Positions 1 through 64,000 of a stretch of 64,000 bases of DNA are shown here, in pieces. Position numbers and translations under genes: made by a program. This DNA comes from Oscillospiraceae bacterium. Its GTDB lineage: Bacteria; Bacillota; Clostridia; Oscillospirales; Oscillospiraceae. How positions within the stretch are numbered: position 1 is the first letter of the stretch; the number at the start of each line of letters is the position of its first letter. The notes beneath the pieces are model-generated. The model saw only the letters and a list, made by a program, of their open reading frames with translations, had not been told where the DNA came from and did not search any database. The DNA lies in contig JAFTYM010000004.1 of NCBI GenBank assembly GCA_017461585.1, positions 1 to 64,000 of the forward strand, in the 5' to 3' direction.

Positions 1-15
1 GCTATAATGCAACTT

Positions 16-55
16 AAAAAATCCGCCAATACATACCAGTATTGGCGGATTTTTG
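16..55 (-). terminator. Intrinsic terminator, bidirectional hairpin
   Basis: Perfect hairpin with arms AATCCGCCAATA and TATTGGCGGATT, flanked by an A run on the left and a T run on the right, so it can act in both directions. On the minus strand it closes the transcript that carries the xdhC-methyltransferase pair and the structured element at 60-232. Confidence 0.85.
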
Positions 56-59
56 TAAA

Positions 60-232
60 TTGATTCTATCACGAATTTATATTGGCAAAACTGCAAGCAC
101 TTAAAAAGATAGATTTTGTTCGTAAACGAGGCAGAAAAGCGATGTAATACTTGGTGTCTTACGAGCTTTGATAACGATGTTTACGGGCGAAGGATTTCTT
201 TTTAAGCTTATGTTTTCTTGTCGGGTACACCC
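60..232 (-). ncRNA. Copy 3 of a three-copy structured element, candidate RNA in 3' UTR
   Basis: The minus strand aligns along most of its length with the 5' part of the repeats at 12839 and 27405. Outer stem 100-127 pairs with 179-206 (CTTAAAAAG with CTTTTTAAG, CGTAAAC with GTTTACG). An inner stem pairs AAAGC at 136-140 with GCTTT at 165-169. The outer stem is CCCGAAAAG/CTTTTCGGG in the other copies, so both sides changed together. The loop block ACACCAAGTAT is kept. It lies just after the methyltransferase stop and just before a terminator. The second arm of the other copies is missing here. RNA function is inferred; I do not recognise a known class. Confidence 0.6.
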
Positions 233-252
233 TAATACGCAGGCTTTTGCTT

Positions 253-975
253 TTATCTTTCAACCTCTATAAGCACCAGCGGCTTTTCGTTGGGCATATA
301 GAGTGAGTATTTGGGGTGATCGATTTTCACAAGCTTGCTGTCCAAAAAGTCCTGTATGTCCTCTTCACGTTCAAACTTGTCATAGTGGTGCATAAAATCT
401 TCCGCGTCTTTTCGGTCAACAAAAACCTGACCGAATGGCGCTGTAAAAAATGTGGTTTTAAACTTAACACCGATGCTCTTTAAATATTCGATGTCCTCGT
501 TGCAGTACATCTCCTTCTCGCGCTTTCCGACAGAGGAAAAGCTGCGCTTGTCCGTTGCGTTTTCTACAAAAAACACCTTTTTCGCCCACATAAGACCGCG
601 ACCCAAAAAGTTCGGCACACCGCCGGCAAGGCAGAATATGGCGGCATCGTATTTTTCTTTCGGTGCGCCTGTATCGTCAAAATCTCCGCAGACGACGTCC
701 ACATTTGTGTGTCCGCGGCGAGCCATCTCCTCCTCCAGATAGAAAAGAGGCCTGGAGTTTAAGTCCATGGCAAAGACGTTTTTGCATTTGGGAGCTAAAT
801 GCATTGTAAGTGCACCCACACCGCAGCCAATATCGCAGACGGTTGGATTTTCAGGGAGAGATGCAAGTATCATCTCTGAAACCACAGAGTGAAAGGACTC
901 GTAATTCACGGCATTTATATACCACGCCATGCTCTTTTCGTCCCATGAATAAAGTCTCTCTCTTCCGCTGCTCAT
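253..975 (-). CDS. Class I SAM-dependent methyltransferase, cofactor-cluster associated
   Basis: 240 aa with a Rossmann-type SAM-binding motif I (VCDIGCGVGALT, about residues 45-57), an acidic strand-2 end (AMDLN) and a motif around GDFDD. It follows xdhC with an ATGA overlap on the minus strand, so the two are translationally coupled. A second methyltransferase starts the divergent operon at 2195. The substrate is unknown. The context (XdhC, NTP transferase, radical SAM, CoA ligase) points to maturation of a molybdenum or tungsten enzyme or to a small-molecule modification tied to it; this is inference. The start is supported by a purine-rich site upstream (GGGGAAGG). Confidence 0.75.
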   Translation of the reverse strand: MSSGRERLYSWDEKSMAWYINAVNYESFHSVVSEMILASLPENPTVCDIGCGVGALTMHLAPKCKNVFAMDLNSRPLFYLEEEMARRGHTNVDVVCGDFDDTGAPKEKYDAAIFCLAGGVPNFLGRGLMWAKKVFFVENATDKRSFSSVGKREKEMYCNEDIEYLKSIGVKFKTTFFTAPFGQVFVDRKDAEDFMHHYDKFEREEDIQDFLDSKLVKIDHPKYSLYMPNEKPLVLIEVER

Positions 976-2006
976 AATACCTTCCCCTTAGTTACCGCAA
1001 TTACCTCTGCCATTATGCTGACAGCTATCTCACTCGGAGTCTCCGCACCGATAGACAGACCGATGGGACATTTTACCTGACGCATTTTTTCCATGCTGTA
1101 GCCCTCTTTCTCAAGGCTTACATAGAGGGCATCGCGCTTTGTCTTACTGCCTATCATACCCAGATACAGGCACGGCTTATTAAGTGCCCATTTCAGAACT
1201 GTCTTATCGTGGGCGTGACCGCGTGTGATGATAAGGATATAGCTGCGCTCATCCGTGGGGAAGTCTTGCATATCAGTAAAGCTCTCGATGCAGACTGTGT
1301 CGCATTCGGGAAATCTCTCGGGATTTGCATATTCCTCGCGGTCGTCAATAACTGTCACGGGATAACCTAAATGAGAAGCAAGCTTTGCAACCTCAAAGGA
1401 TACATGACCACCTCCGAATATATACATTCTGCCGTTTGGATTTATATCATGCACGGTTATGCGCCAGCCGTCCACAAAATCTCCGTGTACCGCAACGCGG
1501 ACTGGATTTTTCAGCATTTCGCGGGAAAAGTGCTCATTTTCCTCAAACTCTCCCACAACCTCCGTGCCGCCAATATTTACGCAGCATGTAAAATCATTTT
1601 TGTTGCCATCGAAAATGTAGAAAATCCAGCTCTTTTTGCCCGACTTGTCGGCATTATAGGCAGCTTTAAACACATTTAACATATTCCCGTCGCTGCCGTC
1701 CACATACGCAACAAGCACCTCACAGGCACCTCCGCATATCATATCGGGCGTTGCATCTGCCTTTGCATACATATCAACTGCGCAGACTGTGGCGCACTTT
1801 TCGGGGATTATGCGTTTTCTTGCCTCCTCGATTATCTGAGCCTCCAAAAGTCCTCCGCCGATTGTAGCGAAGATAGAGTCCTCCGTGATTATCATTTTGG
1901 AGCCCTCTCCTCTGGGGGTTGAGCCTTCTTCTGCTATTATAACCGCAAGAGCGAAGCTCTGCTTATTTTCTAAAAGCTGTACTGCCTTTTCAAAAACTGT
2001 ATCCAT
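972..2006 (-). CDS. xdhC: XdhC/CoxI family molybdenum-enzyme maturation protein
   Basis: 344 aa. The N-terminal XdhC_CoxI domain shows GSTPRGEGSKM and CGGACEV; the C-terminal Rossmann domain has FGGGHVSFEVAK and the family signature PIGLSIGAETPSEIA. XdhC-type proteins bind molybdenum cofactor and help its sulfuration and insertion into xanthine-dehydrogenase-type hydroxylases. An upstream in-frame start at 2042 exists, but GGAGG sits at the correct distance from the ATG at 2006, so 2006 is chosen. The gene overlaps the downstream methyltransferase by ATGA. No hydroxylase structural gene is visible in the window, so the client enzyme must lie elsewhere or be unusual. Confidence 0.88.
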   Translation of the reverse strand: MDTVFEKAVQLLENKQSFALAVIIAEEGSTPRGEGSKMIITEDSIFATIGGGLLEAQIIEEARKRIIPEKCATVCAVDMYAKADATPDMICGGACEVLVAYVDGSDGNMLNVFKAAYNADKSGKKSWIFYIFDGNKNDFTCCVNIGGTEVVGEFEENEHFSREMLKNPVRVAVHGDFVDGWRITVHDINPNGRMYIFGGGHVSFEVAKLASHLGYPVTVIDDREEYANPERFPECDTVCIESFTDMQDFPTDERSYILIITRGHAHDKTVLKWALNKPCLYLGMIGSKTKRDALYVSLEKEGYSMEKMRQVKCPIGLSIGAETPSEIAVSIMAEVIAVTKGKVL

Positions 2007-2154
2007 AAACTTACCTCCATTTTTCTGAAGATATATTATCAATTTTTTGTACAGGACACAACATCAGGTTTAAAAACTCATTTAAAGTTACGAAAAATTG
2101 TTAGTTTTTACCGATTATAAGCGGTTTTCTACCTTTATATAGATATCTCAAATA

Positions 2155-2173
2155 TGATAAAATATTATTATCA
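2155..2173. promoter_or_regulatory. Candidate operator between divergent cofactor operons
   Basis: Inverted repeat TGATAA (2155-2160) and TTATCA (2168-2173) with a 7-bp AT-rich spacer, 20 bp upstream of the ATG at 2195 and between the divergent xdhC and methyltransferase genes. The region 2007-2194 is otherwise AT-rich with no further gene. The regulator is unknown; chance palindromes are common in AT-rich DNA. Confidence 0.3.
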
Positions 2174-2194
2174 AATATTCTTCGGAGACAGGCA

Positions 2195-2770
2195 ATGAGA
2201 AAACATCCCGACGGTGAAAACTTAACACGGGAGCTGATTGCCCTCGCATCTCTTCCTGAAAACGCCCGTATTTTAGACATGGGCGCAGGAGACGGCGAGG
2301 CTGTAGCTTTACTGCGCTCTTTTGGCTATGACGCTTACGGAGTTGACCTTGCAGCAGCAGAAAATGTAACGCAGGGAGACATGACCGCACTTCCCTTTGA
2401 GGACGGGATCTTTGACGCCGTTATAGCAGAGTGTGCCTTCTCCGTATGCGGAGATACGGAAAAGGCTTTCCGCGAGGCTTACAGAGTTCTTAAAGATAAC
2501 GGCACCCTCTGCATTTCCGATGTTTACTTTAAAAACGACACCGCCCCCTGCCTGTCCATGAAAATCCCTGCCACAAAAGAGGGCTGGGAAAATGCAGCAG
2601 AAGGCTTTGTTCTCATGAATTTTTGTGACCGTACAAAGGCGTGGACAGAGTTTATGATACATTGCATCTGGAACGGACTCGACCTTGGCGATTGCGGCTA
2701 TTTCAAATCCGCAGCAAAAGCAAAGGGCGGCTATTTTATCTCCGCATGGGAAAAGGAGGAGTGCAAATGA
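2195..2770 (+). CDS. Class I SAM methyltransferase, DVU_1556/TrsM-like
   Basis: 191 aa. SAM motif I is ILDMGAGDGEAV (about residues 26-37), followed by the acidic GVDLA strand and the motif-IV-like FDAVIAECAFS. The start is supported by GGAGA 6 nt upstream. It is the first gene of a rightward operon in which every junction is a 4-nt stop/start overlap: methyltransferase, NTP transferase-HD, radical SAM, CoA ligase. From memory this set matches the families named after Desulfovibrio vulgaris DVU_1551, DVU_1553 and DVU_1556 with radical SAM TrsS, which accompany selenium- and molybdenum-dependent hydroxylases. The reaction catalysed is not known to me. Confidence 0.75.
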   Translation: MRKHPDGENLTRELIALASLPENARILDMGAGDGEAVALLRSFGYDAYGVDLAAAENVTQGDMTALPFEDGIFDAVIAECAFSVCGDTEKAFREAYRVLKDNGTLCISDVYFKNDTAPCLSMKIPATKEGWENAAEGFVLMNFCDRTKAWTEFMIHCIWNGLDLGDCGYFKSAAKAKGGYFISAWEKEECK

Positions 2771-3837
2771 GCTATGCAGGAATAATCACCGCGGCAGGTC
2801 TCTCCTCGCGCATGGGCGATTTCAAGCCTCTTATGGAAATTAACGGTCTGCCCATGATAGCTCACACGGTTTTAAGCATGAAAAACGCAAATCTCGCCCC
2901 TGTCTGCGTCGTTGTAGGACACCGCGGAGACGAGATAAAGGCAGCGCTTTCCTCCTTTGACGTCATCTTTGCGGAAAACGAGAATTACGCTAATTCCGAT
3001 ATGCTGGCATCTGTAAAGCTGGGCCTTGAAAAGGTTAAAAACAGCGATGGATTTTTCCTTCTCCCAGGAGATATGCCCCTTATTCCGCCCGACACATTTA
3101 AGACGGTGCTAAGTGCTTCAGGCGACTATATCGTACCTACGGTCATGGGAAAAAGCGCTCACCCCCCTCTTATTAAAAAGGCGTGTTTCGATGCGATTTT
3201 GAGCTTTGACAGAGACGGAGGTCTGCCAAAAGCGCTGGCAGGCTTTGAAAAGGTACCCGTTGAGGCAGGAGATATTGACTCTAACCGTGATGCGGATTTT
3301 AAGCATGAATTTGATAAGCTCGCCGCTGTCGGCAAAAAGAGATTGGGGCTTTCTGAAGAGCTTTGCGTGAAAATTCTGAAAGACGCGGGCACACCTTCAC
3401 ATATTGCGGCACATTGCATGGCGGTGGGCAGTTTATCCAAGCACATTGCAAAAAAGCTCATAAAGTGCGGTTACTTTTTGGACGCCCAACTGTGCTTTTC
3501 TGCAGGTGCGCTGCATGATATAAAGCGTCTTGAGAAAATGCACGCCGAAGCAGGGGCAGACTATCTTCGCACTTTGGGATATGACGCTGTGGCAAACATT
3601 GTCTCTCACCACATGACAGCTGAAAACTTAAGCGCAGATTTTAACGAAACGACCGTTGTTTTCTTAGCCGACAAGCTCATGCGGGAGAGAGAATTTGTAA
3701 CACCCGATGTGCGCTATGCACCCGCTCTGGAGAAATTCCCCGAAGGAAGCGAAACGGGGATGCGAATTAGAAAAGATCTTGCATTTTCCAAAATGCTTTA
3801 CGAAAAATATATCAGCCTTACAGGTGATGCCTTATGA
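2767..3837 (+). CDS. MobA-like NTP transferase fused to HD domain, DVU_1551-like
   Basis: 356 aa. Residues about 1-190 form a MobA/MocA-type nucleotidyltransferase (AAGLSSRMGDFKPL nucleotide loop, PGDMPLIPPDT metal-binding region); residues about 200-355 form an HD phosphohydrolase-like domain (HIAAHCMAV, ALHDIKRL, VSHHM). MobA-like enzymes join GMP or CMP to molybdopterin, so a cofactor-tailoring role is likely. The start at 2767 overlaps the preceding stop (ATGA) and has GGAGG 6 nt upstream; a longer frame from 2641 has no such support. The HD half could hydrolyse a nucleotide product, but that is inference. Confidence 0.85.
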   Translation: MSYAGIITAAGLSSRMGDFKPLMEINGLPMIAHTVLSMKNANLAPVCVVVGHRGDEIKAALSSFDVIFAENENYANSDMLASVKLGLEKVKNSDGFFLLPGDMPLIPPDTFKTVLSASGDYIVPTVMGKSAHPPLIKKACFDAILSFDRDGGLPKALAGFEKVPVEAGDIDSNRDADFKHEFDKLAAVGKKRLGLSEELCVKILKDAGTPSHIAAHCMAVGSLSKHIAKKLIKCGYFLDAQLCFSAGALHDIKRLEKMHAEAGADYLRTLGYDAVANIVSHHMTAENLSADFNETTVVFLADKLMREREFVTPDVRYAPALEKFPEGSETGMRIRKDLAFSKMLYEKYISLTGDAL

Positions 3838-5135
3838 AAACCATTAACAAAACAAAAAGCGTATGCCCCGTCTGTCTTAAAACTATCGACGCATATTTAG
3901 TCGAAAAAGATGATGGCATTTATATGGAAAAGGAGTGCACAGAGCACGGTCATTTTTCTGTCCTCGTTTGGGAAGATGACGCGGTAAGCTACAAAAACTG
4001 GGACCGCGGCAACAAGAAAAAGGATAAAATCATCGACCCCAAGACAGATAAAAACCTCGAAGGCTGCCCTTACGATTGCGGTCTTTGCGAGGACCATGTG
4101 AGAAGCACCTGCTGTGTCCTGCTGGAGATAACACAGCGCTGCAACCTTAATTGTCCCGTGTGCTTTGCCTCGGCAGGCGGAGCATGTCCTTCTGACCCCA
4201 CCCTTGATGCTTTGGGAGAGAGCATGGATATGCTCATGCGAAAGGGCGGACCTTTCAATCTGCAGCTTTCAGGCGGCGAGCCTACGGTTCGCGATGACCT
4301 GCCCGAAATAATCAAAATGGGCAGGGAAAAAGGCTTTACGTTTTTCCAGCTGAACACCAACGGCATTCGTCTTGCCGACGATGAGACTTACGCAAAAAAG
4401 CTTAAAAGCGCAGGTCTTTCCTGCGTATTTCTGCAGTTTGACAGTCTTTCCGACAAGGTCTACAAGATTTTGCGTGGAAAGCCATTGCTTATGAAAAAGC
4501 TGAAAGCTATCAAAAACTGTGCCGATGCAGGACTTGGCGTTGTCCTTGTACCCGTTATCGCACCGGGAATCAACGATAATGAAATCGGCACACTTATAAA
4601 GTTTGCCGAGAAAAACATGCCCCATGTGCGCGGTGTACATTTCCAGCCCATAAGCTATTTCGGAAGATGCATCCCTATGGCAGATAAACGCATCACAATC
4701 CCCTATATGCTGCGACAGATAGAGTGGCAGACGGATAAACGCTTTAAAAAAGCAGACTTTGCAGGAGGCGGTGCGGAAAATCCCTACTGCTCTTTCCACG
4801 CAGAGTATCTTAAGAAAAAAGACGGTAGCCTGAAGCTTTTAAAGTCCTCCTCATCCTGCTGCTGCACCACCTCCAAAAAATCCCGCGAGAACGTGGCAAG
4901 GCAATGGAAGGGCGGCGCGGACATCGTAGCCGAAGCAGGCACAATGGACGCCTTCGTAAAAGACACATTGGACAATACTCTCGCCATTTCGGGCATGCTG
5001 TTTCAGGATTGCTTCAATCTTGATTTAGACCGCCTTAAACGCTGTTATATCTGCGAGGTTGACCCCAGATACGGGCTTGTTCCTTTCTGCGCCTACAACC
5101 TCACAAATATTGACGGCAAGAGCATTTACAGGTGA
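3834..5135 (+). CDS. Radical SAM protein, TrsS-like
   Basis: 433 aa. The radical-SAM motif CNLNCPVC (CX3CX2C, about residues 103-110) would bind the [4Fe-4S] cluster that cleaves SAM; LSGGEPT follows as the usual GGE motif. Extra cysteines lie at the N terminus (CPVC, residues 11-14), near CPYDCGLC (about 78-85), in a triple-Cys stretch near residue 340 and at the C terminus (CYICEV, PFCAYN), suggesting further metal sites. Relatives are annotated radical SAM (seleno)protein TrsS, in which one of these cysteines can be selenocysteine; here the frame is fully open and uses Cys only. ATGA overlap with the preceding gene. Confidence 0.82.
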   Translation: MKTINKTKSVCPVCLKTIDAYLVEKDDGIYMEKECTEHGHFSVLVWEDDAVSYKNWDRGNKKKDKIIDPKTDKNLEGCPYDCGLCEDHVRSTCCVLLEITQRCNLNCPVCFASAGGACPSDPTLDALGESMDMLMRKGGPFNLQLSGGEPTVRDDLPEIIKMGREKGFTFFQLNTNGIRLADDETYAKKLKSAGLSCVFLQFDSLSDKVYKILRGKPLLMKKLKAIKNCADAGLGVVLVPVIAPGINDNEIGTLIKFAEKNMPHVRGVHFQPISYFGRCIPMADKRITIPYMLRQIEWQTDKRFKKADFAGGGAENPYCSFHAEYLKKKDGSLKLLKSSSSCCCTTSKKSRENVARQWKGGADIVAEAGTMDAFVKDTLDNTLAISGMLFQDCFNLDLDRLKRCYICEVDPRYGLVPFCAYNLTNIDGKSIYR

Positions 5136-6322
5136 AAACTATGCACAAAGTACCACTGGAAGACCTTATAGTAAGGCAGGAGGACATGCCCTTTTTCTCC
5201 CGTAAGCTTTTAGAAAAGCACCAACTGGAACTGCTTAACACCCAGCTTAAGCGGGCAAAGGCGGTATCTCCTTTTTATAAATACTATCCCGACAAAGTGG
5301 CTTCCCTTGAAGAGCTGAGCACTCTGCCCTTTATTACGGCGCAGGAGCTGAGGGAAAACTACTCCAAACTGTGCCTTTCCTCTCTTGAGGAGCTTACAAG
5401 AGTCCGCACGGAGTACACCTCCGGAACAGTAGGCGCGCCTAAGAAAATGGCGTATTCCGACTACGATTCAGCGCGCACCACAGAGTTTTTTGCAAATGGC
5501 TTAGCTGAGCTGATTTTCCCCGGTGACAAAGTTATAATATGCTTTCCTTATACAGATAGCTTAAGTCTCGGCGGTCTTATCGGCGAGGCGGTAAGGCGCA
5601 TCGGCGCCGTTCCCCTGCTTCCGGGACACGACAGAAGCTACGGCGAATTTTTGGATATTATCCGTGAAAATGAGGCAAACGTCTACCTCGGACCTCCCGT
5701 GCTGCTGCTGTCTCTTTTAAGACTTCAGCCTGATACGACACTCAAACGCGCCTTAGTCAGCGGAGACCATTGCAGCGAAACTGTTTTGAGCTTCTGTGAG
5801 GAGATTCTGGGCAGCAAGCTGTTTCCCCACTACGGTCTGCGCGAATCAGGTCTTGGCGGAGCTTACACCTGCACAGCTCATGCCGGTATGCACATAAGAG
5901 AAAACGACATGATTTGCGAGATCATAGACGAAACAGGCTCACCTTTACCCGACGGAGACTGGGGTGAGCTTGTAATCACCACCATAGGCCTTGAGGCAAT
6001 GCCCCTTTTCCGCTACAGGACAGGAGATTTCGCAAGAATTCTTGAGGGGACATGCCCCTGCGGAAGTGAGGTCAAGCGCCTTGAGGTTATGGGAAGAATT
6101 TCCAAAAATGCCGTCATGGGTCATTATGAGGATATTCTTTTCGGCTTTGACAATATAATTGACTTTCATATATCCGATAATTCTGTTATACTGTCAGTCA
6201 GGGACAATGACAGCGAACTGATGTCTGCTGTACAAAAGCATCTGCGCGGCTTTGATGTGAAAATGATTACAGCAAAGCTCACAGACCGCCCTATGTATAC
6301 AGGCAAAAGACGCATACTTTAA
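5132..6322 (+). CDS. AMP-dependent CoA ligase-like protein, DVU_1553-like
   Basis: 396 aa from a GTG that overlaps the radical SAM stop (GTGA); an ATG at 5141 with AGGTG 6 nt upstream is an equally plausible start. The adenylate-forming signature TEYTSGTVGAPKKM (about residues 91-104), HYGLRESG and FRYRTGDFA resemble phenylacetate-CoA ligase family proteins. Such enzymes activate a carboxylate with ATP. The sequence is shorter than typical phenylacetate-CoA ligases (about 430 aa). It is the last gene of the tightly coupled operon; 21 bp separate it from the HAD gene. The substrate is unknown. Confidence 0.78.
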   Translation: MKTMHKVPLEDLIVRQEDMPFFSRKLLEKHQLELLNTQLKRAKAVSPFYKYYPDKVASLEELSTLPFITAQELRENYSKLCLSSLEELTRVRTEYTSGTVGAPKKMAYSDYDSARTTEFFANGLAELIFPGDKVIICFPYTDSLSLGGLIGEAVRRIGAVPLLPGHDRSYGEFLDIIRENEANVYLGPPVLLLSLLRLQPDTTLKRALVSGDHCSETVLSFCEEILGSKLFPHYGLRESGLGGAYTCTAHAGMHIRENDMICEIIDETGSPLPDGDWGELVITTIGLEAMPLFRYRTGDFARILEGTCPCGSEVKRLEVMGRISKNAVMGHYEDILFGFDNIIDFHISDNSVILSVRDNDSELMSAVQKHLRGFDVKMITAKLTDRPMYTGKRRIL

Positions 6323-6343
6323 ATATAGAAAGGAACTTTTGAC

Positions 6344-7006
6344 ATGTCTTTTAAGGAAGAGATCGTAAAAGTACTAAACAATGCAGGCGACAAGGAGATC
6401 ATCGTTGTCTGCGACTTTGACGGAACTATCACAACTGCAGACAGCGATGTCACTATGAACGGAATGGCAAAGTTTTTCGGCTATGAGTCCGACTTTGCAA
6501 AGGACCGCACCGCTCTTTACGAGGAGTACGGCAAGTATCTCACAGAAGGCGATGACATGACACGCTATAAAATGCAGAACAAATGGTGGAGCGCACAGAT
6601 GGAGCTCTTCAAAAAGCACAACGTAGCACCCGACAGCTATACAAACGCAGGCGGCAAGCTGAACTTCATGCTTCGCAAGGATGCCTGCGACATGCTGGCT
6701 TTCTGCGACAAGAACGACATTCCCGTCTTTATCGTATCCTCCGGTCTCGGCAACATGATAATCCCTCTTCTTGCCTTCTCAGGCAATCTCTCTGGCAACA
6801 TGCGCGTTATCGCCAACTTCGTCCGCTACGATGAGGACAAGCCCGTAAGCTACACTCCTGTTGTAACTCCCATGAACAAGTCCGCTCACCTGGCATTAGA
6901 GCTTGAGCCTTTTGAAAACTATCACGCTGTAGTATTCGGAAACGAGCAGTCCGACCTTGGCATTATCCCCGCAGATCTCTGCACAACAGTATTGATTGAA
7001 AACTAA
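6344..7006 (+). CDS. HAD-superfamily phosphatase
   Basis: 220 aa. HAD motif I VVCDFDGTITTADSD (about residues 20-34) supplies the two aspartates; motif II is FIVSSG and the motif III/IV region is VVFGNEQSD. The cap between motifs I and II (KWWSAQMELF) is reminiscent of HAD-IB phosphoserine-phosphatase-like or UMPH-1 nucleotidase enzymes. AAAGGA lies upstream of the ATG. It sits between the CoA-ligase operon and the AOR pair and may be transcribed with either. The substrate cannot be read from the sequence. Confidence 0.72.
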   Translation: MSFKEEIVKVLNNAGDKEIIVVCDFDGTITTADSDVTMNGMAKFFGYESDFAKDRTALYEEYGKYLTEGDDMTRYKMQNKWWSAQMELFKKHNVAPDSYTNAGGKLNFMLRKDACDMLAFCDKNDIPVFIVSSGLGNMIIPLLAFSGNLSGNMRVIANFVRYDEDKPVSYTPVVTPMNKSAHLALELEPFENYHAVVFGNEQSDLGIIPADLCTTVLIEN

Positions 7007-7069
7007 CTATATACATTTCATCAAATCGGATATAAAATAGCAGTATAAAATCAGAGAGGAAGTTGTCTC

Positions 7070-7570
7070 ATGGAAAAAAATGATCCTCGCACATACGGAA
7101 AGCACATAGTCCAGTATCCAATGGACTACTCTCTGTGTGCAGGCTGTACTACATGTGAGATCGTCTGTACCCTTACTCACGACGGTCTTGTAAGTCCAAG
7201 CTATAACAGAATTTTCGTTGACAGAGGCACAAGAAGTATGGTCCACCACATTCTCTCCTGTCAGCATTGCTCAGATCACCCCTGCTACAACGCATGTCCC
7301 AAGAAGGACAAGGCAATGTGCATTGATGAGAACAATATCGTCTATGTAAACGAAGATGAGTGTGTAGGCTGCGGTCTGTGCCAGAAGGCATGTGTTTTTG
7401 AGCCTTCCCGCATCAACATGGTCAAGTCTGCTGATAAAAAGCAGCGCAAGGCTAAAAAGTGCGACATGTGCCGCACAAGACCTGAAGGTCCTGCCTGTGT
7501 ACAGTGGTGCCCCGTAAGATGCATCGGTCTGTCCACAGATCCCCTGCCCTGGGAGGTGGAAAGCAAATGA
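7070..7570 (+). CDS. Four-cluster [4Fe-4S] ferredoxin subunit of AOR-type enzyme
   Basis: 166 aa with four cysteine groups: CX2CX2CX3C (CAGCTTCEIVC), CX2CX4CX3C (CQHCSDHPCYNAC), CX2CX2CX3C (CVGCGLCQKAC) and CX2CX8CX3C (CDMCRTRPEGPACVQWC). The pattern is that of DmsB/HycB-type electron-transfer subunits holding four [4Fe-4S] clusters. Its stop overlaps the ATG of the AOR gene at 7567, so the two are very likely subunits of one complex, as in multisubunit aldehyde oxidoreductases and BamB/BamC-type enzymes. Confidence 0.87.
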   Translation: MEKNDPRTYGKHIVQYPMDYSLCAGCTTCEIVCTLTHDGLVSPSYNRIFVDRGTRSMVHHILSCQHCSDHPCYNACPKKDKAMCIDENNIVYVNEDECVGCGLCQKACVFEPSRINMVKSADKKQRKAKKCDMCRTRPEGPACVQWCPVRCIGLSTDPLPWEVESK

Positions 7571-9606
7571 GTGAAATGCGTTACGGATATGTAGGCAAAA
7601 TTGCCCGAATCAACCTTACAACAAGCACTGTGGAAATGATCTCCACATTTGACTATGTTCCCGAGTATATCGGCGGCAGACTGGTCTGCAACAAGATCTT
7701 CTGGGACAACGTCAAGCCCGGCACAGGTGCCCTTGACCCCGAAAATATGCTTATCTACATGACAGGTGCAACTACCGCAACGGGTATCCCCACAGGCGGC
7801 CGCTCCGTCTTTACAGGCATCTCCCCCAACAGCTTCCCCGAGCAGTACGTCTGGTCAGGTATGGGCGGTTGGCTTGGTGCCGAGCTGAAATTTGCAGGCT
7901 TTGACGGTTTTATCATCGAGGGTAAGGCAGAAAAGCACACATATATCTACATAGAAGACGGTAAGGTAGAGCTTCTTCCTGCCGACGATTTGTGGGGTCT
8001 TATGGTACACCCCACACAGAAAAAACTTGAGGAAAAGCACGGCAAGGACGTTAAGAGCATGGTTATCGGCCCTGCAGGTGAAAACCTTATGCGAAACGCT
8101 ACCGTCACCACAAGTAACGACAGCGTAGCTGCAAAGGGCGGCTTCGGCGCTGTTTTCGGCTCCAAGAACCTAAAGGCTATCACCGTCCGCGGTCACGGCG
8201 TTGTCCGCCCCTATGACATTGACAAGCTTTTCGAGCTTCGTATGAAGATGGCAAATCCCACCATGCGCCCCTGCCCTGTTGTCCGTGAGGCAACTCACGG
8301 TATGGACGGCAACATGATCCCTGTTGAGGGCGGCTGGCTGCGCGGTCAGGTAGCCTGCAGCCACGGCTGCAACCAGCATTGCAACCGCCTTATGATGGAC
8401 ATGAAGTCCGCATTTTCCGACGAGCGCATCAATCAAGTTGAAAAGTGCGTCGGTATCTTTGCCTACGGCTATCAGGAGGACTGCTCATGGTCTCCCATCC
8501 AAAACTTTGAGACAGAGCGCAACCACTTCCTGCCCTGCAAAATGCTGAGTATGGAAAATCCTCCCCCCGATTTTGAAGACCCCTACGCACCTGAGCTGTT
8601 TAAGCAGGTAAGAGGCGACATTGTAAACTTCTGGAAGCCCGACTTTGACAAGGGCAGCGTCATGATGGATATGTGCAACCAGTACGGCATCGACAAGTGG
8701 GATGTTATTGTATGGTTCATGACATGGCTGTCCATGTGCAAACAGGAAGGCTTACTTGAGGACATGGACTTCGGCATGGAAGTCGACGTTGAAAACGAGG
8801 AGTTTGTAAAATACTTCCTCGATATGATAACCTACCGCAAGGGCAAATACGGTCCTATCTTTGCCGAAGGCATGGCAAGAGCCATCAGGACTTTAGGCAA
8901 GGAAAAGTTCGGCGACAGCATCTATCACGGCAGATATTCCCAGATGATAAATAAGCCGCTTGACCTGCCCGTAAGCCTTGAGACAGCATGGGGACACAGC
9001 TTCCATTGGCAGGGCCGAGGCTTTGAGGGCTCTATCTACAAGGCTGGCTGGGTAGCACACTCTCTCGAGCTCATGACCAGCACCCGCGATATTATGACCA
9101 TCGCCCACTTCCACGACGATTATGAAAACTTCCTTAAATACAGAGACGACCCCTATCACAGCCGCGAGCTTGTTGATGCGGTCATCTTCAACGAAAACAA
9201 GGCAGAGCTTAAAGACAGCGTCACCACATGTGAGTGGCAGAGTCCCGACATCTACTGGCCCGACATGGAGGCTCAGATGTATGAAGCTGCAACAGGTATC
9301 CCCACCACTCAGGAAGACCTTGACTTTGCTTCCGAAAGAAGCCGCCTTATCTTCCGTGCGATTCTGATAAGAAACTTCGGCAGAACTCGTGAGATGGAAG
9401 TTAACGCCGTTTTCCCCGCGCTGACAATTCCCGACACCTTCGGTGAAGTTGCCACATGGGAAGAGTGGAACGACCTTGTTGACCTTTACTACGAAGTAAA
9501 GGACTGGGACAAGGAGACAGGCTGGCCCACAAGAGAGGTCTACGAAAAGTACGGACTTAAATACATTGCCGATGAGCTTGAAGCTCTGGGCAAGTTACCT
9601 CAGTAA
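7567..9606 (+). CDS. Aldehyde:ferredoxin oxidoreductase family tungsten enzyme
   Basis: 679 aa, longer than the roughly 605 aa of Pyrococcus AOR. The N-terminal AOR fold is clear: GYVGKIARINL, PTGGRSVFTG, GAELKFAGFDGFIIEG and GAVFGSKNLKAI. Family members bind a tungsten bis-pyranopterin and one [4Fe-4S] cluster. The expected cluster motif appears as CSHGCNQHC (CX3CX3C), not the classical CX2CX3C. The start at 7567 overlaps the ferredoxin stop and has GGAGG upstream; an open frame from 7504 is an extension without support. The reaction could be aldehyde or carboxylate interconversion, or reduction of an aromatic or acyl-CoA substrate; not resolvable here. Confidence 0.85.
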   Translation: MSEMRYGYVGKIARINLTTSTVEMISTFDYVPEYIGGRLVCNKIFWDNVKPGTGALDPENMLIYMTGATTATGIPTGGRSVFTGISPNSFPEQYVWSGMGGWLGAELKFAGFDGFIIEGKAEKHTYIYIEDGKVELLPADDLWGLMVHPTQKKLEEKHGKDVKSMVIGPAGENLMRNATVTTSNDSVAAKGGFGAVFGSKNLKAITVRGHGVVRPYDIDKLFELRMKMANPTMRPCPVVREATHGMDGNMIPVEGGWLRGQVACSHGCNQHCNRLMMDMKSAFSDERINQVEKCVGIFAYGYQEDCSWSPIQNFETERNHFLPCKMLSMENPPPDFEDPYAPELFKQVRGDIVNFWKPDFDKGSVMMDMCNQYGIDKWDVIVWFMTWLSMCKQEGLLEDMDFGMEVDVENEEFVKYFLDMITYRKGKYGPIFAEGMARAIRTLGKEKFGDSIYHGRYSQMINKPLDLPVSLETAWGHSFHWQGRGFEGSIYKAGWVAHSLELMTSTRDIMTIAHFHDDYENFLKYRDDPYHSRELVDAVIFNENKAELKDSVTTCEWQSPDIYWPDMEAQMYEAATGIPTTQEDLDFASERSRLIFRAILIRNFGRTREMEVNAVFPALTIPDTFGEVATWEEWNDLVDLYYEVKDWDKETGWPTREVYEKYGLKYIADELEALGKLPQ

Positions 9607-9633
9607 AAATTAATTGAAAAGGAGTATATAACC

Positions 9634-10395
9634 ATGGGTAGAATGGACGGTAAAATCGCAGTTGTGACCGGCGCAGGCTCCGGTATTGGCCGCGGTATCG
9701 CAGTAATGTTCGCAAAGGAAGGCGCAAAGGTCGTTTGCGCAAGCCGTGGAGTACAGGCAGGCAACGAGACACTTGAGATGATCAAGGCTGTTGGCGGCGA
9801 GGGCATCTTCGTCTCTACAGACGTATCCGACAAGGACGCTATCAAGAACCTCCACAAGGTAGCTCTTGAAACTTACGGCAACGTAACAACTCTCGTTAAC
9901 AGCGCAGGCATCCTCGTACACAAGCCCTTCCTTGAGCACAACGACGATGATCTTCAGAAGGTTTACGACACAAACTTCAAGGGTTATGTATGGATGATGC
10001 AGGAGTTTATGCCCACACTTGTAAAGCACGGTCACTCCTCTATCCTCAACGTAGCTTCCATCTCCGTTTCCAAGCCTGAAACAAACGCATATATGTACGG
10101 CGCTATGAAGGCTGGAATTGACATCATGACAAGAAACCTTGTCCGTGAATTTTCTTGCCAGGGCGTTCGTCTCAACGTTGTTTGCCCCGGTCCTGTAAAT
10201 ACAAACATGACTCCTCAGGAGGTTAAGGACAGTCCCGAAATTCAGGCTCAGATGTGCCGCGATGTTTGCCCCGTTGGCAGACTCGGTATTCCCGATGACA
10301 TTGCTTACGCTGCAACATGGCTCTGCTCCGACGAAGCTGACTGGGTAACAGGCAGCACGATCGTTGTAGACGGCGGCGCCTGCATGATGGGCTAA
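9634..10395 (+). CDS. SDR-family NAD(P)-dependent oxidoreductase
   Basis: 253 aa classical short-chain dehydrogenase. It shows the cofactor motif TGAGSGIGRG (residues about 12-21), NSAG, the catalytic serine in NVASIS, YGAMKAG (YxxxK) and the C-terminal GGACMMG. AAAGGAG precedes the ATG by 10 nt. It lies 27 bp after the AOR gene and is probably co-transcribed, so it may reduce or oxidise the substrate or product of that enzyme. Specificity (3-oxoacyl, hydroxysteroid or sugar) cannot be read from the sequence. Confidence 0.85.
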   Translation: MGRMDGKIAVVTGAGSGIGRGIAVMFAKEGAKVVCASRGVQAGNETLEMIKAVGGEGIFVSTDVSDKDAIKNLHKVALETYGNVTTLVNSAGILVHKPFLEHNDDDLQKVYDTNFKGYVWMMQEFMPTLVKHGHSSILNVASISVSKPETNAYMYGAMKAGIDIMTRNLVREFSCQGVRLNVVCPGPVNTNMTPQEVKDSPEIQAQMCRDVCPVGRLGIPDDIAYAATWLCSDEADWVTGSTIVVDGGACMMG

Positions 10396-10428
10396 ACCGC
10401 TTCATCGAAAAACAAATTATAAATTATT

Positions 10429-10450
10429 GCGGCGGGCTTTTCCCCGCCGC
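10429..10450 (+). terminator. GC-rich hairpin after SDR gene
   Basis: GCGGCGGG and CCCGCCGC with a 6-nt loop between the SDR stop and the next gene. It is followed by ATATTTAT and not a clean T run, so it may terminate only weakly or act as an mRNA end stabiliser. Confidence 0.5.
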
Positions 10451-10469
10451 ATATTTATAGGTGATATTT

Positions 10470-11147
10470 ATGAAATACACTACACTTCTTTTCGACAGCG
10501 ACGACACACTTTTAGACTTTGCCGCCGCTGAAATGCAGGCGCTCAAAGTGACTTTTGCAAGCTTTGCGCCCGATGTAGGGAGCGAGATTACCGCAAAATA
10601 TAAAGAAATAAACCGCAGTCTGTGGGCATCTTACGAACGTGGCGAAATCGCGCGTGACGATATTTTTTCACGCCGCTTTACAGAGACCTTCGCACACTTC
10701 GGCGTAACACTTCCCGACATTGACATCGCGGATTTCTATCAGACCAAGCTGTCTGAATGCCACGAGCTTCTTGACGGCACAGCCGATGTCTTGGAGGCAC
10801 TTTGCGGAAAATTTAATATGCACATTATCACAAACGGCAAAAAATCCACTCAGCAGCGCCGCCTTTTTGATGCAGGCATTGAGAAATATTTCGGAAAATT
10901 CTTCATCTCCGAGGACATGGGCACGCAAAAGCCGTCTGCCAAATTTTTCGACATCGTCTTTGACGAGCTGTGCATTTCACGCGATGAAGCCCTTATTATC
11001 GGCGACTCTTATTCGTCGGACATTTCAGGCGGTATAAACGCTCACGTTGATACCTGCTGGCTCAACCCCAAGTGTTTAAAGCCCACCGGTGATGCCCCCA
11101 CCTTTGAGATAAAGCACCTTCGCGAGCTTTTGGAGATACTTTTATGA
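10470..11147 (+). CDS. YjjG-type HAD nucleotidase
   Basis: 225 aa. HAD motif I is LLFDSDDTLLDF, motif II IITNGKK, then the conserved lysine in GTQKPSAKFF and the acidic pair in IIGDSYSSDISGG. The layout matches the YjjG family of non-canonical pyrimidine 5'-nucleotidases, which clear damaged nucleotides. The ATG at 10470 has AGGTGAT 5 nt upstream; a GTG at 10461 lies inside that site and is rejected. The pseudouridine synthase gene overlaps its end (ATGA). Confidence 0.8.
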   Translation: MKYTTLLFDSDDTLLDFAAAEMQALKVTFASFAPDVGSEITAKYKEINRSLWASYERGEIARDDIFSRRFTETFAHFGVTLPDIDIADFYQTKLSECHELLDGTADVLEALCGKFNMHIITNGKKSTQQRRLFDAGIEKYFGKFFISEDMGTQKPSAKFFDIVFDELCISRDEALIIGDSYSSDISGGINAHVDTCWLNPKCLKPTGDAPTFEIKHLRELLEILL

Positions 11148-11785
11148 GAATACTTTTTGAAGACAAACACCTTTTGGTGGCAGAAAAGGATGCAGGAATT
11201 TTGTCCGAGCCAGACGGTTCTGGAAATGACATTGTCACCCTCTGCTCGCAGTACACGAAAAGCGAGTGTTTTCCCGTTCACAGACTTGACCGCGGAACAG
11301 GCGGCGTCATGGTGCTGGCTAAGACCAAGCAGTGTGCAGGAAAGCTCTCCGCGCTGGTTTCTGAACGCGCCTTTTCCAAGGAGTATCTTGCTGTCATAAA
11401 AGGATGCCCCGAGGAAAAAGAGGGCGTTTTCAAGAATCTTTTGTTCAAAGACTCCCGTAAAAACAAGAGTTTTGTTATATCAAGACCACGAAAGGGCGTT
11501 AAAGAGGCGTCTTTGGAGTACCGCGTTTTGGACAGCCGCGAGGAGACATCCCTTGTTCTCGTAAAGCTTCACACAGGGCGTACCCATCAGATACGCGTTC
11601 AGTTTGCATCCCGCAAAATGCCCCTTTTGGGCGACGGTAAATACGGCAGCCGTGATAATAAATGCGAGACCGCACTACACAGCTGCAGATTATCATTCAA
11701 ACATCCCATGACAGGTCAGGAGGTGTGCTGCACTTCCCTTCCCCCGAGAGAATATCCGTGGGATATGTTTGAAATTGAGATATGA
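11144..11785 (+). CDS. RluA-family pseudouridine synthase
   Basis: 213 aa. The catalytic motif HRLDRGTGGVMVLAK (Asp in HRLDRGTGG) and the C-terminal HTGRTHQIRVQFA and GDGKYG blocks are diagnostic of the RluA/YdaP family, which isomerises uridine in rRNA or tRNA. No S4 domain is present. The start overlaps the nucleotidase stop by ATGA, so the two are co-translated. The target RNA is unknown. Confidence 0.88.
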   Translation: MRILFEDKHLLVAEKDAGILSEPDGSGNDIVTLCSQYTKSECFPVHRLDRGTGGVMVLAKTKQCAGKLSALVSERAFSKEYLAVIKGCPEEKEGVFKNLLFKDSRKNKSFVISRPRKGVKEASLEYRVLDSREETSLVLVKLHTGRTHQIRVQFASRKMPLLGDGKYGSRDNKCETALHSCRLSFKHPMTGQEVCCTSLPPREYPWDMFEIEI

Positions 11786-11794
11786 TATAAAATT

Positions 11795-11921
11795 GCCTCC
11801 CTCTGACGAGGGAGGTGGCTTTTTGCAAAGCAAAAAGTCGGAGGGAGAGCCACTTTCAATACGGCATATCTCTCCCTCAGTCATCGCTTACGCGCTGACA
11901 GCTCCCTCGTCAGAGGGAGCC
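11795..11921. repeat. MITE-like element with hairpin ends
   Basis: Left end 11795-11815 and right end 11901-11921 are near-perfect inverted copies (GCCTCCCTCTGACGAGGGAG and its reverse complement with one change). Each end is itself a small hairpin (CCTCCCTC/GAGGGAGG). The inside holds TTTTTGC-AAAG-CAAAAAG. No coding frame of note. It fills the gap between the pseudouridine synthase and the XRE gene and may double as a terminator. Confidence 0.65.
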
Positions 11922-11963
11922 TTAAACGTAATCCTCACAAACAAAAAACGAGTTAGCTAATTT

Positions 11964-12176
11964 TTATTTATACGGCTGCTTTATCTCCGTAAGTCCCAGA
12001 ATGTAGTCTGTGCTTGTATCATAAAACTTTGCAAGTTTGATAAGCACATGCGTCGGTATATCATTTTCGCCTGTCTCATATTTGGAATAGCCTGTCTGTG
12101 ACATATTAAGCATTTTTGCAACCTGCGTCTGGTTCAAATCCTTGTCCTCACGCAGCGCTCTTATTCTCGGATACAT
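11964..12176 (-). CDS. Small XRE-family repressor
   Basis: 70 aa consisting of one Cro/C1-type helix-turn-helix: RIRALREDKDLNQTQVAK, then MSQTGYSKYETGENDIP as the recognition region. AGGAG lies 9 nt upstream of the ATG at 12176; in-frame ATGs at 12185 and 12182 touch or crowd that site and are rejected. Two matching inverted repeats lie just upstream (12206-12220 and 12231-12245), as expected for its own operators. It likely represses the divergent promoter at 12222-12250 and possibly its own. Confidence 0.82.
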   Translation of the reverse strand: MYPRIRALREDKDLNQTQVAKMLNMSQTGYSKYETGENDIPTHVLIKLAKFYDTSTDYILGLTEIKQPYK

Positions 12177-12205
12177 AAACATCATCTCCTGATGACATTG
12201 TATGT

Positions 12206-12220
12206 AATCTGAAACAGGTT
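12206..12220. promoter_or_regulatory. Operator 1 for the small XRE repressor
   Basis: AATCTGAAACAGGTT, an inverted repeat (AATCT/AGGTT imperfect) closely matching operator 2, 25 bp away centre to centre. It lies directly upstream of the rightward -35 box. Confidence 0.55.
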
Positions 12221-12221
12221 A

Positions 12222-12250
12222 TTGACTTTTAACCTGAAATAGGTTATATT
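12222..12250 (+). promoter_or_regulatory. Rightward promoter with embedded operator
   Basis: TTGACT at 12222-12227, a 17-bp spacer, then TATATT at 12245-12250. Operator 2 lies in the spacer, so a bound repressor would block RNA polymerase. It drives the small membrane-protein frame at 12336. Confidence 0.7.
12231..12245. promoter_or_regulatory. Operator 2 for the small XRE repressor
   Basis: AACCTGAAATAGGTT, with perfect 5-bp arms AACCT/AGGTT around a 5-bp centre, placed between the -35 and -10 boxes of the rightward promoter. Confidence 0.65.
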
Positions 12251-12335
12251 TTTGTGTATTCCGCAGTTTACAGCTCATATATTTTCTGTGAATACAGCAT
12301 TTTCAGCTCGCTTTGCGAGAGATTGGAGCAATACG

Positions 12336-12821
12336 ATGTTACTTGGAATAGCAGTCGCTGTGGCTGCTGTGACCGCGTGTGCATTTTGGCGTGTCATACA
12401 CCTGTCTGCCAAAACAAAAGCGTCTACCTCACATTCATCAGACCTTGTCCCGCTGACAACAGTTTCTATTTTTAATACATCTTCCGCATCAGTCATTGAC
12501 AACACGGTATATACAGATATCTCCGGTAATAATACAATTATCGGCACTTACAGCTTCGACCACTTTAATTCTGAAGGCGCCGCAGTTTTTACAGTGCGGT
12601 GCAGAGGCACAATTGTCGGTACAATAACGGAATGTGAACTTGTATGTACTGCTGTCATCACCTGCACGCACAGCAGCATCAAAGCAACTCACTCTTTTAA
12701 CATATCAAGCGGCACCATACGCGATCATGTGCACCATGAAACTGTCGCAGAATACAAAGGCAATTCAATTGCCGCCTCTGCAGCTTTTATATGTCTAACT
12801 GTTTCTGATAATTCCGTGTAA
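12336..12821 (+). CDS. Hypothetical small membrane-anchored protein under XRE control
   Basis: 161 aa, not recognised. One N-terminal hydrophobic segment (LLGIAVAVAAVTACAFW, residues 2-18) is followed by a Ser/Thr/Val-rich, probably beta-rich region with several cysteines (VRCRG, ECEL, VCTAV, ITCTH). GGAG lies 8 nt before the ATG at 12336, and a good promoter with operators lies about 85 bp upstream; a TTG at 12252 would sit before the transcription start. Codon use is less regular than in neighbours and other frames are partly open, so it could be spurious. The stop overlaps the left arm of the split terminator at 12820. Confidence 0.45.
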   Translation: MLLGIAVAVAAVTACAFWRVIHLSAKTKASTSHSSDLVPLTTVSIFNTSSASVIDNTVYTDISGNNTIIGTYSFDHFNSEGAAVFTVRCRGTIVGTITECELVCTAVITCTHSSIKATHSFNISSGTIRDHVHHETVAEYKGNSIAASAAFICLTVSDNSV

Positions 12822-12836
12822 TAAAAAGCTCCCACT
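12820..12836. terminator. Left arm of a terminator split by a repeat element
   Basis: AATAAAAAGCTCCCACT is the exact inverted partner of AGTGGGAGCTTTTTATT at 13122-13138. Joined, they form a standard bidirectional terminator between the rightward ORF ending at 12821 and the leftward gene ending at 13152. The 279-bp element now lies in its loop. Confidence 0.75.
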
Positions 12837-12838
12837 TT

Positions 12839-13117
12839 AGGCGCGGTGAGACAAGAAAGCATATGCCCGAAAAGCAATCTTTTACCCGTAAGCATTGTTA
12901 TTTAAACTTGACATACACCAAGCATGTCTGCGTTTAAATGCCTCGCTTACAGGCAAAATCTTAACTTTTCGGGTGCAAGCAGTTTAGAAACTTAAAATTT
13001 TTGTTATCACGAAATGAAAAGCACAGGAAATACTTGTTTGTATTTCCGAGCATTTTCATGATGTGAGAGCGTAAATTTTTGTTTCTAAACCATATGTATT
13101 CTTATCTCACCGCGCCT
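12839..13117 (+). repeat. Copy 1 of the cloverleaf-like structured repeat
   Basis: Terminal inverted repeats: AGGCGCGGTGAGA at the left, TCTCACCGCGCCT at the right, continuing imperfectly to CATATG. Arm A: 12866-12893 pairs with 12945-12973, with inner stem ATTTAAAC (12900-12907)/GTTTAAAT (12932-12939). Arm B: GTTTAGAAAC (12982-12991)/GTTTCTAAAC (13081-13090), with an inner 20-bp imperfect hairpin 13014-13033/13040-13059. TTTAG flanks both sides (12836-12840 and 13117-13121), a possible 5-bp target duplication. There is no convincing ORF inside. Confidence 0.8.
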
Positions 13118-13121
13118 TTAG

Positions 13122-13138
13122 AGTGGGAGCTTTTTATT
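13122..13138. terminator. Right arm of the split terminator
   Basis: AGTGGGAGCTTTTTATT, perfect inverted partner of 12820-12836; see that entry. Termination for the flanking genes may be altered because 285 bases separate the arms. Confidence 0.75.
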
Positions 13139-13151
13139 ATGCAAAATGTTT

Positions 13152-14147
13152 TTAGAACATTTCCTTGCTCATGTTGTCGATCTCTTCGCAGAGAGCTTCG
13201 TAAACACCGGGGTAGTTGGAAAGGGGCAGACCCTGAGATGCGCTGGGGATCCAGTATGTCTTGTTCTTACCAAACTCTTCGCAAGCCTGACGAACCTTAG
13301 CTGCAACGATCTCTCTTGTCCAGCCGGGGAAGTCAACTTCTGCAGAGTCGATACCGCCCATGAATGTGATCTGACCTGCATACTTCTCCTGAAGAGCTGC
13401 AATGTCGTTGGAGCGCATAACGCCCTGCCAGATGTCGATGCCCATCTCGATCATGTAGGGAACGAGAGTTGCTGCATAGGAGTCAGAGTGGTGCATGATT
13501 ACTTCAACACCGTGCTCCTTGTAGTAGCCGTAAACCTTCTTGTATGCATCAAGGAAGAACTCCTCGAACATAGCGGGAGAGATGAATGTGGAGATCTGAG
13601 AGCCCCAGTCATCGTGATGGAAGAGACAGTCGGGCTTGAGGTAGTGGCAAACCTGCTTTGCGTACTCAAGCTCCCAATCTGCGATGTAGTCGATCATTTC
13701 CTTAAGTGCTTCGGGCTCTGTGTAGAAAGCCTCGAGGCAGTTTGTGATCTCCATCAGATAGTGGCACTGCTCGAAGATGCCGGGTGCATAGAATACTGTA
13801 GCGAGGTATTCGTTACGGTCGATCTTGTTGAACTCTTCAACGAAGGGAGCCCAATCTTCATCTGTGAAGTCCAGAGAAGGAGCCTTTACATAGTCTCTCC
13901 AGTTTTCGATGTCCTTGCAGACGATGTGCTCAGCATCGTGTACGGGGAAGGAACCAGGAGTACCTACGGGCCAGGACTTTGTAACGCCCCAACCGTCTAC
14001 AGTGGGCTCGCCGCCATATGTGGGCTGGGGATACTTAACTGTGTAAGGTGTTGCAAAGCTGATTGCAAAAGGCTCATACTGGTTAACAAATCTGTCGGGG
14101 TTGCCGCCGCGGATTGTTTCCATAAGATTCTGTCTTTTTGTAAGCAT
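13152..14147 (-). CDS. Uroporphyrinogen decarboxylase (URO-D) family protein
   Basis: 331 aa with the URO-D TIM-barrel pattern: start RQNLMETIRGGNPDRFV, FHHDDWGSQ near the middle, MHHSDSYAATLVPYMIEMG and the C-terminal FMGGIDSAEV. True heme-pathway HemE enzymes have other N-terminal arginine motifs; this form is closer to clostridial corrinoid- or O-demethylation-linked methyltransferase relatives, and no heme genes are near. AAAGGAAG lies upstream of the start. It is monocistronic, with a candidate promoter at 14220-14249. The exact substrate is unknown. Confidence 0.8.
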   Translation of the reverse strand: MLTKRQNLMETIRGGNPDRFVNQYEPFAISFATPYTVKYPQPTYGGEPTVDGWGVTKSWPVGTPGSFPVHDAEHIVCKDIENWRDYVKAPSLDFTDEDWAPFVEEFNKIDRNEYLATVFYAPGIFEQCHYLMEITNCLEAFYTEPEALKEMIDYIADWELEYAKQVCHYLKPDCLFHHDDWGSQISTFISPAMFEEFFLDAYKKVYGYYKEHGVEVIMHHSDSYAATLVPYMIEMGIDIWQGVMRSNDIAALQEKYAGQITFMGGIDSAEVDFPGWTREIVAAKVRQACEEFGKNKTYWIPSASQGLPLSNYPGVYEALCEEIDNMSKEMF

Positions 14148-14219
14148 TGTCTATATTCTTCCTTTCATGTGTATCAAACTCTCCTTATTGCAGGAGCACA
14201 GTTTTCTGCATAATAGTTT

Positions 14220-14249
14220 ATCATATTGTGCCAAATTAGTAAAGTACAA
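14220..14249 (-). promoter_or_regulatory. Candidate promoter of the URO-D gene
   Basis: On the minus strand TTGTAC (14244-14249), an 18-bp spacer, then TATGAT (14220-14225), about 75 bp upstream of the start codon. Confidence 0.45.
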
Positions 14250-14387
14250 TTTCTTATCAGCCCCTGTTTTAAACTCTTTTTTGTTCTAACGCACAAAATT
14301 GCATTACTCATTTTTATTCAGACACATAAAGCAAATTTTTGTTTCTTCTCCTATACTTTATAATATAAATATATAAGGAGGAGAACT

Positions 14388-15875
14388 ATGAACTTTCTCA
14401 ACCATGAATTCAAAGTCCTGATAGGCGGTAAGCTCACCGGCTCAAGCACCGGCGAGACCATGAACATAGTCAACCCGGCAAACGGTGAACTCGTTGCAAA
14501 AGTTCCACGCTGCTCCATTGACGATGTAAATGCTGCTGTTGCCGCAGCAAAAGCGGCTTTTCCAAAATGGAAAAATACATACATCGGCGACAGAGCGAAA
14601 CTGCTGTTTAGACTTGCTGCTATCATTGCCGAACACGAGCAGGAGCTCATTCCCATGGAAACTGTCCAGTACGGCGGTCCTTTGAGCAAGACCAGCAACT
14701 TTGACATTCCTTCTGCAGTAGGCGAGATTGAGCTTATGGCAGGCATGGGTCGTGGCATCAGCGGCACCACCATCAGCGCTGACCCCAATGCAAGAGTTAT
14801 GACCTTCCGCGAGCCCTACGGCGTTGTCGGTCTTATCACGCCCTGGAACTTCCCCCTGGTAACAGCAGTTTCCAAGCTGGGCCCCGCCCTTATCACAGGC
14901 AACACCTGCGTTTTAAAACCTCCTTCCTGTGCTCCTCTCACAGTTCTCAAGCTTGCCGAGTACTGCGTTGAAGCAGGCTTCCCTGAGGGAGTTGTAAACG
15001 TCATTACCGGTCCGGGCACTGAGGTCGGCGAAGCAATCGTTGCTCATCCTGACGTTGCAAAGATCAATTTCACAGGTGACTCCAAGGTCGGCAAGCGCAT
15101 TATGGAAATTGCAAGCCAAAGTGTAAAACCCGTTGCCTCTGAGCTTGGCGGCAAAAACGCAATGATAGTCCTCGACGACGCCGAACTTGACGCAGTTATC
15201 GAAACAGCTGTGTATAGCGCATTCTTCAACTCAGGCCAGAACTGCGGCTCCCCCAGCCGTTTCTATGTTCAGGAGGGTATTTACGATAAGTTTATTACCC
15301 GCTTTGTGGAGACAGCAAAACGCATCAAAGTAGGTGATCCCATGGATCCCGAAACCATGATGGGTCCTCTCGCATACATGAACTGCCGTAAAACAGCAGA
15401 ACAATATATCAAATCTGCAAAAGATGCGGGATTTAAGCTTCTGCTTGGCGAAAGGCTTCCCGAATATCTGCAAAACGGAGCCTATGTAATGCCTCACATT
15501 TTTGAGATAACAGACAACAAGCACGAATTTATGCAGGATGAGATCTTTGCCCCTGTTGTAGGCGTTATGAAGGTCAAAACCGCAGAAGAAGCAGTAGCGC
15601 TTGTTAACGACAACAAGTACGGACTCTGCTCTTCTGTATGGACACGCGATTATCGCAAGGGCCTTCTGATGATAGATAATCTCCGAACAGGCACCTGCTG
15701 GATAAACCAGCACCTGAAGATCGTCCCTGAAACACCCTGGGGAGGCTGCAAGGAATCAGGTTGGACAAAGGAAAATTCCTTTATGGTATACGATGAGTAC
15801 ACATTCCAGAAGCATGTATGGCTGGAGCTTGGCGATAAGCCTCACACCTTCTGGGAAAATATGATAACACTGTAA
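14388..15875 (+). CDS. NAD(P)-dependent aldehyde dehydrogenase
   Basis: 495 aa ALDH-superfamily enzyme. It has PWNFPLV, the Rossmann INFTGDSKVG, the general-base Glu in ELGGKNAM and the catalytic Cys in FFNSGQNCGSPSRF, with the usual FAPVVGV block before the C terminus. It oxidises an aldehyde to an acid; closest in style to betaine or gamma-aminobutyraldehyde dehydrogenases, but specificity is unclear. AGGAGGAG precedes the ATG by 4 nt. TATAAT at 14359-14364 is a likely -10 with no good -35. A terminator follows at 15881. Confidence 0.88.
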   Translation: MNFLNHEFKVLIGGKLTGSSTGETMNIVNPANGELVAKVPRCSIDDVNAAVAAAKAAFPKWKNTYIGDRAKLLFRLAAIIAEHEQELIPMETVQYGGPLSKTSNFDIPSAVGEIELMAGMGRGISGTTISADPNARVMTFREPYGVVGLITPWNFPLVTAVSKLGPALITGNTCVLKPPSCAPLTVLKLAEYCVEAGFPEGVVNVITGPGTEVGEAIVAHPDVAKINFTGDSKVGKRIMEIASQSVKPVASELGGKNAMIVLDDAELDAVIETAVYSAFFNSGQNCGSPSRFYVQEGIYDKFITRFVETAKRIKVGDPMDPETMMGPLAYMNCRKTAEQYIKSAKDAGFKLLLGERLPEYLQNGAYVMPHIFEITDNKHEFMQDEIFAPVVGVMKVKTAEEAVALVNDNKYGLCSSVWTRDYRKGLLMIDNLRTGTCWINQHLKIVPETPWGGCKESGWTKENSFMVYDEYTFQKHVWLELGDKPHTFWENMITL

Positions 15876-15880
15876 TATAG

Positions 15881-15911
15881 CAGCGGCAGGTATAACACCT
15901 GCCGCTGTCTT
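15881..15911 (+). terminator. Terminator after aldehyde dehydrogenase
   Basis: CAGCGGCAGGT/ACCTGCCGCTG hairpin with a 5-nt loop followed by TCTTTAT. It separates convergent genes. Confidence 0.75.
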
Positions 15912-16471
15912 TATATCAAAAGCTGACCATCTTTCAGGGTGAACACAAGATACTCGGTGCCGTTTAATTTTTCACGCTGACCGAAGTAGAAAATGGGCAG
16001 CGCGGGAAAGGGTTTTTCCGTGGGAACGGCAATATATGTAAACTCCCCGCACTCAGATTTCAAAACACCCTGGCATCTTGAGAGCGCCGCGCCGCACTCC
16101 ATATCCGCAAACATAGCGGCAGGATCTGCGCACCTCACCCACACCCGCTCGTCAGTCTCCTCATGCGTCTCTTGCATTTCTTTCTTATACTGCTCGTTTT
16201 CTGTTATAAGCACATATCGCTTGGTTTTCTCAAGCTCTTTGCACCGCACCTCGTTTTTCGTAAAACATTTTTCCATGCAGAACTGCTTACCTTTAGGCAT
16301 CATGACGCCAAGCATCTCATAGCGGTCTCCCAAATCCGCGGCAAGACGCAGAATTTCGTCGGACTCATATCGTGCTTTGCACTTAATGCGCGTTAAAAGT
16401 CCGTCCTGTGTGACCTCCGTTTCCCCAACGGCAGCATCATCTATGTACACGTCAAAATTTCCGTATTTCAT
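15911..16471 (-). CDS. Hypothetical cytoplasmic protein
   Basis: 186 aa, not recognised. There is no signal peptide or membrane segment. It has several cysteines (FCMEKCFTKNEVRC) and ends in EYLVFTLKDGQLLI. The ATG at 16471 has GGAGG 5 nt upstream; a TTG at 16483 overlaps that site and is rejected. The gene is alone on the minus strand between the ALDH terminator and the mazF terminator. Confidence 0.65.
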   Translation of the reverse strand: MKYGNFDVYIDDAAVGETEVTQDGLLTRIKCKARYESDEILRLAADLGDRYEMLGVMMPKGKQFCMEKCFTKNEVRCKELEKTKRYVLITENEQYKKEMQETHEETDERVWVRCADPAAMFADMECGAALSRCQGVLKSECGEFTYIAVPTEKPFPALPIFYFGQREKLNGTEYLVFTLKDGQLLI

Positions 16472-16516
16472 AAAAACCTCCAAACATATTTTTATACAGT
16501 TTATGCCGCAGAAAGT

Positions 16517-16551
16517 AAAAAATGCCGAAGTGTACTCACCTCGGCATTTTT
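16517..16551 (-). terminator. Terminator after mazF
   Basis: AAAAAATGCCGA and TCGGCATTTTTT arms, with T runs in both directions; it abuts the mazF stop codon. Confidence 0.8.
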
Positions 16552-16902
16552 TCAGTTCAATCCGAAGCTGACGGCAATTGCATTGTCCACTCTGTCCATC
16601 AGCTCATCATCCAGTTTTCCCATACGCTCTTTAAGGCGCTTTTTGTCGATTGTTCGTATCTGCTCCAAAAGCACTACGGAATCCTTTGTGAGTCCGTAAG
16701 TTTTTGCCTCAAGCTCGATGTGTGTGGGAAGCCGCGCCTTGTTTATCTGTGATGTAATGGCGGCGGCTATCACCGTTGGGCTGTGCTTGTTGCCCGTGTC
16801 GTTCTGTACTATGAGAACAGGACGCATACCGCCCTGCTCGCTGCCCACTACAGGGCTTAGATCGGCATAATAAATATCGCCTCTTTTTACTCCGCTTGTC
16901 AC
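16552..16902 (-). CDS. mazF: MazF/NdoA family endoribonuclease toxin
   Basis: 116 aa. [30 protein letters not shown] and the C-terminal [16 protein letters not shown] are hallmarks of the chromosomal PemK/MazF RNases of Firmicutes (NdoA), which cut mRNA at short sites. The GTG at 16902 is preferred because GGAG lies 10 nt upstream; the GTG at 16911 is only 1 nt from it. No antitoxin frame lies in the 200 bp upstream. In Bacillus the order is alr, antitoxin, ndoA; here alr is followed by a HIT-type gene and a terminator before mazF. Confidence 0.88.
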
Positions 16903-17074
16903 GCAGCTCACTCTCCGAGAATAACAGTGTCCGCGGTCACCTCTTATGTAACCGTGTCATTGTTAATTCTTTCACGCAGGGAGAGAATTTATACAACGGG
17001 GCAAAATTTTCTCCCTGTTTATATTATGCGGAAGTATTGGTGTTTGCTATGACACAACACACTCTTAAAAATGC

Positions 17075-17104
17075 AAAAATCTCCCCTTGCACAGGGGAGA
17101 TTTT
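17075..17104 (-). terminator. Terminator after the HIT-like gene
   Basis: AAAATCTCCCC/GGGGAGATTTT hairpin with flanking T-rich DNA. It separates the alr-HIT transcript from mazF. Between it and mazF lies an imperfect inverted repeat (CAGGGAGA...TTCTCCCTG, about 16977-17018). Confidence 0.7.
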
Positions 17105-17107
17105 GAT

Positions 17108-17563
17108 TTATAAAGTAAAATGCTTCTTCATTAGTGCATACAAGGTTTGTTTATCATCATCAAGTAATAGATCCTCTTTTTTAAGAGCATAGTGATGAGT
17201 AAATTCGGCGTCTATGTATGAGTGATTGTTAATTAATATAGCATTTTTATATCGTGGTCTCACATGCACATGCAAATGAGGGTTTGGTATTGCTTCTTTA
17301 TAAAAGTTATTCAGCAAACAACTCCAATTACTTAATTCAGCTCCTAATATGTCCTTATAGACATATTCTAATCTGTCTATAATTGTTTTTAATTCAATCC
17401 ATTCAGAACTATCCAAGCCTGAAAGACTTCCACAATGTCTATTCAACACCAAAATACATCTGCCTACATAATCCTGTACATCTGCCAAATAAACCGACCA
17501 ATGTAATGATTTATGCAGTAGCCATTCGTTTTCTTTATAATCACACCATTCGCACATGCTCAT
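17108..17563 (-). CDS. HIT-family (histidine triad) protein
   Basis: 151 aa. NPHLHVHVRPRY carries the HxHxHxx histidine triad, and the N terminus has CEWC and the beta-strand layout of HIT hydrolases, which act on nucleotide phosphoramidates or dinucleotides. The second of three clustered ATGs (17563) is best placed behind AGGAG. Its composition is more AT-rich than alr and mazF, and it lies where an antitoxin gene would be expected, so it may be a later arrival. It is 35 bp downstream of alr. Confidence 0.68.
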   Translation of the reverse strand: MSMCEWCDYKENEWLLHKSLHWSVYLADVQDYVGRCILVLNRHCGSLSGLDSSEWIELKTIIDRLEYVYKDILGAELSNWSCLLNNFYKEAIPNPHLHVHVRPRYKNAILINNHSYIDAEFTHHYALKKEDLLLDDDKQTLYALMKKHFTL

Positions 17564-17598
17564 CATTCACTCCTAAAAATCCAAGTTTATCTGACAGT

Positions 17599-18732
17599 TC
17601 ACTTATAAACTCTCGGTATTCTCGGTGACACAGCACACAAAAGCTCATAGGAAATGGTGCCTGCTTTTTCTGCCTGTTCCTCAATGGGAATAAACTCGTC
17701 TCCGTCATAACCGAATACGGTTACTATATCGCCCACCTTTACTTCGGGGATATCCGTCACATCAAGCATACACATATCCATGCAGATTCTTCCTACCTGT
17801 TTTGCCCTCTTTCCGCATACCAGCATGTCTATTTTTCCCGACAGCACTCTGTGAAGTCCGTCTGCATAGCCAATGGGAACAATGGCGATTTTTCTCGGCT
17901 CGGATGCCGTGTATGTGCGTCCGTAGCTTATTGTGTCGCCAATCTGAAAATCCTTTATCTGGGCAATACGGCTTTTCACCTGCATTACGGGTTTAAGGTC
18001 GATGCTTCCGCGCTCTTTCGCAGGATAGCAGCCGTAAAGGGCAATTCCCGGGCGGACCATATCCATATACGCCCACTCGTAATTTATCATAGCGCCGCTG
18101 TTGGTGCAGTGGTGAATTGAAAGCTTTCTGCCCAATCTAACCTCAAGGCGGTTTATAATATCGCAAAATGCATCAAACTGCATATTTGTGTACCCATCGC
18201 CAAATTCATCTGACACCGCAAAGTGGGTGAAAATGCCCTCTATATCAAGTGCGGGTAAATTTGCAGCATTCACCATTTCTTCTATGGGGTCGCGTCCTGA
18301 ATGGCAGGTAAAGCCCACTCTTCCCATGCCGCTGTCCACTTTCAAGTGGATTTTTGCCGTTTTGCCCGTTTTTACGGCAATTTCGGACATTTTTCGGGCG
18401 TTTTCTAAGCTTCCCACAGCCTGCGTGATATTTTTATCTATGAGAATATCGGTGTACTTGGGGTCGGTTATACCAAGAATGAGTATCGGCAGAGTAATCC
18501 CCGCATCTCTCAATGTTACCGCCTCGTCAAGACAGGCGACGGCAAGATAGTCTGCCCCCTCTTCCTCCAGCACTTTTGCAATCTTTACAGCGCCGTGTCC
18601 GTACGCATCGGCTTTTACAACACCGAGAAATTTCTGCCCGGGTTTAAGGGCAGCACGCATACTGCGGTAGTTATATCTTATATTATCAAGGTCGATTTCT
18701 GCCCATGTTCTCTTTTGTCTGTCCATTGTCAT
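17599..18732 (-). CDS. alr: Alanine racemase
   Basis: 377 aa. The PLP lysine lies in VVKADAYGHG (about residues 38-47), the catalytic tyrosine in ISYGRTYTA, with GYADGLHR downstream; MVRPGIALYG is conserved. The enzyme makes D-alanine for peptidoglycan and also influences spore germination. GAAAGAAG lies upstream; either ATG at 18732 or 18726 could start it. It lies 9 bp after the GerS-like gene and is probably in one operon with it and nnr, as gerS and alr2 are in Clostridioides difficile. Confidence 0.93.
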   Translation of the reverse strand: MTMDRQKRTWAEIDLDNIRYNYRSMRAALKPGQKFLGVVKADAYGHGAVKIAKVLEEEGADYLAVACLDEAVTLRDAGITLPILILGITDPKYTDILIDKNITQAVGSLENARKMSEIAVKTGKTAKIHLKVDSGMGRVGFTCHSGRDPIEEMVNAANLPALDIEGIFTHFAVSDEFGDGYTNMQFDAFCDIINRLEVRLGRKLSIHHCTNSGAMINYEWAYMDMVRPGIALYGCYPAKERGSIDLKPVMQVKSRIAQIKDFQIGDTISYGRTYTASEPRKIAIVPIGYADGLHRVLSGKIDMLVCGKRAKQVGRICMDMCMLDVTDIPEVKVGDIVTVFGYDGDEFIPIEEQAEKAGTISYELLCAVSPRIPRVYK

Positions 18733-18741
18733 TACTTCTTT

Positions 18742-19302
18742 CTATTCCACTATGACATTTTCAAATTCACAGATTATGACGCTTTTTCCGCTCTGCATGA
18801 TCTCACTTTTTACAGGCAGCAGCGTTTCCGCATCAAACCATGTTTTCTGATAAACCGTATCTGTAATGCGGCTGTCCAGAACCAGCGTTTTTGTATCGCC
18901 GTAAGTCTCCTTTAAAAGAGCGATGAAATAGCCGTCCTGCCAGCAATCAATCAGGCACGGCAGCGCCTCCGCAGGGGAAAGTCCGTTTCTTGTGACAGCT
19001 CCCGTGGTCATTATCGCGCCGTCGTACTCGATTTCATAACCGTCTTCCGTGCATACAGCCCGTATGCCCGCTATCTCTTCCGGCTCTTTGATCTCTATTG
19101 ACGTCTCGTCGGGAGTTCTCGTACAGGTGATTTTAAAATCAAACACCTTATCCCCGTAGTCTGCGCGAATATCAGCCGTTAAGACTATCCTTTGTGCGTT
19201 TTCAAATTCTTCGCTTATCTTCTCCGCCTTACCCGTATCGGTGCAGGCGCACAGAGAGAAGACAAGGGCTATCGTCAGTGCAAGCAAAAATACTTGCCGC
19301 AA
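18742..19302 (-). CDS. GerS-like/LolA-fold lipoprotein
   Basis: 186 aa. The signal peptide (FLLALTIALVFSL) ends in a lipobox-like SLCAC, so the mature protein should be lipidated at Cys 19 or so. The mature part is beta-rich with repeated acidic strands and resembles LolA/GerS-type outer-surface lipoproteins. GerS of Clostridioides difficile is encoded next to an alanine racemase and is needed for cortex hydrolysis during germination; the same pairing here suggests a related spore role (inference from context). It is 7 bp from nnr upstream. Confidence 0.65.
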   Translation of the reverse strand: MRQVFLLALTIALVFSLCACTDTGKAEKISEEFENAQRIVLTADIRADYGDKVFDFKITCTRTPDETSIEIKEPEEIAGIRAVCTEDGYEIEYDGAIMTTGAVTRNGLSPAEALPCLIDCWQDGYFIALLKETYGDTKTLVLDSRITDTVYQKTWFDAETLLPVKSEIMQSGKSVIICEFENVIVE

Positions 19303-19309
19303 AACATTA

Positions 19310-20821
19310 TCACCTCATAACAGTTTTTACAGCTTTGGGTATGGCGGCTATGACGTCCGTTGCAATAACAGAGTATTCACCCATCTCTTCTGCGCAGATG
19401 TCACCGGCAAGACCGTGGAGGTAAACTGCCGCAACAGCTGCTTTTTCCGCAGGGATATCCTGTCCCACAAGGGCAGTTATCATGCCTGCCAGAACATCAC
19501 CGCTTCCGCCTTTGGCTAAAGCAGGACCGCCTGTAGCGTTTACGTACACTCTTCCGTCGGGAAGGGCGGTTACTGTGCGGTGTCCCTTTAAGACAAGGAT
19601 ACAGTTATACGCAGATGCAAACTCACGCGCTCCATAGATTCTGCCGTTTTCGATCTTTCCGCCGATGCGGGCAAATTCTCCCGGGTGGGGTGTAAGGATA
19701 ACAGGCTTTGCCGCCTCTTTCAATACATCTATATTCTCTGCAATTCCGTTTATGCCATCAGCATCCAGTACTACTCTGCAGTTTTCGCCTCTGACTATCA
19801 TCTCAAGAAGGTATCTTGTCTGATATGTTTTGCCCATTCCGGGACCTGCAAGGCACACATCGCACTTTCTCATCATCTCCGCAACTACTTCACGTGCGTT
19901 CCATGATACAATGCCGTCCTCGTCGCAGGGGATGGGCATGGGCATAGCCTCTGTGCATCTTATGGCAGAGATGGAATAGATACTGTCGGGTACACCGAGA
20001 TAGACAAGTCCTGCGCCCATTCTGAGCGCTGCCTCAGATGCCATCAAGGGCGCTCCTGTATAGCCGATGCTGCCTGCCAGAATAAAATCTCTGCCGTAGT
20101 CGCCCTTATGTGTATCAGGTCGTCTCTTGGGAAGATTTACCATGTCGGCCGTTACGAGATAAGTTTCCGTGTTAAAGTTTTCAGCAGCCTTTTCGGGTAT
20201 GCCGATGTCGCAGACCTGTACCTTTCCGCAGTAAACACAGCCGGGTTCAACATACTGTCCTGCCTTGGGGCATGAGAATGTGACGGTGAGATCAGCCTTG
20301 ACGGCATCTCCCATAACAAGTCCTGTATCGGCAGAGATGCCTGTTGGGATGTCGGCTGCTATAACATAGCCCCATGCCTTATTTATCATCGCCACGGCGT
20401 CAGCATATTTTCCACGCAAAGGCGCGTTTAAGCCGATGCCCAGCATGGCGTCGATTATCACATCGCAGGAGCGGACAAACTTTGCCGTATCGTCACATAC
20501 AGAAAACTCCTCAAGCTTTCCGCCTGCTTCCATTAAATATTCAGCCGTCGCCTTTGTGTCGGGAGTCATTTTGTCAAAAGAACCCACCATAAATGTGCGG
20601 ACGGTATAGCCCAGCTTTGTAAGCTTCGCTGCAGCATCTATGCCGTCTCCGCCGTTGTTTCCCGAACCTGCAAAAACCGCAACCGTCTCACCGCCGTGAC
20701 TAACTACAGCGTTGACGATATGCTCAGAGGCATTGTGCATAAGTGTAAGAGAGGGGATACCCAGTTCGTTTATGGCATAGGCATCCAGCGCCTTCATTGT
20801 TTCAGCATTCATCAGCATCAT
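19310..20821 (-). CDS. nnr: Bifunctional NAD(P)H-hydrate epimerase/dehydratase
   Basis: About 503 aa. The N-terminal epimerase (YjeF_N, residues about 1-205) has AGSGNNGGDGIDAA; the C-terminal ADP/ATP-dependent dehydratase (ribokinase-like, about 220-500) has LTPHPGEFAR, VLKGHRTVTA and GGSGDVLAGMI. Together they repair hydrated NADH and NADPH. The start is uncertain among clustered ATGs at 20821 and 20809; a TTG at 20854 is within the promoter-proximal leader. It is driven by a strong leftward promoter at 20857-20885. Confidence 0.9.
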   Translation of the reverse strand: MMLMNAETMKALDAYAINELGIPSLTLMHNASEHIVNAVVSHGGETVAVFAGSGNNGGDGIDAAAKLTKLGYTVRTFMVGSFDKMTPDTKATAEYLMEAGGKLEEFSVCDDTAKFVRSCDVIIDAMLGIGLNAPLRGKYADAVAMINKAWGYVIAADIPTGISADTGLVMGDAVKADLTVTFSCPKAGQYVEPGCVYCGKVQVCDIGIPEKAAENFNTETYLVTADMVNLPKRRPDTHKGDYGRDFILAGSIGYTGAPLMASEAALRMGAGLVYLGVPDSIYSISAIRCTEAMPMPIPCDEDGIVSWNAREVVAEMMRKCDVCLAGPGMGKTYQTRYLLEMIVRGENCRVVLDADGINGIAENIDVLKEAAKPVILTPHPGEFARIGGKIENGRIYGAREFASAYNCILVLKGHRTVTALPDGRVYVNATGGPALAKGGSGDVLAGMITALVGQDIPAEKAAVAAVYLHGLAGDICAEEMGEYSVIATDVIAAIPKAVKTVMR

Positions 20822-20856
20822 ATGCTTCACATCCGTTTCAAAATTATATTGCAAAC

Positions 20857-20885
20857 ATTATACGTTTTTGCGCCTGCATAGTCAA
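20857..20885 (-). promoter_or_regulatory. Promoter of nnr-gerS-like-alr operon
   Basis: Minus-strand TTGACT (20880-20885), a 17-bp spacer, TATAAT (20857-20862). The -35 and its upstream A-rich sequence lie in a 24-bp block (20879-20902) identical to the one at 22032-22055. Confidence 0.8.
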
Positions 20886-20909
20886 TTTTTTGTTGTCCTT
20901 TAAAAATAA

Positions 20910-20952
20910 AACTGTCACGGACCACAAATTATCCCTGTGTTCCGCGACAGTT
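20910..20952 (-). terminator. Terminator after acyltransferase
   Basis: AACTGTC with GACAGTT, plus inner GGA/TCC pairing, followed on the minus strand by TTTTATTTTT. Confidence 0.7.
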
Positions 20953-20958
20953 ATCATC

Positions 20959-21981
20959 TTACTTTTCCTTTTTCAACACCATTGCTGCCAAACAATATAT
21001 CTGTTCAATAATAAATGATGCAAGCAGGCTTATTATGGTCACCAGCAAAAACCTGATTAATATGTACGGCGACCAGTTAACAAACGGCTGCACAACCTGT
21101 GACGTATATGCTGAAAAGAATATTGAATGAAACAGCCATGCACTAAATGACATTTTTCCAATCCAGCTTAAAACGCGATTTACATGTGCGTTCTCAAGTG
21201 CTCTGAGCAACCACCAAAATGCAAGAATAATCATCGGAGCATAGACAGCGTCAAGTGTAAATCCCTTAATTACACTAACCTTTGAGCGCAGCAAAAATAC
21301 AACTGCAAAAACCACCACCGCAGCAGGTACCGTATGCTTTATATACTTCGTAATTATCGCAAAAATATCGTATTTTGCAAAAAGATATCCGACACCAACA
21401 ACAGGATAGTATATTGCACAATCCATTAGCGCAGACAGAATAACGCTGTTCTCTCGCGGACTGAAGTACAGCACAATCACAAGTAAATAACCGCCGCCAA
21501 TAACCGTGAGCAGATCAGTCCACCATTTTCCCTTGAGCAGCCGTTTAAAAAACGGAAATGTTAAAAGAACAATTAAATAAAATAACACATACCAAGCAAA
21601 GACAATGATATTGTCAAACAAAGCAAACGCATTATAAAGTATTTTTATCGGTGAAAACTGATAGCCGATGCAAGCTATAGGCAAAAATACCACAAACAGC
21701 TGAAACCAGTATTTTGCCATAAACTTCAATGCTTTTTTAATAGTCGTTCGGTAATTGAAATCGCCATTTACATAAAATCCGTACCCCGACAAAAAAGCAA
21801 ATATCGCAACACAAATTTTATTGAAGCTGCCAAGCTTTATCAGCACAGACGGGATTTGAGGCAAATCCAACCAATATTCAGGAAAAGAAAAGCAATGATG
21901 GAACAGCATCATCAAAAGCGCTATTCCTTTTATGCAATACGATAACCGCTTATCAAAAATGTCCAGATGTTTCTTACTCAT
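20959..21981 (-). CDS. Acyltransferase family 3 membrane protein
   Basis: 340 aa, about ten hydrophobic segments. The N-terminal CIKGIALLMMLFHHCF matches the conserved start of Acyl_transf_3 proteins (OafA/WecH-like), which O-acetylate surface sugars or similar acceptors; FLSGYGFYV and WIGKMSFSAWLFHSIFF are further family blocks. GGGGTGA lies 5 nt before the ATG at 21981; an in-frame start at 22011 lies on the -10 box and is excluded. More AT-rich than nearby housekeeping genes. It has its own promoter and terminator. Confidence 0.82.
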   Translation of the reverse strand: MSKKHLDIFDKRLSYCIKGIALLMMLFHHCFSFPEYWLDLPQIPSVLIKLGSFNKICVAIFAFLSGYGFYVNGDFNYRTTIKKALKFMAKYWFQLFVVFLPIACIGYQFSPIKILYNAFALFDNIIVFAWYVLFYLIVLLTFPFFKRLLKGKWWTDLLTVIGGGYLLVIVLYFSPRENSVILSALMDCAIYYPVVGVGYLFAKYDIFAIITKYIKHTVPAAVVVFAVVFLLRSKVSVIKGFTLDAVYAPMIILAFWWLLRALENAHVNRVLSWIGKMSFSAWLFHSIFFSAYTSQVVQPFVNWSPYILIRFLLVTIISLLASFIIEQIYCLAAMVLKKEK

Positions 21982-22009
21982 CACACTCACCCCAAGATTT
22001 CTTTTAATC

Positions 22010-22038
22010 ATTATAAGTTTCTAATTACCCGTAGTCAA
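22010..22038 (-). promoter_or_regulatory. Promoter of the acyltransferase gene
   Basis: Minus-strand TTGACT (22033-22038), a 17-bp spacer, TATAAT (22010-22015). The -35 and upstream region fall in the 24-bp block 22032-22055 shared exactly with the nnr promoter. Confidence 0.8.
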
Positions 22039-22103
22039 TTTTTTGTTGTCCTTTATATAATAATATGGTATAAATTACTTATTGAAATTTCGGAGGTAAT
22101 CCT

Positions 22104-22325
22104 ATGTATATGCCCACCTATGCAGACGCGCTGGAATTAAAACGCTATTTAAAAGAACGTGACCTTCAGTATGTCCACTTCCACGACCAGTGCGGCAGCA
22201 CATTTTTCAGCTTTGACGAATATGACGAGGCTACAGTAAATGCCGTGTTTGAGTATTACGCACCTAAAGGCCTGAAGCCCAGCTTTACAGAGGACAAGCT
22301 GCGCTTTATCATTATGGAGGTCTGA
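22104..22325 (+). CDS. Small hypothetical protein
   Basis: 73 aa, soluble, with a conserved-looking centre YVHFHDQCGSTFFSFDEYD and a C-terminal KLRFIIMEV strand. GGAGG lies 7 nt before the ATG, and the next gene starts 3 nt after its stop, so it is real and co-transcribed. I do not recognise the family; small proteins of this pattern occur in Clostridia without known function. Confidence 0.68.
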   Translation: MYMPTYADALELKRYLKERDLQYVHFHDQCGSTFFSFDEYDEATVNAVFEYYAPKGLKPSFTEDKLRFIIMEV

Positions 22326-22327
22326 AC

Positions 22328-22639
22328 ATGAAAAATCAGAAAGCAAAGCAGCTCGCCTTTATTTTATGCATGGTAGGCGCAGGTCTTCTTATGATTGGCT
22401 ACGCCGTAGGCGGCAAGGGTTACGCCATCGGCACTCCCATGCTCATCGTGGGCGCAGTTATGTTCGCATCCACACTGGGCTTTCTTATGGTCAAAAAGAA
22501 AGAGCCAAAATTCTGCCCCAAGTGCGGTATCCGCGCATCTGACCTGTACATCCGTCAGAACAAAAAGCGTTTCGGCAAATACACCTGCCCCAAGTGCTCT
22601 TCCCATTTAGAGCCCAAGCCCCGTACAACAACCAAATAA
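22328..22639 (+). CDS. Two-TM protein with C-terminal zinc ribbon
   Basis: 103 aa. Two membrane segments (LAFILCMVGAGLLMIGYAV and MLIVGAVMFASTLGFLMV, about residues 9-27 and 38-55) are followed by a zinc-ribbon-like CPKCG...CPKC pair (about residues 65-88) and a basic tail on the presumed cytoplasmic side. GGAGG overlaps the end of the previous gene. Function unknown. A strong terminator follows. Confidence 0.68.
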   Translation: MKNQKAKQLAFILCMVGAGLLMIGYAVGGKGYAIGTPMLIVGAVMFASTLGFLMVKKKEPKFCPKCGIRASDLYIRQNKKRFGKYTCPKCSSHLEPKPRTTTK

Positions 22640-22642
22640 ATT

Positions 22643-22673
22643 AAAACAGGAGGGATTTTCCCTCCTGTTTTTT
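22643..22673. terminator. Bidirectional terminator between convergent genes
   Basis: AAAACAGGAGGGA/TCCCTCCTGTTTTTTT hairpin with a very short loop. Confidence 0.88.
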
Positions 22674-22676
22674 TAT

Positions 22677-23393
22677 TTACCACATTTTAATTACAGCCGC
22701 TATGCCGCGATTTCCGAAAATGGCGGTGCAATGCTTCTCATCCTCGCGGTAATATCCGCTCTTTACGGTCTCGCCCACCTTGACCTCATTTTTGTACGTT
22801 ACGGTCATGTCGCTGCACTCGCCCTTTTCAAAAACCTCCTCGGGAAGCATCTCCAGAGCCATGTCCAGATAGTTTAAGTTGTGCATGTGACCGATGATAT
22901 CCGTATCGCATCTTCTGACGCGAAACTCCAGCATGCTTTCAAAAGATTCAGGAACTGCTGCTCTGTCGGGCTTCCACTCTTCAAAAACAGCTGTGGGGTC
23001 GCTGTCATACAGTTCGTTCATGGAAGGATCGATTCTTGCAATTCTGCGGGAATTTATATCAATTACGGACCACTTGGAGGAAGCAACGGCACGGATATTG
23101 CCCTTTTCGTCTATGAGCCTGAAATCTCTGTAGGCATGGGCGCGCTCCATGCTGCGGGACCATGTCTCAACCGTCAGCCTTGCGCCGTATTCGGGTCTGT
23201 CTGTTACCTTAAGCTTCCACGACATGATTATCCATGCTGTGCCGTTTTCGTCGATTTTTGCAACACCGTTGTCTACAGAATCAGAGTGGAATCCTGCTGT
23301 ATCCTCAAACATTTTCAAAATGGCTTTATTGGTAATTTTACCCTTCTGGTCAAGGTCTCCCAAGCCAACGCTGTATTTTTCCGTAAAAATCAT
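22677..23393 (-). CDS. Acyl-ACP thioesterase (FatA/FatB family)
   Basis: 238 aa, double hot-dog layout. The first half has YSVGLGDLDQKGKIT and WIIMSWKLKV, the second RRCDTDIIGHMHNLNYLDM, with the Asn/His catalytic region typical of bacterial acyl-ACP thioesterases. It releases fatty acids from acyl carrier protein. GGAG lies 9 nt before the ATG at 23393; a TTG at 23408 is part of that site and rejected. It is monocistronic. Confidence 0.85.
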   Translation of the reverse strand: MIFTEKYSVGLGDLDQKGKITNKAILKMFEDTAGFHSDSVDNGVAKIDENGTAWIIMSWKLKVTDRPEYGARLTVETWSRSMERAHAYRDFRLIDEKGNIRAVASSKWSVIDINSRRIARIDPSMNELYDSDPTAVFEEWKPDRAAVPESFESMLEFRVRRCDTDIIGHMHNLNYLDMALEMLPEEVFEKGECSDMTVTYKNEVKVGETVKSGYYREDEKHCTAIFGNRGIAAVIKMW

Positions 23394-23546
23394 TGTTTTG
23401 TTCTCCAAAAAATTTTATTCCGTTTTATGCAATTTGCTTACTGTTTGAGTTACATAATACAACATTTAGATATTACTTGTCAAACGACCGCTAAATCGTC
23501 GATTTTTGCTCAAAACTTCATTTTTGTCATCAAATAGTTTCAAATA

Positions 23547-23575
23547 TTGACAAGACGTGTAATTTTTTGTATTAT
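23547..23575 (+). promoter_or_regulatory. Promoter of the glucosaminidase-cohesin pair
   Basis: TTGACA (23547-23552), a 17-bp spacer, TATTAT (23570-23575), in the 274-bp AT-rich gap before 23668. Nothing else with a clear structure was seen in that gap. Confidence 0.75.
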
Positions 23576-23667
23576 ATTTGTTACTTATAATGTGATATTG
23601 TGCCATTATTGGACACTTTCGCAATATGGCTTAAAATACGCCAAAAATCCTCAACGGGAGGGATTTT

Positions 23668-25752
23668 ATGATCCTGCAAAAATTACACTCTCCTATCTTT
23701 AATAAGGCTGCCCGCTGCGTTATCACCGTGGTTCTCACAGTTGCCATGATGATTGCGCTGGTACCCGTCTTCTCCTTTGACGCTTTTGCGGCATATGAGA
23801 CAAAGTACGGCACCATAACCATCAGCAGCGGTTATCTCAACGTGCGCGCCTCTGCAAACTCAGGCGGCGATATTGTTGGCAAGCTGAGAAAGGACGACAC
23901 CGTCACCATCGTCGGCGAGGAGACAGACTCTGCCGGCACGGTCTGGTATAAAATCGAATACATCAGCAGCGTCGGAGAGCACGGATATGTAAGCAGCAAG
24001 TTTGTTACACTGACAACTCCCGAAGTTCCCGAGGTCGATCCCGATGAGGGCGATGAAGAGGAGAACGTACCGGACGAAGGCACCGATACCCCCGAAACAG
24101 GCGGTGAAGAGACGGACGAGCCACTCTACATAACAGACTTTGAGGCATGGATGGAGCAGCAGGGCTTCCCTGAAGACTATAAAGACGGACTGCGCGCACT
24201 CCACGAAAAGTACCCCAACTGGGTATTCAAGGCAGACCACATCAAATACGATTGGGAGACTATTTTAGCCGCTCAGATGAAGCTCAAGGTCAGCCTTGTT
24301 GAAAACACCTTCCCCTCCTCATGGAAATCCACGCAGGCAGGCGCTTACGACTGGGAAAAGAGTGAGTGGATCCCTCTGGACGGCACACGTTGGGTTCAGG
24401 CTTCCCGTGAGATCATCGAGCACTATTTAGACCCCAGAAACTTCCTTGACAGCAACACCATATTCCAGTTCTTGGAGCAGGGCTTTGACGAAGACGTACA
24501 TACTCTCCAGGTCGTTCAGTCAATGCTCAAGGGCACATTTATGGCAGGCAATCTGCCTGACGAAGATATCTCATACGCGCAGCTTATTTTTGATGTTTCA
24601 AAAGAGAATGACGTTAACCCCTGTGTTATCGCATCTATGATCCTCATAGAGCAGGGCACAACAGGCAGCGCTCTCTGCAGCGGCAAATATCCCGGTTACG
24701 AGGGCTACTACAACTACTTTAACTACAACGCATACGGCACAAATCCCGTTGCATCAGGCCTTGCATACGCAAAAACAAAAGGCTGGAATTCAGCCAGAAA
24801 ATCTATCACCGCAGGTATCGAAAGCTTTGCCGAGGGTTACGTTTCCGTCGGTCAGAGCACTCTTTACTACAAGAGATTTGACTTCGTGGGCGACCCCTTC
24901 ACTCACCAGTACAGCCAGAGCGTATACAGTCCCAAGGTAGAGGGCGAGAGAGCGGCAAAGGGCTATACTGAGGAGATGAGACAGGCAACGCTCACCTTCA
25001 CAATTCCCGTTTACACAGGAATGCCCGAGACAGCATGCGTAAAACCCACAGGAGACGGCTCTCCCAACATCAAGCTCTCCTCTCTTACCGTAGAAGGCTT
25101 TGAGCTCACTCCCGAATTCATGCCCGATACATTAGAATATACTCTGGTCGTTCCCGCAGGAACTTCCTCTGTAAATATCACAGCTGTCACCATGGACACC
25201 GCAGCAAAAACTGCGGGAGCAGGCAAGGTCGAGCTGCCCGAGGTTGAAAATACTGTCACCGTAACAGTAACAGCCGAAAACGGCGACACAAGAGATTACG
25301 TTCTCACCATCGCCAAGGAAGCTCCCGAAGTGGGCGGAATTGATTTCTCAGGAAACTACGCCATGTCAGGTACATATATTATGGCAGCCCCCGGAACTAC
25401 CGTTGAGGCCATGACAGGCAACCTCTTAAATTCCGGAAGCGCCATTATCACCCTCAGCGGCGGTTCTTCCAAGGAAATCACCGATATTCTTATGACCGGT
25501 GACAAGGTACTGATATACGACGAAAATGACGAAGCTCTGGGCGTATACGTTGTATGCGTCATCGGCGATGTAACCGGCGACGGAAAAATCACCTCAGGCG
25601 ACTGCATCAAGACAAGAAACCACATGCTGAACAAGGGTACTCTTGAGGGAGTTTCCTTTGCAGCAGCCGATGTTACAGGCGACGGAAAAATCATGTCAGG
25701 CGATGTTATCAAGATCCGCAACCACATGTTAGGCAAATCACAGTTAAGTTAA
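23668..25752 (+). CDS. Secreted dockerin-bearing glucosaminidase with SH3 domain
   Basis: 694 aa. Signal peptide about 1-42; bacterial SH3 (YLNVRASANSGGDIVGKL) about 48-112; acidic linker 113-148; glucosaminidase domain about 150-450 with the likely catalytic Glu in MILIEQGTTG; cadherin-like sandwich about 470-560; dockerin type I about 630-694 with two calcium loops (DVTGDGKITSGD and DVTGDGKIMSGD), each followed by an RNHML helix. The enzyme class cuts GlcNAc-MurNAc bonds in peptidoglycan. GGGAGGGA precedes the ATG. The next gene, 17 bp on, encodes a cohesin-type membrane protein, the expected binding partner. Confidence 0.85.
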   Translation: MILQKLHSPIFNKAARCVITVVLTVAMMIALVPVFSFDAFAAYETKYGTITISSGYLNVRASANSGGDIVGKLRKDDTVTIVGEETDSAGTVWYKIEYISSVGEHGYVSSKFVTLTTPEVPEVDPDEGDEEENVPDEGTDTPETGGEETDEPLYITDFEAWMEQQGFPEDYKDGLRALHEKYPNWVFKADHIKYDWETILAAQMKLKVSLVENTFPSSWKSTQAGAYDWEKSEWIPLDGTRWVQASREIIEHYLDPRNFLDSNTIFQFLEQGFDEDVHTLQVVQSMLKGTFMAGNLPDEDISYAQLIFDVSKENDVNPCVIASMILIEQGTTGSALCSGKYPGYEGYYNYFNYNAYGTNPVASGLAYAKTKGWNSARKSITAGIESFAEGYVSVGQSTLYYKRFDFVGDPFTHQYSQSVYSPKVEGERAAKGYTEEMRQATLTFTIPVYTGMPETACVKPTGDGSPNIKLSSLTVEGFELTPEFMPDTLEYTLVVPAGTSSVNITAVTMDTAAKTAGAGKVELPEVENTVTVTVTAENGDTRDYVLTIAKEAPEVGGIDFSGNYAMSGTYIMAAPGTTVEAMTGNLLNSGSAIITLSGGSSKEITDILMTGDKVLIYDENDEALGVYVVCVIGDVTGDGKITSGDCIKTRNHMLNKGTLEGVSFAAADVTGDGKIMSGDVIKIRNHMLGKSQLS

Positions 25753-25769
25753 TTTAACGAGGTCCCCAA

Positions 25770-27299
25770 ATGAAAAAAATTCTCAAAAATACAATAACCC
25801 TTCTGCTTACCTGCTGCATTCTGGTTTCAATGCTCTGCATCCCCGCTTTTGCAGCTAACGGAAACATCACCTTTTCTGACCCCTCCGTTATCGTAGGCAA
25901 CAATGTAAATGTTACTGTAAAGGTCGGCGACGCAATATCCATGTGCGATATCCTGCTCTCCTATGACCCCAGCCAGCTTGAATTTATCAGCGGCTCGGGA
26001 ATGGAAATCTCCGGCAGCGGCGGTACTGTTCACATAAACGGATACAACGGCTCAGGCGCAGGCACATTCTCCTGCACATTGACCTTTAAAGCTCTTAAGG
26101 TCTGCTCTGCCAAGATCACAGTTTCCTACTATGATATGGTAGACGACAACGGAGATAACGTTGCAAGCCACATCGGCTCCTCTACAGTTACAATTTCTAA
26201 TCCCCCTACAGCTTCTTCCGATGCCACATTGAAAGCTCTGAGCATCAGCCCCGGCACCCTCTCCCCCAGCTTCTCCTCAGGAACTACAAGCTACACAGCA
26301 ACAGTTTCCTCTTCCACAACGAAGCTGAACGTTTCTGCCACAAAAAATGACTCCAAGGCATCTGTTTCCGTTTCCGGAACATCCCTTAAGGTCGGCAGCA
26401 ACAAGGTAACGGTAACCGTAACAGCTGAGGACGGCACAAAGAAAACCTACACCATCACAGTTACACGTCCTGCCGCAACCATCGCTCCCGATACAGGCAA
26501 CAACCCCGGCGGCACTCCCGATACAGATGTTCCCGAAGTAACAGAGGAGGCATACATCTCTTTGGTTGACGGCGGCATCCTTGAGGTATCAGAGACTATC
26601 GACGAGGATAAAGTTCCCGCAGGCTTCCTGCTCACTGAGACAACCGTTGAAAATCTTACGGTTGACGCCATTTTCTACGGCGAGAACACAGATCCTGCCG
26701 TATGGCTCATCGGTGATGACAACAACCCCTCCGGCTTCTACTTCATAAACGAGGAAGGTCTGGGCTATCCCATGGTTACTCTCACCCAGCCCACAGGCGG
26801 CATCATCATGATAGACAACGCCTCTCAGAGCGCACCTGACGGCTACATCCCCGGCAAGTTCGCCATCGGCGAGACCGAGTACGACGCCTTTATAAAAGAC
26901 GACGGCAAGGATCCCGACCACTGCCTTGTATACGGCATCAACTCCGAAGGCGAGACAGTTCTCTACTGCTATGACCCTGCAGAGGGCACATTCCAGAAGT
27001 TCGGCATCTCATCCTCCGTTGAGATAAAAGAGGTAATAAAAGAGGTTGAAGTAGAGGTCGTGAAAGAGGTCGAGGTTCCTGTTGAAGTTCCCGCAGAACC
27101 CGAAGAGATCACACTTGCCACTATGCTTAAGAACAAAATGGTATTCTGGATCGCTATTGCAATCGGCGTTGTAATTCTTGTTCTCATCGTACTGTGCATT
27201 ATGCTCGGCATTATGTACTCACGCAAGAGCAAGGCTTGCCAGCTCATGGCATCCAAGAGAAGCTTCAACACTGAACCCCTTCCCACAATAGAAGAGTAA
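25770..27299 (+). CDS. Membrane-anchored cohesin-domain protein
   Basis: 509 aa. Signal peptide 1-28; cohesin-like domain about 32-145 (ITFSDPSVIVGNNVNVTVKV, LLSYDPSQLEFISG, TLTFKAL); cadherin-like sandwich about 152-236; an unrecognised domain about 265-425; a Glu/Val/Lys stalk (EVEVEVVKEVEVPVEVP); one membrane segment (FWIAIAIGVVILVLIVL) near 460-480 and a short cytoplasmic tail. The topology puts cohesin outside the cell. It shares the cadherin-like domain and operon with the dockerin glucosaminidase, so it likely tethers that enzyme; binding itself is inference. Confidence 0.8.
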   Translation: MKKILKNTITLLLTCCILVSMLCIPAFAANGNITFSDPSVIVGNNVNVTVKVGDAISMCDILLSYDPSQLEFISGSGMEISGSGGTVHINGYNGSGAGTFSCTLTFKALKVCSAKITVSYYDMVDDNGDNVASHIGSSTVTISNPPTASSDATLKALSISPGTLSPSFSSGTTSYTATVSSSTTKLNVSATKNDSKASVSVSGTSLKVGSNKVTVTVTAEDGTKKTYTITVTRPAATIAPDTGNNPGGTPDTDVPEVTEEAYISLVDGGILEVSETIDEDKVPAGFLLTETTVENLTVDAIFYGENTDPAVWLIGDDNNPSGFYFINEEGLGYPMVTLTQPTGGIIMIDNASQSAPDGYIPGKFAIGETEYDAFIKDDGKDPDHCLVYGINSEGETVLYCYDPAEGTFQKFGISSSVEIKEVIKEVEVEVVKEVEVPVEVPAEPEEITLATMLKNKMVFWIAIAIGVVILVLIVLCIMLGIMYSRKSKACQLMASKRSFNTEPLPTIEE

Positions 27300-27304
27300 A
27301 TTTA

Positions 27305-27336
27305 AACCTCCGTATCAAATGATACGGAGGTTTTTT
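27305..27336 (+). terminator. Terminator after the cohesin gene
   Basis: AACCTCCGTATC/GATACGGAGGTT hairpin with a 4-nt loop followed by TTTT. Confidence 0.9.
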
Positions 27337-27355
27337 GTTGGTACTGATAATAACT

Positions 27356-27392
27356 ACGTCATGCCTGCGGCGCCATACTTTTCTTTGTTTGA
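27356..27392 (+). repeat. Left half of a second hairpin repeat family
   Basis: The sequence from GTCATGCC to CTTTGTTTGAA resembles the first half of the repeat at 54548-54603. An inverted, longer relative lies at 27690-27748, so the cloverleaf copy at 27405 is bracketed by inverted members of this family. Confidence 0.5.
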
Positions 27393-27404
27393 AGCCCCTC
27401 TTTT

Positions 27405-27681
27405 AGGCGCGGTGAGACAAGAAAGCATATGCCCGAAAAGAAATCTTTTACCCGCAAGCATCGTTATTTAAGCCCCTTGACACCAAGTATGTCTGCGCTT
27501 AAATGCCTCTCTTACAGGCAAAATCTTAACTTTTCGGGTGCAAGCAGTTTAGAAACTAAAAATTTTTGTTATCACGAAATGAAAAGCACAGGAAATACTT
27601 GCCTGTATTTCCGAGCATTTTCATGATGTGAGAGCGTAAATTTTTGTTTCTAAACCATATGTATTCTTATCTCACCGCGCT
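27405..27681 (+). repeat. Copy 2 of the cloverleaf-like structured repeat
   Basis: Same order as copy 1: terminal AGGCGCGGTGAGA and TCTCACCGCGC, arm A (CCCGAAAAG 27432-27440 with CTTTTCGGG 27530-27538), inner stem ATTTAAGC (27466-27473)/GCTTAAAT (27497-27504), and arm B with the inner 20-bp hairpin. The inner stem shows a compensatory A-T to G-C change relative to copy 1. One mid-stem pair is broken (CGCAAGC opposite TCTTAC), so this copy has started to decay there. It lies downstream of the cohesin gene on the same strand, after its terminator. Confidence 0.8.
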
Positions 27682-27689
27682 TTTGTGCC

Positions 27690-27748
27690 GTTCTTTTGCT
27701 TCCTTTTCTTAGGCAAGCAAGAAAAGGTAGGCTGTCGGCAGACATGAC
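27690..27748 (-). repeat. Second hairpin repeat family, inverted copy
   Basis: The minus strand reads GTCATGTCTGCCGAC, then a hairpin CCTTTTCTT/AAGAAAAGG, then GCAAAAGAAC, matching the order at 54548-54603. Confidence 0.55.
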
Positions 27749-27777
27749 AGATTAATTGTCTGTGCCAATATAACAAT

Positions 27778-27801
27778 CCCTCCCGTATTGATACGGGAGG
27801 G
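27778..27801 (-). terminator. Hairpin after argF
   Basis: CCCTCCCGTAT/ATACGGGAGGG with a very short loop; on the minus strand it is followed by ATTGTTAT, so it probably ends the arginine operon. Confidence 0.65.
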
Positions 27802-27807
27802 TAATCT

Positions 27808-28716
27808 TTATTTATCAGCCATCAGCTTGACGAGGACAGCCTTCTGTGCATGAAGTCTGTTCTCTGCCTCTTCAAAGAGCTCATCTGCGTGTGCCTCAAA
27901 GACCTCGGCTGTTATCTCCTCGCCGCGGTGTGCGGGCAGACAATGGAGAACCATAGCGTCGGGCTTTGCAAGGGACATAAGCTCTGCGTCTATGCAGAAG
28001 CCTGCAAATTCCTTCTTGCGAAGGTCTGCTTCCCCTTCCTGTCCCATGGATGCCCAAACGTCTGTGTACAGAACGTCTGCGTCCTTTGCAGCAGCCTTTA
28101 TATCGGATGTACAGGTGAACTTTCCGTTTTCCTTTGCCCACTCCATGAGTGCTGCGTCGGGCTTGTGGTTTTCAGGGCAGGCGATGCAAACTTCCATGCC
28201 CATTGTGATACCGCCGACGATAAGGGAGTTTGCCATGTTGTTGCCGTCGCCGATGAAGGTCATCTTAAGGCCGTCAAAGCCGCCCTTATATTCGCGGATG
28301 GTCATAAGGTCAGCCAGAACCTGACAGGGGTGGCAATAGTCTGTAAGACCGTTGATGATGGGAATACTGCCGTACTGTGCCAGAGCCTCTACCTCTGCCT
28401 GCTCAAAAGTGCGGATCATGATGCCGTCCAAATAACGGGAGAGAACGCGTGCTGTATCCTCTACCGGCTCGCCTCTGCCTATCTGCAGGTCGCGGTTGCT
28501 CAAAAACAGAGCGCTGCCGCCCAGCTGGTACATACCAACCTCAAAGGAAACTCTTGTACGGGTGGATGATTTCTGGAAGATCATACCCAGCGTTTTTCCC
28601 GCAAGATAGGGGTGGGGGATGTTATTTTTCTTTTCAAATTTCAGCTGATCTGCAAGGTTCAGTATTTCAAGGATCTGCTCTTTTGTGAGATCCTGCAGTT
28701 TTAAAAGATGTTTCAT
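27808..28716 (-). CDS. argF: Ornithine carbamoyltransferase
   Basis: 302 aa. It has the carbamoyl-phosphate motif SSTRTRVSFE, HPCQ (YCHPCQVLADL) and the ornithine-binding HCLPAHRGEE. It makes citrulline from ornithine and carbamoyl phosphate. It is the last gene of the leftward arginine operon, overlapping argD by 4 nt. Position at the end of a biosynthetic operon favours the anabolic role. Confidence 0.95.
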   Translation of the reverse strand: MKHLLKLQDLTKEQILEILNLADQLKFEKKNNIPHPYLAGKTLGMIFQKSSTRTRVSFEVGMYQLGGSALFLSNRDLQIGRGEPVEDTARVLSRYLDGIMIRTFEQAEVEALAQYGSIPIINGLTDYCHPCQVLADLMTIREYKGGFDGLKMTFIGDGNNMANSLIVGGITMGMEVCIACPENHKPDAALMEWAKENGKFTCTSDIKAAAKDADVLYTDVWASMGQEGEADLRKKEFAGFCIDAELMSLAKPDAMVLHCLPAHRGEEITAEVFEAHADELFEEAENRLHAQKAVLVKLMADK

Positions 28717-29879
28717 TTTGCAAGCTCCTCTTTCAGAATGGATATGGCTTTTTTCAGGCTTTCAAAGGGAATGTTTAAAGGCGGCAGAAGTCTTACCTTT
28801 GTCTTTGCGGTAAGGACTAAAACTCCGCGCTCCATACAGCCCATAAGGACTTCTTTTGCAGGACGGACGGTGTCGATGCCAAGCATAAGTCCCATGCCCG
28901 TTACGCTGTTTACGCCTTTCGCGCCCGTAAGCTCATTTATAATGTACTCAGATTTTTTGCAAACCTCGTCCATCAGCGCATCGTCAAGTCTTTCGATGAT
29001 GCTTAAAGCACCTGCGCAGCATACGGGATTGCCACCAAAGGTGGATCCGTGGCTTCCGGGAGTCATAACGTTTTCCACCTTTTCTCCCATAAGGCATGCG
29101 CCGATGGGAAGTCCGCCGCCGAGTCCTTTGGCCGTGGACATGATGTCGGGTGTAAAGCCGTAGTGCATCCACGCATAGAGCTTGCCTGTTCTTCCGTTGC
29201 CTGTCTGGATTTCGTCTATGATTATGAGAAGGTCATGCTCCTTGGCAATTTCCAAAACATCTGCTACAAACTCTTTTGAAAGGGCGTTAACTCCACCCTC
29301 TCCCTGTACAAGCTCCATCATAACAGCGCAGCAGCCGTTTTCTTCAGCCAACTTTCTTACTGCGCTTGCGTCATCTGCGGGCGCATAGTAAAAGCCGGGA
29401 GTGAAAGGACCGAACTCTGTGTGGAAGGTGTCCTGTCCGGTAGCGGCTAAAGTTGTGATCGTTCTGCCGTGAAAGCTGTTTACAAGGGTGATGATGCCTG
29501 CATGACTCTCATCGCCGTACTTTTTAAATGCCCATCTTCTTGCGGTTTTAATGGCACATTCGTTTGCCTCAGCGCCCGAATTTGCAAAGAAAACCTTTTT
29601 CATTCCTGTCTTCTCGCAGAGAAGCTGAGCTAATTTCGCTCCGGGTGCGCAGTAATAGAGGTTTGATGTGTGCTGAACGCTGTTTGCCTGTCTGCTTACC
29701 GCATCTGCCCAAACCTTATCAGCATAGCCAAAGGCGTTTGCCGCGATGCCGCTGCCAAGGTCGATATAGCTTTTGCCGTTTTCATCATAAGCTATGCAGC
29801 CCTCACCTTTTGCGATCTCAAGGGGAAAGCGGGCGTAAGTCTCAGCAACATAGGTATTGTCTATCTGCTTAATATCCAT
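28713..29879 (-). CDS. argD: Acetylornithine aminotransferase
   Basis: 388 aa class III PLP aminotransferase. The Schiff-base lysine is in STAKGLGGGLPIG; NSGAEANECAIKTAR, NSFHGRT and IIDEIQTGNGRTG are the standard blocks. It converts N-acetylglutamate semialdehyde to N-acetylornithine. Coupled to argF by a 4-nt overlap and 3 bp from argB. Confidence 0.94.
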   Translation of the reverse strand: MDIKQIDNTYVAETYARFPLEIAKGEGCIAYDENGKSYIDLGSGIAANAFGYADKVWADAVSRQANSVQHTSNLYYCAPGAKLAQLLCEKTGMKKVFFANSGAEANECAIKTARRWAFKKYGDESHAGIITLVNSFHGRTITTLAATGQDTFHTEFGPFTPGFYYAPADDASAVRKLAEENGCCAVMMELVQGEGGVNALSKEFVADVLEIAKEHDLLIIIDEIQTGNGRTGKLYAWMHYGFTPDIMSTAKGLGGGLPIGACLMGEKVENVMTPGSHGSTFGGNPVCCAGALSIIERLDDALMDEVCKKSEYIINELTGAKGVNSVTGMGLMLGIDTVRPAKEVLMGCMERGVLVLTAKTKVRLLPPLNIPFESLKKAISILKEELAK

Positions 29880-29882
29880 GCC

Positions 29883-30740
29883 TTAACCTCCTACGAACAT
29901 TGTTCCCATGCCCTCGTCTGTAAAGAGCTCCATAAGTGTGCAATGGGGAACTCTGCCATCAACTACGAAGACCTTGTTTACACCGCGGCGGATAGCCTCT
30001 ACACAGCACTCCACCTTGGGTATCATGCCGCCTGAGATGATTCCGCGGTTCATAAGCTGACGCACTTCGCTGGCAACTATCTTTGTGATAAGGCTGTTGG
30101 GATCATCCTTGTCCTCAAGTACGCCGCGGATATCGGTCATCATAATAAGGCTCTCAGCCCCCAGCATGCCTGCGATTCTCGCTGCAGCTGTGTCTGCATT
30201 TATGTTGTAGACATTTCCCTCATCGTCAAAGCCGACGGTGGAGATTACGGGGATATAGCCCATGTTGAGAATATCCTCAACGATCTCAATATTGATATTT
30301 GTTATCTCGCCAACGTATCCCAAGCGCTCATCGCGCATTTTTGCGTCGATAAGATGACCGTCAATACCTGAAATACCGATAGCCTTGCCGCCTGCGTTCT
30401 GCAGGATCTTTACAAGGTCCTTGTTGACCTTACCGGCCAGGACCATCTGTACTATCTCGGCGCTTTCCTTATCGGTTACGCGCAGACCGTCCACAAATTC
30501 CGAGGTTTTGCCGACTCTTTTCAGCATATCGGTTATCTCGGGGCCACCGCCGTGGACAATAACTGTACGGATGCCGACCATGGAGAGGAGAACCGCATCG
30601 CCCATAACAAGGCGCTTTAACTCTTCGCTCTGCATGGCGTTGCCGCCGTATTTAATTACAATGGTCTTGTTTCTGTATTTTTGGAGGTACGGAAGCGCCT
30701 GTGTCAGCATCTCCGCTCTCATTGCGTCCATGTTCTGCAT
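29883..30740 (-). CDS. argB: N-acetylglutamate kinase
   Basis: 285 aa amino-acid kinase with VIKYGGNAM, VIVHGGGPEI and the C-terminal GGMIPKVECC. It phosphorylates N-acetylglutamate. The ATG at 30740 has AAGGAG 7 nt upstream; an in-frame extension to 30809 would overlap argJ and lacks a ribosome site. An arginine-sensing N-terminal helix (ALPYLQKYRNKTI) is present, as in arginine-inhibited kinases; inhibition is inference. Confidence 0.94.
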   Translation of the reverse strand: MQNMDAMRAEMLTQALPYLQKYRNKTIVIKYGGNAMQSEELKRLVMGDAVLLSMVGIRTVIVHGGGPEITDMLKRVGKTSEFVDGLRVTDKESAEIVQMVLAGKVNKDLVKILQNAGGKAIGISGIDGHLIDAKMRDERLGYVGEITNINIEIVEDILNMGYIPVISTVGFDDEGNVYNINADTAAARIAGMLGAESLIMMTDIRGVLEDKDDPNSLITKIVASEVRQLMNRGIISGGMIPKVECCVEAIRRGVNKVFVVDGRVPHCTLMELFTDEGMGTMFVGG

Positions 30741-30751
30741 CGGTTCTCTCC

Positions 30752-31963
30752 TTAGGTTCTGTAGTCGCCGTTGATTTTGACGTAATCGTATGTGAGGTCG
30801 CAGCCCCATGCGGTAGCACTTGCTGTGCCGCCGTTAAGCTCGACATCGATTTTTATCTCTTTCTCTGTCAAAACTTCCTTGGCAAACTCCTCGGAGAAAG
30901 GAACGCCGCGGCCGTTTTTGCATACAGGGAGAACTCCTGCCTCACTTCTGAAAGCTACATCTATCTTGTCAACGTCCACCTGTGCTCCGCTGTAACCGAT
31001 TGCACAGAGAATACGTCCCCAGTTTGCATCGGCGCCGAACATGGCGGATTTAACCAAAGCAGAGCAGATAACAGACTTGGAAACCGTTACCGCAACAGCT
31101 TTTGTCTCAGCGCCTGTGACATTGCACTCTAAGAGCTTCGTTGCGCCCTCTCCGTCTCCTGCGATCATTCGGCAGAGAGTTTTTGTGACTTCAGCAAGCG
31201 CTGCCTTGAAGGTGTCAAAATCCTCACCCTCGGAAACTATCATATCGTTTCCTGCCATGCCGTTTGCCAAAACAGAGACCATGTCGTTTGTGGATGTGTC
31301 ACCGTCTACGCTTACCATGTTGAAGCTGTCGTCAACATCGGCTGACAGAGCTTTTTGAAGCATCTCAGGAGAGATGGATACATCTGTTGTTACGAAAACC
31401 AGCATAGTTGCCATGTTGGGGTGGATCATACCGGAACCCTTTGCGATGCCGCCCACAGCACACTTTTTGCCGCCAATTTCAAAGGAAACAGCAGTAGCCT
31501 TGGGCACTACATCTGTTGTCATAATAGCAGCACAGGCATTTTCCGAGGAGACCTCAAGTCCTGCTGCCAGCGCAGGAAGACCGGCCGCAATAGGCTCAAT
31601 GTCAAGAGGCTGACCGATAACACCTGTTGAAGCGACGATGACATCGCTGTACGGGATGCCCGTCTCCTTTTCAACCAATCTGCACATCTCAAGGGCGATC
31701 TCCTCGCCGCCTAAGTTGCAGGTGTTTGCGTTGCCGCTGTTGCAGATCATTGCCTGTGCATAGCCGTCTGCCACGTTCTGCTTTGTAATGTGGATAGGCG
31801 CGCCCTTTACAAGGTTCTTTGTGTAAACGCAGGCTGCCGCAGCTCTCTTTTCGCTTACGATAAGGGCAAGATCCTTTTTGTCCCGGTTCTTGCGGATGCC
31901 GCAATGAACTCCGTTTGCCTTAAAACCTTTTGCCGCGCATACGCCGCCTTCAATATGTATCAT
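30752..31963 (-). CDS. argJ: Bifunctional ornithine acetyltransferase/N-acetylglutamate synthase
   Basis: 403 aa. The self-cleavage and catalytic threonine lies in KGSGMIHPNMATML, splitting alpha and beta chains; GVHCGIRKN and ICNSGNANTC are family blocks. It recycles the acetyl group from N-acetylornithine to glutamate. TAGGAG lies upstream of the ATG at 31963; the GTG at 31972 is too close to it. No separate argA or argE is seen, consistent with a cyclic pathway. Confidence 0.94.
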   Translation of the reverse strand: MIHIEGGVCAAKGFKANGVHCGIRKNRDKKDLALIVSEKRAAAACVYTKNLVKGAPIHITKQNVADGYAQAMICNSGNANTCNLGGEEIALEMCRLVEKETGIPYSDVIVASTGVIGQPLDIEPIAAGLPALAAGLEVSSENACAAIMTTDVVPKATAVSFEIGGKKCAVGGIAKGSGMIHPNMATMLVFVTTDVSISPEMLQKALSADVDDSFNMVSVDGDTSTNDMVSVLANGMAGNDMIVSEGEDFDTFKAALAEVTKTLCRMIAGDGEGATKLLECNVTGAETKAVAVTVSKSVICSALVKSAMFGADANWGRILCAIGYSGAQVDVDKIDVAFRSEAGVLPVCKNGRGVPFSEEFAKEVLTEKEIKIDVELNGGTASATAWGCDLTYDYVKINGDYRT

Positions 31964-31989
31964 TGTTATCACTCCTATAAGTGGATTGC

Positions 31990-32919
31990 TTAAAGTCCTG
32001 CTCTCTCGTCAAAGCCGAGCATAATGTTCATGTTCTGCACCGCCGCGCCTGACGCGCCTTTTCCGAGATTGTCGAAAACTGCGGTTACGGTTGTCTGCTC
32101 ATCAGTTCCGCAGACTATGAGTTTTAAGAAGTTTGTACCACCCAATGTGCTTGCATATATAACAGGCTCATCTCCGCCGAAGGGAGCCACCTGCACAAAA
32201 TATTCATCGCTGTAATATTCGGCTATTCTCTTATGAATTTCCTGTGCCGTGGGCTTACCCTTCAAAAGTCTGTTTTCCAGCATGACGGTCGTTGCCATTC
32301 CGCGGTAAAAGTCACCTAAAATGGGAGAAAATACGGGGTTAAAGTCCAGACCGCAGACCTTTTTCATTTCGGGCAGGTGCTTGTGCTTTAAGTTCGTGCC
32401 GTAAATTCTGTGAGACTCGTGGCGAACATCGCGGCTTAAGTCCTCATATTCGGCAATGAGCTTTTTGCCTCCGCCTGAGTAGCCTGTCAGGGAATAAGCC
32501 GTCACGGGATAGTCGGAAGGGAGAATATCAAGAGCGCGCAGGGCGTAAACAGAGCTTATAAAGCCTGTTGCGTGGCAGCCGGGATTTGCAACAAGTCTGC
32601 CGTCGGCTATAGCCTGCCTGTGCTTTTTTGAAAGCTCGGGAAATCCGTATGCCCAGCCATCAGCTGTTCTGTGGGCAGTTGATGCATCTATCATGCGTGT
32701 ATTGGGATTTTCCAAAAGCGCAACTGCTTCTCTTGCTGCATCGTCGGGCAGACAGAGGAAAACGATATCCGCCTCATTTATGAGCTTTTTGCGCTCGTTT
32801 ATATCTTTTCTCTTGTCCTCGTCAATGAGGATAAGCTCTATATCTGTTCGCGGTGAGAGTCGGTCATAAATCTCCAGGCCTGTTGTTCCCTCTCTGCCGT
32901 CGATAAAAATTTTATACAT
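31990..32919 (-). CDS. argC: N-acetyl-gamma-glutamyl-phosphate reductase (short type)
   Basis: 309 aa, the shorter form. N-terminal IDGREGTTGLEIYDRL; the catalytic cysteine is in VANPGCHATGF; it ends with GASGAAVQNMNIM. It reduces the phosphorylated intermediate from ArgB. It overlaps argH by 8 nt and precedes argJ. Confidence 0.93.
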   Translation of the reverse strand: MYKIFIDGREGTTGLEIYDRLSPRTDIELILIDEDKRKDINERKKLINEADIVFLCLPDDAAREAVALLENPNTRMIDASTAHRTADGWAYGFPELSKKHRQAIADGRLVANPGCHATGFISSVYALRALDILPSDYPVTAYSLTGYSGGGKKLIAEYEDLSRDVRHESHRIYGTNLKHKHLPEMKKVCGLDFNPVFSPILGDFYRGMATTVMLENRLLKGKPTAQEIHKRIAEYYSDEYFVQVAPFGGDEPVIYASTLGGTNFLKLIVCGTDEQTTVTAVFDNLGKGASGAAVQNMNIMLGFDERAGL

Positions 32920-34291
32920 TTTTCAAAAACTCCTCAACATAGGAAACCTGCTCTCTTACAGAGTCGGGGGATGTGCCGCCTTCGGAAATTCTGCGCTTTA
33001 CGCAGGTTTCAAGACTGATCTCCTCGTAAAGATCCTCTGCAAATACATCGGACAGCTTTTTATACTCTTCAAAGGGCATATCATCAAGTGTCCACTTCTT
33101 GTCGATACATAGCGCCACTATCTGACCGACCAGTTTATATGCATCTCTGAAGGGCACGCCCTTCTTTGTCATATAGTCTGCAAGGTCTGTTGCGTTTATA
33201 AATCCCTCAGAAGCTGCCTTTTTCATGTTTTCGGGCTTTACCTTCATGGTTCTCACCATGGGTGCAAAGACCTTAAGGCACATGATGACGGTGTCCATGC
33301 TGTCAAATACGGACTCCTTATCCTCCTGCATATCCTTGTTGTATGCAAGGGGCAGACCCTTCATAACTGTGAGGATACCCATAAGGTTTCCGTAAACTCT
33401 GCCTGTCTTGCCCCTCACCAGCTCTGCCATGTCGGAGTTTTTCTTCTGGGGCATGATGCTGGAGCCTGTTGTATAGGCATCGTCCAGTTCCACAAAGCGG
33501 AACTCCCATGACGACCAGAGAATTATCTCCTCGGAAAAACGGGACAGGTGCATCATAAGTGTGGCTGCTGCTGCGCAGAGCTCAATGCAGAAATCTCTGT
33601 CGGATACGCCGTCTATGCTGTTTACCGCAGCGCCGTCAAAGCCAAGCTCTTTTGCGGTCATCTGTCGGTCAATATTATATGTTGTTCCCGCAAGTGCGCC
33701 CGAACCTAAGGGAGATACATTCATTCTCTTAAGTGCGTCTTTGAATCTGTCTATGTCACGGGTCAGCATCATGGCATACGCCATAAGGGCATGGCCGAAT
33801 GTGATAGGCTGACCGCGCTGAAGATGTGTATATCCGGGCATGATAGTCTCGGCATTTTTAAGTGCCTGCTCGCAGACAGCTTCTGCCAGTTCCTTGACAA
33901 GCCCGATTATCTCATTGCCGCAGTCGCGCAGGTACATGCGTATATCCAGCGCCACCTGATCGTTTCGGCTTCTCGCCGTGTGAAGGCGCTTTCCTGCGTC
34001 GCCCACGCGGTGAGTAAGCTCGCCCTCAATAAAGCTGTGGATATCTTCAGCTTCCCAATCGAAGTCTAATTTGCCGCTTTCTAAATCCGCTAAAATTTCT
34101 GAAAGACCTGCGATGATGGTGTCGGTATCTTCCTGAGAGATTATACCCTTTGCACCCAGCATAGCTGCGTGTGCCATGCTGCCTGTAATATCCTGCTTAT
34201 ACATACGGCTGTCGAAGCGTATGGATGAGTTAAAATCGTTTGCTGTGCTGTCCAGCTCTTTAGAAAAACGTCCTGCCCAGAGTTTAGACAT
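32912..34291 (-). CDS. argH: Argininosuccinate lyase
   Basis: 459 aa fumarase/aspartase-superfamily protein with the signature GSSIMPQKKNSD, TARSRNDQVA and GYTHLQRGQPITFGH. It splits argininosuccinate to arginine and fumarate. It follows argG after a 75-bp spacer containing a hairpin. Confidence 0.95.
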   Translation of the reverse strand: MSKLWAGRFSKELDSTANDFNSSIRFDSRMYKQDITGSMAHAAMLGAKGIISQEDTDTIIAGLSEILADLESGKLDFDWEAEDIHSFIEGELTHRVGDAGKRLHTARSRNDQVALDIRMYLRDCGNEIIGLVKELAEAVCEQALKNAETIMPGYTHLQRGQPITFGHALMAYAMMLTRDIDRFKDALKRMNVSPLGSGALAGTTYNIDRQMTAKELGFDGAAVNSIDGVSDRDFCIELCAAAATLMMHLSRFSEEIILWSSWEFRFVELDDAYTTGSSIMPQKKNSDMAELVRGKTGRVYGNLMGILTVMKGLPLAYNKDMQEDKESVFDSMDTVIMCLKVFAPMVRTMKVKPENMKKAASEGFINATDLADYMTKKGVPFRDAYKLVGQIVALCIDKKWTLDDMPFEEYKKLSDVFAEDLYEEISLETCVKRRISEGGTSPDSVREQVSYVEEFLKNV

Positions 34292-34320
34292 ATCTTTGCG
34301 CTCCTTTTAAATAATTCAAA

Positions 34321-34352
34321 CACGCCATTTCCGCAAAGGCGGAAATGACGTG
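34321..34352 (-). terminator. Intercistronic hairpin between argG and argH
   Basis: CACGCCATTTCCGC/GCGGAAATGACGTG with a 4-nt loop and no T run, so more likely an mRNA processing or stability element than a full terminator. Confidence 0.4.
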
Positions 34353-34366
34353 TATAATTTTGCAAG

Positions 34367-35587
34367 TTACTTGTTCTTCTGATCAAGCATGGCCTTAACC
34401 TTGATGGGCAGACCGTAGAGGTTGATGAAGCCCTCTGCATCCTTCTGGTTGTAGTCGCTTTCGCCGAAGGTTGCGATGTCTTCAGAGTACAGGCTGTAGT
34501 CGCTCCATACACCTGCTTTGATGATGTTGCCCTTGTAGAGTTTCAGCTTAACTGTACCTGTAACTGTCTCCTGTGTCTTGTTTACAAATGCGTCAAGAGC
34601 CTCCTTCAGAGGTGTGTACCACTGACCGTTGTAAACAAGCTCTGCGTATGTGATGGAGAGTTCCTGCTTCTTGTGAGCTGTCATTTTGTCGAGGCAGACT
34701 GTCTCAAGATAGCTGTGTGCCTTGTAGAGTATAGTTCCGCCCGGAGTTTCGTAAACACCGCGGCACTTCATGCCGACGAGACGGTTTTCTACGATATCAA
34801 GGAGACCTACGCCGTGCTTGCCGCCAAGCTCGTTGAGCTTCAGAATGATCTCCTTTGCGCTCATCTTCTCGCCATTAAGTGCTGTAGGTGTGCCCTGTAC
34901 AAAATCAAGTGTCAGATATTCGGGCTCATCGGGAGCCTGCTCGGGAGATACGCTCATCTCAAGGAAGCCGGGCTTGTTGTACTGAGGCTCGTTTCCTGTA
35001 TCCTCAAGATCAAGACCCTCGTGGGAAAGGTGCCACAGGTTCTTATCCTTGGAGTAGTTTGTCTCACGGTTTATCTTAAGAGGTACATTGTGTGCCTCTG
35101 CGTAATCGATCTCTTCCTCACGGGACTTGATATCCCACTCACGCCAGGGAGCGATGATCTTCATGTCGGGAGCGAAGTGCTTTACTGTCAGCTCAAAACG
35201 AACCTGGTCGTTGCCCTTACCTGTGCAGCCGTGGCAGATAGCATCTGCGCCCTCCTGGAGGACAATTTCAACAAGACGCTTTGCGATAACGGGACGTGCT
35301 GTGGATGTACCGAGGAGATAGTCCTCGTAAATTGCGCCTGCCTTCATTGTAGGGATGATGAAATCGTCAACGAACTCGTCTGTCAGGTCCTCGATGTAAA
35401 TCTTGGAAGCACCTGTCTTAATTGCCTTTTCTTCAAGGCCTTCAAGCTCGTCAGCCTGACCGACGTTGCCGGAAACGGCGATAACTTCGCAGTTGTTATA
35501 GTTTTCCTTCAGCCAGGGAATAATAACGGATGTATCAAGACCGCCTGAATAAGCGAGAACTACTTTTTTGATTGTATTTTTATTCAT
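34367..35587 (-). CDS. argG: Argininosuccinate synthase
   Basis: 406 aa. The P-loop-like [12 protein letters not shown] (residues about 10-21), [15 protein letters not shown] and [11 protein letters not shown] are standard. It joins citrulline and aspartate with ATP. The ATG at 35587 has GGAGG upstream; the in-frame extension to 35629 would start inside the promoter. First gene of the seven-gene arginine operon. Confidence 0.95.
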
Positions 35588-35620
35588 GAAATTTTGCCTC
35601 CATTCATATACGTGGGTATA

Positions 35621-35649
35621 ATTATGCACCCTTACGATGAATAAGTCAA
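35621..35649 (-). promoter_or_regulatory. Promoter of the arginine operon
   Basis: Minus-strand TTGACT (35644-35649), a 17-bp spacer, CATAAT (35621-35626). The sequence GGGTATAATTATGCACCC overlapping the -10 has partial dyad symmetry and an AT-rich core like an ArgR/AhrC box, but the match is weak. The remaining gap to 35870 is AT-rich with no gene. Confidence 0.6.
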
Positions 35650-35840
35650 GTATTTTTTACACTAAAGTGATACTTCGTTATCCAGTACAATTCCCCCTCT
35701 TTTCGGGTCAATTTCTTTGTAAATTTTGACTTATACATATAATTTAAACTATCGTTTATGCCTTTTCGCTTTCTTTCTCATAAAACACTACATTACTTTC
35801 GCCTGTGAATACGCGATGAATTTATGCATAAAAAGTGAAT

Positions 35841-35869
35841 AAAGCTCACAGCAAACTGCCGTGAGCTTT
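35841..35869 (-). terminator. Hairpin after MATE gene
   Basis: AAAGCTCAC/GTGAGCTTT with an 11-nt loop; on the minus strand ATTCACTTTTTA follows, so termination is plausible but not strong. Confidence 0.5.
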
Positions 35870-35874
35870 AAATC

Positions 35875-37245
35875 TTATCCATTGATTATAGGTTTGAAAG
35901 TCCGCCACTTTCCGCTTATGTAATAGCCCATGGCAATTATCATCGTCATAAGAGCTGCCAGAGTTGCACCCCACCAGACGCCCCAGACGCCAAGATCAAG
36001 CACAACGCCCATGAGCAGAACAAGGCCGATTCTTGCCACCACACCGTCCATTATGCCCATAAACAGGCTCATTTTCGCGTTGCCTATGCCGTTTATAAGT
36101 GAAACGCCCGGCTGCATAAAGGCAAAGAGGAAGAATGTCACAAAGTTTATGACCATATATTTCGGCGCCATCGCCAGCACCTCAGGGCTTGTGTCAAAAA
36201 TTCCGAACACAGCCTCGGGGAAAGCAAGACAAATTCCTCCAAGTACGGTACACACAACAAGCAGGAACCAGAAGCTGCATGCAAATACCTTGTTCACTCT
36301 GTCATAGCGTCCTGCACCTACATTCTGACCTATCATGGTAGACGATGCCGTACCGACAGCGCTGCTGAGAATTGCTATTATCATTCTCAGCTTTGTTCCG
36401 ATACCGGAAACGGCAGATGCGATAACACCGTATCCGTTGATAAGGGTGTTCACAACAAGACCGGATATGCATACCGCGATCTGCTGCAGAGCCATGGGCA
36501 TTCCCAGCTTTACAAGCATACCGAGGGACTTCATGTCGATTTTAAAGCTTGCAGGCTTAAAGTCAAAGCCAAAGGACTCCTTGTGTCTGTAGAGATAAAA
36601 CAGAGAGAATATGAAAGATACGCCCTGTCCGATGACCGTCGCAAGAGCCGCCCCCATAGCGCCCATCTCAAACACCGCAATAAACAGCAGATCCAGCACA
36701 ATGTTTACAACGGTTGCGATCGCAATGAAAATAAGAGGTCTTTTTCCGTCTCCCATGCCGCGTAGAATGGAGCTTAAGGCATTATATCCGAAGATGAATA
36801 TAAGGCCCAGGAAGCACACGACAAGATAATCCACCGCCATGTCATAAGCCTCTGCAGGGGTGTTTATAACATTAAGACACCACTTTGCAACAGAGAGTGC
36901 TATAACCGTCAGAACCACAGCAAACAAAATCATAAATGACAGCATCGTGCCGATGGTTCGCTTCAACAGTTCCTTTTCGTTCTTTCCGACATACTGAGAA
37001 ATGATTACCTGTCCTGCGCTGCAAAGACCCATGCTGAACGAGGTGAACAGCATCATGATATCTCCGCCGTTTGCCACCGCAGAGATGCCTGCGCTGCCCA
37101 CAAACTGACCGACAACTACCATATCCACAATGTTGTAAACCATCTGCAGCATATTTGCCAGCAGCAGCGGTACAGCAAAGCGGATGAGCTGAGAAAAAAC
37201 ATTTCCGCTGGTAAGGTCGGTGACCATTGATTTCTTGGAATCCAT
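35875..37245 (-). CDS. MATE family efflux transporter
   Basis: 456 aa with about 12 membrane segments in two similar halves. VPLLLANMLQMVYNIVDMVVVGQFVG is the usual MATE start (cut here to its core residues about 20-45). Members export drugs or metabolites using a sodium or proton gradient. GAGGAGGG lies before the ATG at 37245; the frame extension to 37284 is not supported. Substrate unknown. Confidence 0.87.
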   Translation of the reverse strand: MDSKKSMVTDLTSGNVFSQLIRFAVPLLLANMLQMVYNIVDMVVVGQFVGSAGISAVANGGDIMMLFTSFSMGLCSAGQVIISQYVGKNEKELLKRTIGTMLSFMILFAVVLTVIALSVAKWCLNVINTPAEAYDMAVDYLVVCFLGLIFIFGYNALSSILRGMGDGKRPLIFIAIATVVNIVLDLLFIAVFEMGAMGAALATVIGQGVSFIFSLFYLYRHKESFGFDFKPASFKIDMKSLGMLVKLGMPMALQQIAVCISGLVVNTLINGYGVIASAVSGIGTKLRMIIAILSSAVGTASSTMIGQNVGAGRYDRVNKVFACSFWFLLVVCTVLGGICLAFPEAVFGIFDTSPEVLAMAPKYMVINFVTFFLFAFMQPGVSLINGIGNAKMSLFMGIMDGVVARIGLVLLMGVVLDLGVWGVWWGATLAALMTMIIAMGYYISGKWRTFKPIING

Positions 37246-37284
37246 TTTCACCCTCCTCAATATTATTTTAAAAAATTTTAGCAC

Positions 37285-37316
37285 TTCACATCGGTGATGT
37301 AAACATCATGTTTGAA
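37285..37316. promoter_or_regulatory. Candidate operator between MATE and CBS genes
   Basis: Dyad centred on GATGT-AA-ACATC (37296-37307) with looser outer arms TTCACATC and CATGTTTGAA. It overlaps the -35 box of the CBS promoter and lies 40 bp upstream of the MATE start. Confidence 0.3.
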
Positions 37317-37341
37317 GCAATCTAAAAATGGATAGTATTAT
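37312..37341 (+). promoter_or_regulatory. Promoter of the CBS-domain gene
   Basis: TTGAAG (37312-37317), an 18-bp spacer, TATTAT (37336-37341). Confidence 0.6.
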
Positions 37342-37372
37342 TTTATACTACTTAAAACGGAGGATTTTACTT

Positions 37373-37804
37373 ATGCTGGTAAAAGATGTCATGACAAAAA
37401 ATCTCATAACCGCTAATCAAACTGACTCATCAGCGAGAGCTGCCCGTCTGCTTTACCGCCACAACATCGGCTCTGTGGCAGTTTTAGGCGAGGGTGGAAA
37501 GATCAAGGGAATCGTCACAGACCGCGACCTTGCCCTGCGGTGCATTGCCGCGGAAAATGACCCCGAGGAGACCTCTTTGCAGGATGTTATGTCCCGCTGC
37601 GTCATAACCTGTGAGGCAAATGACAGCCTTGAAGATGCAGTCAAAAAGATGGAGAACGCGCAGATACGCCGCCTTCCCGTTACGGATAACGGAAAACCTG
37701 TGGGTATGCTCACTCTGGGAGACATCGCAAAGCGGAAAGACTGCACACAAACAGCAGCCCATGCCCTTTCGGAAATATCCTCAAATCTCCACAAATTGTC
37801 GTAG
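37373..37804 (+). CDS. CBS-pair domain protein
   Basis: 143 aa made of two CBS motifs: VKDVMTKNLITANQ...GIVTDRDLALRC and VMSRCVITCEAND...GMLTLGDIAKR. CBS pairs bind adenosyl ligands such as AMP, ATP or SAM and regulate partners; no effector domain is attached. GGAGG precedes the ATG at 37373; the frame extension to 37328 would begin before the transcription start. Confidence 0.85.
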   Translation: MLVKDVMTKNLITANQTDSSARAARLLYRHNIGSVAVLGEGGKIKGIVTDRDLALRCIAAENDPEETSLQDVMSRCVITCEANDSLEDAVKKMENAQIRRLPVTDNGKPVGMLTLGDIAKRKDCTQTAAHALSEISSNLHKLS

Positions 37805-37821
37805 TTTCAATGTTTTTTCTG

Positions 37822-37849
37822 TTGACAGCCTTAGAAAATGTGTTAAAAT
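37822..37849 (+). promoter_or_regulatory. Promoter of the alaS T-box leader
   Basis: TTGACA (37822-37827), a 16-bp spacer, TAAAAT (37844-37849), just upstream of the T-box RNA. Confidence 0.75.
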
Positions 37850-37860
37850 ATTTTGGTGAT

Positions 37861-38102
37861 ATGTTAAATGCTGTGATAAAGTCAGCTGTTTTGGATCTTC
37901 TCAGCGAGGGCGGAAACGGTGGAAGCCGCCTGAAGTTAAGCCATTACGGCACGCCGCTTTTGAGCTGCCCGGGATGACCGGGACGTTTCATCCACGTTAA
38001 AAGATGACTTGAGATTGTCTGCGTTTCGCAGGCAAATTAGGGTGGTACCGCGAAGCTAATGCTTTGCCCCTATTGCTATGGGGGCAAAGCTTATTTTTTT
38101 GC
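37861..38102 (+). promoter_or_regulatory. T-box riboswitch upstream of alaS
   Basis: The T-box sequence AGGGTGGTACCGCG is at 38039-38052. Stem I carries the distal-loop pattern GGTGGAAGCC near 37917-37926. By alignment with the valS leader, the specifier would be GCC (37953-37955), an alanine codon, six nt before GAGCTG; this is less certain than the T-box itself. The leader ends in a terminator, GCTTTGCCCC/GGGGCAAAGC followed by a T run (to about 38100). Uncharged tRNA-Ala would favour the antiterminator and alaS expression. Confidence 0.88.
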
Positions 38103-38155
38103 GGAATACCGCCTGTTAAATTCATAATTTTTAACACTTGACGGAGGTTTTTTGA

Positions 38156-40798
38156 ATGAAAAAGTTCGGCTTAAACGAGCTGCGCGAAATGTACCTTTCC
38201 TTCTTTGAGACAAAGGGACATCTTCGCCTTCCCAGCTTCTCCCTTATCCCCCAGAACGACGCATCCCTGCTGCTCATCAACTCCGGTATGGCTCCCTTAA
38301 AGCCCTACTTCACAGGTGAGCAGGTCCCCCCCAGAAGAAGAGTTACAACCTGCCAGAAGTGCATCCGTACAGGCGACATCGAGAACATTGGTAAAACAGC
38401 CCGTCACGGCACATACTTCGAAATGCTTGGTAACTTCTCCTTCGGTGACTACTTTAAGCACGAAGCTATTGCATGGAGCTGGGAGTTCCTCACATCTCCC
38501 GACTGGATCGGTCTTGACCCCGACAGACTCTACCCCTCTATCTATGTAGACGACGACGAGGCTTTTGACATCTGGAACAAGGAGATCGGCATCCCTGCAG
38601 ACCGCATTTTCCGCTTTGGTAAAGAGGATAACTTCTGGGAGCACGGCTCCGGTCCCTGCGGCCCCTGCTCTGAGATCTACTATGACCGCGGCGAAGAGTT
38701 CGGCTGCGGAAAGCCCGACTGTAAGGTCGGCTGCGATTGTGACCGCTTCATGGAAGTATGGAACAACGTTTTCTCCCAGTTCAACAATGACGGCAACGGC
38801 AACTACACAGAGCTTGTTCAGAAGAACATCGACACAGGTATGGGTCTTGAGCGTCTTGCATGTGTATGTCAGGGTGTAGACAGCCTGTTTGACGTTGACA
38901 CAGTTATGAACATCACAAACAAGGTCTCCTCTATCACAGGCGCAACATACGGTCAGAGCCACAAGACAGACGTTTCCCTGCGTGTTATCACAGACCACAT
39001 CCGCTCTTCCACAATGATGATCTGCGACGGCGTTCTCCCCTCCAACGAGGGCAGAGGCTACGTTCTCAGAAGACTCCTCAGAAGAGCTGCACGTCACGGC
39101 AAGATGCTGGGCGTAAACGATCCCTTCCTGTTTGAGGTTTGCGAGACAGTTATCGGCGAAAACCGCACAGCATATCCCGACCTCGTAGAAAAGCAGGATT
39201 ACATCATCCGCGTTATCAAAACAGAGGAAGAGAACTTTGCAAAGACAATCGACGCAGGTCTTTCCATTCTTAACTCCGTTATCGCAGAGCACAAGGAAAA
39301 GGGCCTTACAACCTTCTCCGGTGCTGATACATTCAAGCTCTACGACACATACGGATTCCCCATCGACCTTACAGAAGAGATCGTAGAGGAAAACGGCATG
39401 ACAATCGACAGAGCTGAGTTTGATAACCTCATGAACGAGCAGAGAACAAGAGCAAGAAAGGCAAGAGAGGCTCTGGGCGATCTTGCATGGGCAGGTATTG
39501 ATCTCGGTCTTGCTCCCACTCCCACAGAGTTCACAGGTTATGATAAGACAGAGGACGAGGGCAAGATCCTTGCAATCGTAACAGACGGTGAGCTCTGCTC
39601 CTCCATCCGTGACGGCGAAGAGGGTATCATCGTTCTTGACAAGACTCCTTTCTATGCTGAAATGGGCGGTCAGACCGCTGACCACGGCGTCATCACCTTC
39701 GACGGCAGCGACTTTAAGGTAACTAACGTTCAGAAGGACAAGGGCGGCAAGTACCTGCACCACGGCGTTATGACTTCAGGTAAGCTGGAAGTTGACGACA
39801 CAGTTACAGCTTCTATCTGTACAGAGCGCCGCAACGCCATCATGCGTGCACACTCTGCAACCCACCTTCTCCAGAAGGCTCTTCAGGAAGTTCTTGGCAA
39901 CCACGTACATCAGGCAGGCTCTCTCGTCGAGCCCGACCGTCTCCGCTTTGACTTCACACACTTCGCTGCTGTTACACCTGAGGAACTGGACAAGATCCAG
40001 ACAATCGTTAATGACGCTATTTTAAGCGGCTACGATATCGACATCCGTGAGATGCCCATCGACGAGGCAAGAGCACAGGGTGCTACCGCACTTTTCGGTG
40101 AGAAGTACGGCGATGTTGTCCGCGTTGTAAACATGGGCGGCTACTCTGTTGAGCTCTGCGGCGGTACACACCTCAACAACACAGCAAAGGCAGGCTCCTT
40201 CCGCATTATGAGCGAGTTCTCCGTTGCGTCCGGTGTTCGCCGTATCGAGGCTATCACAGGTAAGGAAACTATCGCAGTTATGAGCGCAAACCAGCAGAGA
40301 ATCATTAATCTGGCTGTTGCTCTTAAGGTAAACAACCTTGCAGAGCTTGAAGCTAAGGCTGAGAGCTATGTAAACGAGATCAAGGAAATGAAGCGCATCA
40401 TTGATGTATTCAAGGCTAAGGAAGCAGTTTCCGAGGCAGAGCAGTTCCTCGTCGGCGCAAAGCAGATTTCCGGCGTCAAGGTCGTTACAGCTTCTATCGG
40501 CTCTGCAGGTGCAGACAAGCTCCGTCAGCTGGGCGACTACCTGCGCGATAAGGACGAGACAGTTGTTGCTGTTTTAGCTGCTGTTAACGAGGACAAGATC
40601 ACATTCCTCGCTTCCTGCGGCAAGGCTGCTGTCGCTCAGGGCGTCAAGGCCGGCGACATCATCAAGCACGTAACAAAGATTTGCGGCGGTTCCGGCGGCG
40701 GCAAGCCCGACTCTGCAATGGGCGGCGGCAAGGATGTTCTTAAGCTTGACGACGCACTTGCTGCTGTTGACGATTTTGTAGCTTCCAAGCTTGGTTAA
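38156..40798 (+). CDS. alaS: Alanine-tRNA ligase
   Basis: 880 aa, the normal length. The class II catalytic core occupies about 1-450 (YLSFFETKGHLRLPSFSL, GPCGPCSEIYYDRG), and the editing domain holds the zinc ligands HSATHLLQ and CGGTHLN. The C-terminal part has the glycine-rich GGSGGGKPDSAMGGGKD. It charges tRNA-Ala and hydrolyses mischarged product. The ATG follows GGAGG. Expression is controlled by the T-box leader directly upstream. Confidence 0.96.
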   Translation: MKKFGLNELREMYLSFFETKGHLRLPSFSLIPQNDASLLLINSGMAPLKPYFTGEQVPPRRRVTTCQKCIRTGDIENIGKTARHGTYFEMLGNFSFGDYFKHEAIAWSWEFLTSPDWIGLDPDRLYPSIYVDDDEAFDIWNKEIGIPADRIFRFGKEDNFWEHGSGPCGPCSEIYYDRGEEFGCGKPDCKVGCDCDRFMEVWNNVFSQFNNDGNGNYTELVQKNIDTGMGLERLACVCQGVDSLFDVDTVMNITNKVSSITGATYGQSHKTDVSLRVITDHIRSSTMMICDGVLPSNEGRGYVLRRLLRRAARHGKMLGVNDPFLFEVCETVIGENRTAYPDLVEKQDYIIRVIKTEEENFAKTIDAGLSILNSVIAEHKEKGLTTFSGADTFKLYDTYGFPIDLTEEIVEENGMTIDRAEFDNLMNEQRTRARKAREALGDLAWAGIDLGLAPTPTEFTGYDKTEDEGKILAIVTDGELCSSIRDGEEGIIVLDKTPFYAEMGGQTADHGVITFDGSDFKVTNVQKDKGGKYLHHGVMTSGKLEVDDTVTASICTERRNAIMRAHSATHLLQKALQEVLGNHVHQAGSLVEPDRLRFDFTHFAAVTPEELDKIQTIVNDAILSGYDIDIREMPIDEARAQGATALFGEKYGDVVRVVNMGGYSVELCGGTHLNNTAKAGSFRIMSEFSVASGVRRIEAITGKETIAVMSANQQRIINLAVALKVNNLAELEAKAESYVNEIKEMKRIIDVFKAKEAVSEAEQFLVGAKQISGVKVVTASIGSAGADKLRQLGDYLRDKDETVVAVLAAVNEDKITFLASCGKAAVAQGVKAGDIIKHVTKICGGSGGGKPDSAMGGGKDVLKLDDALAAVDDFVASKLG

Positions 40799-40810
40799 GG
40801 AGATTTGATT

Positions 40811-41152
40811 ATGGAAAATTGCCTTTTCTGTAAAATAATAGCAGGGGATATCCCCTCTAATAAGGTTTATGAGACAGAGGATGTTCTCGCTTTCCGCGAT
40901 ATTGCACCTCAGGCTCCCGTACACATTCTTGTTATCCCCAAAGCTCACATCGCATCCGTTGGCGAAATCAATGCTGAAAATGCGGCCGCGGCTGCAAAGT
41001 GCCTTGAGGCTGTTGCAGTTATTGCAAAGCAGGAAGGCTTAGACAGCGGCTTCCGCGTAATCTCCAACTGCGGCGAGGACGCAGGTCAGACCGTTCACCA
41101 CCTGCACTTCCACATCCTGGCAGGCACAAAATTAAGCGAAAAAATGGTATAA
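40811..41152 (+). CDS. HIT-family HinT-like hydrolase
   Basis: 113 aa. CLFCKIIAGDIPSNKVYE at the start and VHHLHFHILAG (HxHxHxx) at the end are typical of HinT, a purine nucleoside phosphoramidase able to act on aminoacyl-adenylates, which fits its place 12 bp after alaS. GGAG lies 9 nt before the ATG at 40811; a TTG at 40805 is unlikely. Confidence 0.92.
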   Translation: MENCLFCKIIAGDIPSNKVYETEDVLAFRDIAPQAPVHILVIPKAHIASVGEINAENAAAAAKCLEAVAVIAKQEGLDSGFRVISNCGEDAGQTVHHLHFHILAGTKLSEKMV

Positions 41153-41159
41153 CCAATTC

Positions 41160-41196
41160 AAAGGCGAATCGTAAAATACGATTCGCCTTTGTTGTT
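41160..41196 (+). terminator. Terminator after alaS-hinT
   Basis: AAAGGCGAATCGT/ACGATTCGCCTTT hairpin with a 5-nt loop followed by GTTGTT; strong stem, modest T run. Confidence 0.75.
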
Positions 41197-41234
41197 ATCT
41201 TATGGGTTGTGGTGTATAATTGGAGTTAACCTTC

Positions 41235-41263
41235 ACGGGGCGTCGAGGACGTCGCCCCCTACA
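41235..41263 (-). repeat. GTAGGGG hairpin repeat, single copy
   Basis: The minus strand reads GTAGGGGGCGACGTCCTCG, a member of the same short repeat family as 54373-54777 and 55202. It lies between the hinT terminator and the HAD gene. Confidence 0.5.
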
Positions 41264-41296
41264 ATGCTGACTTTCCACACCAAAGGAGACACCAAC

Positions 41297-41947
41297 ATGA
41301 AACATTACGACGTTGTCCTTTTTGACCTCGACGGCACAATAACAGACCCGGGCGAGGGCATCACAAACTCCGTTGCATACGCCCTTCAAAAGTTCGGCAT
41401 CGAGGTAGCCGACCGAAAAGAGCTTTACAGCTTCATCGGACCTCCTCTGTATGAATCTTTTGAGAAATTTTTCGGTTTTTCCCACGAGGACGCCTTAAAA
41501 GCGGTTGACATTTACCGAGAATATTACAGACCGAAGGGTGTTTTTGAGTGCTTTGTCTACGACGGCATAGAAGAGCTTCTCCGAAGACTTCACGCAGATG
41601 GCAAGACCGTCATTGTCGCCACCTCAAAGCCCGAAGAATTTGCAGTACAGATTATGGAACACTTTGGTCTTAAAAAATATTTCACATACATCGCAGGCGC
41701 ACCTATGGACGGGTCACGTATTTTAAAGGCTGATATTATCGACTACGCTTTAAAAACCTGCGGTGTCACAGATTTGTCCTCTGTTGTAATGGTCGGCGAC
41801 CGCGAGCATGATGTAATCGGCGCGCAGAAAATCGGCGTAGACTCCATCGGCGTCCTCTTCGGCTATGGCGACCGCGCCGAGCACGAAAAAGCAGGCGCAA
41901 CATACATTGCCGAGACTCCGTGGGATATCGGTAAGTTTATAGGGTAG
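41297..41947 (+). CDS. Phosphoglycolate-phosphatase-like HAD hydrolase
   Basis: 216 aa. Motif I VVLFDLDGTITDPGEG, a helical cap, motif II VATSKP, lysine in ILKADII and motif IV VMVGDREHDVIGA match the Gph/PpaX group. It may remove phosphate from 2-phosphoglycolate or pyrophosphate-like substrates. GGAG lies 9 nt before the ATG at 41297; the upstream in-frame stretch from 41189 runs through a repeat and is rejected. Confidence 0.85.
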   Translation: MKHYDVVLFDLDGTITDPGEGITNSVAYALQKFGIEVADRKELYSFIGPPLYESFEKFFGFSHEDALKAVDIYREYYRPKGVFECFVYDGIEELLRRLHADGKTVIVATSKPEEFAVQIMEHFGLKKYFTYIAGAPMDGSRILKADIIDYALKTCGVTDLSSVVMVGDREHDVIGAQKIGVDSIGVLFGYGDRAEHEKAGATYIAETPWDIGKFIG

Positions 41948-41967
41948 TATCCGTTTTAATTACCGTA

Positions 41968-41995
41968 TTGCCAATCTGCAAAAATATGTTAAAAT
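41968..41995 (+). promoter_or_regulatory. Promoter of the dehydrogenase-transketolase operon
   Basis: TTGCCA (41968-41973), a 16-bp spacer, TAAAAT (41990-41995), 42 bp before the ATG. Confidence 0.55.
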
Positions 41996-42036
41996 GAAGG
42001 CATAACTTTTAAAAATTTAAGGAGGAAGCAATCACA

Positions 42037-43095
42037 ATGAAATCTATTACCGTTGTTAAGGTAGGCTCTCTGCGCGATCCCAATCCCGAGACTCGCGGTC
42101 AGGTAGCCGTTACCGATATCCCCGAGCAGCCCTTAGGACCTGAGGATGTCCGAATCAAGGTAGCTTACTGCGCTATCTGCGGCTCCGATCCCCATCTTGT
42201 TGAGAACATCTTCGGTTGGGAGCCTCCCTACGGCATGGGACACGAGCTGTCCGGTATTATCGTGGAAGTAGGCCCCAAGGCTACAAAGAAGGGTCTCAAG
42301 GTCGGCGACCGTGTTGCAGGTAACTTCCTGCACTTCTGCGGCACCTGTTACTACTGCCAGAACGGTCAGCAGCAGTTCTGCACAAACTGCAACGAGACAA
42401 ACTACCCCGGTATGAGTGAGACTATCGTATGGCATGAGTCTCAGGTATACAAGCTTCCCGATGACGTAAGCCTTAAGACAGGCTGCTTACTCGAGCCCAT
42501 CTCCATCGCAGTTCGCCTTATTGACAAGGTAGAGCCCAAAATCGGTATGCGCGTTGCTATCTGCGGCGGCGGCCCCATCGGTCTTCTGGCTCTTCAGGCT
42601 ATCCACATGAGCGGCGCAAGCTCCATCACTCTTATCGAGCCCATCGCAGAGCGCCGTGAGCTTGCTCTCAAGTACGGTGCAGAGCACGTTATCGACCCCA
42701 TGGTTGACGACGTTGTCACAAAGGGCCGCGAGCTGACAGACGGTCTTGGCTATGACGTAGTTATCGACTGCTCCGGCAACCCCAAGGCTGCAACTCCCCT
42801 GCCCCAGCTTTGCGCTATGGGCGGCAAGCTGATTTACGCTGCTATGTATCCCAACGATTGGGAGATGCCCCTCAACCTCTACAAGTACTGCTACTTCAAC
42901 GAGCTCACAATCACAGGTCTGTACGTTGCTCCCTATGCATACCCCAGAGCAGCTCAGATCATGAAGAGATTCGATCTCGAGGCATTTACAAACAAGATTT
43001 TCGACATTGACGACGCTGTAGCTGCATTTGAGGCTCAGATCTCCGGTAAGTGGCCCAAGATCCTCATCCGCTGCAACGAGATCCCCGGCGAATAA
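42037..43095 (+). CDS. Zinc-dependent medium-chain dehydrogenase
   Basis: 352 aa. Catalytic zinc ligands lie in YCAICGSDPH and GMGHELSG; the structural-zinc loop is CGTCYYCQNGQQQFC; the NAD site is CGGGPIGLLALQ. The form is like threonine, sorbitol or butanediol dehydrogenases. It starts an operon with a split transketolase, so it probably oxidises a sugar, polyol or related alcohol feeding that enzyme; this is inference. AAGGAGG precedes the ATG. Confidence 0.88.
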   Translation: MKSITVVKVGSLRDPNPETRGQVAVTDIPEQPLGPEDVRIKVAYCAICGSDPHLVENIFGWEPPYGMGHELSGIIVEVGPKATKKGLKVGDRVAGNFLHFCGTCYYCQNGQQQFCTNCNETNYPGMSETIVWHESQVYKLPDDVSLKTGCLLEPISIAVRLIDKVEPKIGMRVAICGGGPIGLLALQAIHMSGASSITLIEPIAERRELALKYGAEHVIDPMVDDVVTKGRELTDGLGYDVVIDCSGNPKAATPLPQLCAMGGKLIYAAMYPNDWEMPLNLYKYCYFNELTITGLYVAPYAYPRAAQIMKRFDLEAFTNKIFDIDDAVAAFEAQISGKWPKILIRCNEIPGE

Positions 43096-43116
43096 ATCAC
43101 AAAAGGAGTGTATTAA

Positions 43117-44004
43117 ATGAACCTCAAGCCCATTGATATGGCAACGGTGCATGAGCTGGAAGAAGAGTGCTATAAAGTACGTCACAAACTGCTCACACTG
43201 GTTTACAACATCGGTCTCGGTCACCTCGGCGGTGAGCTTTCCATGGTTGAGGCTGCTGTTGCTATGTACTACCGCTACATGAACTTCAATGTTCACGATC
43301 CCCACAACCCCGACCGTGACCGTTTCATCCTCAGTAAGGGTCACTGCTCCGAGACACTTTACTCTATCTTCTCCAACCTCGGCGCTTACTCTCTGGAGTA
43401 CATGGTTGAGAACTTTGAGTGCCTTGATAAATCCAAGTTCGGCATGCACACCAACAGAAAATACTGCCCCCAGATCGAAGTTTCCGCAGGTTCTCTGGGA
43501 CACGGTCTGCCCATTGCAGTAGGTATGGCTCTCGCAGGACGTAAGCAGAAGGCAAACTGGCGCGTTACCGTTATGACAGGTGACGGCGAGCTTGAAGAAG
43601 GCTCCAACTGGGAAGCAATCATGTCCGCAGGACATTTCCAGCTGGGTAATCTTATGCTCATGATCGATAAGAACTCCCTCCAGATGACAGGTCCCACAAA
43701 GACCGTTATGAACATTGATCCTCTGGACAAGAAGCTGGAAGCATTCGGCTGGGATGTAAGAGTTGTTGAAGACGGCAACGACATGCTTCAGGTATGCCAG
43801 TGCTTAGACAACGTTCCTGCTGCTGACAGCCAGATCCGCCGCAAGCCCATTGCAATCATCTTAAACACAGAAAAGGGTCACGACGTTGACTTCATGGCAG
43901 GCAACGTTAAGTGGCACGGCGGCGGCATCGCAAAGGCACAGTATGAAGAAGCTATCGCTTCTCTCGAGAAAAACTGGAAGGAGAGACAGAGCAAATGGCA
44001 GTAA
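43117..44004 (+). CDS. Transketolase, N-terminal (TPP-binding) subunit
   Basis: 295 aa. SKGHCSETLYSIF, GSLGHGLPIAVGMALAG and the TPP motif GDGELEEGSNWEAIMSAG are clear. Split transketolases have this half bind the thiamine pyrophosphate phosphates and magnesium, with the C-terminal half as partner. The partner starts 10 nt before this stop. The set is separate from housekeeping and may serve a dedicated sugar route. Confidence 0.92.
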   Translation: MNLKPIDMATVHELEEECYKVRHKLLTLVYNIGLGHLGGELSMVEAAVAMYYRYMNFNVHDPHNPDRDRFILSKGHCSETLYSIFSNLGAYSLEYMVENFECLDKSKFGMHTNRKYCPQIEVSAGSLGHGLPIAVGMALAGRKQKANWRVTVMTGDGELEEGSNWEAIMSAGHFQLGNLMLMIDKNSLQMTGPTKTVMNIDPLDKKLEAFGWDVRVVEDGNDMLQVCQCLDNVPAADSQIRRKPIAIILNTEKGHDVDFMAGNVKWHGGGIAKAQYEEAIASLEKNWKERQSKWQ

Positions 44005-44963
44005 ACACCACTTTTGACTTTGACCAGATGCTGTCCAACGCCAGAGAAGCTTACGGCGAAGAGCTTCTGAGAATGGCAGACGACGGTCTTGATTTCGTAT
44101 TTACATACTCCGACAACGTAGCACCCTCCTCTTCTGCAGGTAAGCTCATTGCAAAGTACCCCGAAAGATGCTTCAACTTCGGTATTGCTGAGCCCGGTCA
44201 GGTCGGTGCAGCCTGCGGTCTTGCTTTAGCCGGCGAGGTAGTATTCTCCCAGGTTATGGGTCCCTTCCTCTCCCTTCGCAGCGCTGACCAGATCCACACA
44301 GATATCGCTTACAACGACGTAAACGTTCGTCTTATCGGTACACACGCAGGTGTTACAGCAGGCGGCGGTCCTACACATAACTGTATCGCTGACCTCGCTC
44401 TCTACCGCGCTATCCCCAACCTGACAGTTGTTGTTCCCGCTGACGCAGCTCAGTGCTGTAAGGCTGTCCGCCAGTCCCTCACATATCAGGGACCCATGGT
44501 CATCCGTATTGACAGAGCAGGCTCTCCCGCGGTTTACGCTGACAACGACTATGAGTTTGAGTTCGGCAAGGCAATTGAAACTCTGCCTGGCACAGATGTA
44601 ACAATCATCTCCGCAGGTTCTCCCGTTTACTGGTCCATGATGGCTGCAAAGAAACTCAAGGAAGAGTACGGCATCTCCGCACGCGTTATCGACATGCACA
44701 CAATCAAGCCTCTTGACGTTGACATGATCCTCAAGTGTGCAAAAGAGACAGGCAACATCGTAACTGTTGAAGAGCACTCCATCAACGGCGGTCTCGGCTC
44801 TGCCGTTGCAGAAGTTCTTCTGGAAAACGGCTTTAGCGGTAAATTCAAGAGAATCGGTCTGCCTGATGAGTTTGCCGTTCTCGGTGATACAGACGAGATC
44901 TACAAATATTACGGCATGGATCCCGACGGTATTGCTAAGACAACAGCAGAATTACTTAAATAA
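43995..44963 (+). CDS. Transketolase, C-terminal (pyrimidine-binding) subunit
   Basis: 322 aa. The pyrimidine-binding part has NFGIAEPGQVGAACGLALAG with the catalytic Glu, then THAGVTAGGGPTHN; the C-terminal transketolase_C domain has VTVEEHSINGGLGSAVAEV. It pairs with the preceding subunit, whose gene it overlaps by 10 nt. Similar halves occur in the DXS family, but the split form and operon favour transketolase. Confidence 0.92.
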   Translation: MAVNTTFDFDQMLSNAREAYGEELLRMADDGLDFVFTYSDNVAPSSSAGKLIAKYPERCFNFGIAEPGQVGAACGLALAGEVVFSQVMGPFLSLRSADQIHTDIAYNDVNVRLIGTHAGVTAGGGPTHNCIADLALYRAIPNLTVVVPADAAQCCKAVRQSLTYQGPMVIRIDRAGSPAVYADNDYEFEFGKAIETLPGTDVTIISAGSPVYWSMMAAKKLKEEYGISARVIDMHTIKPLDVDMILKCAKETGNIVTVEEHSINGGLGSAVAEVLLENGFSGKFKRIGLPDEFAVLGDTDEIYKYYGMDPDGIAKTTAELLK

Positions 44964-45011
44964 CTGCAACCTCGCAAAAATGCAAGCATTTATTTAAAAA
45001 CTATAACTATA

Positions 45012-45041
45012 CAGGGCAAAGCAACTGCTTTGCCCTGTTTT
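45012..45041 (+). terminator. Terminator inside the dehydrogenase-transketolase region
   Basis: CAGGGCAAAGC/GCTTTGCCCTG with an AACT loop followed by TTTTC, between the transketolase and SDR genes. Confidence 0.75.
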
Positions 45042-45060
45042 CAAAAAAGGAGATTTTAAT

Positions 45061-45852
45061 ATGACAATGGTTGAAAGCATCAAAAGCTTCTCTATGGATC
45101 GTTTCAGCCTGAAGGGCAAGGTAGCTTTAGTCACAGGCGCAAACCAGAACCTTGGCATGGGCTACGCAGTTGCTTTTGCAAAGGCAGGCGCAGACATTTT
45201 CTGCCCCCACTTTACCGAGGATGTCTCCGAAGTAAAGGCTCTTGTTGAAGCTGAAGGACGCCGCATCGAATTCATCCGCGGCGATATGACAAAGCACGAG
45301 CACATCAAAGAGATCGTAGATGCCTGCATGGCAGCTTACGGACGTATCGATATCTTAGTAAACAACTCCGGCACAAACTGCTTCAGAGAGTTCACAGAGT
45401 TCCCCGATTCAGAATGGCAGCGCGTTATTGAGCTCAACATGAACGCTGTTTACTATCTCGGTCATGAAGTCGCAAAGATCATGATCAAGCAGGGCGGCGG
45501 CAAGATCATCAACATCGGCTCTGCTCTCTCCTACACAGCAGACGCTATGTGCCCCGCTTATGTAACCGCAAAGCACGGCGTTATCGGTATCACACGTTCC
45601 TTTGCAAACGAACTGGGCAAGTATAACATCCAGTGCAACGCTGTCTGCCCCGGTTTCCTTGCAACCTCTGTCAACTCCGACGTTTCCGACAACAAGGAGT
45701 ATTACGACAAGATCACAGCAAGAATCCCCGCAGACCGCTGGGGCAGACTGGACGATCTTATGGGCTGCATGGTCTTCCTTGCATCCGACGCCTCCAACTA
45801 TGTTAACGGCGCAGACATCAAGATTGACGGAGGCTTCTCCACAACTCTGTAA
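45061..45852 (+). CDS. SDR-family oxidoreductase
   Basis: 263 aa. TGANQNLGMGYA is the cofactor-binding loop (a Gln-Asn in place of the more common Ser-Gly), followed by NNSG, a catalytic serine in NIGSALSY, YVTAKHG (YxxxK) and the closing DIKIDGGFSTTL. The style is of sugar-acid or gluconate-type dehydrogenases. AGGAGA is 7 nt before the ATG. A terminator separates it from the transketolase genes, but the orientation and theme suggest a shared pathway. Confidence 0.85.
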   Translation: MTMVESIKSFSMDRFSLKGKVALVTGANQNLGMGYAVAFAKAGADIFCPHFTEDVSEVKALVEAEGRRIEFIRGDMTKHEHIKEIVDACMAAYGRIDILVNNSGTNCFREFTEFPDSEWQRVIELNMNAVYYLGHEVAKIMIKQGGGKIINIGSALSYTADAMCPAYVTAKHGVIGITRSFANELGKYNIQCNAVCPGFLATSVNSDVSDNKEYYDKITARIPADRWGRLDDLMGCMVFLASDASNYVNGADIKIDGGFSTTL

Positions 45853-45859
45853 GATAATA

Positions 45860-45894
45860 AAAACACCGAAAGACGGCTCTTTCGGTGTTTTTTT
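45860..45894 (+). terminator. Terminator after the SDR gene
   Basis: ACACCGAAAGA/TCTTTCGGTGT hairpin followed by seven or more T. Confidence 0.9.
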
Positions 45895-45965
45895 ACTTTT
45901 GGTGGAAAATATATATGCAATGTGGTAAAATACCGTCAAGCAAAAACTTTAACGGAGGATTTAAT

Positions 45966-46379
45966 ATGGAAACCGTAACAAAAATTGAGACAAGATACCC
46001 CGATTGCGACAGAATGGGCATCGTCCACCACGCAGTTTACCCCATTTGGTACGAAATGGCAAGAATGGAGTTTTTTGCCGCTGTGGGTTTTTCCTTTGAC
46101 GATATGAACGCCCTTGGGGTAAACCCCGCCATGGTAGACCTGCACCTGCAGTACAAGGCTACGGCAACATATCCCCAGACACTTTACATCACCACAAAAA
46201 TGGGCGAATACGCACCCAAAAAGCTGGAGCTCCTGTACGAGACAAGAACAGAGGACGGCACAGTTATAAACACCTGCCGCACCTTCCATATCTGGACAGG
46301 TCCCGACAACCGCTCTTACAACCTCGCTGAAAATCAGCCCGAGGTGTTTGAAAAGTTCCGCGCAGCATCCAAAGCCTGA
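45966..46379 (+). CDS. YbgC/4-hydroxybenzoyl-CoA-type thioesterase
   Basis: 137 aa single hot-dog protein. The active-site block is DCDRMGIVHHAVYPIWYEMARMEF, with the Asp and the DxxGIVHH pattern of YbgC thioesterases, which hydrolyse short acyl-CoA or acyl-ACP. The ATG at 45966 follows ACGGAGG; the in-frame upstream extension from 45885 overlaps the terminator. Its stop overlaps the next start (TGATG). Confidence 0.86.
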   Translation: METVTKIETRYPDCDRMGIVHHAVYPIWYEMARMEFFAAVGFSFDDMNALGVNPAMVDLHLQYKATATYPQTLYITTKMGEYAPKKLELLYETRTEDGTVINTCRTFHIWTGPDNRSYNLAENQPEVFEKFRAASKA

Positions 46380-47221
46380 TGAAAAAGCTGATATTTATAA
46401 TTCTGGCTGTTCTTGTCGTCGCAGCCCTGTCGGTTTGGATATGGCATCACAATGTTACTATCTTAACAACGCACTACACGGTGTCATCGGAAGACCTTCC
46501 CGAAAGCTTTGACGGTTTTACCATTGTGCAGGTCTCAGACCTGCACAATGACCTTTTCGGCGAAGGAAACTGCAACCTTATCTCTGCAATAACAGCTGCA
46601 GCGCCCGACATTATAGTGCTGACAGGCGACATTATGGACTCTTATGACACAGACCTTGACATCGCCTGTGAGTTTATAGACGGTATTATCGGAATTGCCC
46701 CTGTGTACTACATCACGGGCAATCACGAATACCGCTTCCCGCTGATTTTCGAAAAGTTTGAAGCTCACATGATAAATGCAGGCGTTACGGTTTTGCGTGA
46801 TAAAACCGCAGAAATTGAGCTTAACGGCGAGACAATAACGATTGCAGGCGCCGAGGATCCCGATTTTTCCGGCATCAATAATTTTAAGGACAGCAAATAC
46901 TTTGCAGACAGGCTCACAGCGCTGGTTCCCGATGAGGGTTTTACTCTGCTGTTATCTCACCGTCCCGATATTTTTGAGACATACTGCGAAACCGGCGCTG
47001 ACCTTGTTTTAACAGGTCATGCCCACGGCGGTCAGTTTCGTTTGCCGATTTTGGGAGGTCTGTTCGCCCCTCAGCAGGGATTTTTGCCCGATTACTCAGA
47101 GGGTCTGTTTGAAAAAGACGGCACAACCATGATAATAAGCCGCGGTCTTGGAAACAGCGCTTTTCCCTTCCGCATCAACAATCCTCCTGAGCTTGTTGTT
47201 GTAACTTTGGAGGCAAAATAA
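46379..47221 (+). CDS. Membrane-anchored metallophosphoesterase (YkuE-like)
   Basis: 280 aa. N-terminal membrane anchor LIFIILAVLVVAALSVWIW (residues 4-22). Metal-binding motifs are VSDLHND, LTGDIMD, ITGNHEY, LLLSHRPD and LTGHAHGGQ, complete for a calcineurin-like enzyme. YkuE-type proteins act outside the membrane on phosphoesters such as lipid-linked ones. Translationally coupled to the thioesterase gene. Confidence 0.88.
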   Translation: MKKLIFIILAVLVVAALSVWIWHHNVTILTTHYTVSSEDLPESFDGFTIVQVSDLHNDLFGEGNCNLISAITAAAPDIIVLTGDIMDSYDTDLDIACEFIDGIIGIAPVYYITGNHEYRFPLIFEKFEAHMINAGVTVLRDKTAEIELNGETITIAGAEDPDFSGINNFKDSKYFADRLTALVPDEGFTLLLSHRPDIFETYCETGADLVLTGHAHGGQFRLPILGGLFAPQQGFLPDYSEGLFEKDGTTMIISRGLGNSAFPFRINNPPELVVVTLEAK

Positions 47222-47320
47222 AGCAAATTCTCGGTTTGCGAGAGTGATTTTCGGTCTGCGGTGTAGTATTTTCTCTGACCCTTTCGTAGAATTTGAGCAT
47301 CACTTCTCGGAGGAATTTTT

Positions 47321-48619
47321 ATGGTAAAGAATACTATCGGCGGCTTTCTGGCTGCCCTTCGCCGTGCCCACGGCATGACACAAAGAGAACTCGGCGAAAA
47401 GCTTGGGGTTTCCGACAAGGCTGTAAGCCGCTGGGAGAGGGACGAGTGCGCTCCCGACCTTACTCTCATCCCTGTTTTGGCCGAAATATTTGATGTCACA
47501 TCAGATGAAATACTGCGCGGTCAGCGGTTAACTCAACTTTCAGAACCCGAAAAACAGGAAAAGAAAACGGAAAAGCAGGTAAATGTACTTCTGCGCAATG
47601 CTCAGACAAAACTGTCAAACAGAAGTCTTATTGCCATCGGAATCGCCGTCACAGGACTTCTTGTGGCTATGATATGCAACTCGGGATTTAACAGGGCATA
47701 TATCGGCTTTTTCGCCGCCTGTATTTTCTATGCAGCAGCCGTGGTGTGCCAGTTTATATTTACTGCGTCGGCATTCAACGCAGTAAATAGCGATGTATTC
47801 CAGACAGAAACGCAAAATACCTGTAAATACACCATGGCAACAACTGCGTTCCGTTCTTTTTCTGCTGTAATTTTGCTGTTTATTTTCACTCTGCCCCTCA
47901 TAATATTTCCGTGGAACGGGCAGGTGGGGATTTTAATCGGCGATTTTATTCTCTATGGTGCACTTTTTGCCGTAATTGCGCTGGGAATTATCGCCCTTGT
48001 ACGCCCTTTCGTCTTCCGCTCACTTTCAAGACGCGGTGTTTTTGAGCTGTCAGAGCAGGAAAACGAGATATTTGAAAAGCTGAACAGCCTTGCAAAAAAC
48101 ACAGTTTCAATTACACTCTGTGTTGTCATCGCCACCGCTATCCCTCAGTTTTTCGTTGCAAACGCAGACTCAACTACTTTTGTTGACGGAACGGTATTTG
48201 ACAATTTCGAGGATTTTAAGGCGTTTATGGAAACACCCGAGCCTGAACATGAGGTATATTATGCATACGACAACGGAACGGTTTCTGCTCTCGCCCCTGA
48301 TGCAGCAGTTGAATACTACGATGAAAACGGCAATGTAATTACCAAAGAAGAGGCAATGACAGAGCATCTTTACGACAACGAGGGTAATATCGTATACACA
48401 TATATGCGCCTTAACAACTCCGTTTCCCGAATAAATTACAGCGCCATAACCGAGGATAATTTCCACGTCACCGTCTACACCGACCGTGACATTTCCCGCG
48501 GTCTTATGGTACGAAATAACATTATGATAATCTTCTATATGGTCTATGCCGCGGAAATTATCATCGCGATCGTCATTTATATTGTAAAACGCAGGAAAAT
48601 CACCGAGAAACCCTGTTGA
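47321..48619 (+). CDS. XRE-type regulator with membrane and extracytoplasmic domain
   Basis: 432 aa. Residues about 8-68 form a helix-turn-helix (GMTQRELGEKLGVSDKAVSRWERD). After a charged linker come about four to five membrane segments (residues about 100-290), then an outer region about 300-400 with two YD-like units (YYDENGNVITKEEAM and YDNEGNIVYTYM), and a final membrane segment. So a DNA-binding domain is held at the membrane with a possible sensory loop. GGAGG is 8 nt before the ATG. The valS leader promoter overlaps its stop codon. Confidence 0.8.
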   Translation: MVKNTIGGFLAALRRAHGMTQRELGEKLGVSDKAVSRWERDECAPDLTLIPVLAEIFDVTSDEILRGQRLTQLSEPEKQEKKTEKQVNVLLRNAQTKLSNRSLIAIGIAVTGLLVAMICNSGFNRAYIGFFAACIFYAAAVVCQFIFTASAFNAVNSDVFQTETQNTCKYTMATTAFRSFSAVILLFIFTLPLIIFPWNGQVGILIGDFILYGALFAVIALGIIALVRPFVFRSLSRRGVFELSEQENEIFEKLNSLAKNTVSITLCVVIATAIPQFFVANADSTTFVDGTVFDNFEDFKAFMETPEPEHEVYYAYDNGTVSALAPDAAVEYYDENGNVITKEEAMTEHLYDNEGNIVYTYMRLNNSVSRINYSAITEDNFHVTVYTDRDISRGLMVRNNIMIIFYMVYAAEIIIAIVIYIVKRRKITEKPC

Positions 48620-48644
48620 CAAATAATTTTCTGGGAATTATAAT
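48616..48644 (+). promoter_or_regulatory. Promoter of the valS T-box leader
   Basis: TTGACA (48616-48621), a 17-bp spacer, TATAAT (48639-48644): consensus in both boxes, overlapping the stop of the XRE gene. Confidence 0.9.
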
Positions 48645-48647
48645 TTT

Positions 48648-48888
48648 ATGGTTAAAAGCTTTGACGAGGAGTAGTACGCATTTAAGCGGATTTTCAGAGA
48701 GAGGGCGGATGGTGTGAGCCCTTATGATGCGGTGCCGAAGTCGCCTCTGAGCTGCAAGACCGAATATTTAAGTCTTGACGGTCCCACGCCGTTATCGTGA
48801 AGATGAGTGTCGCGCAAAGGCGCGAAATTCAGGTGGTACCGCGTGTATTCACGCCCTGAGTAAAAATCTTTACTCGGGGCGTTTTTTT
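48648..48888 (+). promoter_or_regulatory. T-box riboswitch upstream of valS
   Basis: T-box AGGTGGTACCGCG at about 48831-48843. The specifier-loop signature is AGTA on the 5' side (near 48671) and GAA followed by GTC (48740-48742) on the 3' side; GTC is a valine codon, matching the downstream valS. The terminator is CGCCCTGAGTAAA/TTTACTCGGGGCG with a T run to 48888. Uncharged tRNA-Val should turn the gene on. Confidence 0.92.
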
Positions 48889-49116
48889 GTCCAACGTCAG
48901 CCGAACATAGACCAGTTTTATTCGGGCGCTTTTCCGCACATACTTCGTTATAGCTTTTGGAAATCCACAAAGGATTCCCTGCAAGCAAAGCCTCGTCTGT
49001 ACGAAAAATCGGCTCCGAAAAAACTGCAGTGCACATTTCAGTATCAGAAACTTCGGCAGACTTATTCAACAAAAAGCATCCGCTGAAATGCGGTATATGT
49101 TCGACTAACGTCGGAC
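48889..49116. repeat. 228-bp inverted-repeat element in the valS leader
   Basis: The left end 48889-48912 (GTCCAACGTCAGCCGAACAT...) and right end 49093-49116 are inverted copies matching at 20 of 24 positions. The element begins directly after the T run of the T-box terminator and ends 50 bp before valS. Inside is a smaller inverted repeat (GGAAATCC/AGGATTCC near 48958-48977). The minus strand is open for much of its length, but with no ribosome site. A MITE-like insertion is likely. Confidence 0.65.
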
Positions 49117-49166
49117 TTTTGTCCCGAGAATCCAAGACGATTCAATTACACGAAAGGAGAAACAAA

Positions 49167-51785
49167 ATGAGAGAACTTCCCAAAATCTACGATCCTAAAT
49201 CCGTAGAACAGAAAATCTATCAGATGTGGCTTGACGGCGGCTGGTTCAAGGCTGAGCGCGACCCCGAGAAAAAGCCCTTCACAATAGTTATCCCGCCCCC
49301 CAACGTCACAGGTCAGCTTCACCTTGGCCATGCATTTGACGACACAATTCAGGACACCCTTATCCGCTATAAGCGCATGAAGGGCTTTGCAACTCTGTGG
49401 CTGCCCGGCACAGACCATGCAGGCATTGCAACACAGATAAAGGTTGAAGAGCAGCTTCGCAAGGAGGGTCTTACCCGTTTTGACCTGGGTCGTGAAAAAT
49501 TCCTCGACCGCGTTTGGGAGTGGAAGGAGCAGTACGGCAGCCGCATTTTAGAGCAATTGCAGACAATGGGCGCATCCTGCGACTGGAGCCGTCTCCGCTT
49601 TACAATGGACGAGCAGTGCGCTAAGGCTGTCCGTGAAGTTTTTGTAAGCCTTTACGAAAAGGGTCTTATCTACAAGGGCAACCGCATTATCAACTGGTGC
49701 CCCAACTGTACAACAGCTCTGTCCGACGCTGAGGTTGAGTACGCAGAAAAGCCTGGTCATCTGTGGCATCTGCGCTATCCCGTAAAGGACAGCGACGAGT
49801 GGGTTATCGTTGCAACATCCCGTCCTGAGACAATGCTGGGCGACACAGGCGTTTGCGTTAACCCCAATGACGAGCGCTACACACACCTTATCGGCAAGAC
49901 CTGCATCCTGCCCCTCGTAGGCCGTGAGATTCCCATCATCGCAGACGAATATGTTGACACAGAGTTCGGCACAGGCTGCGTAAAGATGACTCCCTGCCAC
50001 GACCCCAACGACTTTGAGGTTGGTCAGCGCCACGGACTTGAGCAGATCCTTATTCTGGACAACGACGCCAAGATCATTAACGGCGGCAAGTACAACGGTC
50101 TCGACCGCTATGAGGCAAGAAAGCAGATCGTAGCAGATCTCGACGAGGCAGGCTACCTTGTAAAAATCGAAGAGCACGGTCACAATGTCGGCACATGCTA
50201 CCGCTGCGGAACTGACGTTGAGCCTATCACCTCTGCACAGTGGTTCGTTAAGATGGAGCCTCTGGCAAAGGAAGCTATCCGCGTTGTTGAAGAGGGCGAA
50301 GTCAAGTTCGTTCCCGACCGTTTTTCCAAAACATACCTTACCTGGATGTACAACGTACGCGACTGGTGTATCTCCCGTCAGCTCTGGTGGGGTCATCAGA
50401 TCCCCGCATGGTACTGTGCAGACTGCGGTCATACAACAGTTTCCCGCGATGATGCAGCAGAGTGTGAACATTGCCACTCCAAAAACATCGAGCGCGATCC
50501 CGACGTTCTGGACACATGGTTCTCCTCCGCTCTGTGGCCCTTCTCCACACTTGGCTGGCCCGAGGACACAGAAGATCTCAAGTACTTCTACCCCACAGAT
50601 GTTCTCGTAACAGGTTACGACATCATCTTCTTCTGGGTTGCAAGAATGATCTTCTCCGGCTGCGAGCACATGAAGAAGCCTCCCTTCCACACCGTTCTTA
50701 TCCACGGTCTGGTAAGAGACTCTCAGGGACGCAAAATGTCCAAATCTCTCGGCAACGGCATCGACCCCATTGAGATGATCGACCAGTTCGGCGCTGACGC
50801 TCTGCGCTTTAACCTCATCACAGGCAACTCCCCCGGAAACGATATGCGTTTCTACGTGGAGAGATGCGAAGCTATGCGTAACTTCTGCAACAAGCTTTGG
50901 AACGCAACACGCTTCGTAATGATGAACCTTACGATCGATAAAAACGAGCTGCCCGAAAAGCTTGAGCTTGAGGATAAGTGGATCCTCTCCAAGCTGAACG
51001 CGCTCGCCAAAGAGGTTGACACAAACTTTGACCGCTACGAGCTTGGCGTTGCAGCTACAAAGATCTACGACTTCATCTGGGACAGCTACTGCGACTGGTA
51101 TATTGAGCTGACAAAACCCCGCTTAAACGGTGAGGACGAGGCAGCAAAGATCTCCGCTCAGCAGGTTCTCCTCTATGTTCTCACAGAGATCTTAAAGCTC
51201 CTCCACCCCTTCATGCCCTACATCACAGAGGAAATTTTCCGGGCTCTGCCCCACGACGGCGATGCTCTCATGATTCAGACTTACCCTGAGTTTACAGATG
51301 CTCTTAACTTCCCCGAGGAAGAGGCTCAGTTTGAGATCATCATGAACGCGATCCGCGCAGTAAGAAGCCGCAGAGCTGAGATGAATGTTCCCCCCTCTAA
51401 AAAGCCCCGTCTTATCATCGTCTCCCCCAAGGCAGACGTTTTCGAAAAGGGCACAGTTTACCTCTCCAAGCTGGCTTACGCAGGTCAGGTTGAGATCGTA
51501 ACAGAAGTTCCCGCTGACACAGAGGGCATGGTTAACGTAGTTACAGACGAGGCACGTATGTTCATGCCGCTTTCTGAGCTTGTTGACCTTGACAAGGAGC
51601 GCGAGAGAATCAACCGCGAGATCGGCAAGGCAGAAGCTGACCTTGCTAAAATCGAGGCTAAGCTGAACAATGAGAAGTTTGTCTCCAAGGCTCCTGAAAA
51701 TGTTGTCGCACAGGAACGCGAAAAGGCAGCAAAGGCAAGAACTCTCATAGAAAACCTCAAAAACAGTTTAGAAGCTCTTGGTTAA
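49167..51785 (+). CDS. valS: Valine-tRNA ligase
   Basis: 872 aa. [14 protein letters not shown] (HIGH class) and KMSKSLGN (KMSKS) frame the class I core; the CP1 editing domain has [13 protein letters not shown]; a C-terminal coiled coil ([21 protein letters not shown]) matches ValRS. GAAAGGAG is 7 nt before the ATG at 49167; an in-frame upstream extension from 48957 runs through the repeat element and is rejected. Confidence 0.96.
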
Positions 51786-51825
51786 TCGACCTTTTGCGAC
51801 AAAATACGCAGATAAATGAGTTTAT

Positions 51826-51862
51826 AATACCGCTGTATCGACTTGATACAGCGGTATTTTTT
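51826..51862 (+). terminator. Terminator after valS
   Basis: AATACCGCTGTATC/GATACAGCGGTATT with a 5-nt loop and a T run. Confidence 0.9.
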
Positions 51863-51883
51863 ACACTCAAATGAGGTGATTAT

Positions 51884-52204
51884 TTGAAAGTAAGCGCAAA
51901 TTTTGACAATAAAACCCTATATCTCTACCCCATAGGCGAGCTTGACCACCACGGAGCAAAGAAAGCCATGGTCACCATTGAAAGCCGCATAGACCTCTCT
52001 CTCCCCAGAGAGTGTATTCTCGATATGCGCCATGTAACATTCATGGACTCATCGGGCATCGCCGTGATTTTAAAGACTATGCGCTTAGTTAACGAGGCAG
52101 GCGGCAGACTTACTGTGGAAAATGTGCCTGCACAGGCTATGCGCGTTATAGACGCCGCGGGCATCGACAGAATAGTGCAGATTTCCGCACTGACAAAGGA
52201 GTGA
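51884..52204 (+). CDS. spoIIAA: Anti-sigma-F factor antagonist SpoIIAA
   Basis: 106 aa STAS-domain protein. The serine phosphorylated by SpoIIAB is in FMDSSGIAVIL (about residue 56). Unphosphorylated SpoIIAA frees sigma-F in the forespore. The start is TTG, with GAGGTGA 5 nt upstream and no in-frame ATG nearby. First gene of the classical spoIIA operon. Confidence 0.94.
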   Translation: MKVSANFDNKTLYLYPIGELDHHGAKKAMVTIESRIDLSLPRECILDMRHVTFMDSSGIAVILKTMRLVNEAGGRLTVENVPAQAMRVIDAAGIDRIVQISALTKE

Positions 52205-52210
52205 TACATA

Positions 52211-52651
52211 ATGAAAGAGATAAACGCCGTAACCCTGAAATTTTTGAGCAGGTCCGCAAATGAAGGATTTGCCAGAGCCTCCGCAGCTGCCTTTGCCGCC
52301 CAGCTCGACCCCACTTTAGACGAGCTTGGCGATATTAAAACCGCAGTATCCGAGGCTGTCACAAACTGCATCGTCCACGCATATCCCGACTCAATCGGTG
52401 TCATAACCATGAAAATGCGCATTTTTGAGGACAACAGCCTTGAGATAACCGTTAAAGACTCAGGCGTCGGCATACCCGACATTGAACAAGCGCTGACGCC
52501 CCTTTTCACAACAGGCGGCGACGACAGATCGGGCATGGGCTTTACCATCATGGACAGCTTTATGGACAAGCTCAAGGTCAAATCCGTACAAGGCCGCGGT
52601 ACATCGGTCACAATGCGGCGCAGAATTTCCGTCAGAGCAGGCAGAAAATGA
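52211..52651 (+). CDS. spoIIAB: Anti-sigma-F factor/serine kinase SpoIIAB
   Basis: 146 aa GHKL-fold kinase: AVSEAVTNCIVHAYP (N box), VKDSGVGIPD (G1) and DRSGMGFTIMDSFMD (G2). It binds and inhibits sigma-F and phosphorylates SpoIIAA. Six bp after spoIIAA, with a 4-nt overlap into sigF. Confidence 0.95.
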   Translation: MKEINAVTLKFLSRSANEGFARASAAAFAAQLDPTLDELGDIKTAVSEAVTNCIVHAYPDSIGVITMKMRIFEDNSLEITVKDSGVGIPDIEQALTPLFTTGGDDRSGMGFTIMDSFMDKLKVKSVQGRGTSVTMRRRISVRAGRK

Positions 52652-53358
52652 CGGAATATGTAACGCAGGAGCTTCTGCTGAGTGCCAAAAACGGAGACAA
52701 AGACGCCTGCACCCAGCTCATTGAGAGCAACAACGGACTTATATGGAGCATCGCAAGGCGCTTTTTCGGCAGGGGCGTTGACCCCGATGACCTGTATCAG
52801 CTTGGCTGCATGGGTTTTCTCAAGGCGGTTTACGGCTTTGACCCTGAGTTCGGCACCCAGTTTTCCACCTACGCCGTACCGAAAATCACAGGCGAGATAC
52901 GCCGGTTTTTGCGTGATGACGGCAGCATAAAAGTAAGCCGCACTTTGAAAGAGCGGTCTTACGCCATAAAAAATGCCCGCTCTGCCTTGGAGCAGCGCCT
53001 CGGGCGAGAGCCTACCCTTTCCGAGCTTTCCGAGGAAACAGGCTTCACAGCCGAGGATATCGCAACGGCTGAAACAGCCTCGGCTGCACCCGAATCTCTG
53101 CAGAAAGAGACGGGCGAAGACGGCTTTACCCTGGAGCATGTTCTGTCCGACTCCATGCTGGAGGACAAGCTTGTGGAGTACGTCTCTCTGCGCGAGGCAA
53201 TAAATTCCCTTCCCGAAAAGGAGCGGTCAGTCATCATTCTGCGGTTTTACCGAGGACTTACACAGGACAAGTCTGCGAAAATTCTGGGCATATCGCAGGT
53301 GCAGGTATCGCGCCTTGAAAGGCGTGCGCTTACAAGCCTGCGGGCACTTCTTGAATAG
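52648..53358 (+). CDS. sigF: RNA polymerase sigma-F factor
   Basis: 236 aa sigma-70 family factor. Region 2 has DPDDLYQLGCMGFLKAVYGFD and FSTYAVPKITGEIRRFLRD; region 3 RLGREPTLSELSEETGF; region 4 LPEKERSVIILRFYRGLTQ...SQVQVSRLERRAL. The operon order spoIIAA-spoIIAB-sigF identifies it as the forespore sigma factor. It starts within the spoIIAB stop. Confidence 0.96.
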   Translation: MTEYVTQELLLSAKNGDKDACTQLIESNNGLIWSIARRFFGRGVDPDDLYQLGCMGFLKAVYGFDPEFGTQFSTYAVPKITGEIRRFLRDDGSIKVSRTLKERSYAIKNARSALEQRLGREPTLSELSEETGFTAEDIATAETASAAPESLQKETGEDGFTLEHVLSDSMLEDKLVEYVSLREAINSLPEKERSVIILRFYRGLTQDKSAKILGISQVQVSRLERRALTSLRALLE

Positions 53359-53409
53359 ACGGGGCAATTGTGCTATTATCATGGCATATTATCACAGGAG
53401 GTTTACAAA

Positions 53410-54327
53410 ATGCAGCTTCTGTATTTTCTTGAGAGCATACGCAACCCCGTTCTGGACGCCATTGTCTCCCTCATAACCCATCTGGGCGGCGAGACCGTAT
53501 TCATTGTAATAGCACTTATATTCTACTGGTGCATCGACAAAAAGCGGGGCTATTATATCCTGTCCGTCTGCTTTATCGGCACACTGGTAAACCAGTTTTT
53601 AAAGCTCATGTTCCGTATCCCCCGTCCGTGGGTAAAAGACCCCGATTTCACCATCGTCGAGGCGGCAAGAGAAGAGGCAACAGGCTACTCCTTCCCCAGC
53701 GGTCACACCCAGAACGTCACGGGATATTTAGGCGGCATTGCACGCACCTCAAAGCGCAGACTTGTGCAGATTATTTCCATAGTCCTCATCGTCCTCACCG
53801 CTTTTTCAAGAATGTATCTCGGAGTACACACTCCCCTTGACGTTGGTGTCTCCCTTGTTATCGGCGCTGTTTTGGTATTCGCCCTGCACCCGATCTACAA
53901 AAAAGCCGATGATCCCAAGTTTTTATACGGACTGATGGCAGGTATGCTTGTCATCTCTGTGATTTACACCGCATTTGTGGAAAACCACGCATGGCCTTCT
54001 GATATCGATCCCGACAATCTGGCATCGGGCATCAAAAACGGCTGGACACTTACAGGCTGCTCCGCCGCCATGGTCATAGCCTGCATTATTGACACAAAGA
54101 AGATAAATTTTGAGACAAAAGCACCTTTCTTGGGTCAGGTCATCAAAATTGCCGTCGGACTCGGCATTGCACTTCTGCTCAAATCCGTTTTGAAAGCTCC
54201 GCTGGACGCACTTTTTAACGGCGCAGGCATTGCAAGAGCCTTGAGATACTTCATCATGGTAATGTTCGCCGCCGTAGTGTGGCCCCTTGCATTTCCGTTT
54301 ATTACGAAAATTACAACAAAGAAATAA
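53410..54327 (+). CDS. PAP2-family membrane phosphatase
   Basis: 305 aa, about seven to nine membrane segments. The three PAP2 motifs are KLMFRIPRPW (KX6RP), YSFPSGHTQ (PSGH) and SRMYLGVHTPLDVG (SRX5HX3D). Such enzymes dephosphorylate undecaprenyl pyrophosphate or phosphatidate. AGGAGG precedes the ATG at 53410. It follows sigF by 51 bp; co-regulation is possible but not shown. Confidence 0.9.
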   Translation: MQLLYFLESIRNPVLDAIVSLITHLGGETVFIVIALIFYWCIDKKRGYYILSVCFIGTLVNQFLKLMFRIPRPWVKDPDFTIVEAAREEATGYSFPSGHTQNVTGYLGGIARTSKRRLVQIISIVLIVLTAFSRMYLGVHTPLDVGVSLVIGAVLVFALHPIYKKADDPKFLYGLMAGMLVISVIYTAFVENHAWPSDIDPDNLASGIKNGWTLTGCSAAMVIACIIDTKKINFETKAPFLGQVIKIAVGLGIALLLKSVLKAPLDALFNGAGIARALRYFIMVMFAAVVWPLAFPFITKITTKK

Positions 54328-54331
54328 GTAA

Positions 54332-54358
54332 AACACCCCGAGTATCGGGGTGTTTTTG
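54332..54358 (+). terminator. Terminator after PAP2 gene
   Basis: AACACCCCGA/TCGGGGTGTT with a 3-nt loop followed by TTTG and T-rich sequence. Confidence 0.9.
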
Positions 54359-54372
54359 TTTTTGCGGTGTAT

Positions 54373-54777
54373 TCGTAGGGGACGACGCCCTCGGCGCCAC
54401 GTGTGTAAAAATATCGTATGAGGTTTATGGTATTTCGTAGGGGAGGGTCTCTGTGCCCTCCCGTTGTGAAAGCCCGCACAATGTTGTTGAAGTTTCGTAG
54501 GGGACGGGTTACCCGTCCCGTTTTACCACGGTACAAACAATCACCTTGTCATGTCTCCGACGGCATACTTTTCTTTATTTGAAAGAAAAGTATGCAAAAG
54601 AACCAAACCAAAGGGTAAACCCTTTGGAAACCCTGCGGCTCAGACACGGCGCGGTGGGGTGTTCCCACCGCTCAACTCGCCGCATTCCTAACGTTTGTTA
54701 TACAGTCGGTGACAGCGATGTTGTTATTTGCACAATTTTACGTAGCTGCTCGTAGGGGACGGCGCCTCGACGTCCCG
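54373..54777 (+). repeat. Cluster of four TCGTAGGGG hairpin repeats
   Basis: Copies at 54373-54398, 54435-54464, 54495-54522 and 54750-54777 each start TCGTAGGGG and run into a GC-rich hairpin. Arms differ between copies (GGGAGGG/CCCTCCC in the second, GGGACGGGT/ACCCGTCCC in the third), yet remain paired. The 465-bp gap 54328-54791 holds these, another hairpin family at 54548, small hairpins CCAAAGGG/CCCTTTGG and GGTGGG/CCCACC, and no convincing gene. Confidence 0.65.
54548..54603 (+). repeat. Second hairpin repeat family, full copy
   Basis: Begins GTCATGTCTCCGACGGC, then the stem GCATACTTTTCTTT/AAAGAAAAGTATGC with a 5-nt loop, then AAAAGAAC. Relatives lie at 27690-27748 (inverted) and 27356-27392 (half). 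Confidence 0.6.
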
Positions 54778-54791
54778 CAAACGTGCGAGCA

Positions 54792-54926
54792 TTAAGGTTG
54801 TTTTCCCTCTTCATCTTCGGATGATATATACATTTCTTCACATTCCTGCTGTGCTTTGATAAGTATTCTTATAGCATCTTCAGTAGCATTTAAAAGCTTA
54901 AAGTACATTTCTTTATAGTCTGCCAT
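54792..54926 (-). CDS. Very small acidic protein
   Basis: 44 aa: starts MADYKEMYFKLLNATEDAI and ends in an acidic tail (SSEDEEGKQP). It is predicted helical. AAAGGTGAT lies before the ATG at 54926. Proteins of this look are common in clostridial accessory regions and mobile elements with no known function (from memory). It is divergent from the RHH gene at 55036, 109 bp apart. Confidence 0.55.
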   Translation of the reverse strand: MADYKEMYFKLLNATEDAIRILIKAQQECEEMYISSEDEEGKQP

Positions 54927-55035
54927 AATATCACCTTTTAGATATATTTTGAACGCATTTTACATCCTTTTGCAACATTGTAACTTATTTTGCATCTAAT
55001 GTAAACACATAATACATCTGTTTAGAGGTGATTTT

Positions 55036-55200
55036 ATGGCTAACAAAAGTCTTTCAATAAGAATTGATGAAGAGATGCTTAATAAGCTTCATGTAGTTGC
55101 AGACTATGAGGGACGTTCTGCTAATAGTCAGATTCTTATTCTCATACGCGATTGCATAAAAGATTACGAAAAAGAGCACGGAGAGATTAAACTCGGATAA
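55036..55200 (+). CDS. Small ribbon-helix-helix DNA-binding protein
   Basis: 54 aa: NKSLSIRIDEEMLNKLHVV is an Arc/MetJ-type beta strand and first helix, and GRSANSQILILIRDCI is the second helix. GAGGTGA is 5 nt before the ATG. A loose dyad TTTACAT (54958-54964)/ATGTAAA (54999-55005) in the divergent gap could be its operator. Likely autoregulated and paired with the small acidic gene; a toxin-antitoxin-like pair is possible but unproven. Confidence 0.7.
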   Translation: MANKSLSIRIDEEMLNKLHVVADYEGRSANSQILILIRDCIKDYEKEHGEIKLG

Positions 55201-55201
55201 C

Positions 55202-55236
55202 TCGTAGGGGCGGATTCCATATCCGCCCTTTTTTAT
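55202..55236 (+). terminator. GTAGGGG repeat acting as terminator
   Basis: CTCGTAGGGGCGGAT-TCCAT-ATCCGCCC followed by TTTTTT. It is the same repeat family as 54373-54777, here with a T run directly after the RHH stop. Two further hairpins, CATTTGC/GCAAATG and CCTCTCCC/GGGAGAGG, follow to 55290. Confidence 0.7.
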
Positions 55237-55325
55237 ACCCTCTTTATCATTTGCTTCGCAAATGCCACCTCTCCCGCAGGGAGAGGCAAGGCGGGTAAAA
55301 CGGATTTATCCACCCGTCGCCCATA

Positions 55326-55354
55326 TTGCAAAAACTGACGCAAAGTTGTATAAT
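55326..55354 (+). promoter_or_regulatory. Promoter of pcrA
   Basis: TTGCAA (55326-55331), a 17-bp spacer, TATAAT (55349-55354), 36 bp before the start codon. Confidence 0.7.
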
Positions 55355-55389
55355 ATTTAGATAACTTTTCAGATAGGAGACACACAAAA

Positions 55390-57873
55390 ATGGCAGCGCC
55401 GTTTAAAGATAAATTTGTAAAACTGCGTAAGCAGATAATTTCCCGCAGCTTCGGAAAGCTCAATGATATGCAGCGTCAGGCTGTACTCACAACAGAAGGT
55501 CCTCTGCTGCTTTTAGCCGGTGCAGGCAGCGGTAAGACTACAGTTCTCATAAGCCGCATTGCAAACCTTATCCGCTACGGCAGAGCATCGGACTCAGCTG
55601 ATATTCCCGAGGGAATAACCGAAGAGGACGCGGATTTTCTTGAAAATTATATAAACTTCCCCACAGAGGCAGACCGCGAAAAGGCTCACTGTCTCTGTGC
55701 CCTCGACCCCTGCGAGCCATGGCGCATCATCGCCATTACCTTTACAAACAAGGCTGCAGATGAGCTTAAGGACAGACTTGAGCGCATGCTGGGTCCCGGC
55801 GCGCGTGATGTCTGGGCGATGACCTTCCACTCTGCCTGTGTAAGAATTCTGCGCCGTGACATTGAAAAGCTGGGCTACGACTCAGGCTTTACCATCTATG
55901 ACACCACGGATTCGGGCGCGCTTATAAAGCGCATTATCAAGGAATTTAACCTTGACGAAAAGGTCTATCAGTACCGCAGCATTCTCTCTGCAATCAGCAA
56001 GGCGAAGGACTCCATGACAGATCCCGAAAAATACTATGCAGCTGCCGAAAAAATCGGCGACCTGCGAAAAAAGAACATCGGCAGGATCTATATGGAATAC
56101 GCAAACAGAATGAAGAGTGCTAACGCCGTTGACTTTGACGACATCATTCTCCTCACCGTAAAGCTCCTTTTGGAGCATAAGGATGTGCGCGAATACTACC
56201 AGCGCAAGTTCCGCTATGTTCTCATCGACGAGTACCAGGACACAAACAACCTGCAGTACCTCTTCGCCTCCACGCTGGCCGGGGGACACGGCAATATATG
56301 CGTCGTCGGTGACGATGACCAGAGTATTTACAAGTTCCGCGGCGCAACTATTGAGAACATTTTAAGCTTTGAAAACCAGTATAAAAATGCCCGTCTCATA
56401 AGACTCGAGCAGAATTACCGCTCCACGGGGCACATTCTGGCAGCGGCAAACTCTGTTATCAAAAACAACACGGGACGTAAGGGCAAAAACCTCTGGACAG
56501 ACAAGGATCTGGGCGAAAAGCCCACCCTTTACATAGCAAACGACGAGCGTGACGAGGCTCAGTTCGTTGCAGGCAAAATCATCGCAGGTGTTGCAGGCGG
56601 CTCTAATTTCCGTGACCATGCCGTACTCTACCGTATGAACGCCCAGTCCAACCAGATAGAATTTGCCTTCAAGAGAAACAGCATCCCCTACCGCGTTATC
56701 GGCGGCACAAAGTTCTTTGACCGCGCTGAAATCAAGGATATGCTGGCTTATCTCTGCGTTATCGCAAACCCTGCTGACGAGATGCGCCTTATGCGCATTG
56801 TAAATCAGCCTCCCCGCGGTATCGGTCAAACAACGCTGGACAATGTTCAGGAGCTTTCCAAAATCTCGGGACGCAGCGTTTACGAGATAATGGCAAGTGC
56901 AGACAGCTTTGAGGCGCTCACCCGCTCACAGGCAAAGCTGCGCCAGTTCGTAGCTCTGGTGGACGAGCTGCGCGAAAAGGAAAAGACCATGTCTCTTCCC
57001 GAGCTTTACGATGAGATCATCCGCGCAACAGGCTACATCACCATGCTTGAAGCCAAGCAGAACGACGAAAACCTTACCCGCATCGAAAACGTAAATGAAC
57101 TTAAAACCAACATCATCACATACATGAAGGAAAATCCCGAGGGCAATCTTGCAGGATTTCTGGACGAGATTTCCCTTTACACAGACCTTGACAATCTGGA
57201 CCGCACGGCAGACTGCGTCTCCGTTATGACAATGCACAGCGCAAAGGGTCTGGAATTTCCCACAGTATTCATCATCGGCGCTGAGGAGGGCGTTTTCCCA
57301 GGAACACGCGCCATCGGCGAGACTGAGGAGATGGAGGAAGAGCGCCGCCTTTGCTACGTCGCCATGACAAGAGCAAGGGAAAAGCTGTATTTCATCTGCG
57401 CAAGACGCCGTATGCTCTTCGGTAAGACCGTCGCAGGTCAGATCTCCCGATTTGTGGAAGAGGTCGACGGCGACCATATCAACAGACCCCGCGGCGAAGG
57501 CTTTGCCTTCGGCGGTGAAAACGGCTATTGGGACGCAGCCCCCGACCGCGGCTGGGGCGGAGGTTTCGGCGGCAGCCGTTATTCAGACACCTCAAGATCC
57601 TATGACCGCGAAACTCCCCGATATACGCCGAAAAAAGATTACAGCGCAAGAAAACCCGAAAAGAAGCCTATATCCATACCCAAGCCCGCAGAGCAGAAGG
57701 CAGCAATCCTCTTTGCGGTGGGCGACAAGGTAAAGCACAAGGCTTTCGGAACGGGAACAGTAACAAAGATACAACCTACAGGAAGCGACGCACTAATGGA
57801 AGTGGAATTTGAAACAGCAGGCACAAAGCGCCTTATGATGAAGTCCGCCTCCGCATTTATGACTAAGATATGA
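55390..57873 (+). CDS. pcrA: UvrD/PcrA-type 3'-5' DNA helicase
   Basis: 827 aa. Superfamily 1 motifs: Q motif LNDMQRQAV, Walker A LAGAGSGKTTVL, TFTNKAADEL, DEYQDTNNLQ, GDDDQSIYKFRGA, LEQNYRST, MTMHSAKGLEF and VAMTRARE. The C terminus has a PcrA-type Tudor-like segment (VGDKVKHKAFGTGTV). Between Walker A and motif Ia is an insert of about 40 mostly acidic residues (around 62-105) absent from Bacillus PcrA. Role: repair and removal of RecA or stalled polymerase. GGAG is 10 nt before the ATG. Confidence 0.93.
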   Translation: MAAPFKDKFVKLRKQIISRSFGKLNDMQRQAVLTTEGPLLLLAGAGSGKTTVLISRIANLIRYGRASDSADIPEGITEEDADFLENYINFPTEADREKAHCLCALDPCEPWRIIAITFTNKAADELKDRLERMLGPGARDVWAMTFHSACVRILRRDIEKLGYDSGFTIYDTTDSGALIKRIIKEFNLDEKVYQYRSILSAISKAKDSMTDPEKYYAAAEKIGDLRKKNIGRIYMEYANRMKSANAVDFDDIILLTVKLLLEHKDVREYYQRKFRYVLIDEYQDTNNLQYLFASTLAGGHGNICVVGDDDQSIYKFRGATIENILSFENQYKNARLIRLEQNYRSTGHILAAANSVIKNNTGRKGKNLWTDKDLGEKPTLYIANDERDEAQFVAGKIIAGVAGGSNFRDHAVLYRMNAQSNQIEFAFKRNSIPYRVIGGTKFFDRAEIKDMLAYLCVIANPADEMRLMRIVNQPPRGIGQTTLDNVQELSKISGRSVYEIMASADSFEALTRSQAKLRQFVALVDELREKEKTMSLPELYDEIIRATGYITMLEAKQNDENLTRIENVNELKTNIITYMKENPEGNLAGFLDEISLYTDLDNLDRTADCVSVMTMHSAKGLEFPTVFIIGAEEGVFPGTRAIGETEEMEEERRLCYVAMTRAREKLYFICARRRMLFGKTVAGQISRFVEEVDGDHINRPRGEGFAFGGENGYWDAAPDRGWGGGFGGSRYSDTSRSYDRETPRYTPKKDYSARKPEKKPISIPKPAEQKAAILFAVGDKVKHKAFGTGTVTKIQPTGSDALMEVEFETAGTKRLMMKSASAFMTKI

Positions 57874-58769
57874 CAGAGAAGAAAAATCCTACTTTGGGCA
57901 GGCTTGCCCTGCTTGCAACAACTCTTATATGGGGCACATCCTTTGTTGTGCAGAAGAACACGCTGGACGATATCAGCACTCTTCACCTTCTTGCATTCCG
58001 CTTTTCAATTGCAACGGTGCTCATGTTCATCATCGCAGCAAAGGACATCAAAAAGTTAGACCGCAGCTATTTAAAAGGCGGCGTACTCATGGGTATTGCA
58101 CTTTCCTGTGCCTACATCGTACAGACATACGGACTTGTGTATACCACTCCCGGTAAAAACGCTTTTCTTACCGCAAGTTACTGCGTTATGACTCCGTTTT
58201 TATACTGGGCATACAAGAAAAAGCGCCCGGGAAAGCACAACCTTATAGCTGCTTTCCTTTGCCTTATCGGTGTTGGTCTTATCTCTGTTGACGGCAATCT
58301 CAACATCAACATCGGCGATATCCTGACTATTATCTGCGGCATATTTTACGCTCTGCACATAATAATCATCGACGAGCAAGCTGAGGGCAAGAGTTCCGCT
58401 TTGCTCACGGCTATCCAGTTTGCCGTTGCAGCGGTCATAACATGGACAGCCGCTCTCATCGTAGAGCCCGCGCCTGAGAATATTCCTTCAAGCGCAGTAT
58501 TCTCCATTTTATATCTGGGCATCGTCTGCACGGGAATATGCTTCCTGCTGCAGACCTTCGGTCAGAAAAACACACCTGCATCACAGGCAGCCATTCTTTT
58601 GACCCTTGAGTCCGTATTTGGAACCGTTATCTCCATCATTTTCTACAAAGAAGCGATGAGCTTCCGTCTTGTGTTGGGCTTTGCAGCCATGTTTGCGGCA
58701 GTTCTTATAAGCGAGACCAAGCTTTCATTTGTTAAAAACAACAAAATTAAATCGCGCTTTAAATTGTGA
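57870..58769 (+). CDS. EamA/DMT-family transporter
   Basis: 299 aa with ten predicted membrane helices in two EamA repeats: LALLATTLIWGTSFVVQK in the first, and a later LLTLESVFGTVISIIFY in the second, both typical. Members move metabolites such as amino acids or nucleotides. ATGA overlap with pcrA indicates co-translation, although the functions differ. Confidence 0.9.
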   Translation: MTEKKNPTLGRLALLATTLIWGTSFVVQKNTLDDISTLHLLAFRFSIATVLMFIIAAKDIKKLDRSYLKGGVLMGIALSCAYIVQTYGLVYTTPGKNAFLTASYCVMTPFLYWAYKKKRPGKHNLIAAFLCLIGVGLISVDGNLNINIGDILTIICGIFYALHIIIIDEQAEGKSSALLTAIQFAVAAVITWTAALIVEPAPENIPSSAVFSILYLGIVCTGICFLLQTFGQKNTPASQAAILLTLESVFGTVISIIFYKEAMSFRLVLGFAAMFAAVLISETKLSFVKNNKIKSRFKL

Positions 58770-58799
58770 TAGACAATCTTGTCGAATAGTGTCTATAAT
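58770..58799 (+). promoter_or_regulatory. Promoter with dyad, upstream of the methyltransferase fusion
   Basis: TAGACA (58770-58775), an 18-bp spacer, TATAAT (58794-58799). ATAGAC (58769-58774) and GTCTAT (58791-58796) form an inverted repeat covering both boxes, a candidate operator. A second TATAAT near 58850 may be another start. Confidence 0.5.
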
Positions 58800-58871
58800 G
58801 TATTTGATTGTACAATTTATCGTTTAATTTAACAAAAAAGTATTGTATTATAATCAAGGAGGCTGAAAAGC

Positions 58872-60866
58872 TTGTATACCTATCCCGATAAAAACGATAT
58901 GCTGACAATTCAGCTTATCATGGGTGTTTCTGAAGGCAATTACTGGGGTGAAAGTGAAAATGAGATCCTAAAGGTTGCTCTCGACACAGTAAAAAGCTAT
59001 GATAATCCGAAAATGCTGGATTGCGGCTGCGGTCAGGGCAGACTTTTCCCCATTTTTGCACCTCATGTTCAAAGCATCTACGCTCTTGAACCCGACACTC
59101 AGCGCTACAGCATCGCAGTCGATTCTGCAGCAGCTTTGTCCGAATATGATATAGCCGTTAAAAATAACGACTCATCCTCCTTAAACCGGGATCAGGAATT
59201 TGATATTGTGCTGTCCAGCCATGTGCTCCAGCATATTCCCGAATCTGTTGCAGACTCCATGATCGCCGACATTGCTGCCCACACAGCTCCAGGAGGATGC
59301 ATCATCGTCACAACCACACATACAGACAGAGCCGAAGATATACTCACTATGGAGTATTTTAAAGACGGCAAGCGTGTATGCGACGAGGTAGATGAGGAAA
59401 CCTTTAAAGAGAGCTTTTCCAAAGAGGGCGTTCTCCCTGTCCGTCTCTTTGCAGACGGCTCGGTTCCAAAGCTCTTTGCAAAGCACGGATTTGACAAAGT
59501 CTCCGCCAAGCGTTATTTCCACTACTACGTCCCCGGCGAAACACAGACCGCGAGAACAGACATTGAAAAAAACGCACAGGGAGACGATAAAGGCGCAAGA
59601 GACATTCTCTTTATCTTCCGCAGAAGCGCAGATGTTGAGGGCGACAATGTCCGCATGGATGCATGCATCAGCTTTCAATACAGCTTCAGCTTAAGTGATT
59701 TTCCTCAAAAAGCACCTTTTAACGACAAGTACTATCTGCTCCATACAAAGCTTGCCACAGCATTTCCCGGCAGCATCGCCCAAAACGATCCCGAGGCTGT
59801 AAGCGATCCTGTCTTCCGCGATCTTACAACAGCTCAGAATTTCCTTCACGGAGGCGGCACACCTTTTGACTGTCTGCGCTTTCTGATCAAAGGATTTTAC
59901 CTCAAGTTTGTTGAAACGGAAATGTATGAGACTGCAATCCTTCTCACATTTTTCCCCGAGTTCAACACGGCAACGCTTATGTTCTGCTTTGAGGTAAACG
60001 ATGCCACAACAGACGAGCTGGTGTATTACCGTCAGATTTTCTCAGGTGCGGCAAAATTCCGCTCCAAAGACGGTGAGGAAAACTGTCTTTGGGATTGGTT
60101 CCACAAAATAATCAAGCCTTTGGGCAAGGTCTCAGACATTGACCAGACCTACTTTATGGAGCTCAAGGCAATGCACCCCTACACAGACTTAAATGAAGTC
60201 ATCGAAAAAGAATCCCGCAGACTTTATGGCATCATATGCGGCGACGAGGGTTGGGAATACGTACCCGAGGAACTGGCAAGATATCGTATAGACAACCAAT
60301 GGGGCAGCCGTAATTTCGTAAGATTTATCGTCTTCGGCAGCAACGCCATGCTCTTGAACTTCAACCGACTTAAGCCGGGCATGGACTATGTTGAACATCA
60401 GCGCGCCTTCGGCGAGGCTGTTTACGGCGGAGCAAATCCCTATTTCCTTATGAACTCCAATGTAGCAGGAATAAACCACGGTATCATCTTCTCTCAGGAG
60501 ACGGTTTTCGTTATCAAAACCATCGCAAACCGTGTTCTCAACAGACAATCGGGCTTTGCTTCTTTCACATCAAATAAGCTCGGAGCTGAAATCAGCAAAA
60601 CCAAGAAGTTCCGTTCGGAGCTTATCACAATTTTAAACAGAGTCGAAAACCTGGGTATTACAGAAATCGGCGAGCTTGAGCAAATGCTTCTGCGCAGTTA
60701 TAAGATCACACCGCTTATAGACAGCATTAAATATCTGCTGGAACTGCTGGAATCAGAACTCGACTTGCTGTACCAGCAGAGTACTAACCGATTGGTCAAC
60801 ATCCTGACTATCGCCGGTCTTATTCTCTCTGTAATTGATGTCCTCTCAGGTTTAGGCTTGATATAA
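58872..60866 (+). CDS. Methyltransferase fused to a large unknown domain and C-terminal membrane helix
   Basis: 664 aa. Residues about 1-230 are a class I SAM methyltransferase (MLDCGCGQGRLFPIF, LSSHVLQHIPE). Residues about 240-640 match nothing I recognise; notable blocks are FLHGGGTPFDCLRFL, YRIDNQWGSRNFVRF and YRQIFSGAAKF. The end has a helical stretch (LLELLESELDLLYQQS) and a hydrophobic segment (ILTIAGLILSVIDVLSGLG), placing it at the membrane. The start is TTG with AAGGAGG 10 nt upstream. It stands alone ahead of an OhrR-like regulator. Confidence 0.7.
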   Translation: MYTYPDKNDMLTIQLIMGVSEGNYWGESENEILKVALDTVKSYDNPKMLDCGCGQGRLFPIFAPHVQSIYALEPDTQRYSIAVDSAAALSEYDIAVKNNDSSSLNRDQEFDIVLSSHVLQHIPESVADSMIADIAAHTAPGGCIIVTTTHTDRAEDILTMEYFKDGKRVCDEVDEETFKESFSKEGVLPVRLFADGSVPKLFAKHGFDKVSAKRYFHYYVPGETQTARTDIEKNAQGDDKGARDILFIFRRSADVEGDNVRMDACISFQYSFSLSDFPQKAPFNDKYYLLHTKLATAFPGSIAQNDPEAVSDPVFRDLTTAQNFLHGGGTPFDCLRFLIKGFYLKFVETEMYETAILLTFFPEFNTATLMFCFEVNDATTDELVYYRQIFSGAAKFRSKDGEENCLWDWFHKIIKPLGKVSDIDQTYFMELKAMHPYTDLNEVIEKESRRLYGIICGDEGWEYVPEELARYRIDNQWGSRNFVRFIVFGSNAMLLNFNRLKPGMDYVEHQRAFGEAVYGGANPYFLMNSNVAGINHGIIFSQETVFVIKTIANRVLNRQSGFASFTSNKLGAEISKTKKFRSELITILNRVENLGITEIGELEQMLLRSYKITPLIDSIKYLLELLESELDLLYQQSTNRLVNILTIAGLILSVIDVLSGLGLI

Positions 60867-60904
60867 AACATTTATAATATTACCGACAGGAGTGAACATT
60901 CATC

Positions 60905-61345
60905 ATGAGCAATAAGTATGACTGCTTAAAACTCGAAAACCAGCTTTGTTTCCCCCTTTACGCTTGTTCCAAGGAAGTTGTCAAAAGATATCGTCCTTAT
61001 CTGGACGCTATCAATCTGACCTACACTCAGTACATCGCTATGATGGTATTTTGGGAGCATAAGATTCATAGCGTAAAAGAACTTGGCGAAAAACTGTATC
61101 TCGACTCCGGTACACTTACACCTGTACTCAAGAGTCTGGAAGCCAAGGGCTTTGTCAAGCGTTATCGCTCTCCCGCTGATGAACGTGTTCTTCTGGTAGA
61201 ACTCACAGAAGAGGGCGCAGCTCTTAAGGATAAGGCAGTTGAAATACCTCAGCTCATGGCAAACTGCGTAAAGCTCTCTTCCGAAGAGGCTCTCCAGCTT
61301 CACGGTCTTCTCACCAAGATTCTTGGCGGCCTTGAAGAGTGCTGA
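60905..61345 (+). CDS. MarR/OhrR-type redox regulator
   Basis: 146 aa winged helix. KLENQLCFPLYACSKEVVKRY matches the N terminus of OhrR, with the peroxide-sensing Cys in NQLCF (about residue 15) and a second Cys at about 21. Recognition helix DSGTLTPVLKSLEAKGFVKR, wing DERVLLVELTEEG. OhrR proteins repress peroxide-resistance genes until the cysteine is oxidised. No ohr gene is here; the neighbour is an enoate reductase with possible AATT-type operators in its promoter. Confidence 0.85.
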   Translation: MSNKYDCLKLENQLCFPLYACSKEVVKRYRPYLDAINLTYTQYIAMMVFWEHKIHSVKELGEKLYLDSGTLTPVLKSLEAKGFVKRYRSPADERVLLVELTEEGAALKDKAVEIPQLMANCVKLSSEEALQLHGLLTKILGGLEEC

Positions 61346-61359
61346 GAACATAAATAACG

Positions 61360-61392
61360 AAACCGCAGAAATGATAGATTTCTGCGGTTTTT
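61360..61392 (+). terminator. Terminator after the MarR/OhrR gene
   Basis: AAACCGCAGAAA/TTTCTGCGGTTT hairpin with a 7-nt loop followed by T residues. Confidence 0.88.
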
Positions 61393-61408
61393 GTTTGGTA
61401 TAAAATTG

Positions 61409-61453
61409 TTGTGGAAGCAGAAGTTTCAGAGTATAATGCAATTATAATTACTT
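61409..61453 (+). promoter_or_regulatory. Promoter and possible OhrR box of the enoate reductase
   Basis: TTGTGG (61409-61414), a 17-bp spacer, TATAAT (61432-61437). Directly after the -10, GCAATTATAATTAC (61438-61451) resembles the AATT-rich palindrome recognised by OhrR-type repressors. Confidence 0.5.
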
Positions 61454-61483
61454 TGATCCCATAAAACCGAGGAGGAACCTGTT

Positions 61484-63424
61484 ATGTCAAAGAAAGAATT
61501 CCCCAACCTTTTAAGTCCTTTGAAAGTGCGCGGTCATATTCTGAAAAACCGCATCATGTCCGCTCCCAATATGCTTTTCCACACAGTTGACGGCCGTCCT
61601 ACAGATTATTACACAGGTTATCTTGAGCACAAGGCCCGCGGCGGCGCTGCCATCGTAAACCTTGGTGAAGTCTCCGTCGGCGACGGCGGAAACCACACAC
61701 CCGAGATGATTAAAAACCGCGACAATCTGCCCCTTTTCGCAGAGCTGGCTGCCGCTATCCACGAGCACGGAGCTATCGCATCTGCAGAGCTTACCCATGG
61801 CGGCATGCGCGGAAAGCCTGAATTTAACCGTGAGATAATGCCCATGGGTCCTGTGGAGAGCGTATGTATGTACGACGGCAAGACATACAGAGCTCTTGAA
61901 AAAGAGGACATGGAGCTTATCTGCAAGCAGTACGCTGACACAGCAGAATATATGATTTCCGCGGGCTTTGACACAGTTCATGTTCACTTCGGACACGGCT
62001 GGCTTCCCGCACAGTTCCTCTCTCCTTTAGTCAATACCCGTACAGATGAATTCGGCGGCTCCTTTGAAAACCGCATGCGCTTCCCCATGATGATTTTAAA
62101 AGCTGTCCGTGAGCGTCTTGGTAAAGACAGACTTATCATGATGCGCCTTTCCGGCTCTGAGAGAGCAGAAGGCGGCTTTACAGCAGAGGACATGGCAGAA
62201 TTCCTGTCCCATGCTCAGGAGTATATCGACCTTGTTGAAGTTAGCTGCGAAGTGTTTACTTACAACATGGCTTCCACTTACCGTCCTTTGGGTGTAAACA
62301 CAGAGTTTTCCGAAATCATCAAGAAAAGCGGCAAGGTACATATCCCCGTTTACACAGTAGGCTCTGTAATCTACCCCGAGCAGGCTGAGGAGATAATCGC
62401 ATCAGGTAAGGCAGACGGCGTTTCCATGTCTCGTGCCCTTATCGCTGACCCTTATCTGCCCGAAAAGGCACTTTTGGGCAAAACCAATGACATTACCCCC
62501 TGTCTCAGATGTCTTAACTGCACCGACGGCGACAACGCAGACCGTCACTTTATGTGCAGCGTCAACCCCCTTATTGGCCGTGAAGCAAGACTCGGCTTTG
62601 GCGAGGATATCGGAAAAGCCAAGGTCAAGAAGACAGTTTTAGTCATCGGCGGCGGTATTTCCGGTATGGAAGCTGCAATCACAGCCGCAGAACGCGGACA
62701 CGAGATCATTCTCTGCGAAAAGAGTGACAAGCTGGGCGGACTTTTAAACTTCACAGACACAGACAGCTTAAAGCACGATTTGAGAAGATACAAAGACTTC
62801 ATGGTCGCAAAAACACTGCGCTCCAAGATAGAAGTTATGCTTAACACAGAAGCAACAGCCGAACTTGTCAAAGAGCTTGGAGTAACAGATGTTATTCTTG
62901 CAGCAGGATCCGTTCCCAAAGCCCCCACATACATAAAGGGCTACGAGAAGGCATATCACGCAATGGATATGTACTTAAATCCCGCACTGCTTGAGGGCAA
63001 GAAGAACATCGTCATGATCGGCGGCGGCTTGGTGGGAACAGAAGCAGGTCTTCACCTGAGAAACCTCGGATATGAGGTAACTGTTCTTGAGCTTGACGAG
63101 AGAGCTTTCAGAGACGCACGCGGCGTATATCTCTTCGGTCTTATGCAGACCATTGACGAGCAGAAGCTTAACATCATAACAGGCGCAAAGTGCACCGAGA
63201 TAACAGAAGGCGGTGTTACCTACGAAAAGGACGGCGAGACACTTACAGCTAATGCCGACCTGGTTCTTTACGCTGTTGGTATGCAGAGCTGTGATGAACT
63301 CTATTTCGACCTTGCAGAGCTTGAAGTAAAGCTCGCCATTACAGGCGACTGCAAGAAACCCGGCAAGGTTACAGGCGCTGTACACGACGGTTTCTTTGCA
63401 GCTCTCGATGTCGGCAGAATTTAA
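61484..63424 (+). CDS. FMN/FAD/[4Fe-4S] enoate reductase (old yellow enzyme family)
   Basis: 646 aa. An FMN TIM barrel covers about 1-350 (SPLKVRGHILKNRIMSAPN, HVHFGHGWLPAQFLSP, RTDEFGGSFENRMRFP); cluster cysteines lie in CLRCLNCTDG...FMCSVNP; the FAD domain is VIGGGISGMEAAITAA; the NAD domain is MIGGGLVGTEAGLHL. The order matches 2-enoate reductase, FldZ cinnamate reductase, 2,4-dienoyl-CoA reductase and BaiCD-type bile-acid enzymes. It reduces an activated C=C bond in anaerobes; which one is unknown. GAGGAGG precedes the ATG. Confidence 0.9.
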   Translation: MSKKEFPNLLSPLKVRGHILKNRIMSAPNMLFHTVDGRPTDYYTGYLEHKARGGAAIVNLGEVSVGDGGNHTPEMIKNRDNLPLFAELAAAIHEHGAIASAELTHGGMRGKPEFNREIMPMGPVESVCMYDGKTYRALEKEDMELICKQYADTAEYMISAGFDTVHVHFGHGWLPAQFLSPLVNTRTDEFGGSFENRMRFPMMILKAVRERLGKDRLIMMRLSGSERAEGGFTAEDMAEFLSHAQEYIDLVEVSCEVFTYNMASTYRPLGVNTEFSEIIKKSGKVHIPVYTVGSVIYPEQAEEIIASGKADGVSMSRALIADPYLPEKALLGKTNDITPCLRCLNCTDGDNADRHFMCSVNPLIGREARLGFGEDIGKAKVKKTVLVIGGGISGMEAAITAAERGHEIILCEKSDKLGGLLNFTDTDSLKHDLRRYKDFMVAKTLRSKIEVMLNTEATAELVKELGVTDVILAAGSVPKAPTYIKGYEKAYHAMDMYLNPALLEGKKNIVMIGGGLVGTEAGLHLRNLGYEVTVLELDERAFRDARGVYLFGLMQTIDEQKLNIITGAKCTEITEGGVTYEKDGETLTANADLVLYAVGMQSCDELYFDLAELEVKLAITGDCKKPGKVTGAVHDGFFAALDVGRI

Positions 63425-63509
63425 ATTAAAGGTTCTCATTGCTTTTTGCAGCATACCGTTGACAACGCGCTTTACAAGCAACAAATTTGATTATTAAATT
63501 CTCTAACAG

Positions 63510-63552
63510 AAAAGAGACCAAGAGATAAAACTTATCTCTTGGTCTCTTTTTC
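63510..63552 (+). terminator. Terminator after enoate reductase
   Basis: AAAGAGACCAAGAGATAA/TTATCTCTTGGTCTCTTT with a 3-nt loop and T run; an 18-bp stem. It also faces the gene at 63673. Confidence 0.9.
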
Positions 63553-63672
63553 ATTGGGAGGTTTTGTTATTAAATTGTTTGTTGCTTAATAATCATGTAG
63601 GACGGAAAGATATATCTGTTCTTCACCTTATGCAAGCACACCTCCCGCACACCTGCAGTGGGGCAAACAAAA

Positions 63673-64000
63673 TTAACAGTCGCTGCTATATTTTAAATGT
63701 ACCAGCATGTTCAAAACTTCTGATACCGTCGGGCAGCCGGCTGCCCGTTCTTTCATAAACTCCTCAAAAAATAACGGCATTTTCATATTTAAGGATCCCA
63801 GCGCTTCCCGCATAGAACGTTCGATACAGATCATACTGTTTCTAAAATGCACCGACATCGGATGATATACATACTTTATCATATGATCAATCCGTTCAGG
63901 AGCTTCGCTGACAAGACACAGCGCGTATGTGTAGTATCTATATACATTTCTATCGTCGTATATTTCCAATTCCTTCAGAAACATATCTACTTTGTCAAGT
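63673..64000 (-). CDS. Partial gene: Spo0A C-terminal-domain-like protein
   Basis: Runs off the right edge: the minus-strand frame stays open beyond the ATG at 63984 to base 64000, so the true start may be outside. About 108 residues are visible. KYVYHPMSVHFRNSMICIERSMREAL follows the spacing of the Spo0A DNA-binding domain (a YP...IA..F.TT...VERAIRHAI pattern), preceded by YRYYTYALCLV and ended by PTVSEVLNML. A sporulation-factor-like DNA-binding role is inferred; several core residues differ from true Spo0A, so it is probably a divergent paralogue. Confidence 0.55.
   Translation of the reverse strand, partial: LDKVDMFLKELEIYDDRNVYRYYTYALCLVSEAPERIDHMIKYVYHPMSVHFRNSMICIERSMREALGSLNMKMPLFFEEFMKERAAGCPTVSEVLNMLVHLKYSSDC

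What the first reader, a model, noticed from the sequence alone, without database searches (positions are those of the whole stretch)
60..27681. Three-copy structured element with compensatory base changes: candidate novel RNA
Seen directly: 60-232 (minus), 12839-13117 and 27405-27681 (plus) align over arm A. Outer stem: CCCGAAAAG/CTTTTCGGG in copies 1 and 2, CTTAAAAAG/CTTTTTAAG in copy 3. Middle stem: GTAAGC/GCTTAC in copy 1, GTAAAC/GTTTAC in copy 3. Inner stem: ATTTAAAC/GTTTAAAT in copy 1, ATTTAAGC/GCTTAAAT in copy 2. Both sides of each stem change together, while the loop ACACCAAG(C/T)AT is constant. That pattern is expected for selected RNA (or single-stranded DNA) structure and not for simple repeat decay. 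One pair is broken in copy 2. I do not recognise the class.
Basis: partly seen in the sequence, partly recalled or inferred. Interest (0 to 1): 0.86.

Follow-up and report, generated by a model that had tools for sequence, protein, structure and literature searches.

The report
Mobile DNA nested in terminator loops
The three repeats are copies of a small, folded mobile DNA element whose relatives in related bacteria mostly sit inside the loop of the stop signals that end gene transcription, and usually carry a stop signal of their own.

Summary
In detail: three copies with covarying stems are present. The 'novel RNA' reading is only partly right. The copies belong to two families of about 280-bp, MITE-like elements: terminal inverted repeats around a three-way junction with arms A and B, which are inverted relatives. 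Family 2 has at least 40 matches in the host genome, 27 of them at contig ends. A covariance model of arm A matches 106 of 400 genomes of the host's family and 33 of 295 of its order; Rfam has no match. Pairing is kept by two-sided changes, with few G-U pairs except at two positions, as expected for folded DNA. Main result: full two-arm copies lie in the loop of a host terminator-like hairpin in 35 of 40 testable cases (family 2 10/10; family 1 2/5, including window 12839-13117), against 0 of 17 one-arm relatives and 2-16% of mismatched flanks. At two sites, the matching gene end in relatives without the element has a plain terminator. Terminator-like hairpins on both strands occur in 14 of 17 two-arm representatives, not in window family 1, and in 0 of 5 one-arm ones. 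I propose an element that targets terminator loops and spares termination. The mobilising enzyme was not found.

The parts
12839..13117 (+). Family 1 two-arm element, complete (279 bp)
   Evidence: R1 matches on arm A (12860-12985 +) and arm B (12970-13096 -)
12839..12865 (+). left terminal inverted repeat of the family 1 copy
13091..13117 (-). right terminal inverted repeat of the family 1 copy
12974..12981 (+). junction linker TGCAAGCA; TGCTTGCA in other copies
12982..13090 (+). arm B, an inverted relative of arm A
   Evidence: R1 50.1 bits on the minus strand
12819..12838 (.). left half of the host terminator-like stem around the element
   Evidence: 20-nt stem, score 44
13120..13139 (.). 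right half of the host terminator-like stem, with T-tract
27405..27682 (+). Family 1 two-arm element, second copy; not in a terminator loop (stem score 6); lies between terminator-like hairpins at 27304-27333 and 27778-27801
1..233 (-). Family 2 two-arm element cut by the contig end; arm A at 88-212
238..248 (-). AAAAGCCTGCG beside the family 2 copy: may be half of a host terminator stem; the other half is off the contig, so not testable
   Evidence: read by eye
48889..49116 (+). degenerate related element just downstream of the T-box leader and its terminator; ends set by eye
   Evidence: (R1 30.5 bits, E 2.4e-4, at 48910-49037)

Best explanation
The repeats are non-autonomous mobile DNA elements of about 280 bp. 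Each has terminal inverted repeats enclosing two inverted, related hairpin arms, so that one strand folds into a Y. Shown here: many dispersed copies, two families in this genome, relatives in many genera, paired positions that change together with mostly Watson-Crick pairs, residence of most full two-arm copies in the loop of host terminator-like hairpins, plain terminators at matching gene ends in relatives without the element at two sites, and strong terminator-like hairpins on both strands inside most two-arm representatives. Inferred: an enzyme supplied in trans recognises the folded ends or arms and inserts the element into the exposed T- or A-run of a terminator loop, the terminator being an extruded or single-stranded DNA hairpin at that moment. 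Because the element is self-paired and usually carries its own terminator, the gene end still terminates and insertion costs little. The compensatory changes would come mainly from selection on, or repair through, the DNA hairpin.
For: Own genome: 41 matches to the family 1 query (40 of 47 candidates scored); 114 rows for family 2 (40 of 97 candidates scored), the first 40 being main matches, 27 of them within 5 bases of a contig end. Loop residence, stem score >=20: family 2 10/10, g13 plus G353 10/10, G099 4/4, g36 plus G618 9/11, family 1 2/5: 35 of 40; 48-bp end-only copies 4/5; one-arm relatives 0/17; mismatched flanks 2-16% in the two-arm sets; permutation p 5e-5 (the floor) in the three largest. 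Plain terminators at matching gene ends: L213 site in G291, G253, G204; L070 site in G004 and G291. Both-strand terminator-like hairpins in 14 of 17 two-arm and 0 of 5 one-arm representatives. Covariation. Pair types. Spread.
Against: Family 1, two of the three window copies, is in loops in only 2 of 5 copies and has no strong internal terminator. The 204-bp G467 form is in loops in 2 of 6. No autonomous copy or partner transposase was found (candidate lists capped). No exact empty site was seen: the gene-end comparisons rest on one flank each, and a third site (L190) was unclear. Target duplication is unproven. No R1 match in the 4 other species of the genus (8 candidates scored per genome). 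Over all 29 pairs G-T cells (124) exceed A-C cells (91), because of two positions. No termination was measured.
Confidence: 0.7

Rival explanations
1. A structured RNA (regulator or sRNA) whose fold is selected as RNA, spread as a repeat: the first reader's reading.
For: Strong covariation, very stable folds, conserved unpaired columns in arm A (12 of 67 at 90% or more, against 6 of 58 paired ones), and two positions that are often G-U.
Against: No Rfam match; terminal inverted repeats and end-only copies; in pairs whose commonest form is Watson-Crick, G-T cells (27) are fewer than A-C cells (88, or 49 without one poorly aligned pair); no promoter-like site found around the two plus copies.
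Confidence: 0.12
2. The mobiliser is a single-strand (Y1, HUH) transposase of the REP-associated (RAYT) kind acting on the hairpin arms, making this a large REPIN-like element. A sub-case of the best explanation.
For: Y1_Tnp matches in 6 of 8 element-bearing genomes searched, own genome included. In four (G000, G016, G099, G618) the protein resembles NCBIfam REP_Tyr_transpos at 66-74 bits, below its cut-off of 80. The G618 gene lies about 2.1 kb and the G099 gene about 4.4 kb from an element. Two inverted arms as in REPINs.
Against: G039 (98% complete, 10 R1 matches) and G204 gave no Y1_Tnp match. The matches in G467 and G444 score as ordinary Y1_Tnp and were not examined further. No R1 match in the six fetched gene loci. 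The four RAYT-like genes carry other palindromes preceded by GTAG inside their coding sequence. The base rate in element-free genomes was not measured.
Confidence: 0.2
3. An ordinary DDE-type MITE mobilised by an IS5- or IS630-like transposase that happens to prefer cruciform or terminator DNA.
For: Long terminal inverted repeats; one-arm relatives have T on the left in 17 of 17 and A on the right in 16 of 17; identical flanking dinucleotides, AA or TT, at 8/10 family 2 and 6/10 g13 copies.
Against: No autonomous copy with these ends found; no DDE_3 in own genome (79% complete; other DDE families not searched); flanks of two-arm and one-arm forms differ.
Confidence: 0.3
4. No targeting: insertion is random and mostly copies in terminator loops survived.
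For: Gene ends tolerate insertions; five of 40 two-arm copies lie outside detected terminator stems.
Against: One-arm relatives survive outside terminators in 17 of 17. By my own rough estimate loops are only a few per cent of intergenic DNA, so 10 of 10 by survival alone is unlikely.
Confidence: 0.08

Closest known systems
Bacterial MITEs (RUP, NEMIS, ERIC, Nezha, QMITE2; named in passages of PMC3733652 and PMC10969869)
   Same: short, no coding capacity, terminal inverted repeats, many dispersed copies, stable folds
   Different: two related inverted arms on a three-way junction; residence in terminator loops; embedded terminator on both strands; no partner IS found
SPRITE of Streptococcus pneumoniae (PMC3049150, passages)
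   Same: small repeat with terminator-like properties, enriched between convergent genes
   Different: described as one 18-bp duplex followed by a U-rich tract; here a larger element lies inside a host terminator
REP/REPIN with RAYT (PMC3733652 and PMC6006769, passages)
   Same: palindromic units in inverted pairs; RAYT-like genes in several hosts
   Different: REPs are given as 20-40 bp with a GTAG or CGTC tag; here about 280 bp with inverted-repeat ends, no such tag recognised, no element in the fetched RAYT-like loci
IS elements that target REP palindromes (ISPpu9, PMC8450116; PMC1525189; search listings) and group IIC introns, which I recall as inserting next to terminators
   Same: a DNA hairpin is the insertion target
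   Different: autonomous elements or ribozymes; REP or terminator-flank targets rather than the terminator loop

Membership tests
MITE | terminal inverted repeats, no coding capacity, below about 300 bp | tested here: met
MITE | multiple dispersed copies at unrelated sites | tested here: met
MITE | target site duplication | tested here: inconclusive
   identical flanking dinucleotides at 8/10 family 2, 6/10 g13 plus G353, 4/5 family 1, 4/5 end-only, 0/4 G099; controls 17-38%; g36 and G618 not counted; no exact empty site
MITE | ends shared with an autonomous IS | tested here: not met
   only short copies seen in own genome, g13 and G618; MAG 79% complete and candidate lists capped, hence 'MITE-like'
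REPIN / REP | GTAG- or CGTC-type tag and 20-40 bp palindrome | tested here: not met
   element is about 280 bp; no tag recognised by eye in the alignments
REPIN / REP | RAYT gene flanked by the repeat | tested here: not met
   no R1 match in six Y1_Tnp loci of up to 3.4 kb; in G618 the nearest copy is about 2.1 kb away
Rfam RNA family | covariance model score at or above gathering | tested here: not met
Group IIC intron | intron RNA domains and reverse transcriptase | tested here: not met
   no intron family hit in the Rfam searches; about 280 bp is too short to encode a reverse transcriptase

The most novel reading that the evidence does not exclude
An order-wide family of bacterial mobile DNA that reads terminator hairpins as targets by structure, inserts into their loops, and supplies a replacement terminator working on both strands, spread by an unidentified enzyme that handles folded single strands; its Y-shaped fold is kept by DNA-level covariation.
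Probability: 0.4. Interest if true: 0.85.

Novelty: new variant of a known kind. Interest (0 to 1): 0.7.

Why it matters
Terminator loops would be a safe harbour for mobile DNA: a common target defined by structure, where insertion is nearly neutral. It would give an element that remodels gene ends genome-wide, a natural case of covariation that looks DNA-driven (a caution for RNA discovery by covariation), and a lead to an enzyme that targets hairpins by shape. The repeats also coincide with many contig ends of this MAG and may break other assemblies.

Tried and rejected
Known RNA family: rejected. IS630-like partner: no DDE_3 in own genome; other DDE families were not searched. Autonomous copy with the same ends: in own genome the listed end-only matches fall within main copies or the 48-bp forms, apart from a few degenerate single ends (40 of 97 candidates scored); in g13, of 30 fetched loci 14 hold a pair at 267-277 bp, 2 a pair at 41 bp and 14 are single ends near a contig end (further listed places were not fetched); in near-closed G618 the 5 forward and 5 reverse ends of one of its two families are all paired at about 275 bp. 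RAYT: kept as a rival only. The protein scan of genome contigs used a gene with a URO-D domain; its best relative was 75% identical, so it gave rough placement only. The simple terminator scan cannot see a stem split by 280 bp. Gene-end comparison: 15 flank pieces from 9 sites; two sites gave clear plain terminators, one (L190) was unclear, and several weaker matches were not inspected.

Literature: ten searches listed nothing that I recognised as insertion into terminator loops or as this element. I saw listings, and passages only of PMC10969869, PMC2267715, PMC3049150, PMC3733652 and PMC6006769. Most subscription journals are not in that library.

Full report
What is there. The window is the start of contig C3 of a 2.07-Mb, 54-contig, 79% complete genome; record titles of relatives of one window protein suggest Clostridia. 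The three copies are real. Family 1: 12839-13117 and 27405-27682; elsewhere L002 and L004 (full length), L005 (230 bp, internally shortened) and a degenerate 166-bp one (L011/L078); five 48-bp copies made of the two ends alone. Family 2: the window's minus copy, from base 233 to the contig start. The own-genome search with a family 2 copy gave 114 rows (40 of 97 candidates scored); I take the first 40 rows as main matches. Of these 40, 27 start or end within 5 bases of a contig end (the length of one contig, C37, was not seen). Two such matches may be halves of one copy.

Anatomy. Both families have ends of the form AGG...(C)CT in a long inverted repeat, then arm A, an 8-nt linker (TGCAAGCA or its reverse complement TGCTTGCA), arm B, and the second end. 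One strand folds to a Y; z-scores with flanks are -13.3 to -18.5. Model R1, built from 29 arm A sequences, also finds arm B on the opposite strand in the two plus window copies (12970-13096, 50.1 bits; 27538-27661, 46.2 bits) and in some relatives. The arm is itself nearly palindromic (R1 also matches arm A of the minus copy on its other strand, 37.8 bits), so this supports, but does not alone prove, that the arms are inverted relatives.

Relatives. R1 matches 106 of 400 genomes of the family (54 of 106 genera) and 33 of 295 of the order, in 12 families counting the host's own. Only the best 8 or 11 candidates per genome were scored. None of the 4 other species of the genus matched. Mainly two types appear: two-arm elements of about 280 bp and one-arm elements of about 165 bp, with some intermediates such as the 204-bp G467 form.

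Covariation. On the model-fitted alignment A4 (80 rows, 78 distinct) 90.0% of cells pair, 28 of 29 pairs have two-sided changes, and 638 cells are two-sided against 180.7 in shuffles. On a sequence-only alignment (A5, 50 rows) RNAalifold predicts 31 pairs, 29 of them with two-sided changes. Over all 29 pairs there are 1853 Watson-Crick, 124 G-T, 91 A-C and 128 other cells. Two pairs have G-T as their commonest type; without them the counts are 1807, 27, 88 and 124, and A-C falls to 49 without the poorly aligned pair 68/90. So outside two positions G-U is not favoured over A-C, as it should be if RNA of one strand were selected. Insertion in both orientations could hide such a bias, so this supports DNA without proving it.

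Terminator loops. For each copy whose two ends match my patterns and whose flanks are both on the contig, I scored the best stem between the flanks (0-7 unpaired bases on each side) and compared it with flanks of different copies. Score >=20: own family 2 10/10; g13 (G016, G204, G253) plus G353 10/10; G099 4/4; g36 (G039, G426, G444, G461) plus G618 9/11, the two misses being G618 copies; own family 1 2/5; total 35/40. End-only copies 4/5; the 204-bp G467 form 2/6; one-arm elements 0/17 (16 from genus g30, 1 from G306; one-arm elements of other genomes were not tested). Mismatched controls reach 20 in 2.2-15.5% of pairs in the two-arm sets, 0% for end-only, 16.7% for G467 and 1.1% for one-arm. 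Permutation p: 5e-5 (the floor of 20000 shuffles) for the three largest two-arm sets, 0.042 G099, 0.047 family 1, 0.015 end-only, 0.068 G467, 0.49 one-arm. By eye only, copies in G344, G169, G184, G320, G512, G483 and G038 also lie in such stems. The stems differ from copy to copy, so they are not part of the element.

Gene ends without the element. A joined query of 15 flank pieces from 9 sites was searched in 8 genomes. At the L213 site three congeners of the host genome G016 (G291, G253, G204) have a plain terminator after the matching gene; at the L070 end-only site G004 (same genus) and G291 (another genus) do. Each match rests on the left gene; the right flank of L213 was found only in G204, on another contig. 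The L190 site was unclear: a hairpin in G291, none clear in G253, contig edge in G204. The terminators differ in sequence between species, so the exact target and any duplication are not seen.

Internal terminator. With a fixed rule (stem of at least 6 with at least 4 G-C pairs, loop 3-10, T-run after), 14 of 17 two-arm representatives have strong hits on both strands; in 11 of these it is the same hairpin, opposite the arm that R1 scores best, and in 3 (L190, L215, L365) the strands use different arms. L001 (window family 1) has none, G184 weak hits, G320 one weak hit on one strand. None of 5 one-arm representatives has any. The 17 include two g13 copies and two G618 families.

Flanks. The dinucleotides next to the element are identical, AA or TT, at 8/10 family 2, 6/10 g13 plus G353, 4/5 family 1, 4/5 end-only and 0/4 G099 copies; mismatched controls 17-38%. 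This fits a short duplication or insertion into a T- or A-run. One-arm copies: 0/17, with T left (17/17) and A right (16/17).

Enzyme. No autonomous copy was found and no DDE_3 in the own genome. Y1_Tnp matches occur in 6 of 8 genomes searched; four proteins look RAYT-like though below the curated cut-off, and the own-genome one is weakly similar to solved TnpArep 4er8 (E 0.0014). In G618 and G099 the gene lies about 2.1 and 4.4 kb from a copy. But G039 lacks one, no R1 match lies in the fetched gene loci, and the four genes contain other GTAG-preceded palindromes.

Verdict. A mobile element nested in terminator loops: well supported for family 2 and most relatives tested, weaker for family 1. 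Preserved termination and the enzyme are inferred. Filed as MITE-like, a new variant of a known kind.

Noticed in passing
window 48652-48861 (+) and 48889-49116 (+): A T-box leader (Rfam RF00230, 140.7 bits) with its terminator is followed directly by a degenerate relative of these elements, before the downstream gene.
   Followed up: partly
L388, L390, L387, L389 (RAYT-like genes): Each of these four genes contains a pair of inverted palindromes preceded by GTAG within its own coding sequence.
   Followed up: partly
linker of copies, e.g. window 12974-12981, L004, L030, L033: The junction linker is TGCAAGCA or TGCTTGCA, exact reverse complements, in both families; it looks like repeated local inversion through a hairpin, or exchange between copies.
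   Followed up: no
L061 (G000:C15 around 8140-8228): A chimera: arm B of family 2 joined directly to a family 1 right end, without arm A.
   Followed up: no
G000 contig ends (C1, C6, C10, C11, C14, C19, C24, C39, C40 and others): Many contigs of this MAG begin or end inside a family 2 copy: 27 of the 40 main matches.
   Followed up: yes
L078/L011 (G000:C47:27606-27770): A degenerate family 1 element directly abuts a sequence like the family 2 end, followed by a terminator-like hairpin.
   Followed up: no
L284, L290 (G016): Pairs of ends only 41 bp apart: end-only copies occur in another genus as well.
   Followed up: no
G258, G330 loci L297-L326: One-arm relatives (about 163 bp) with TAGGGC...GCCCTA ends; pattern matches to these ends run to tens per genome.
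   Followed up: partly
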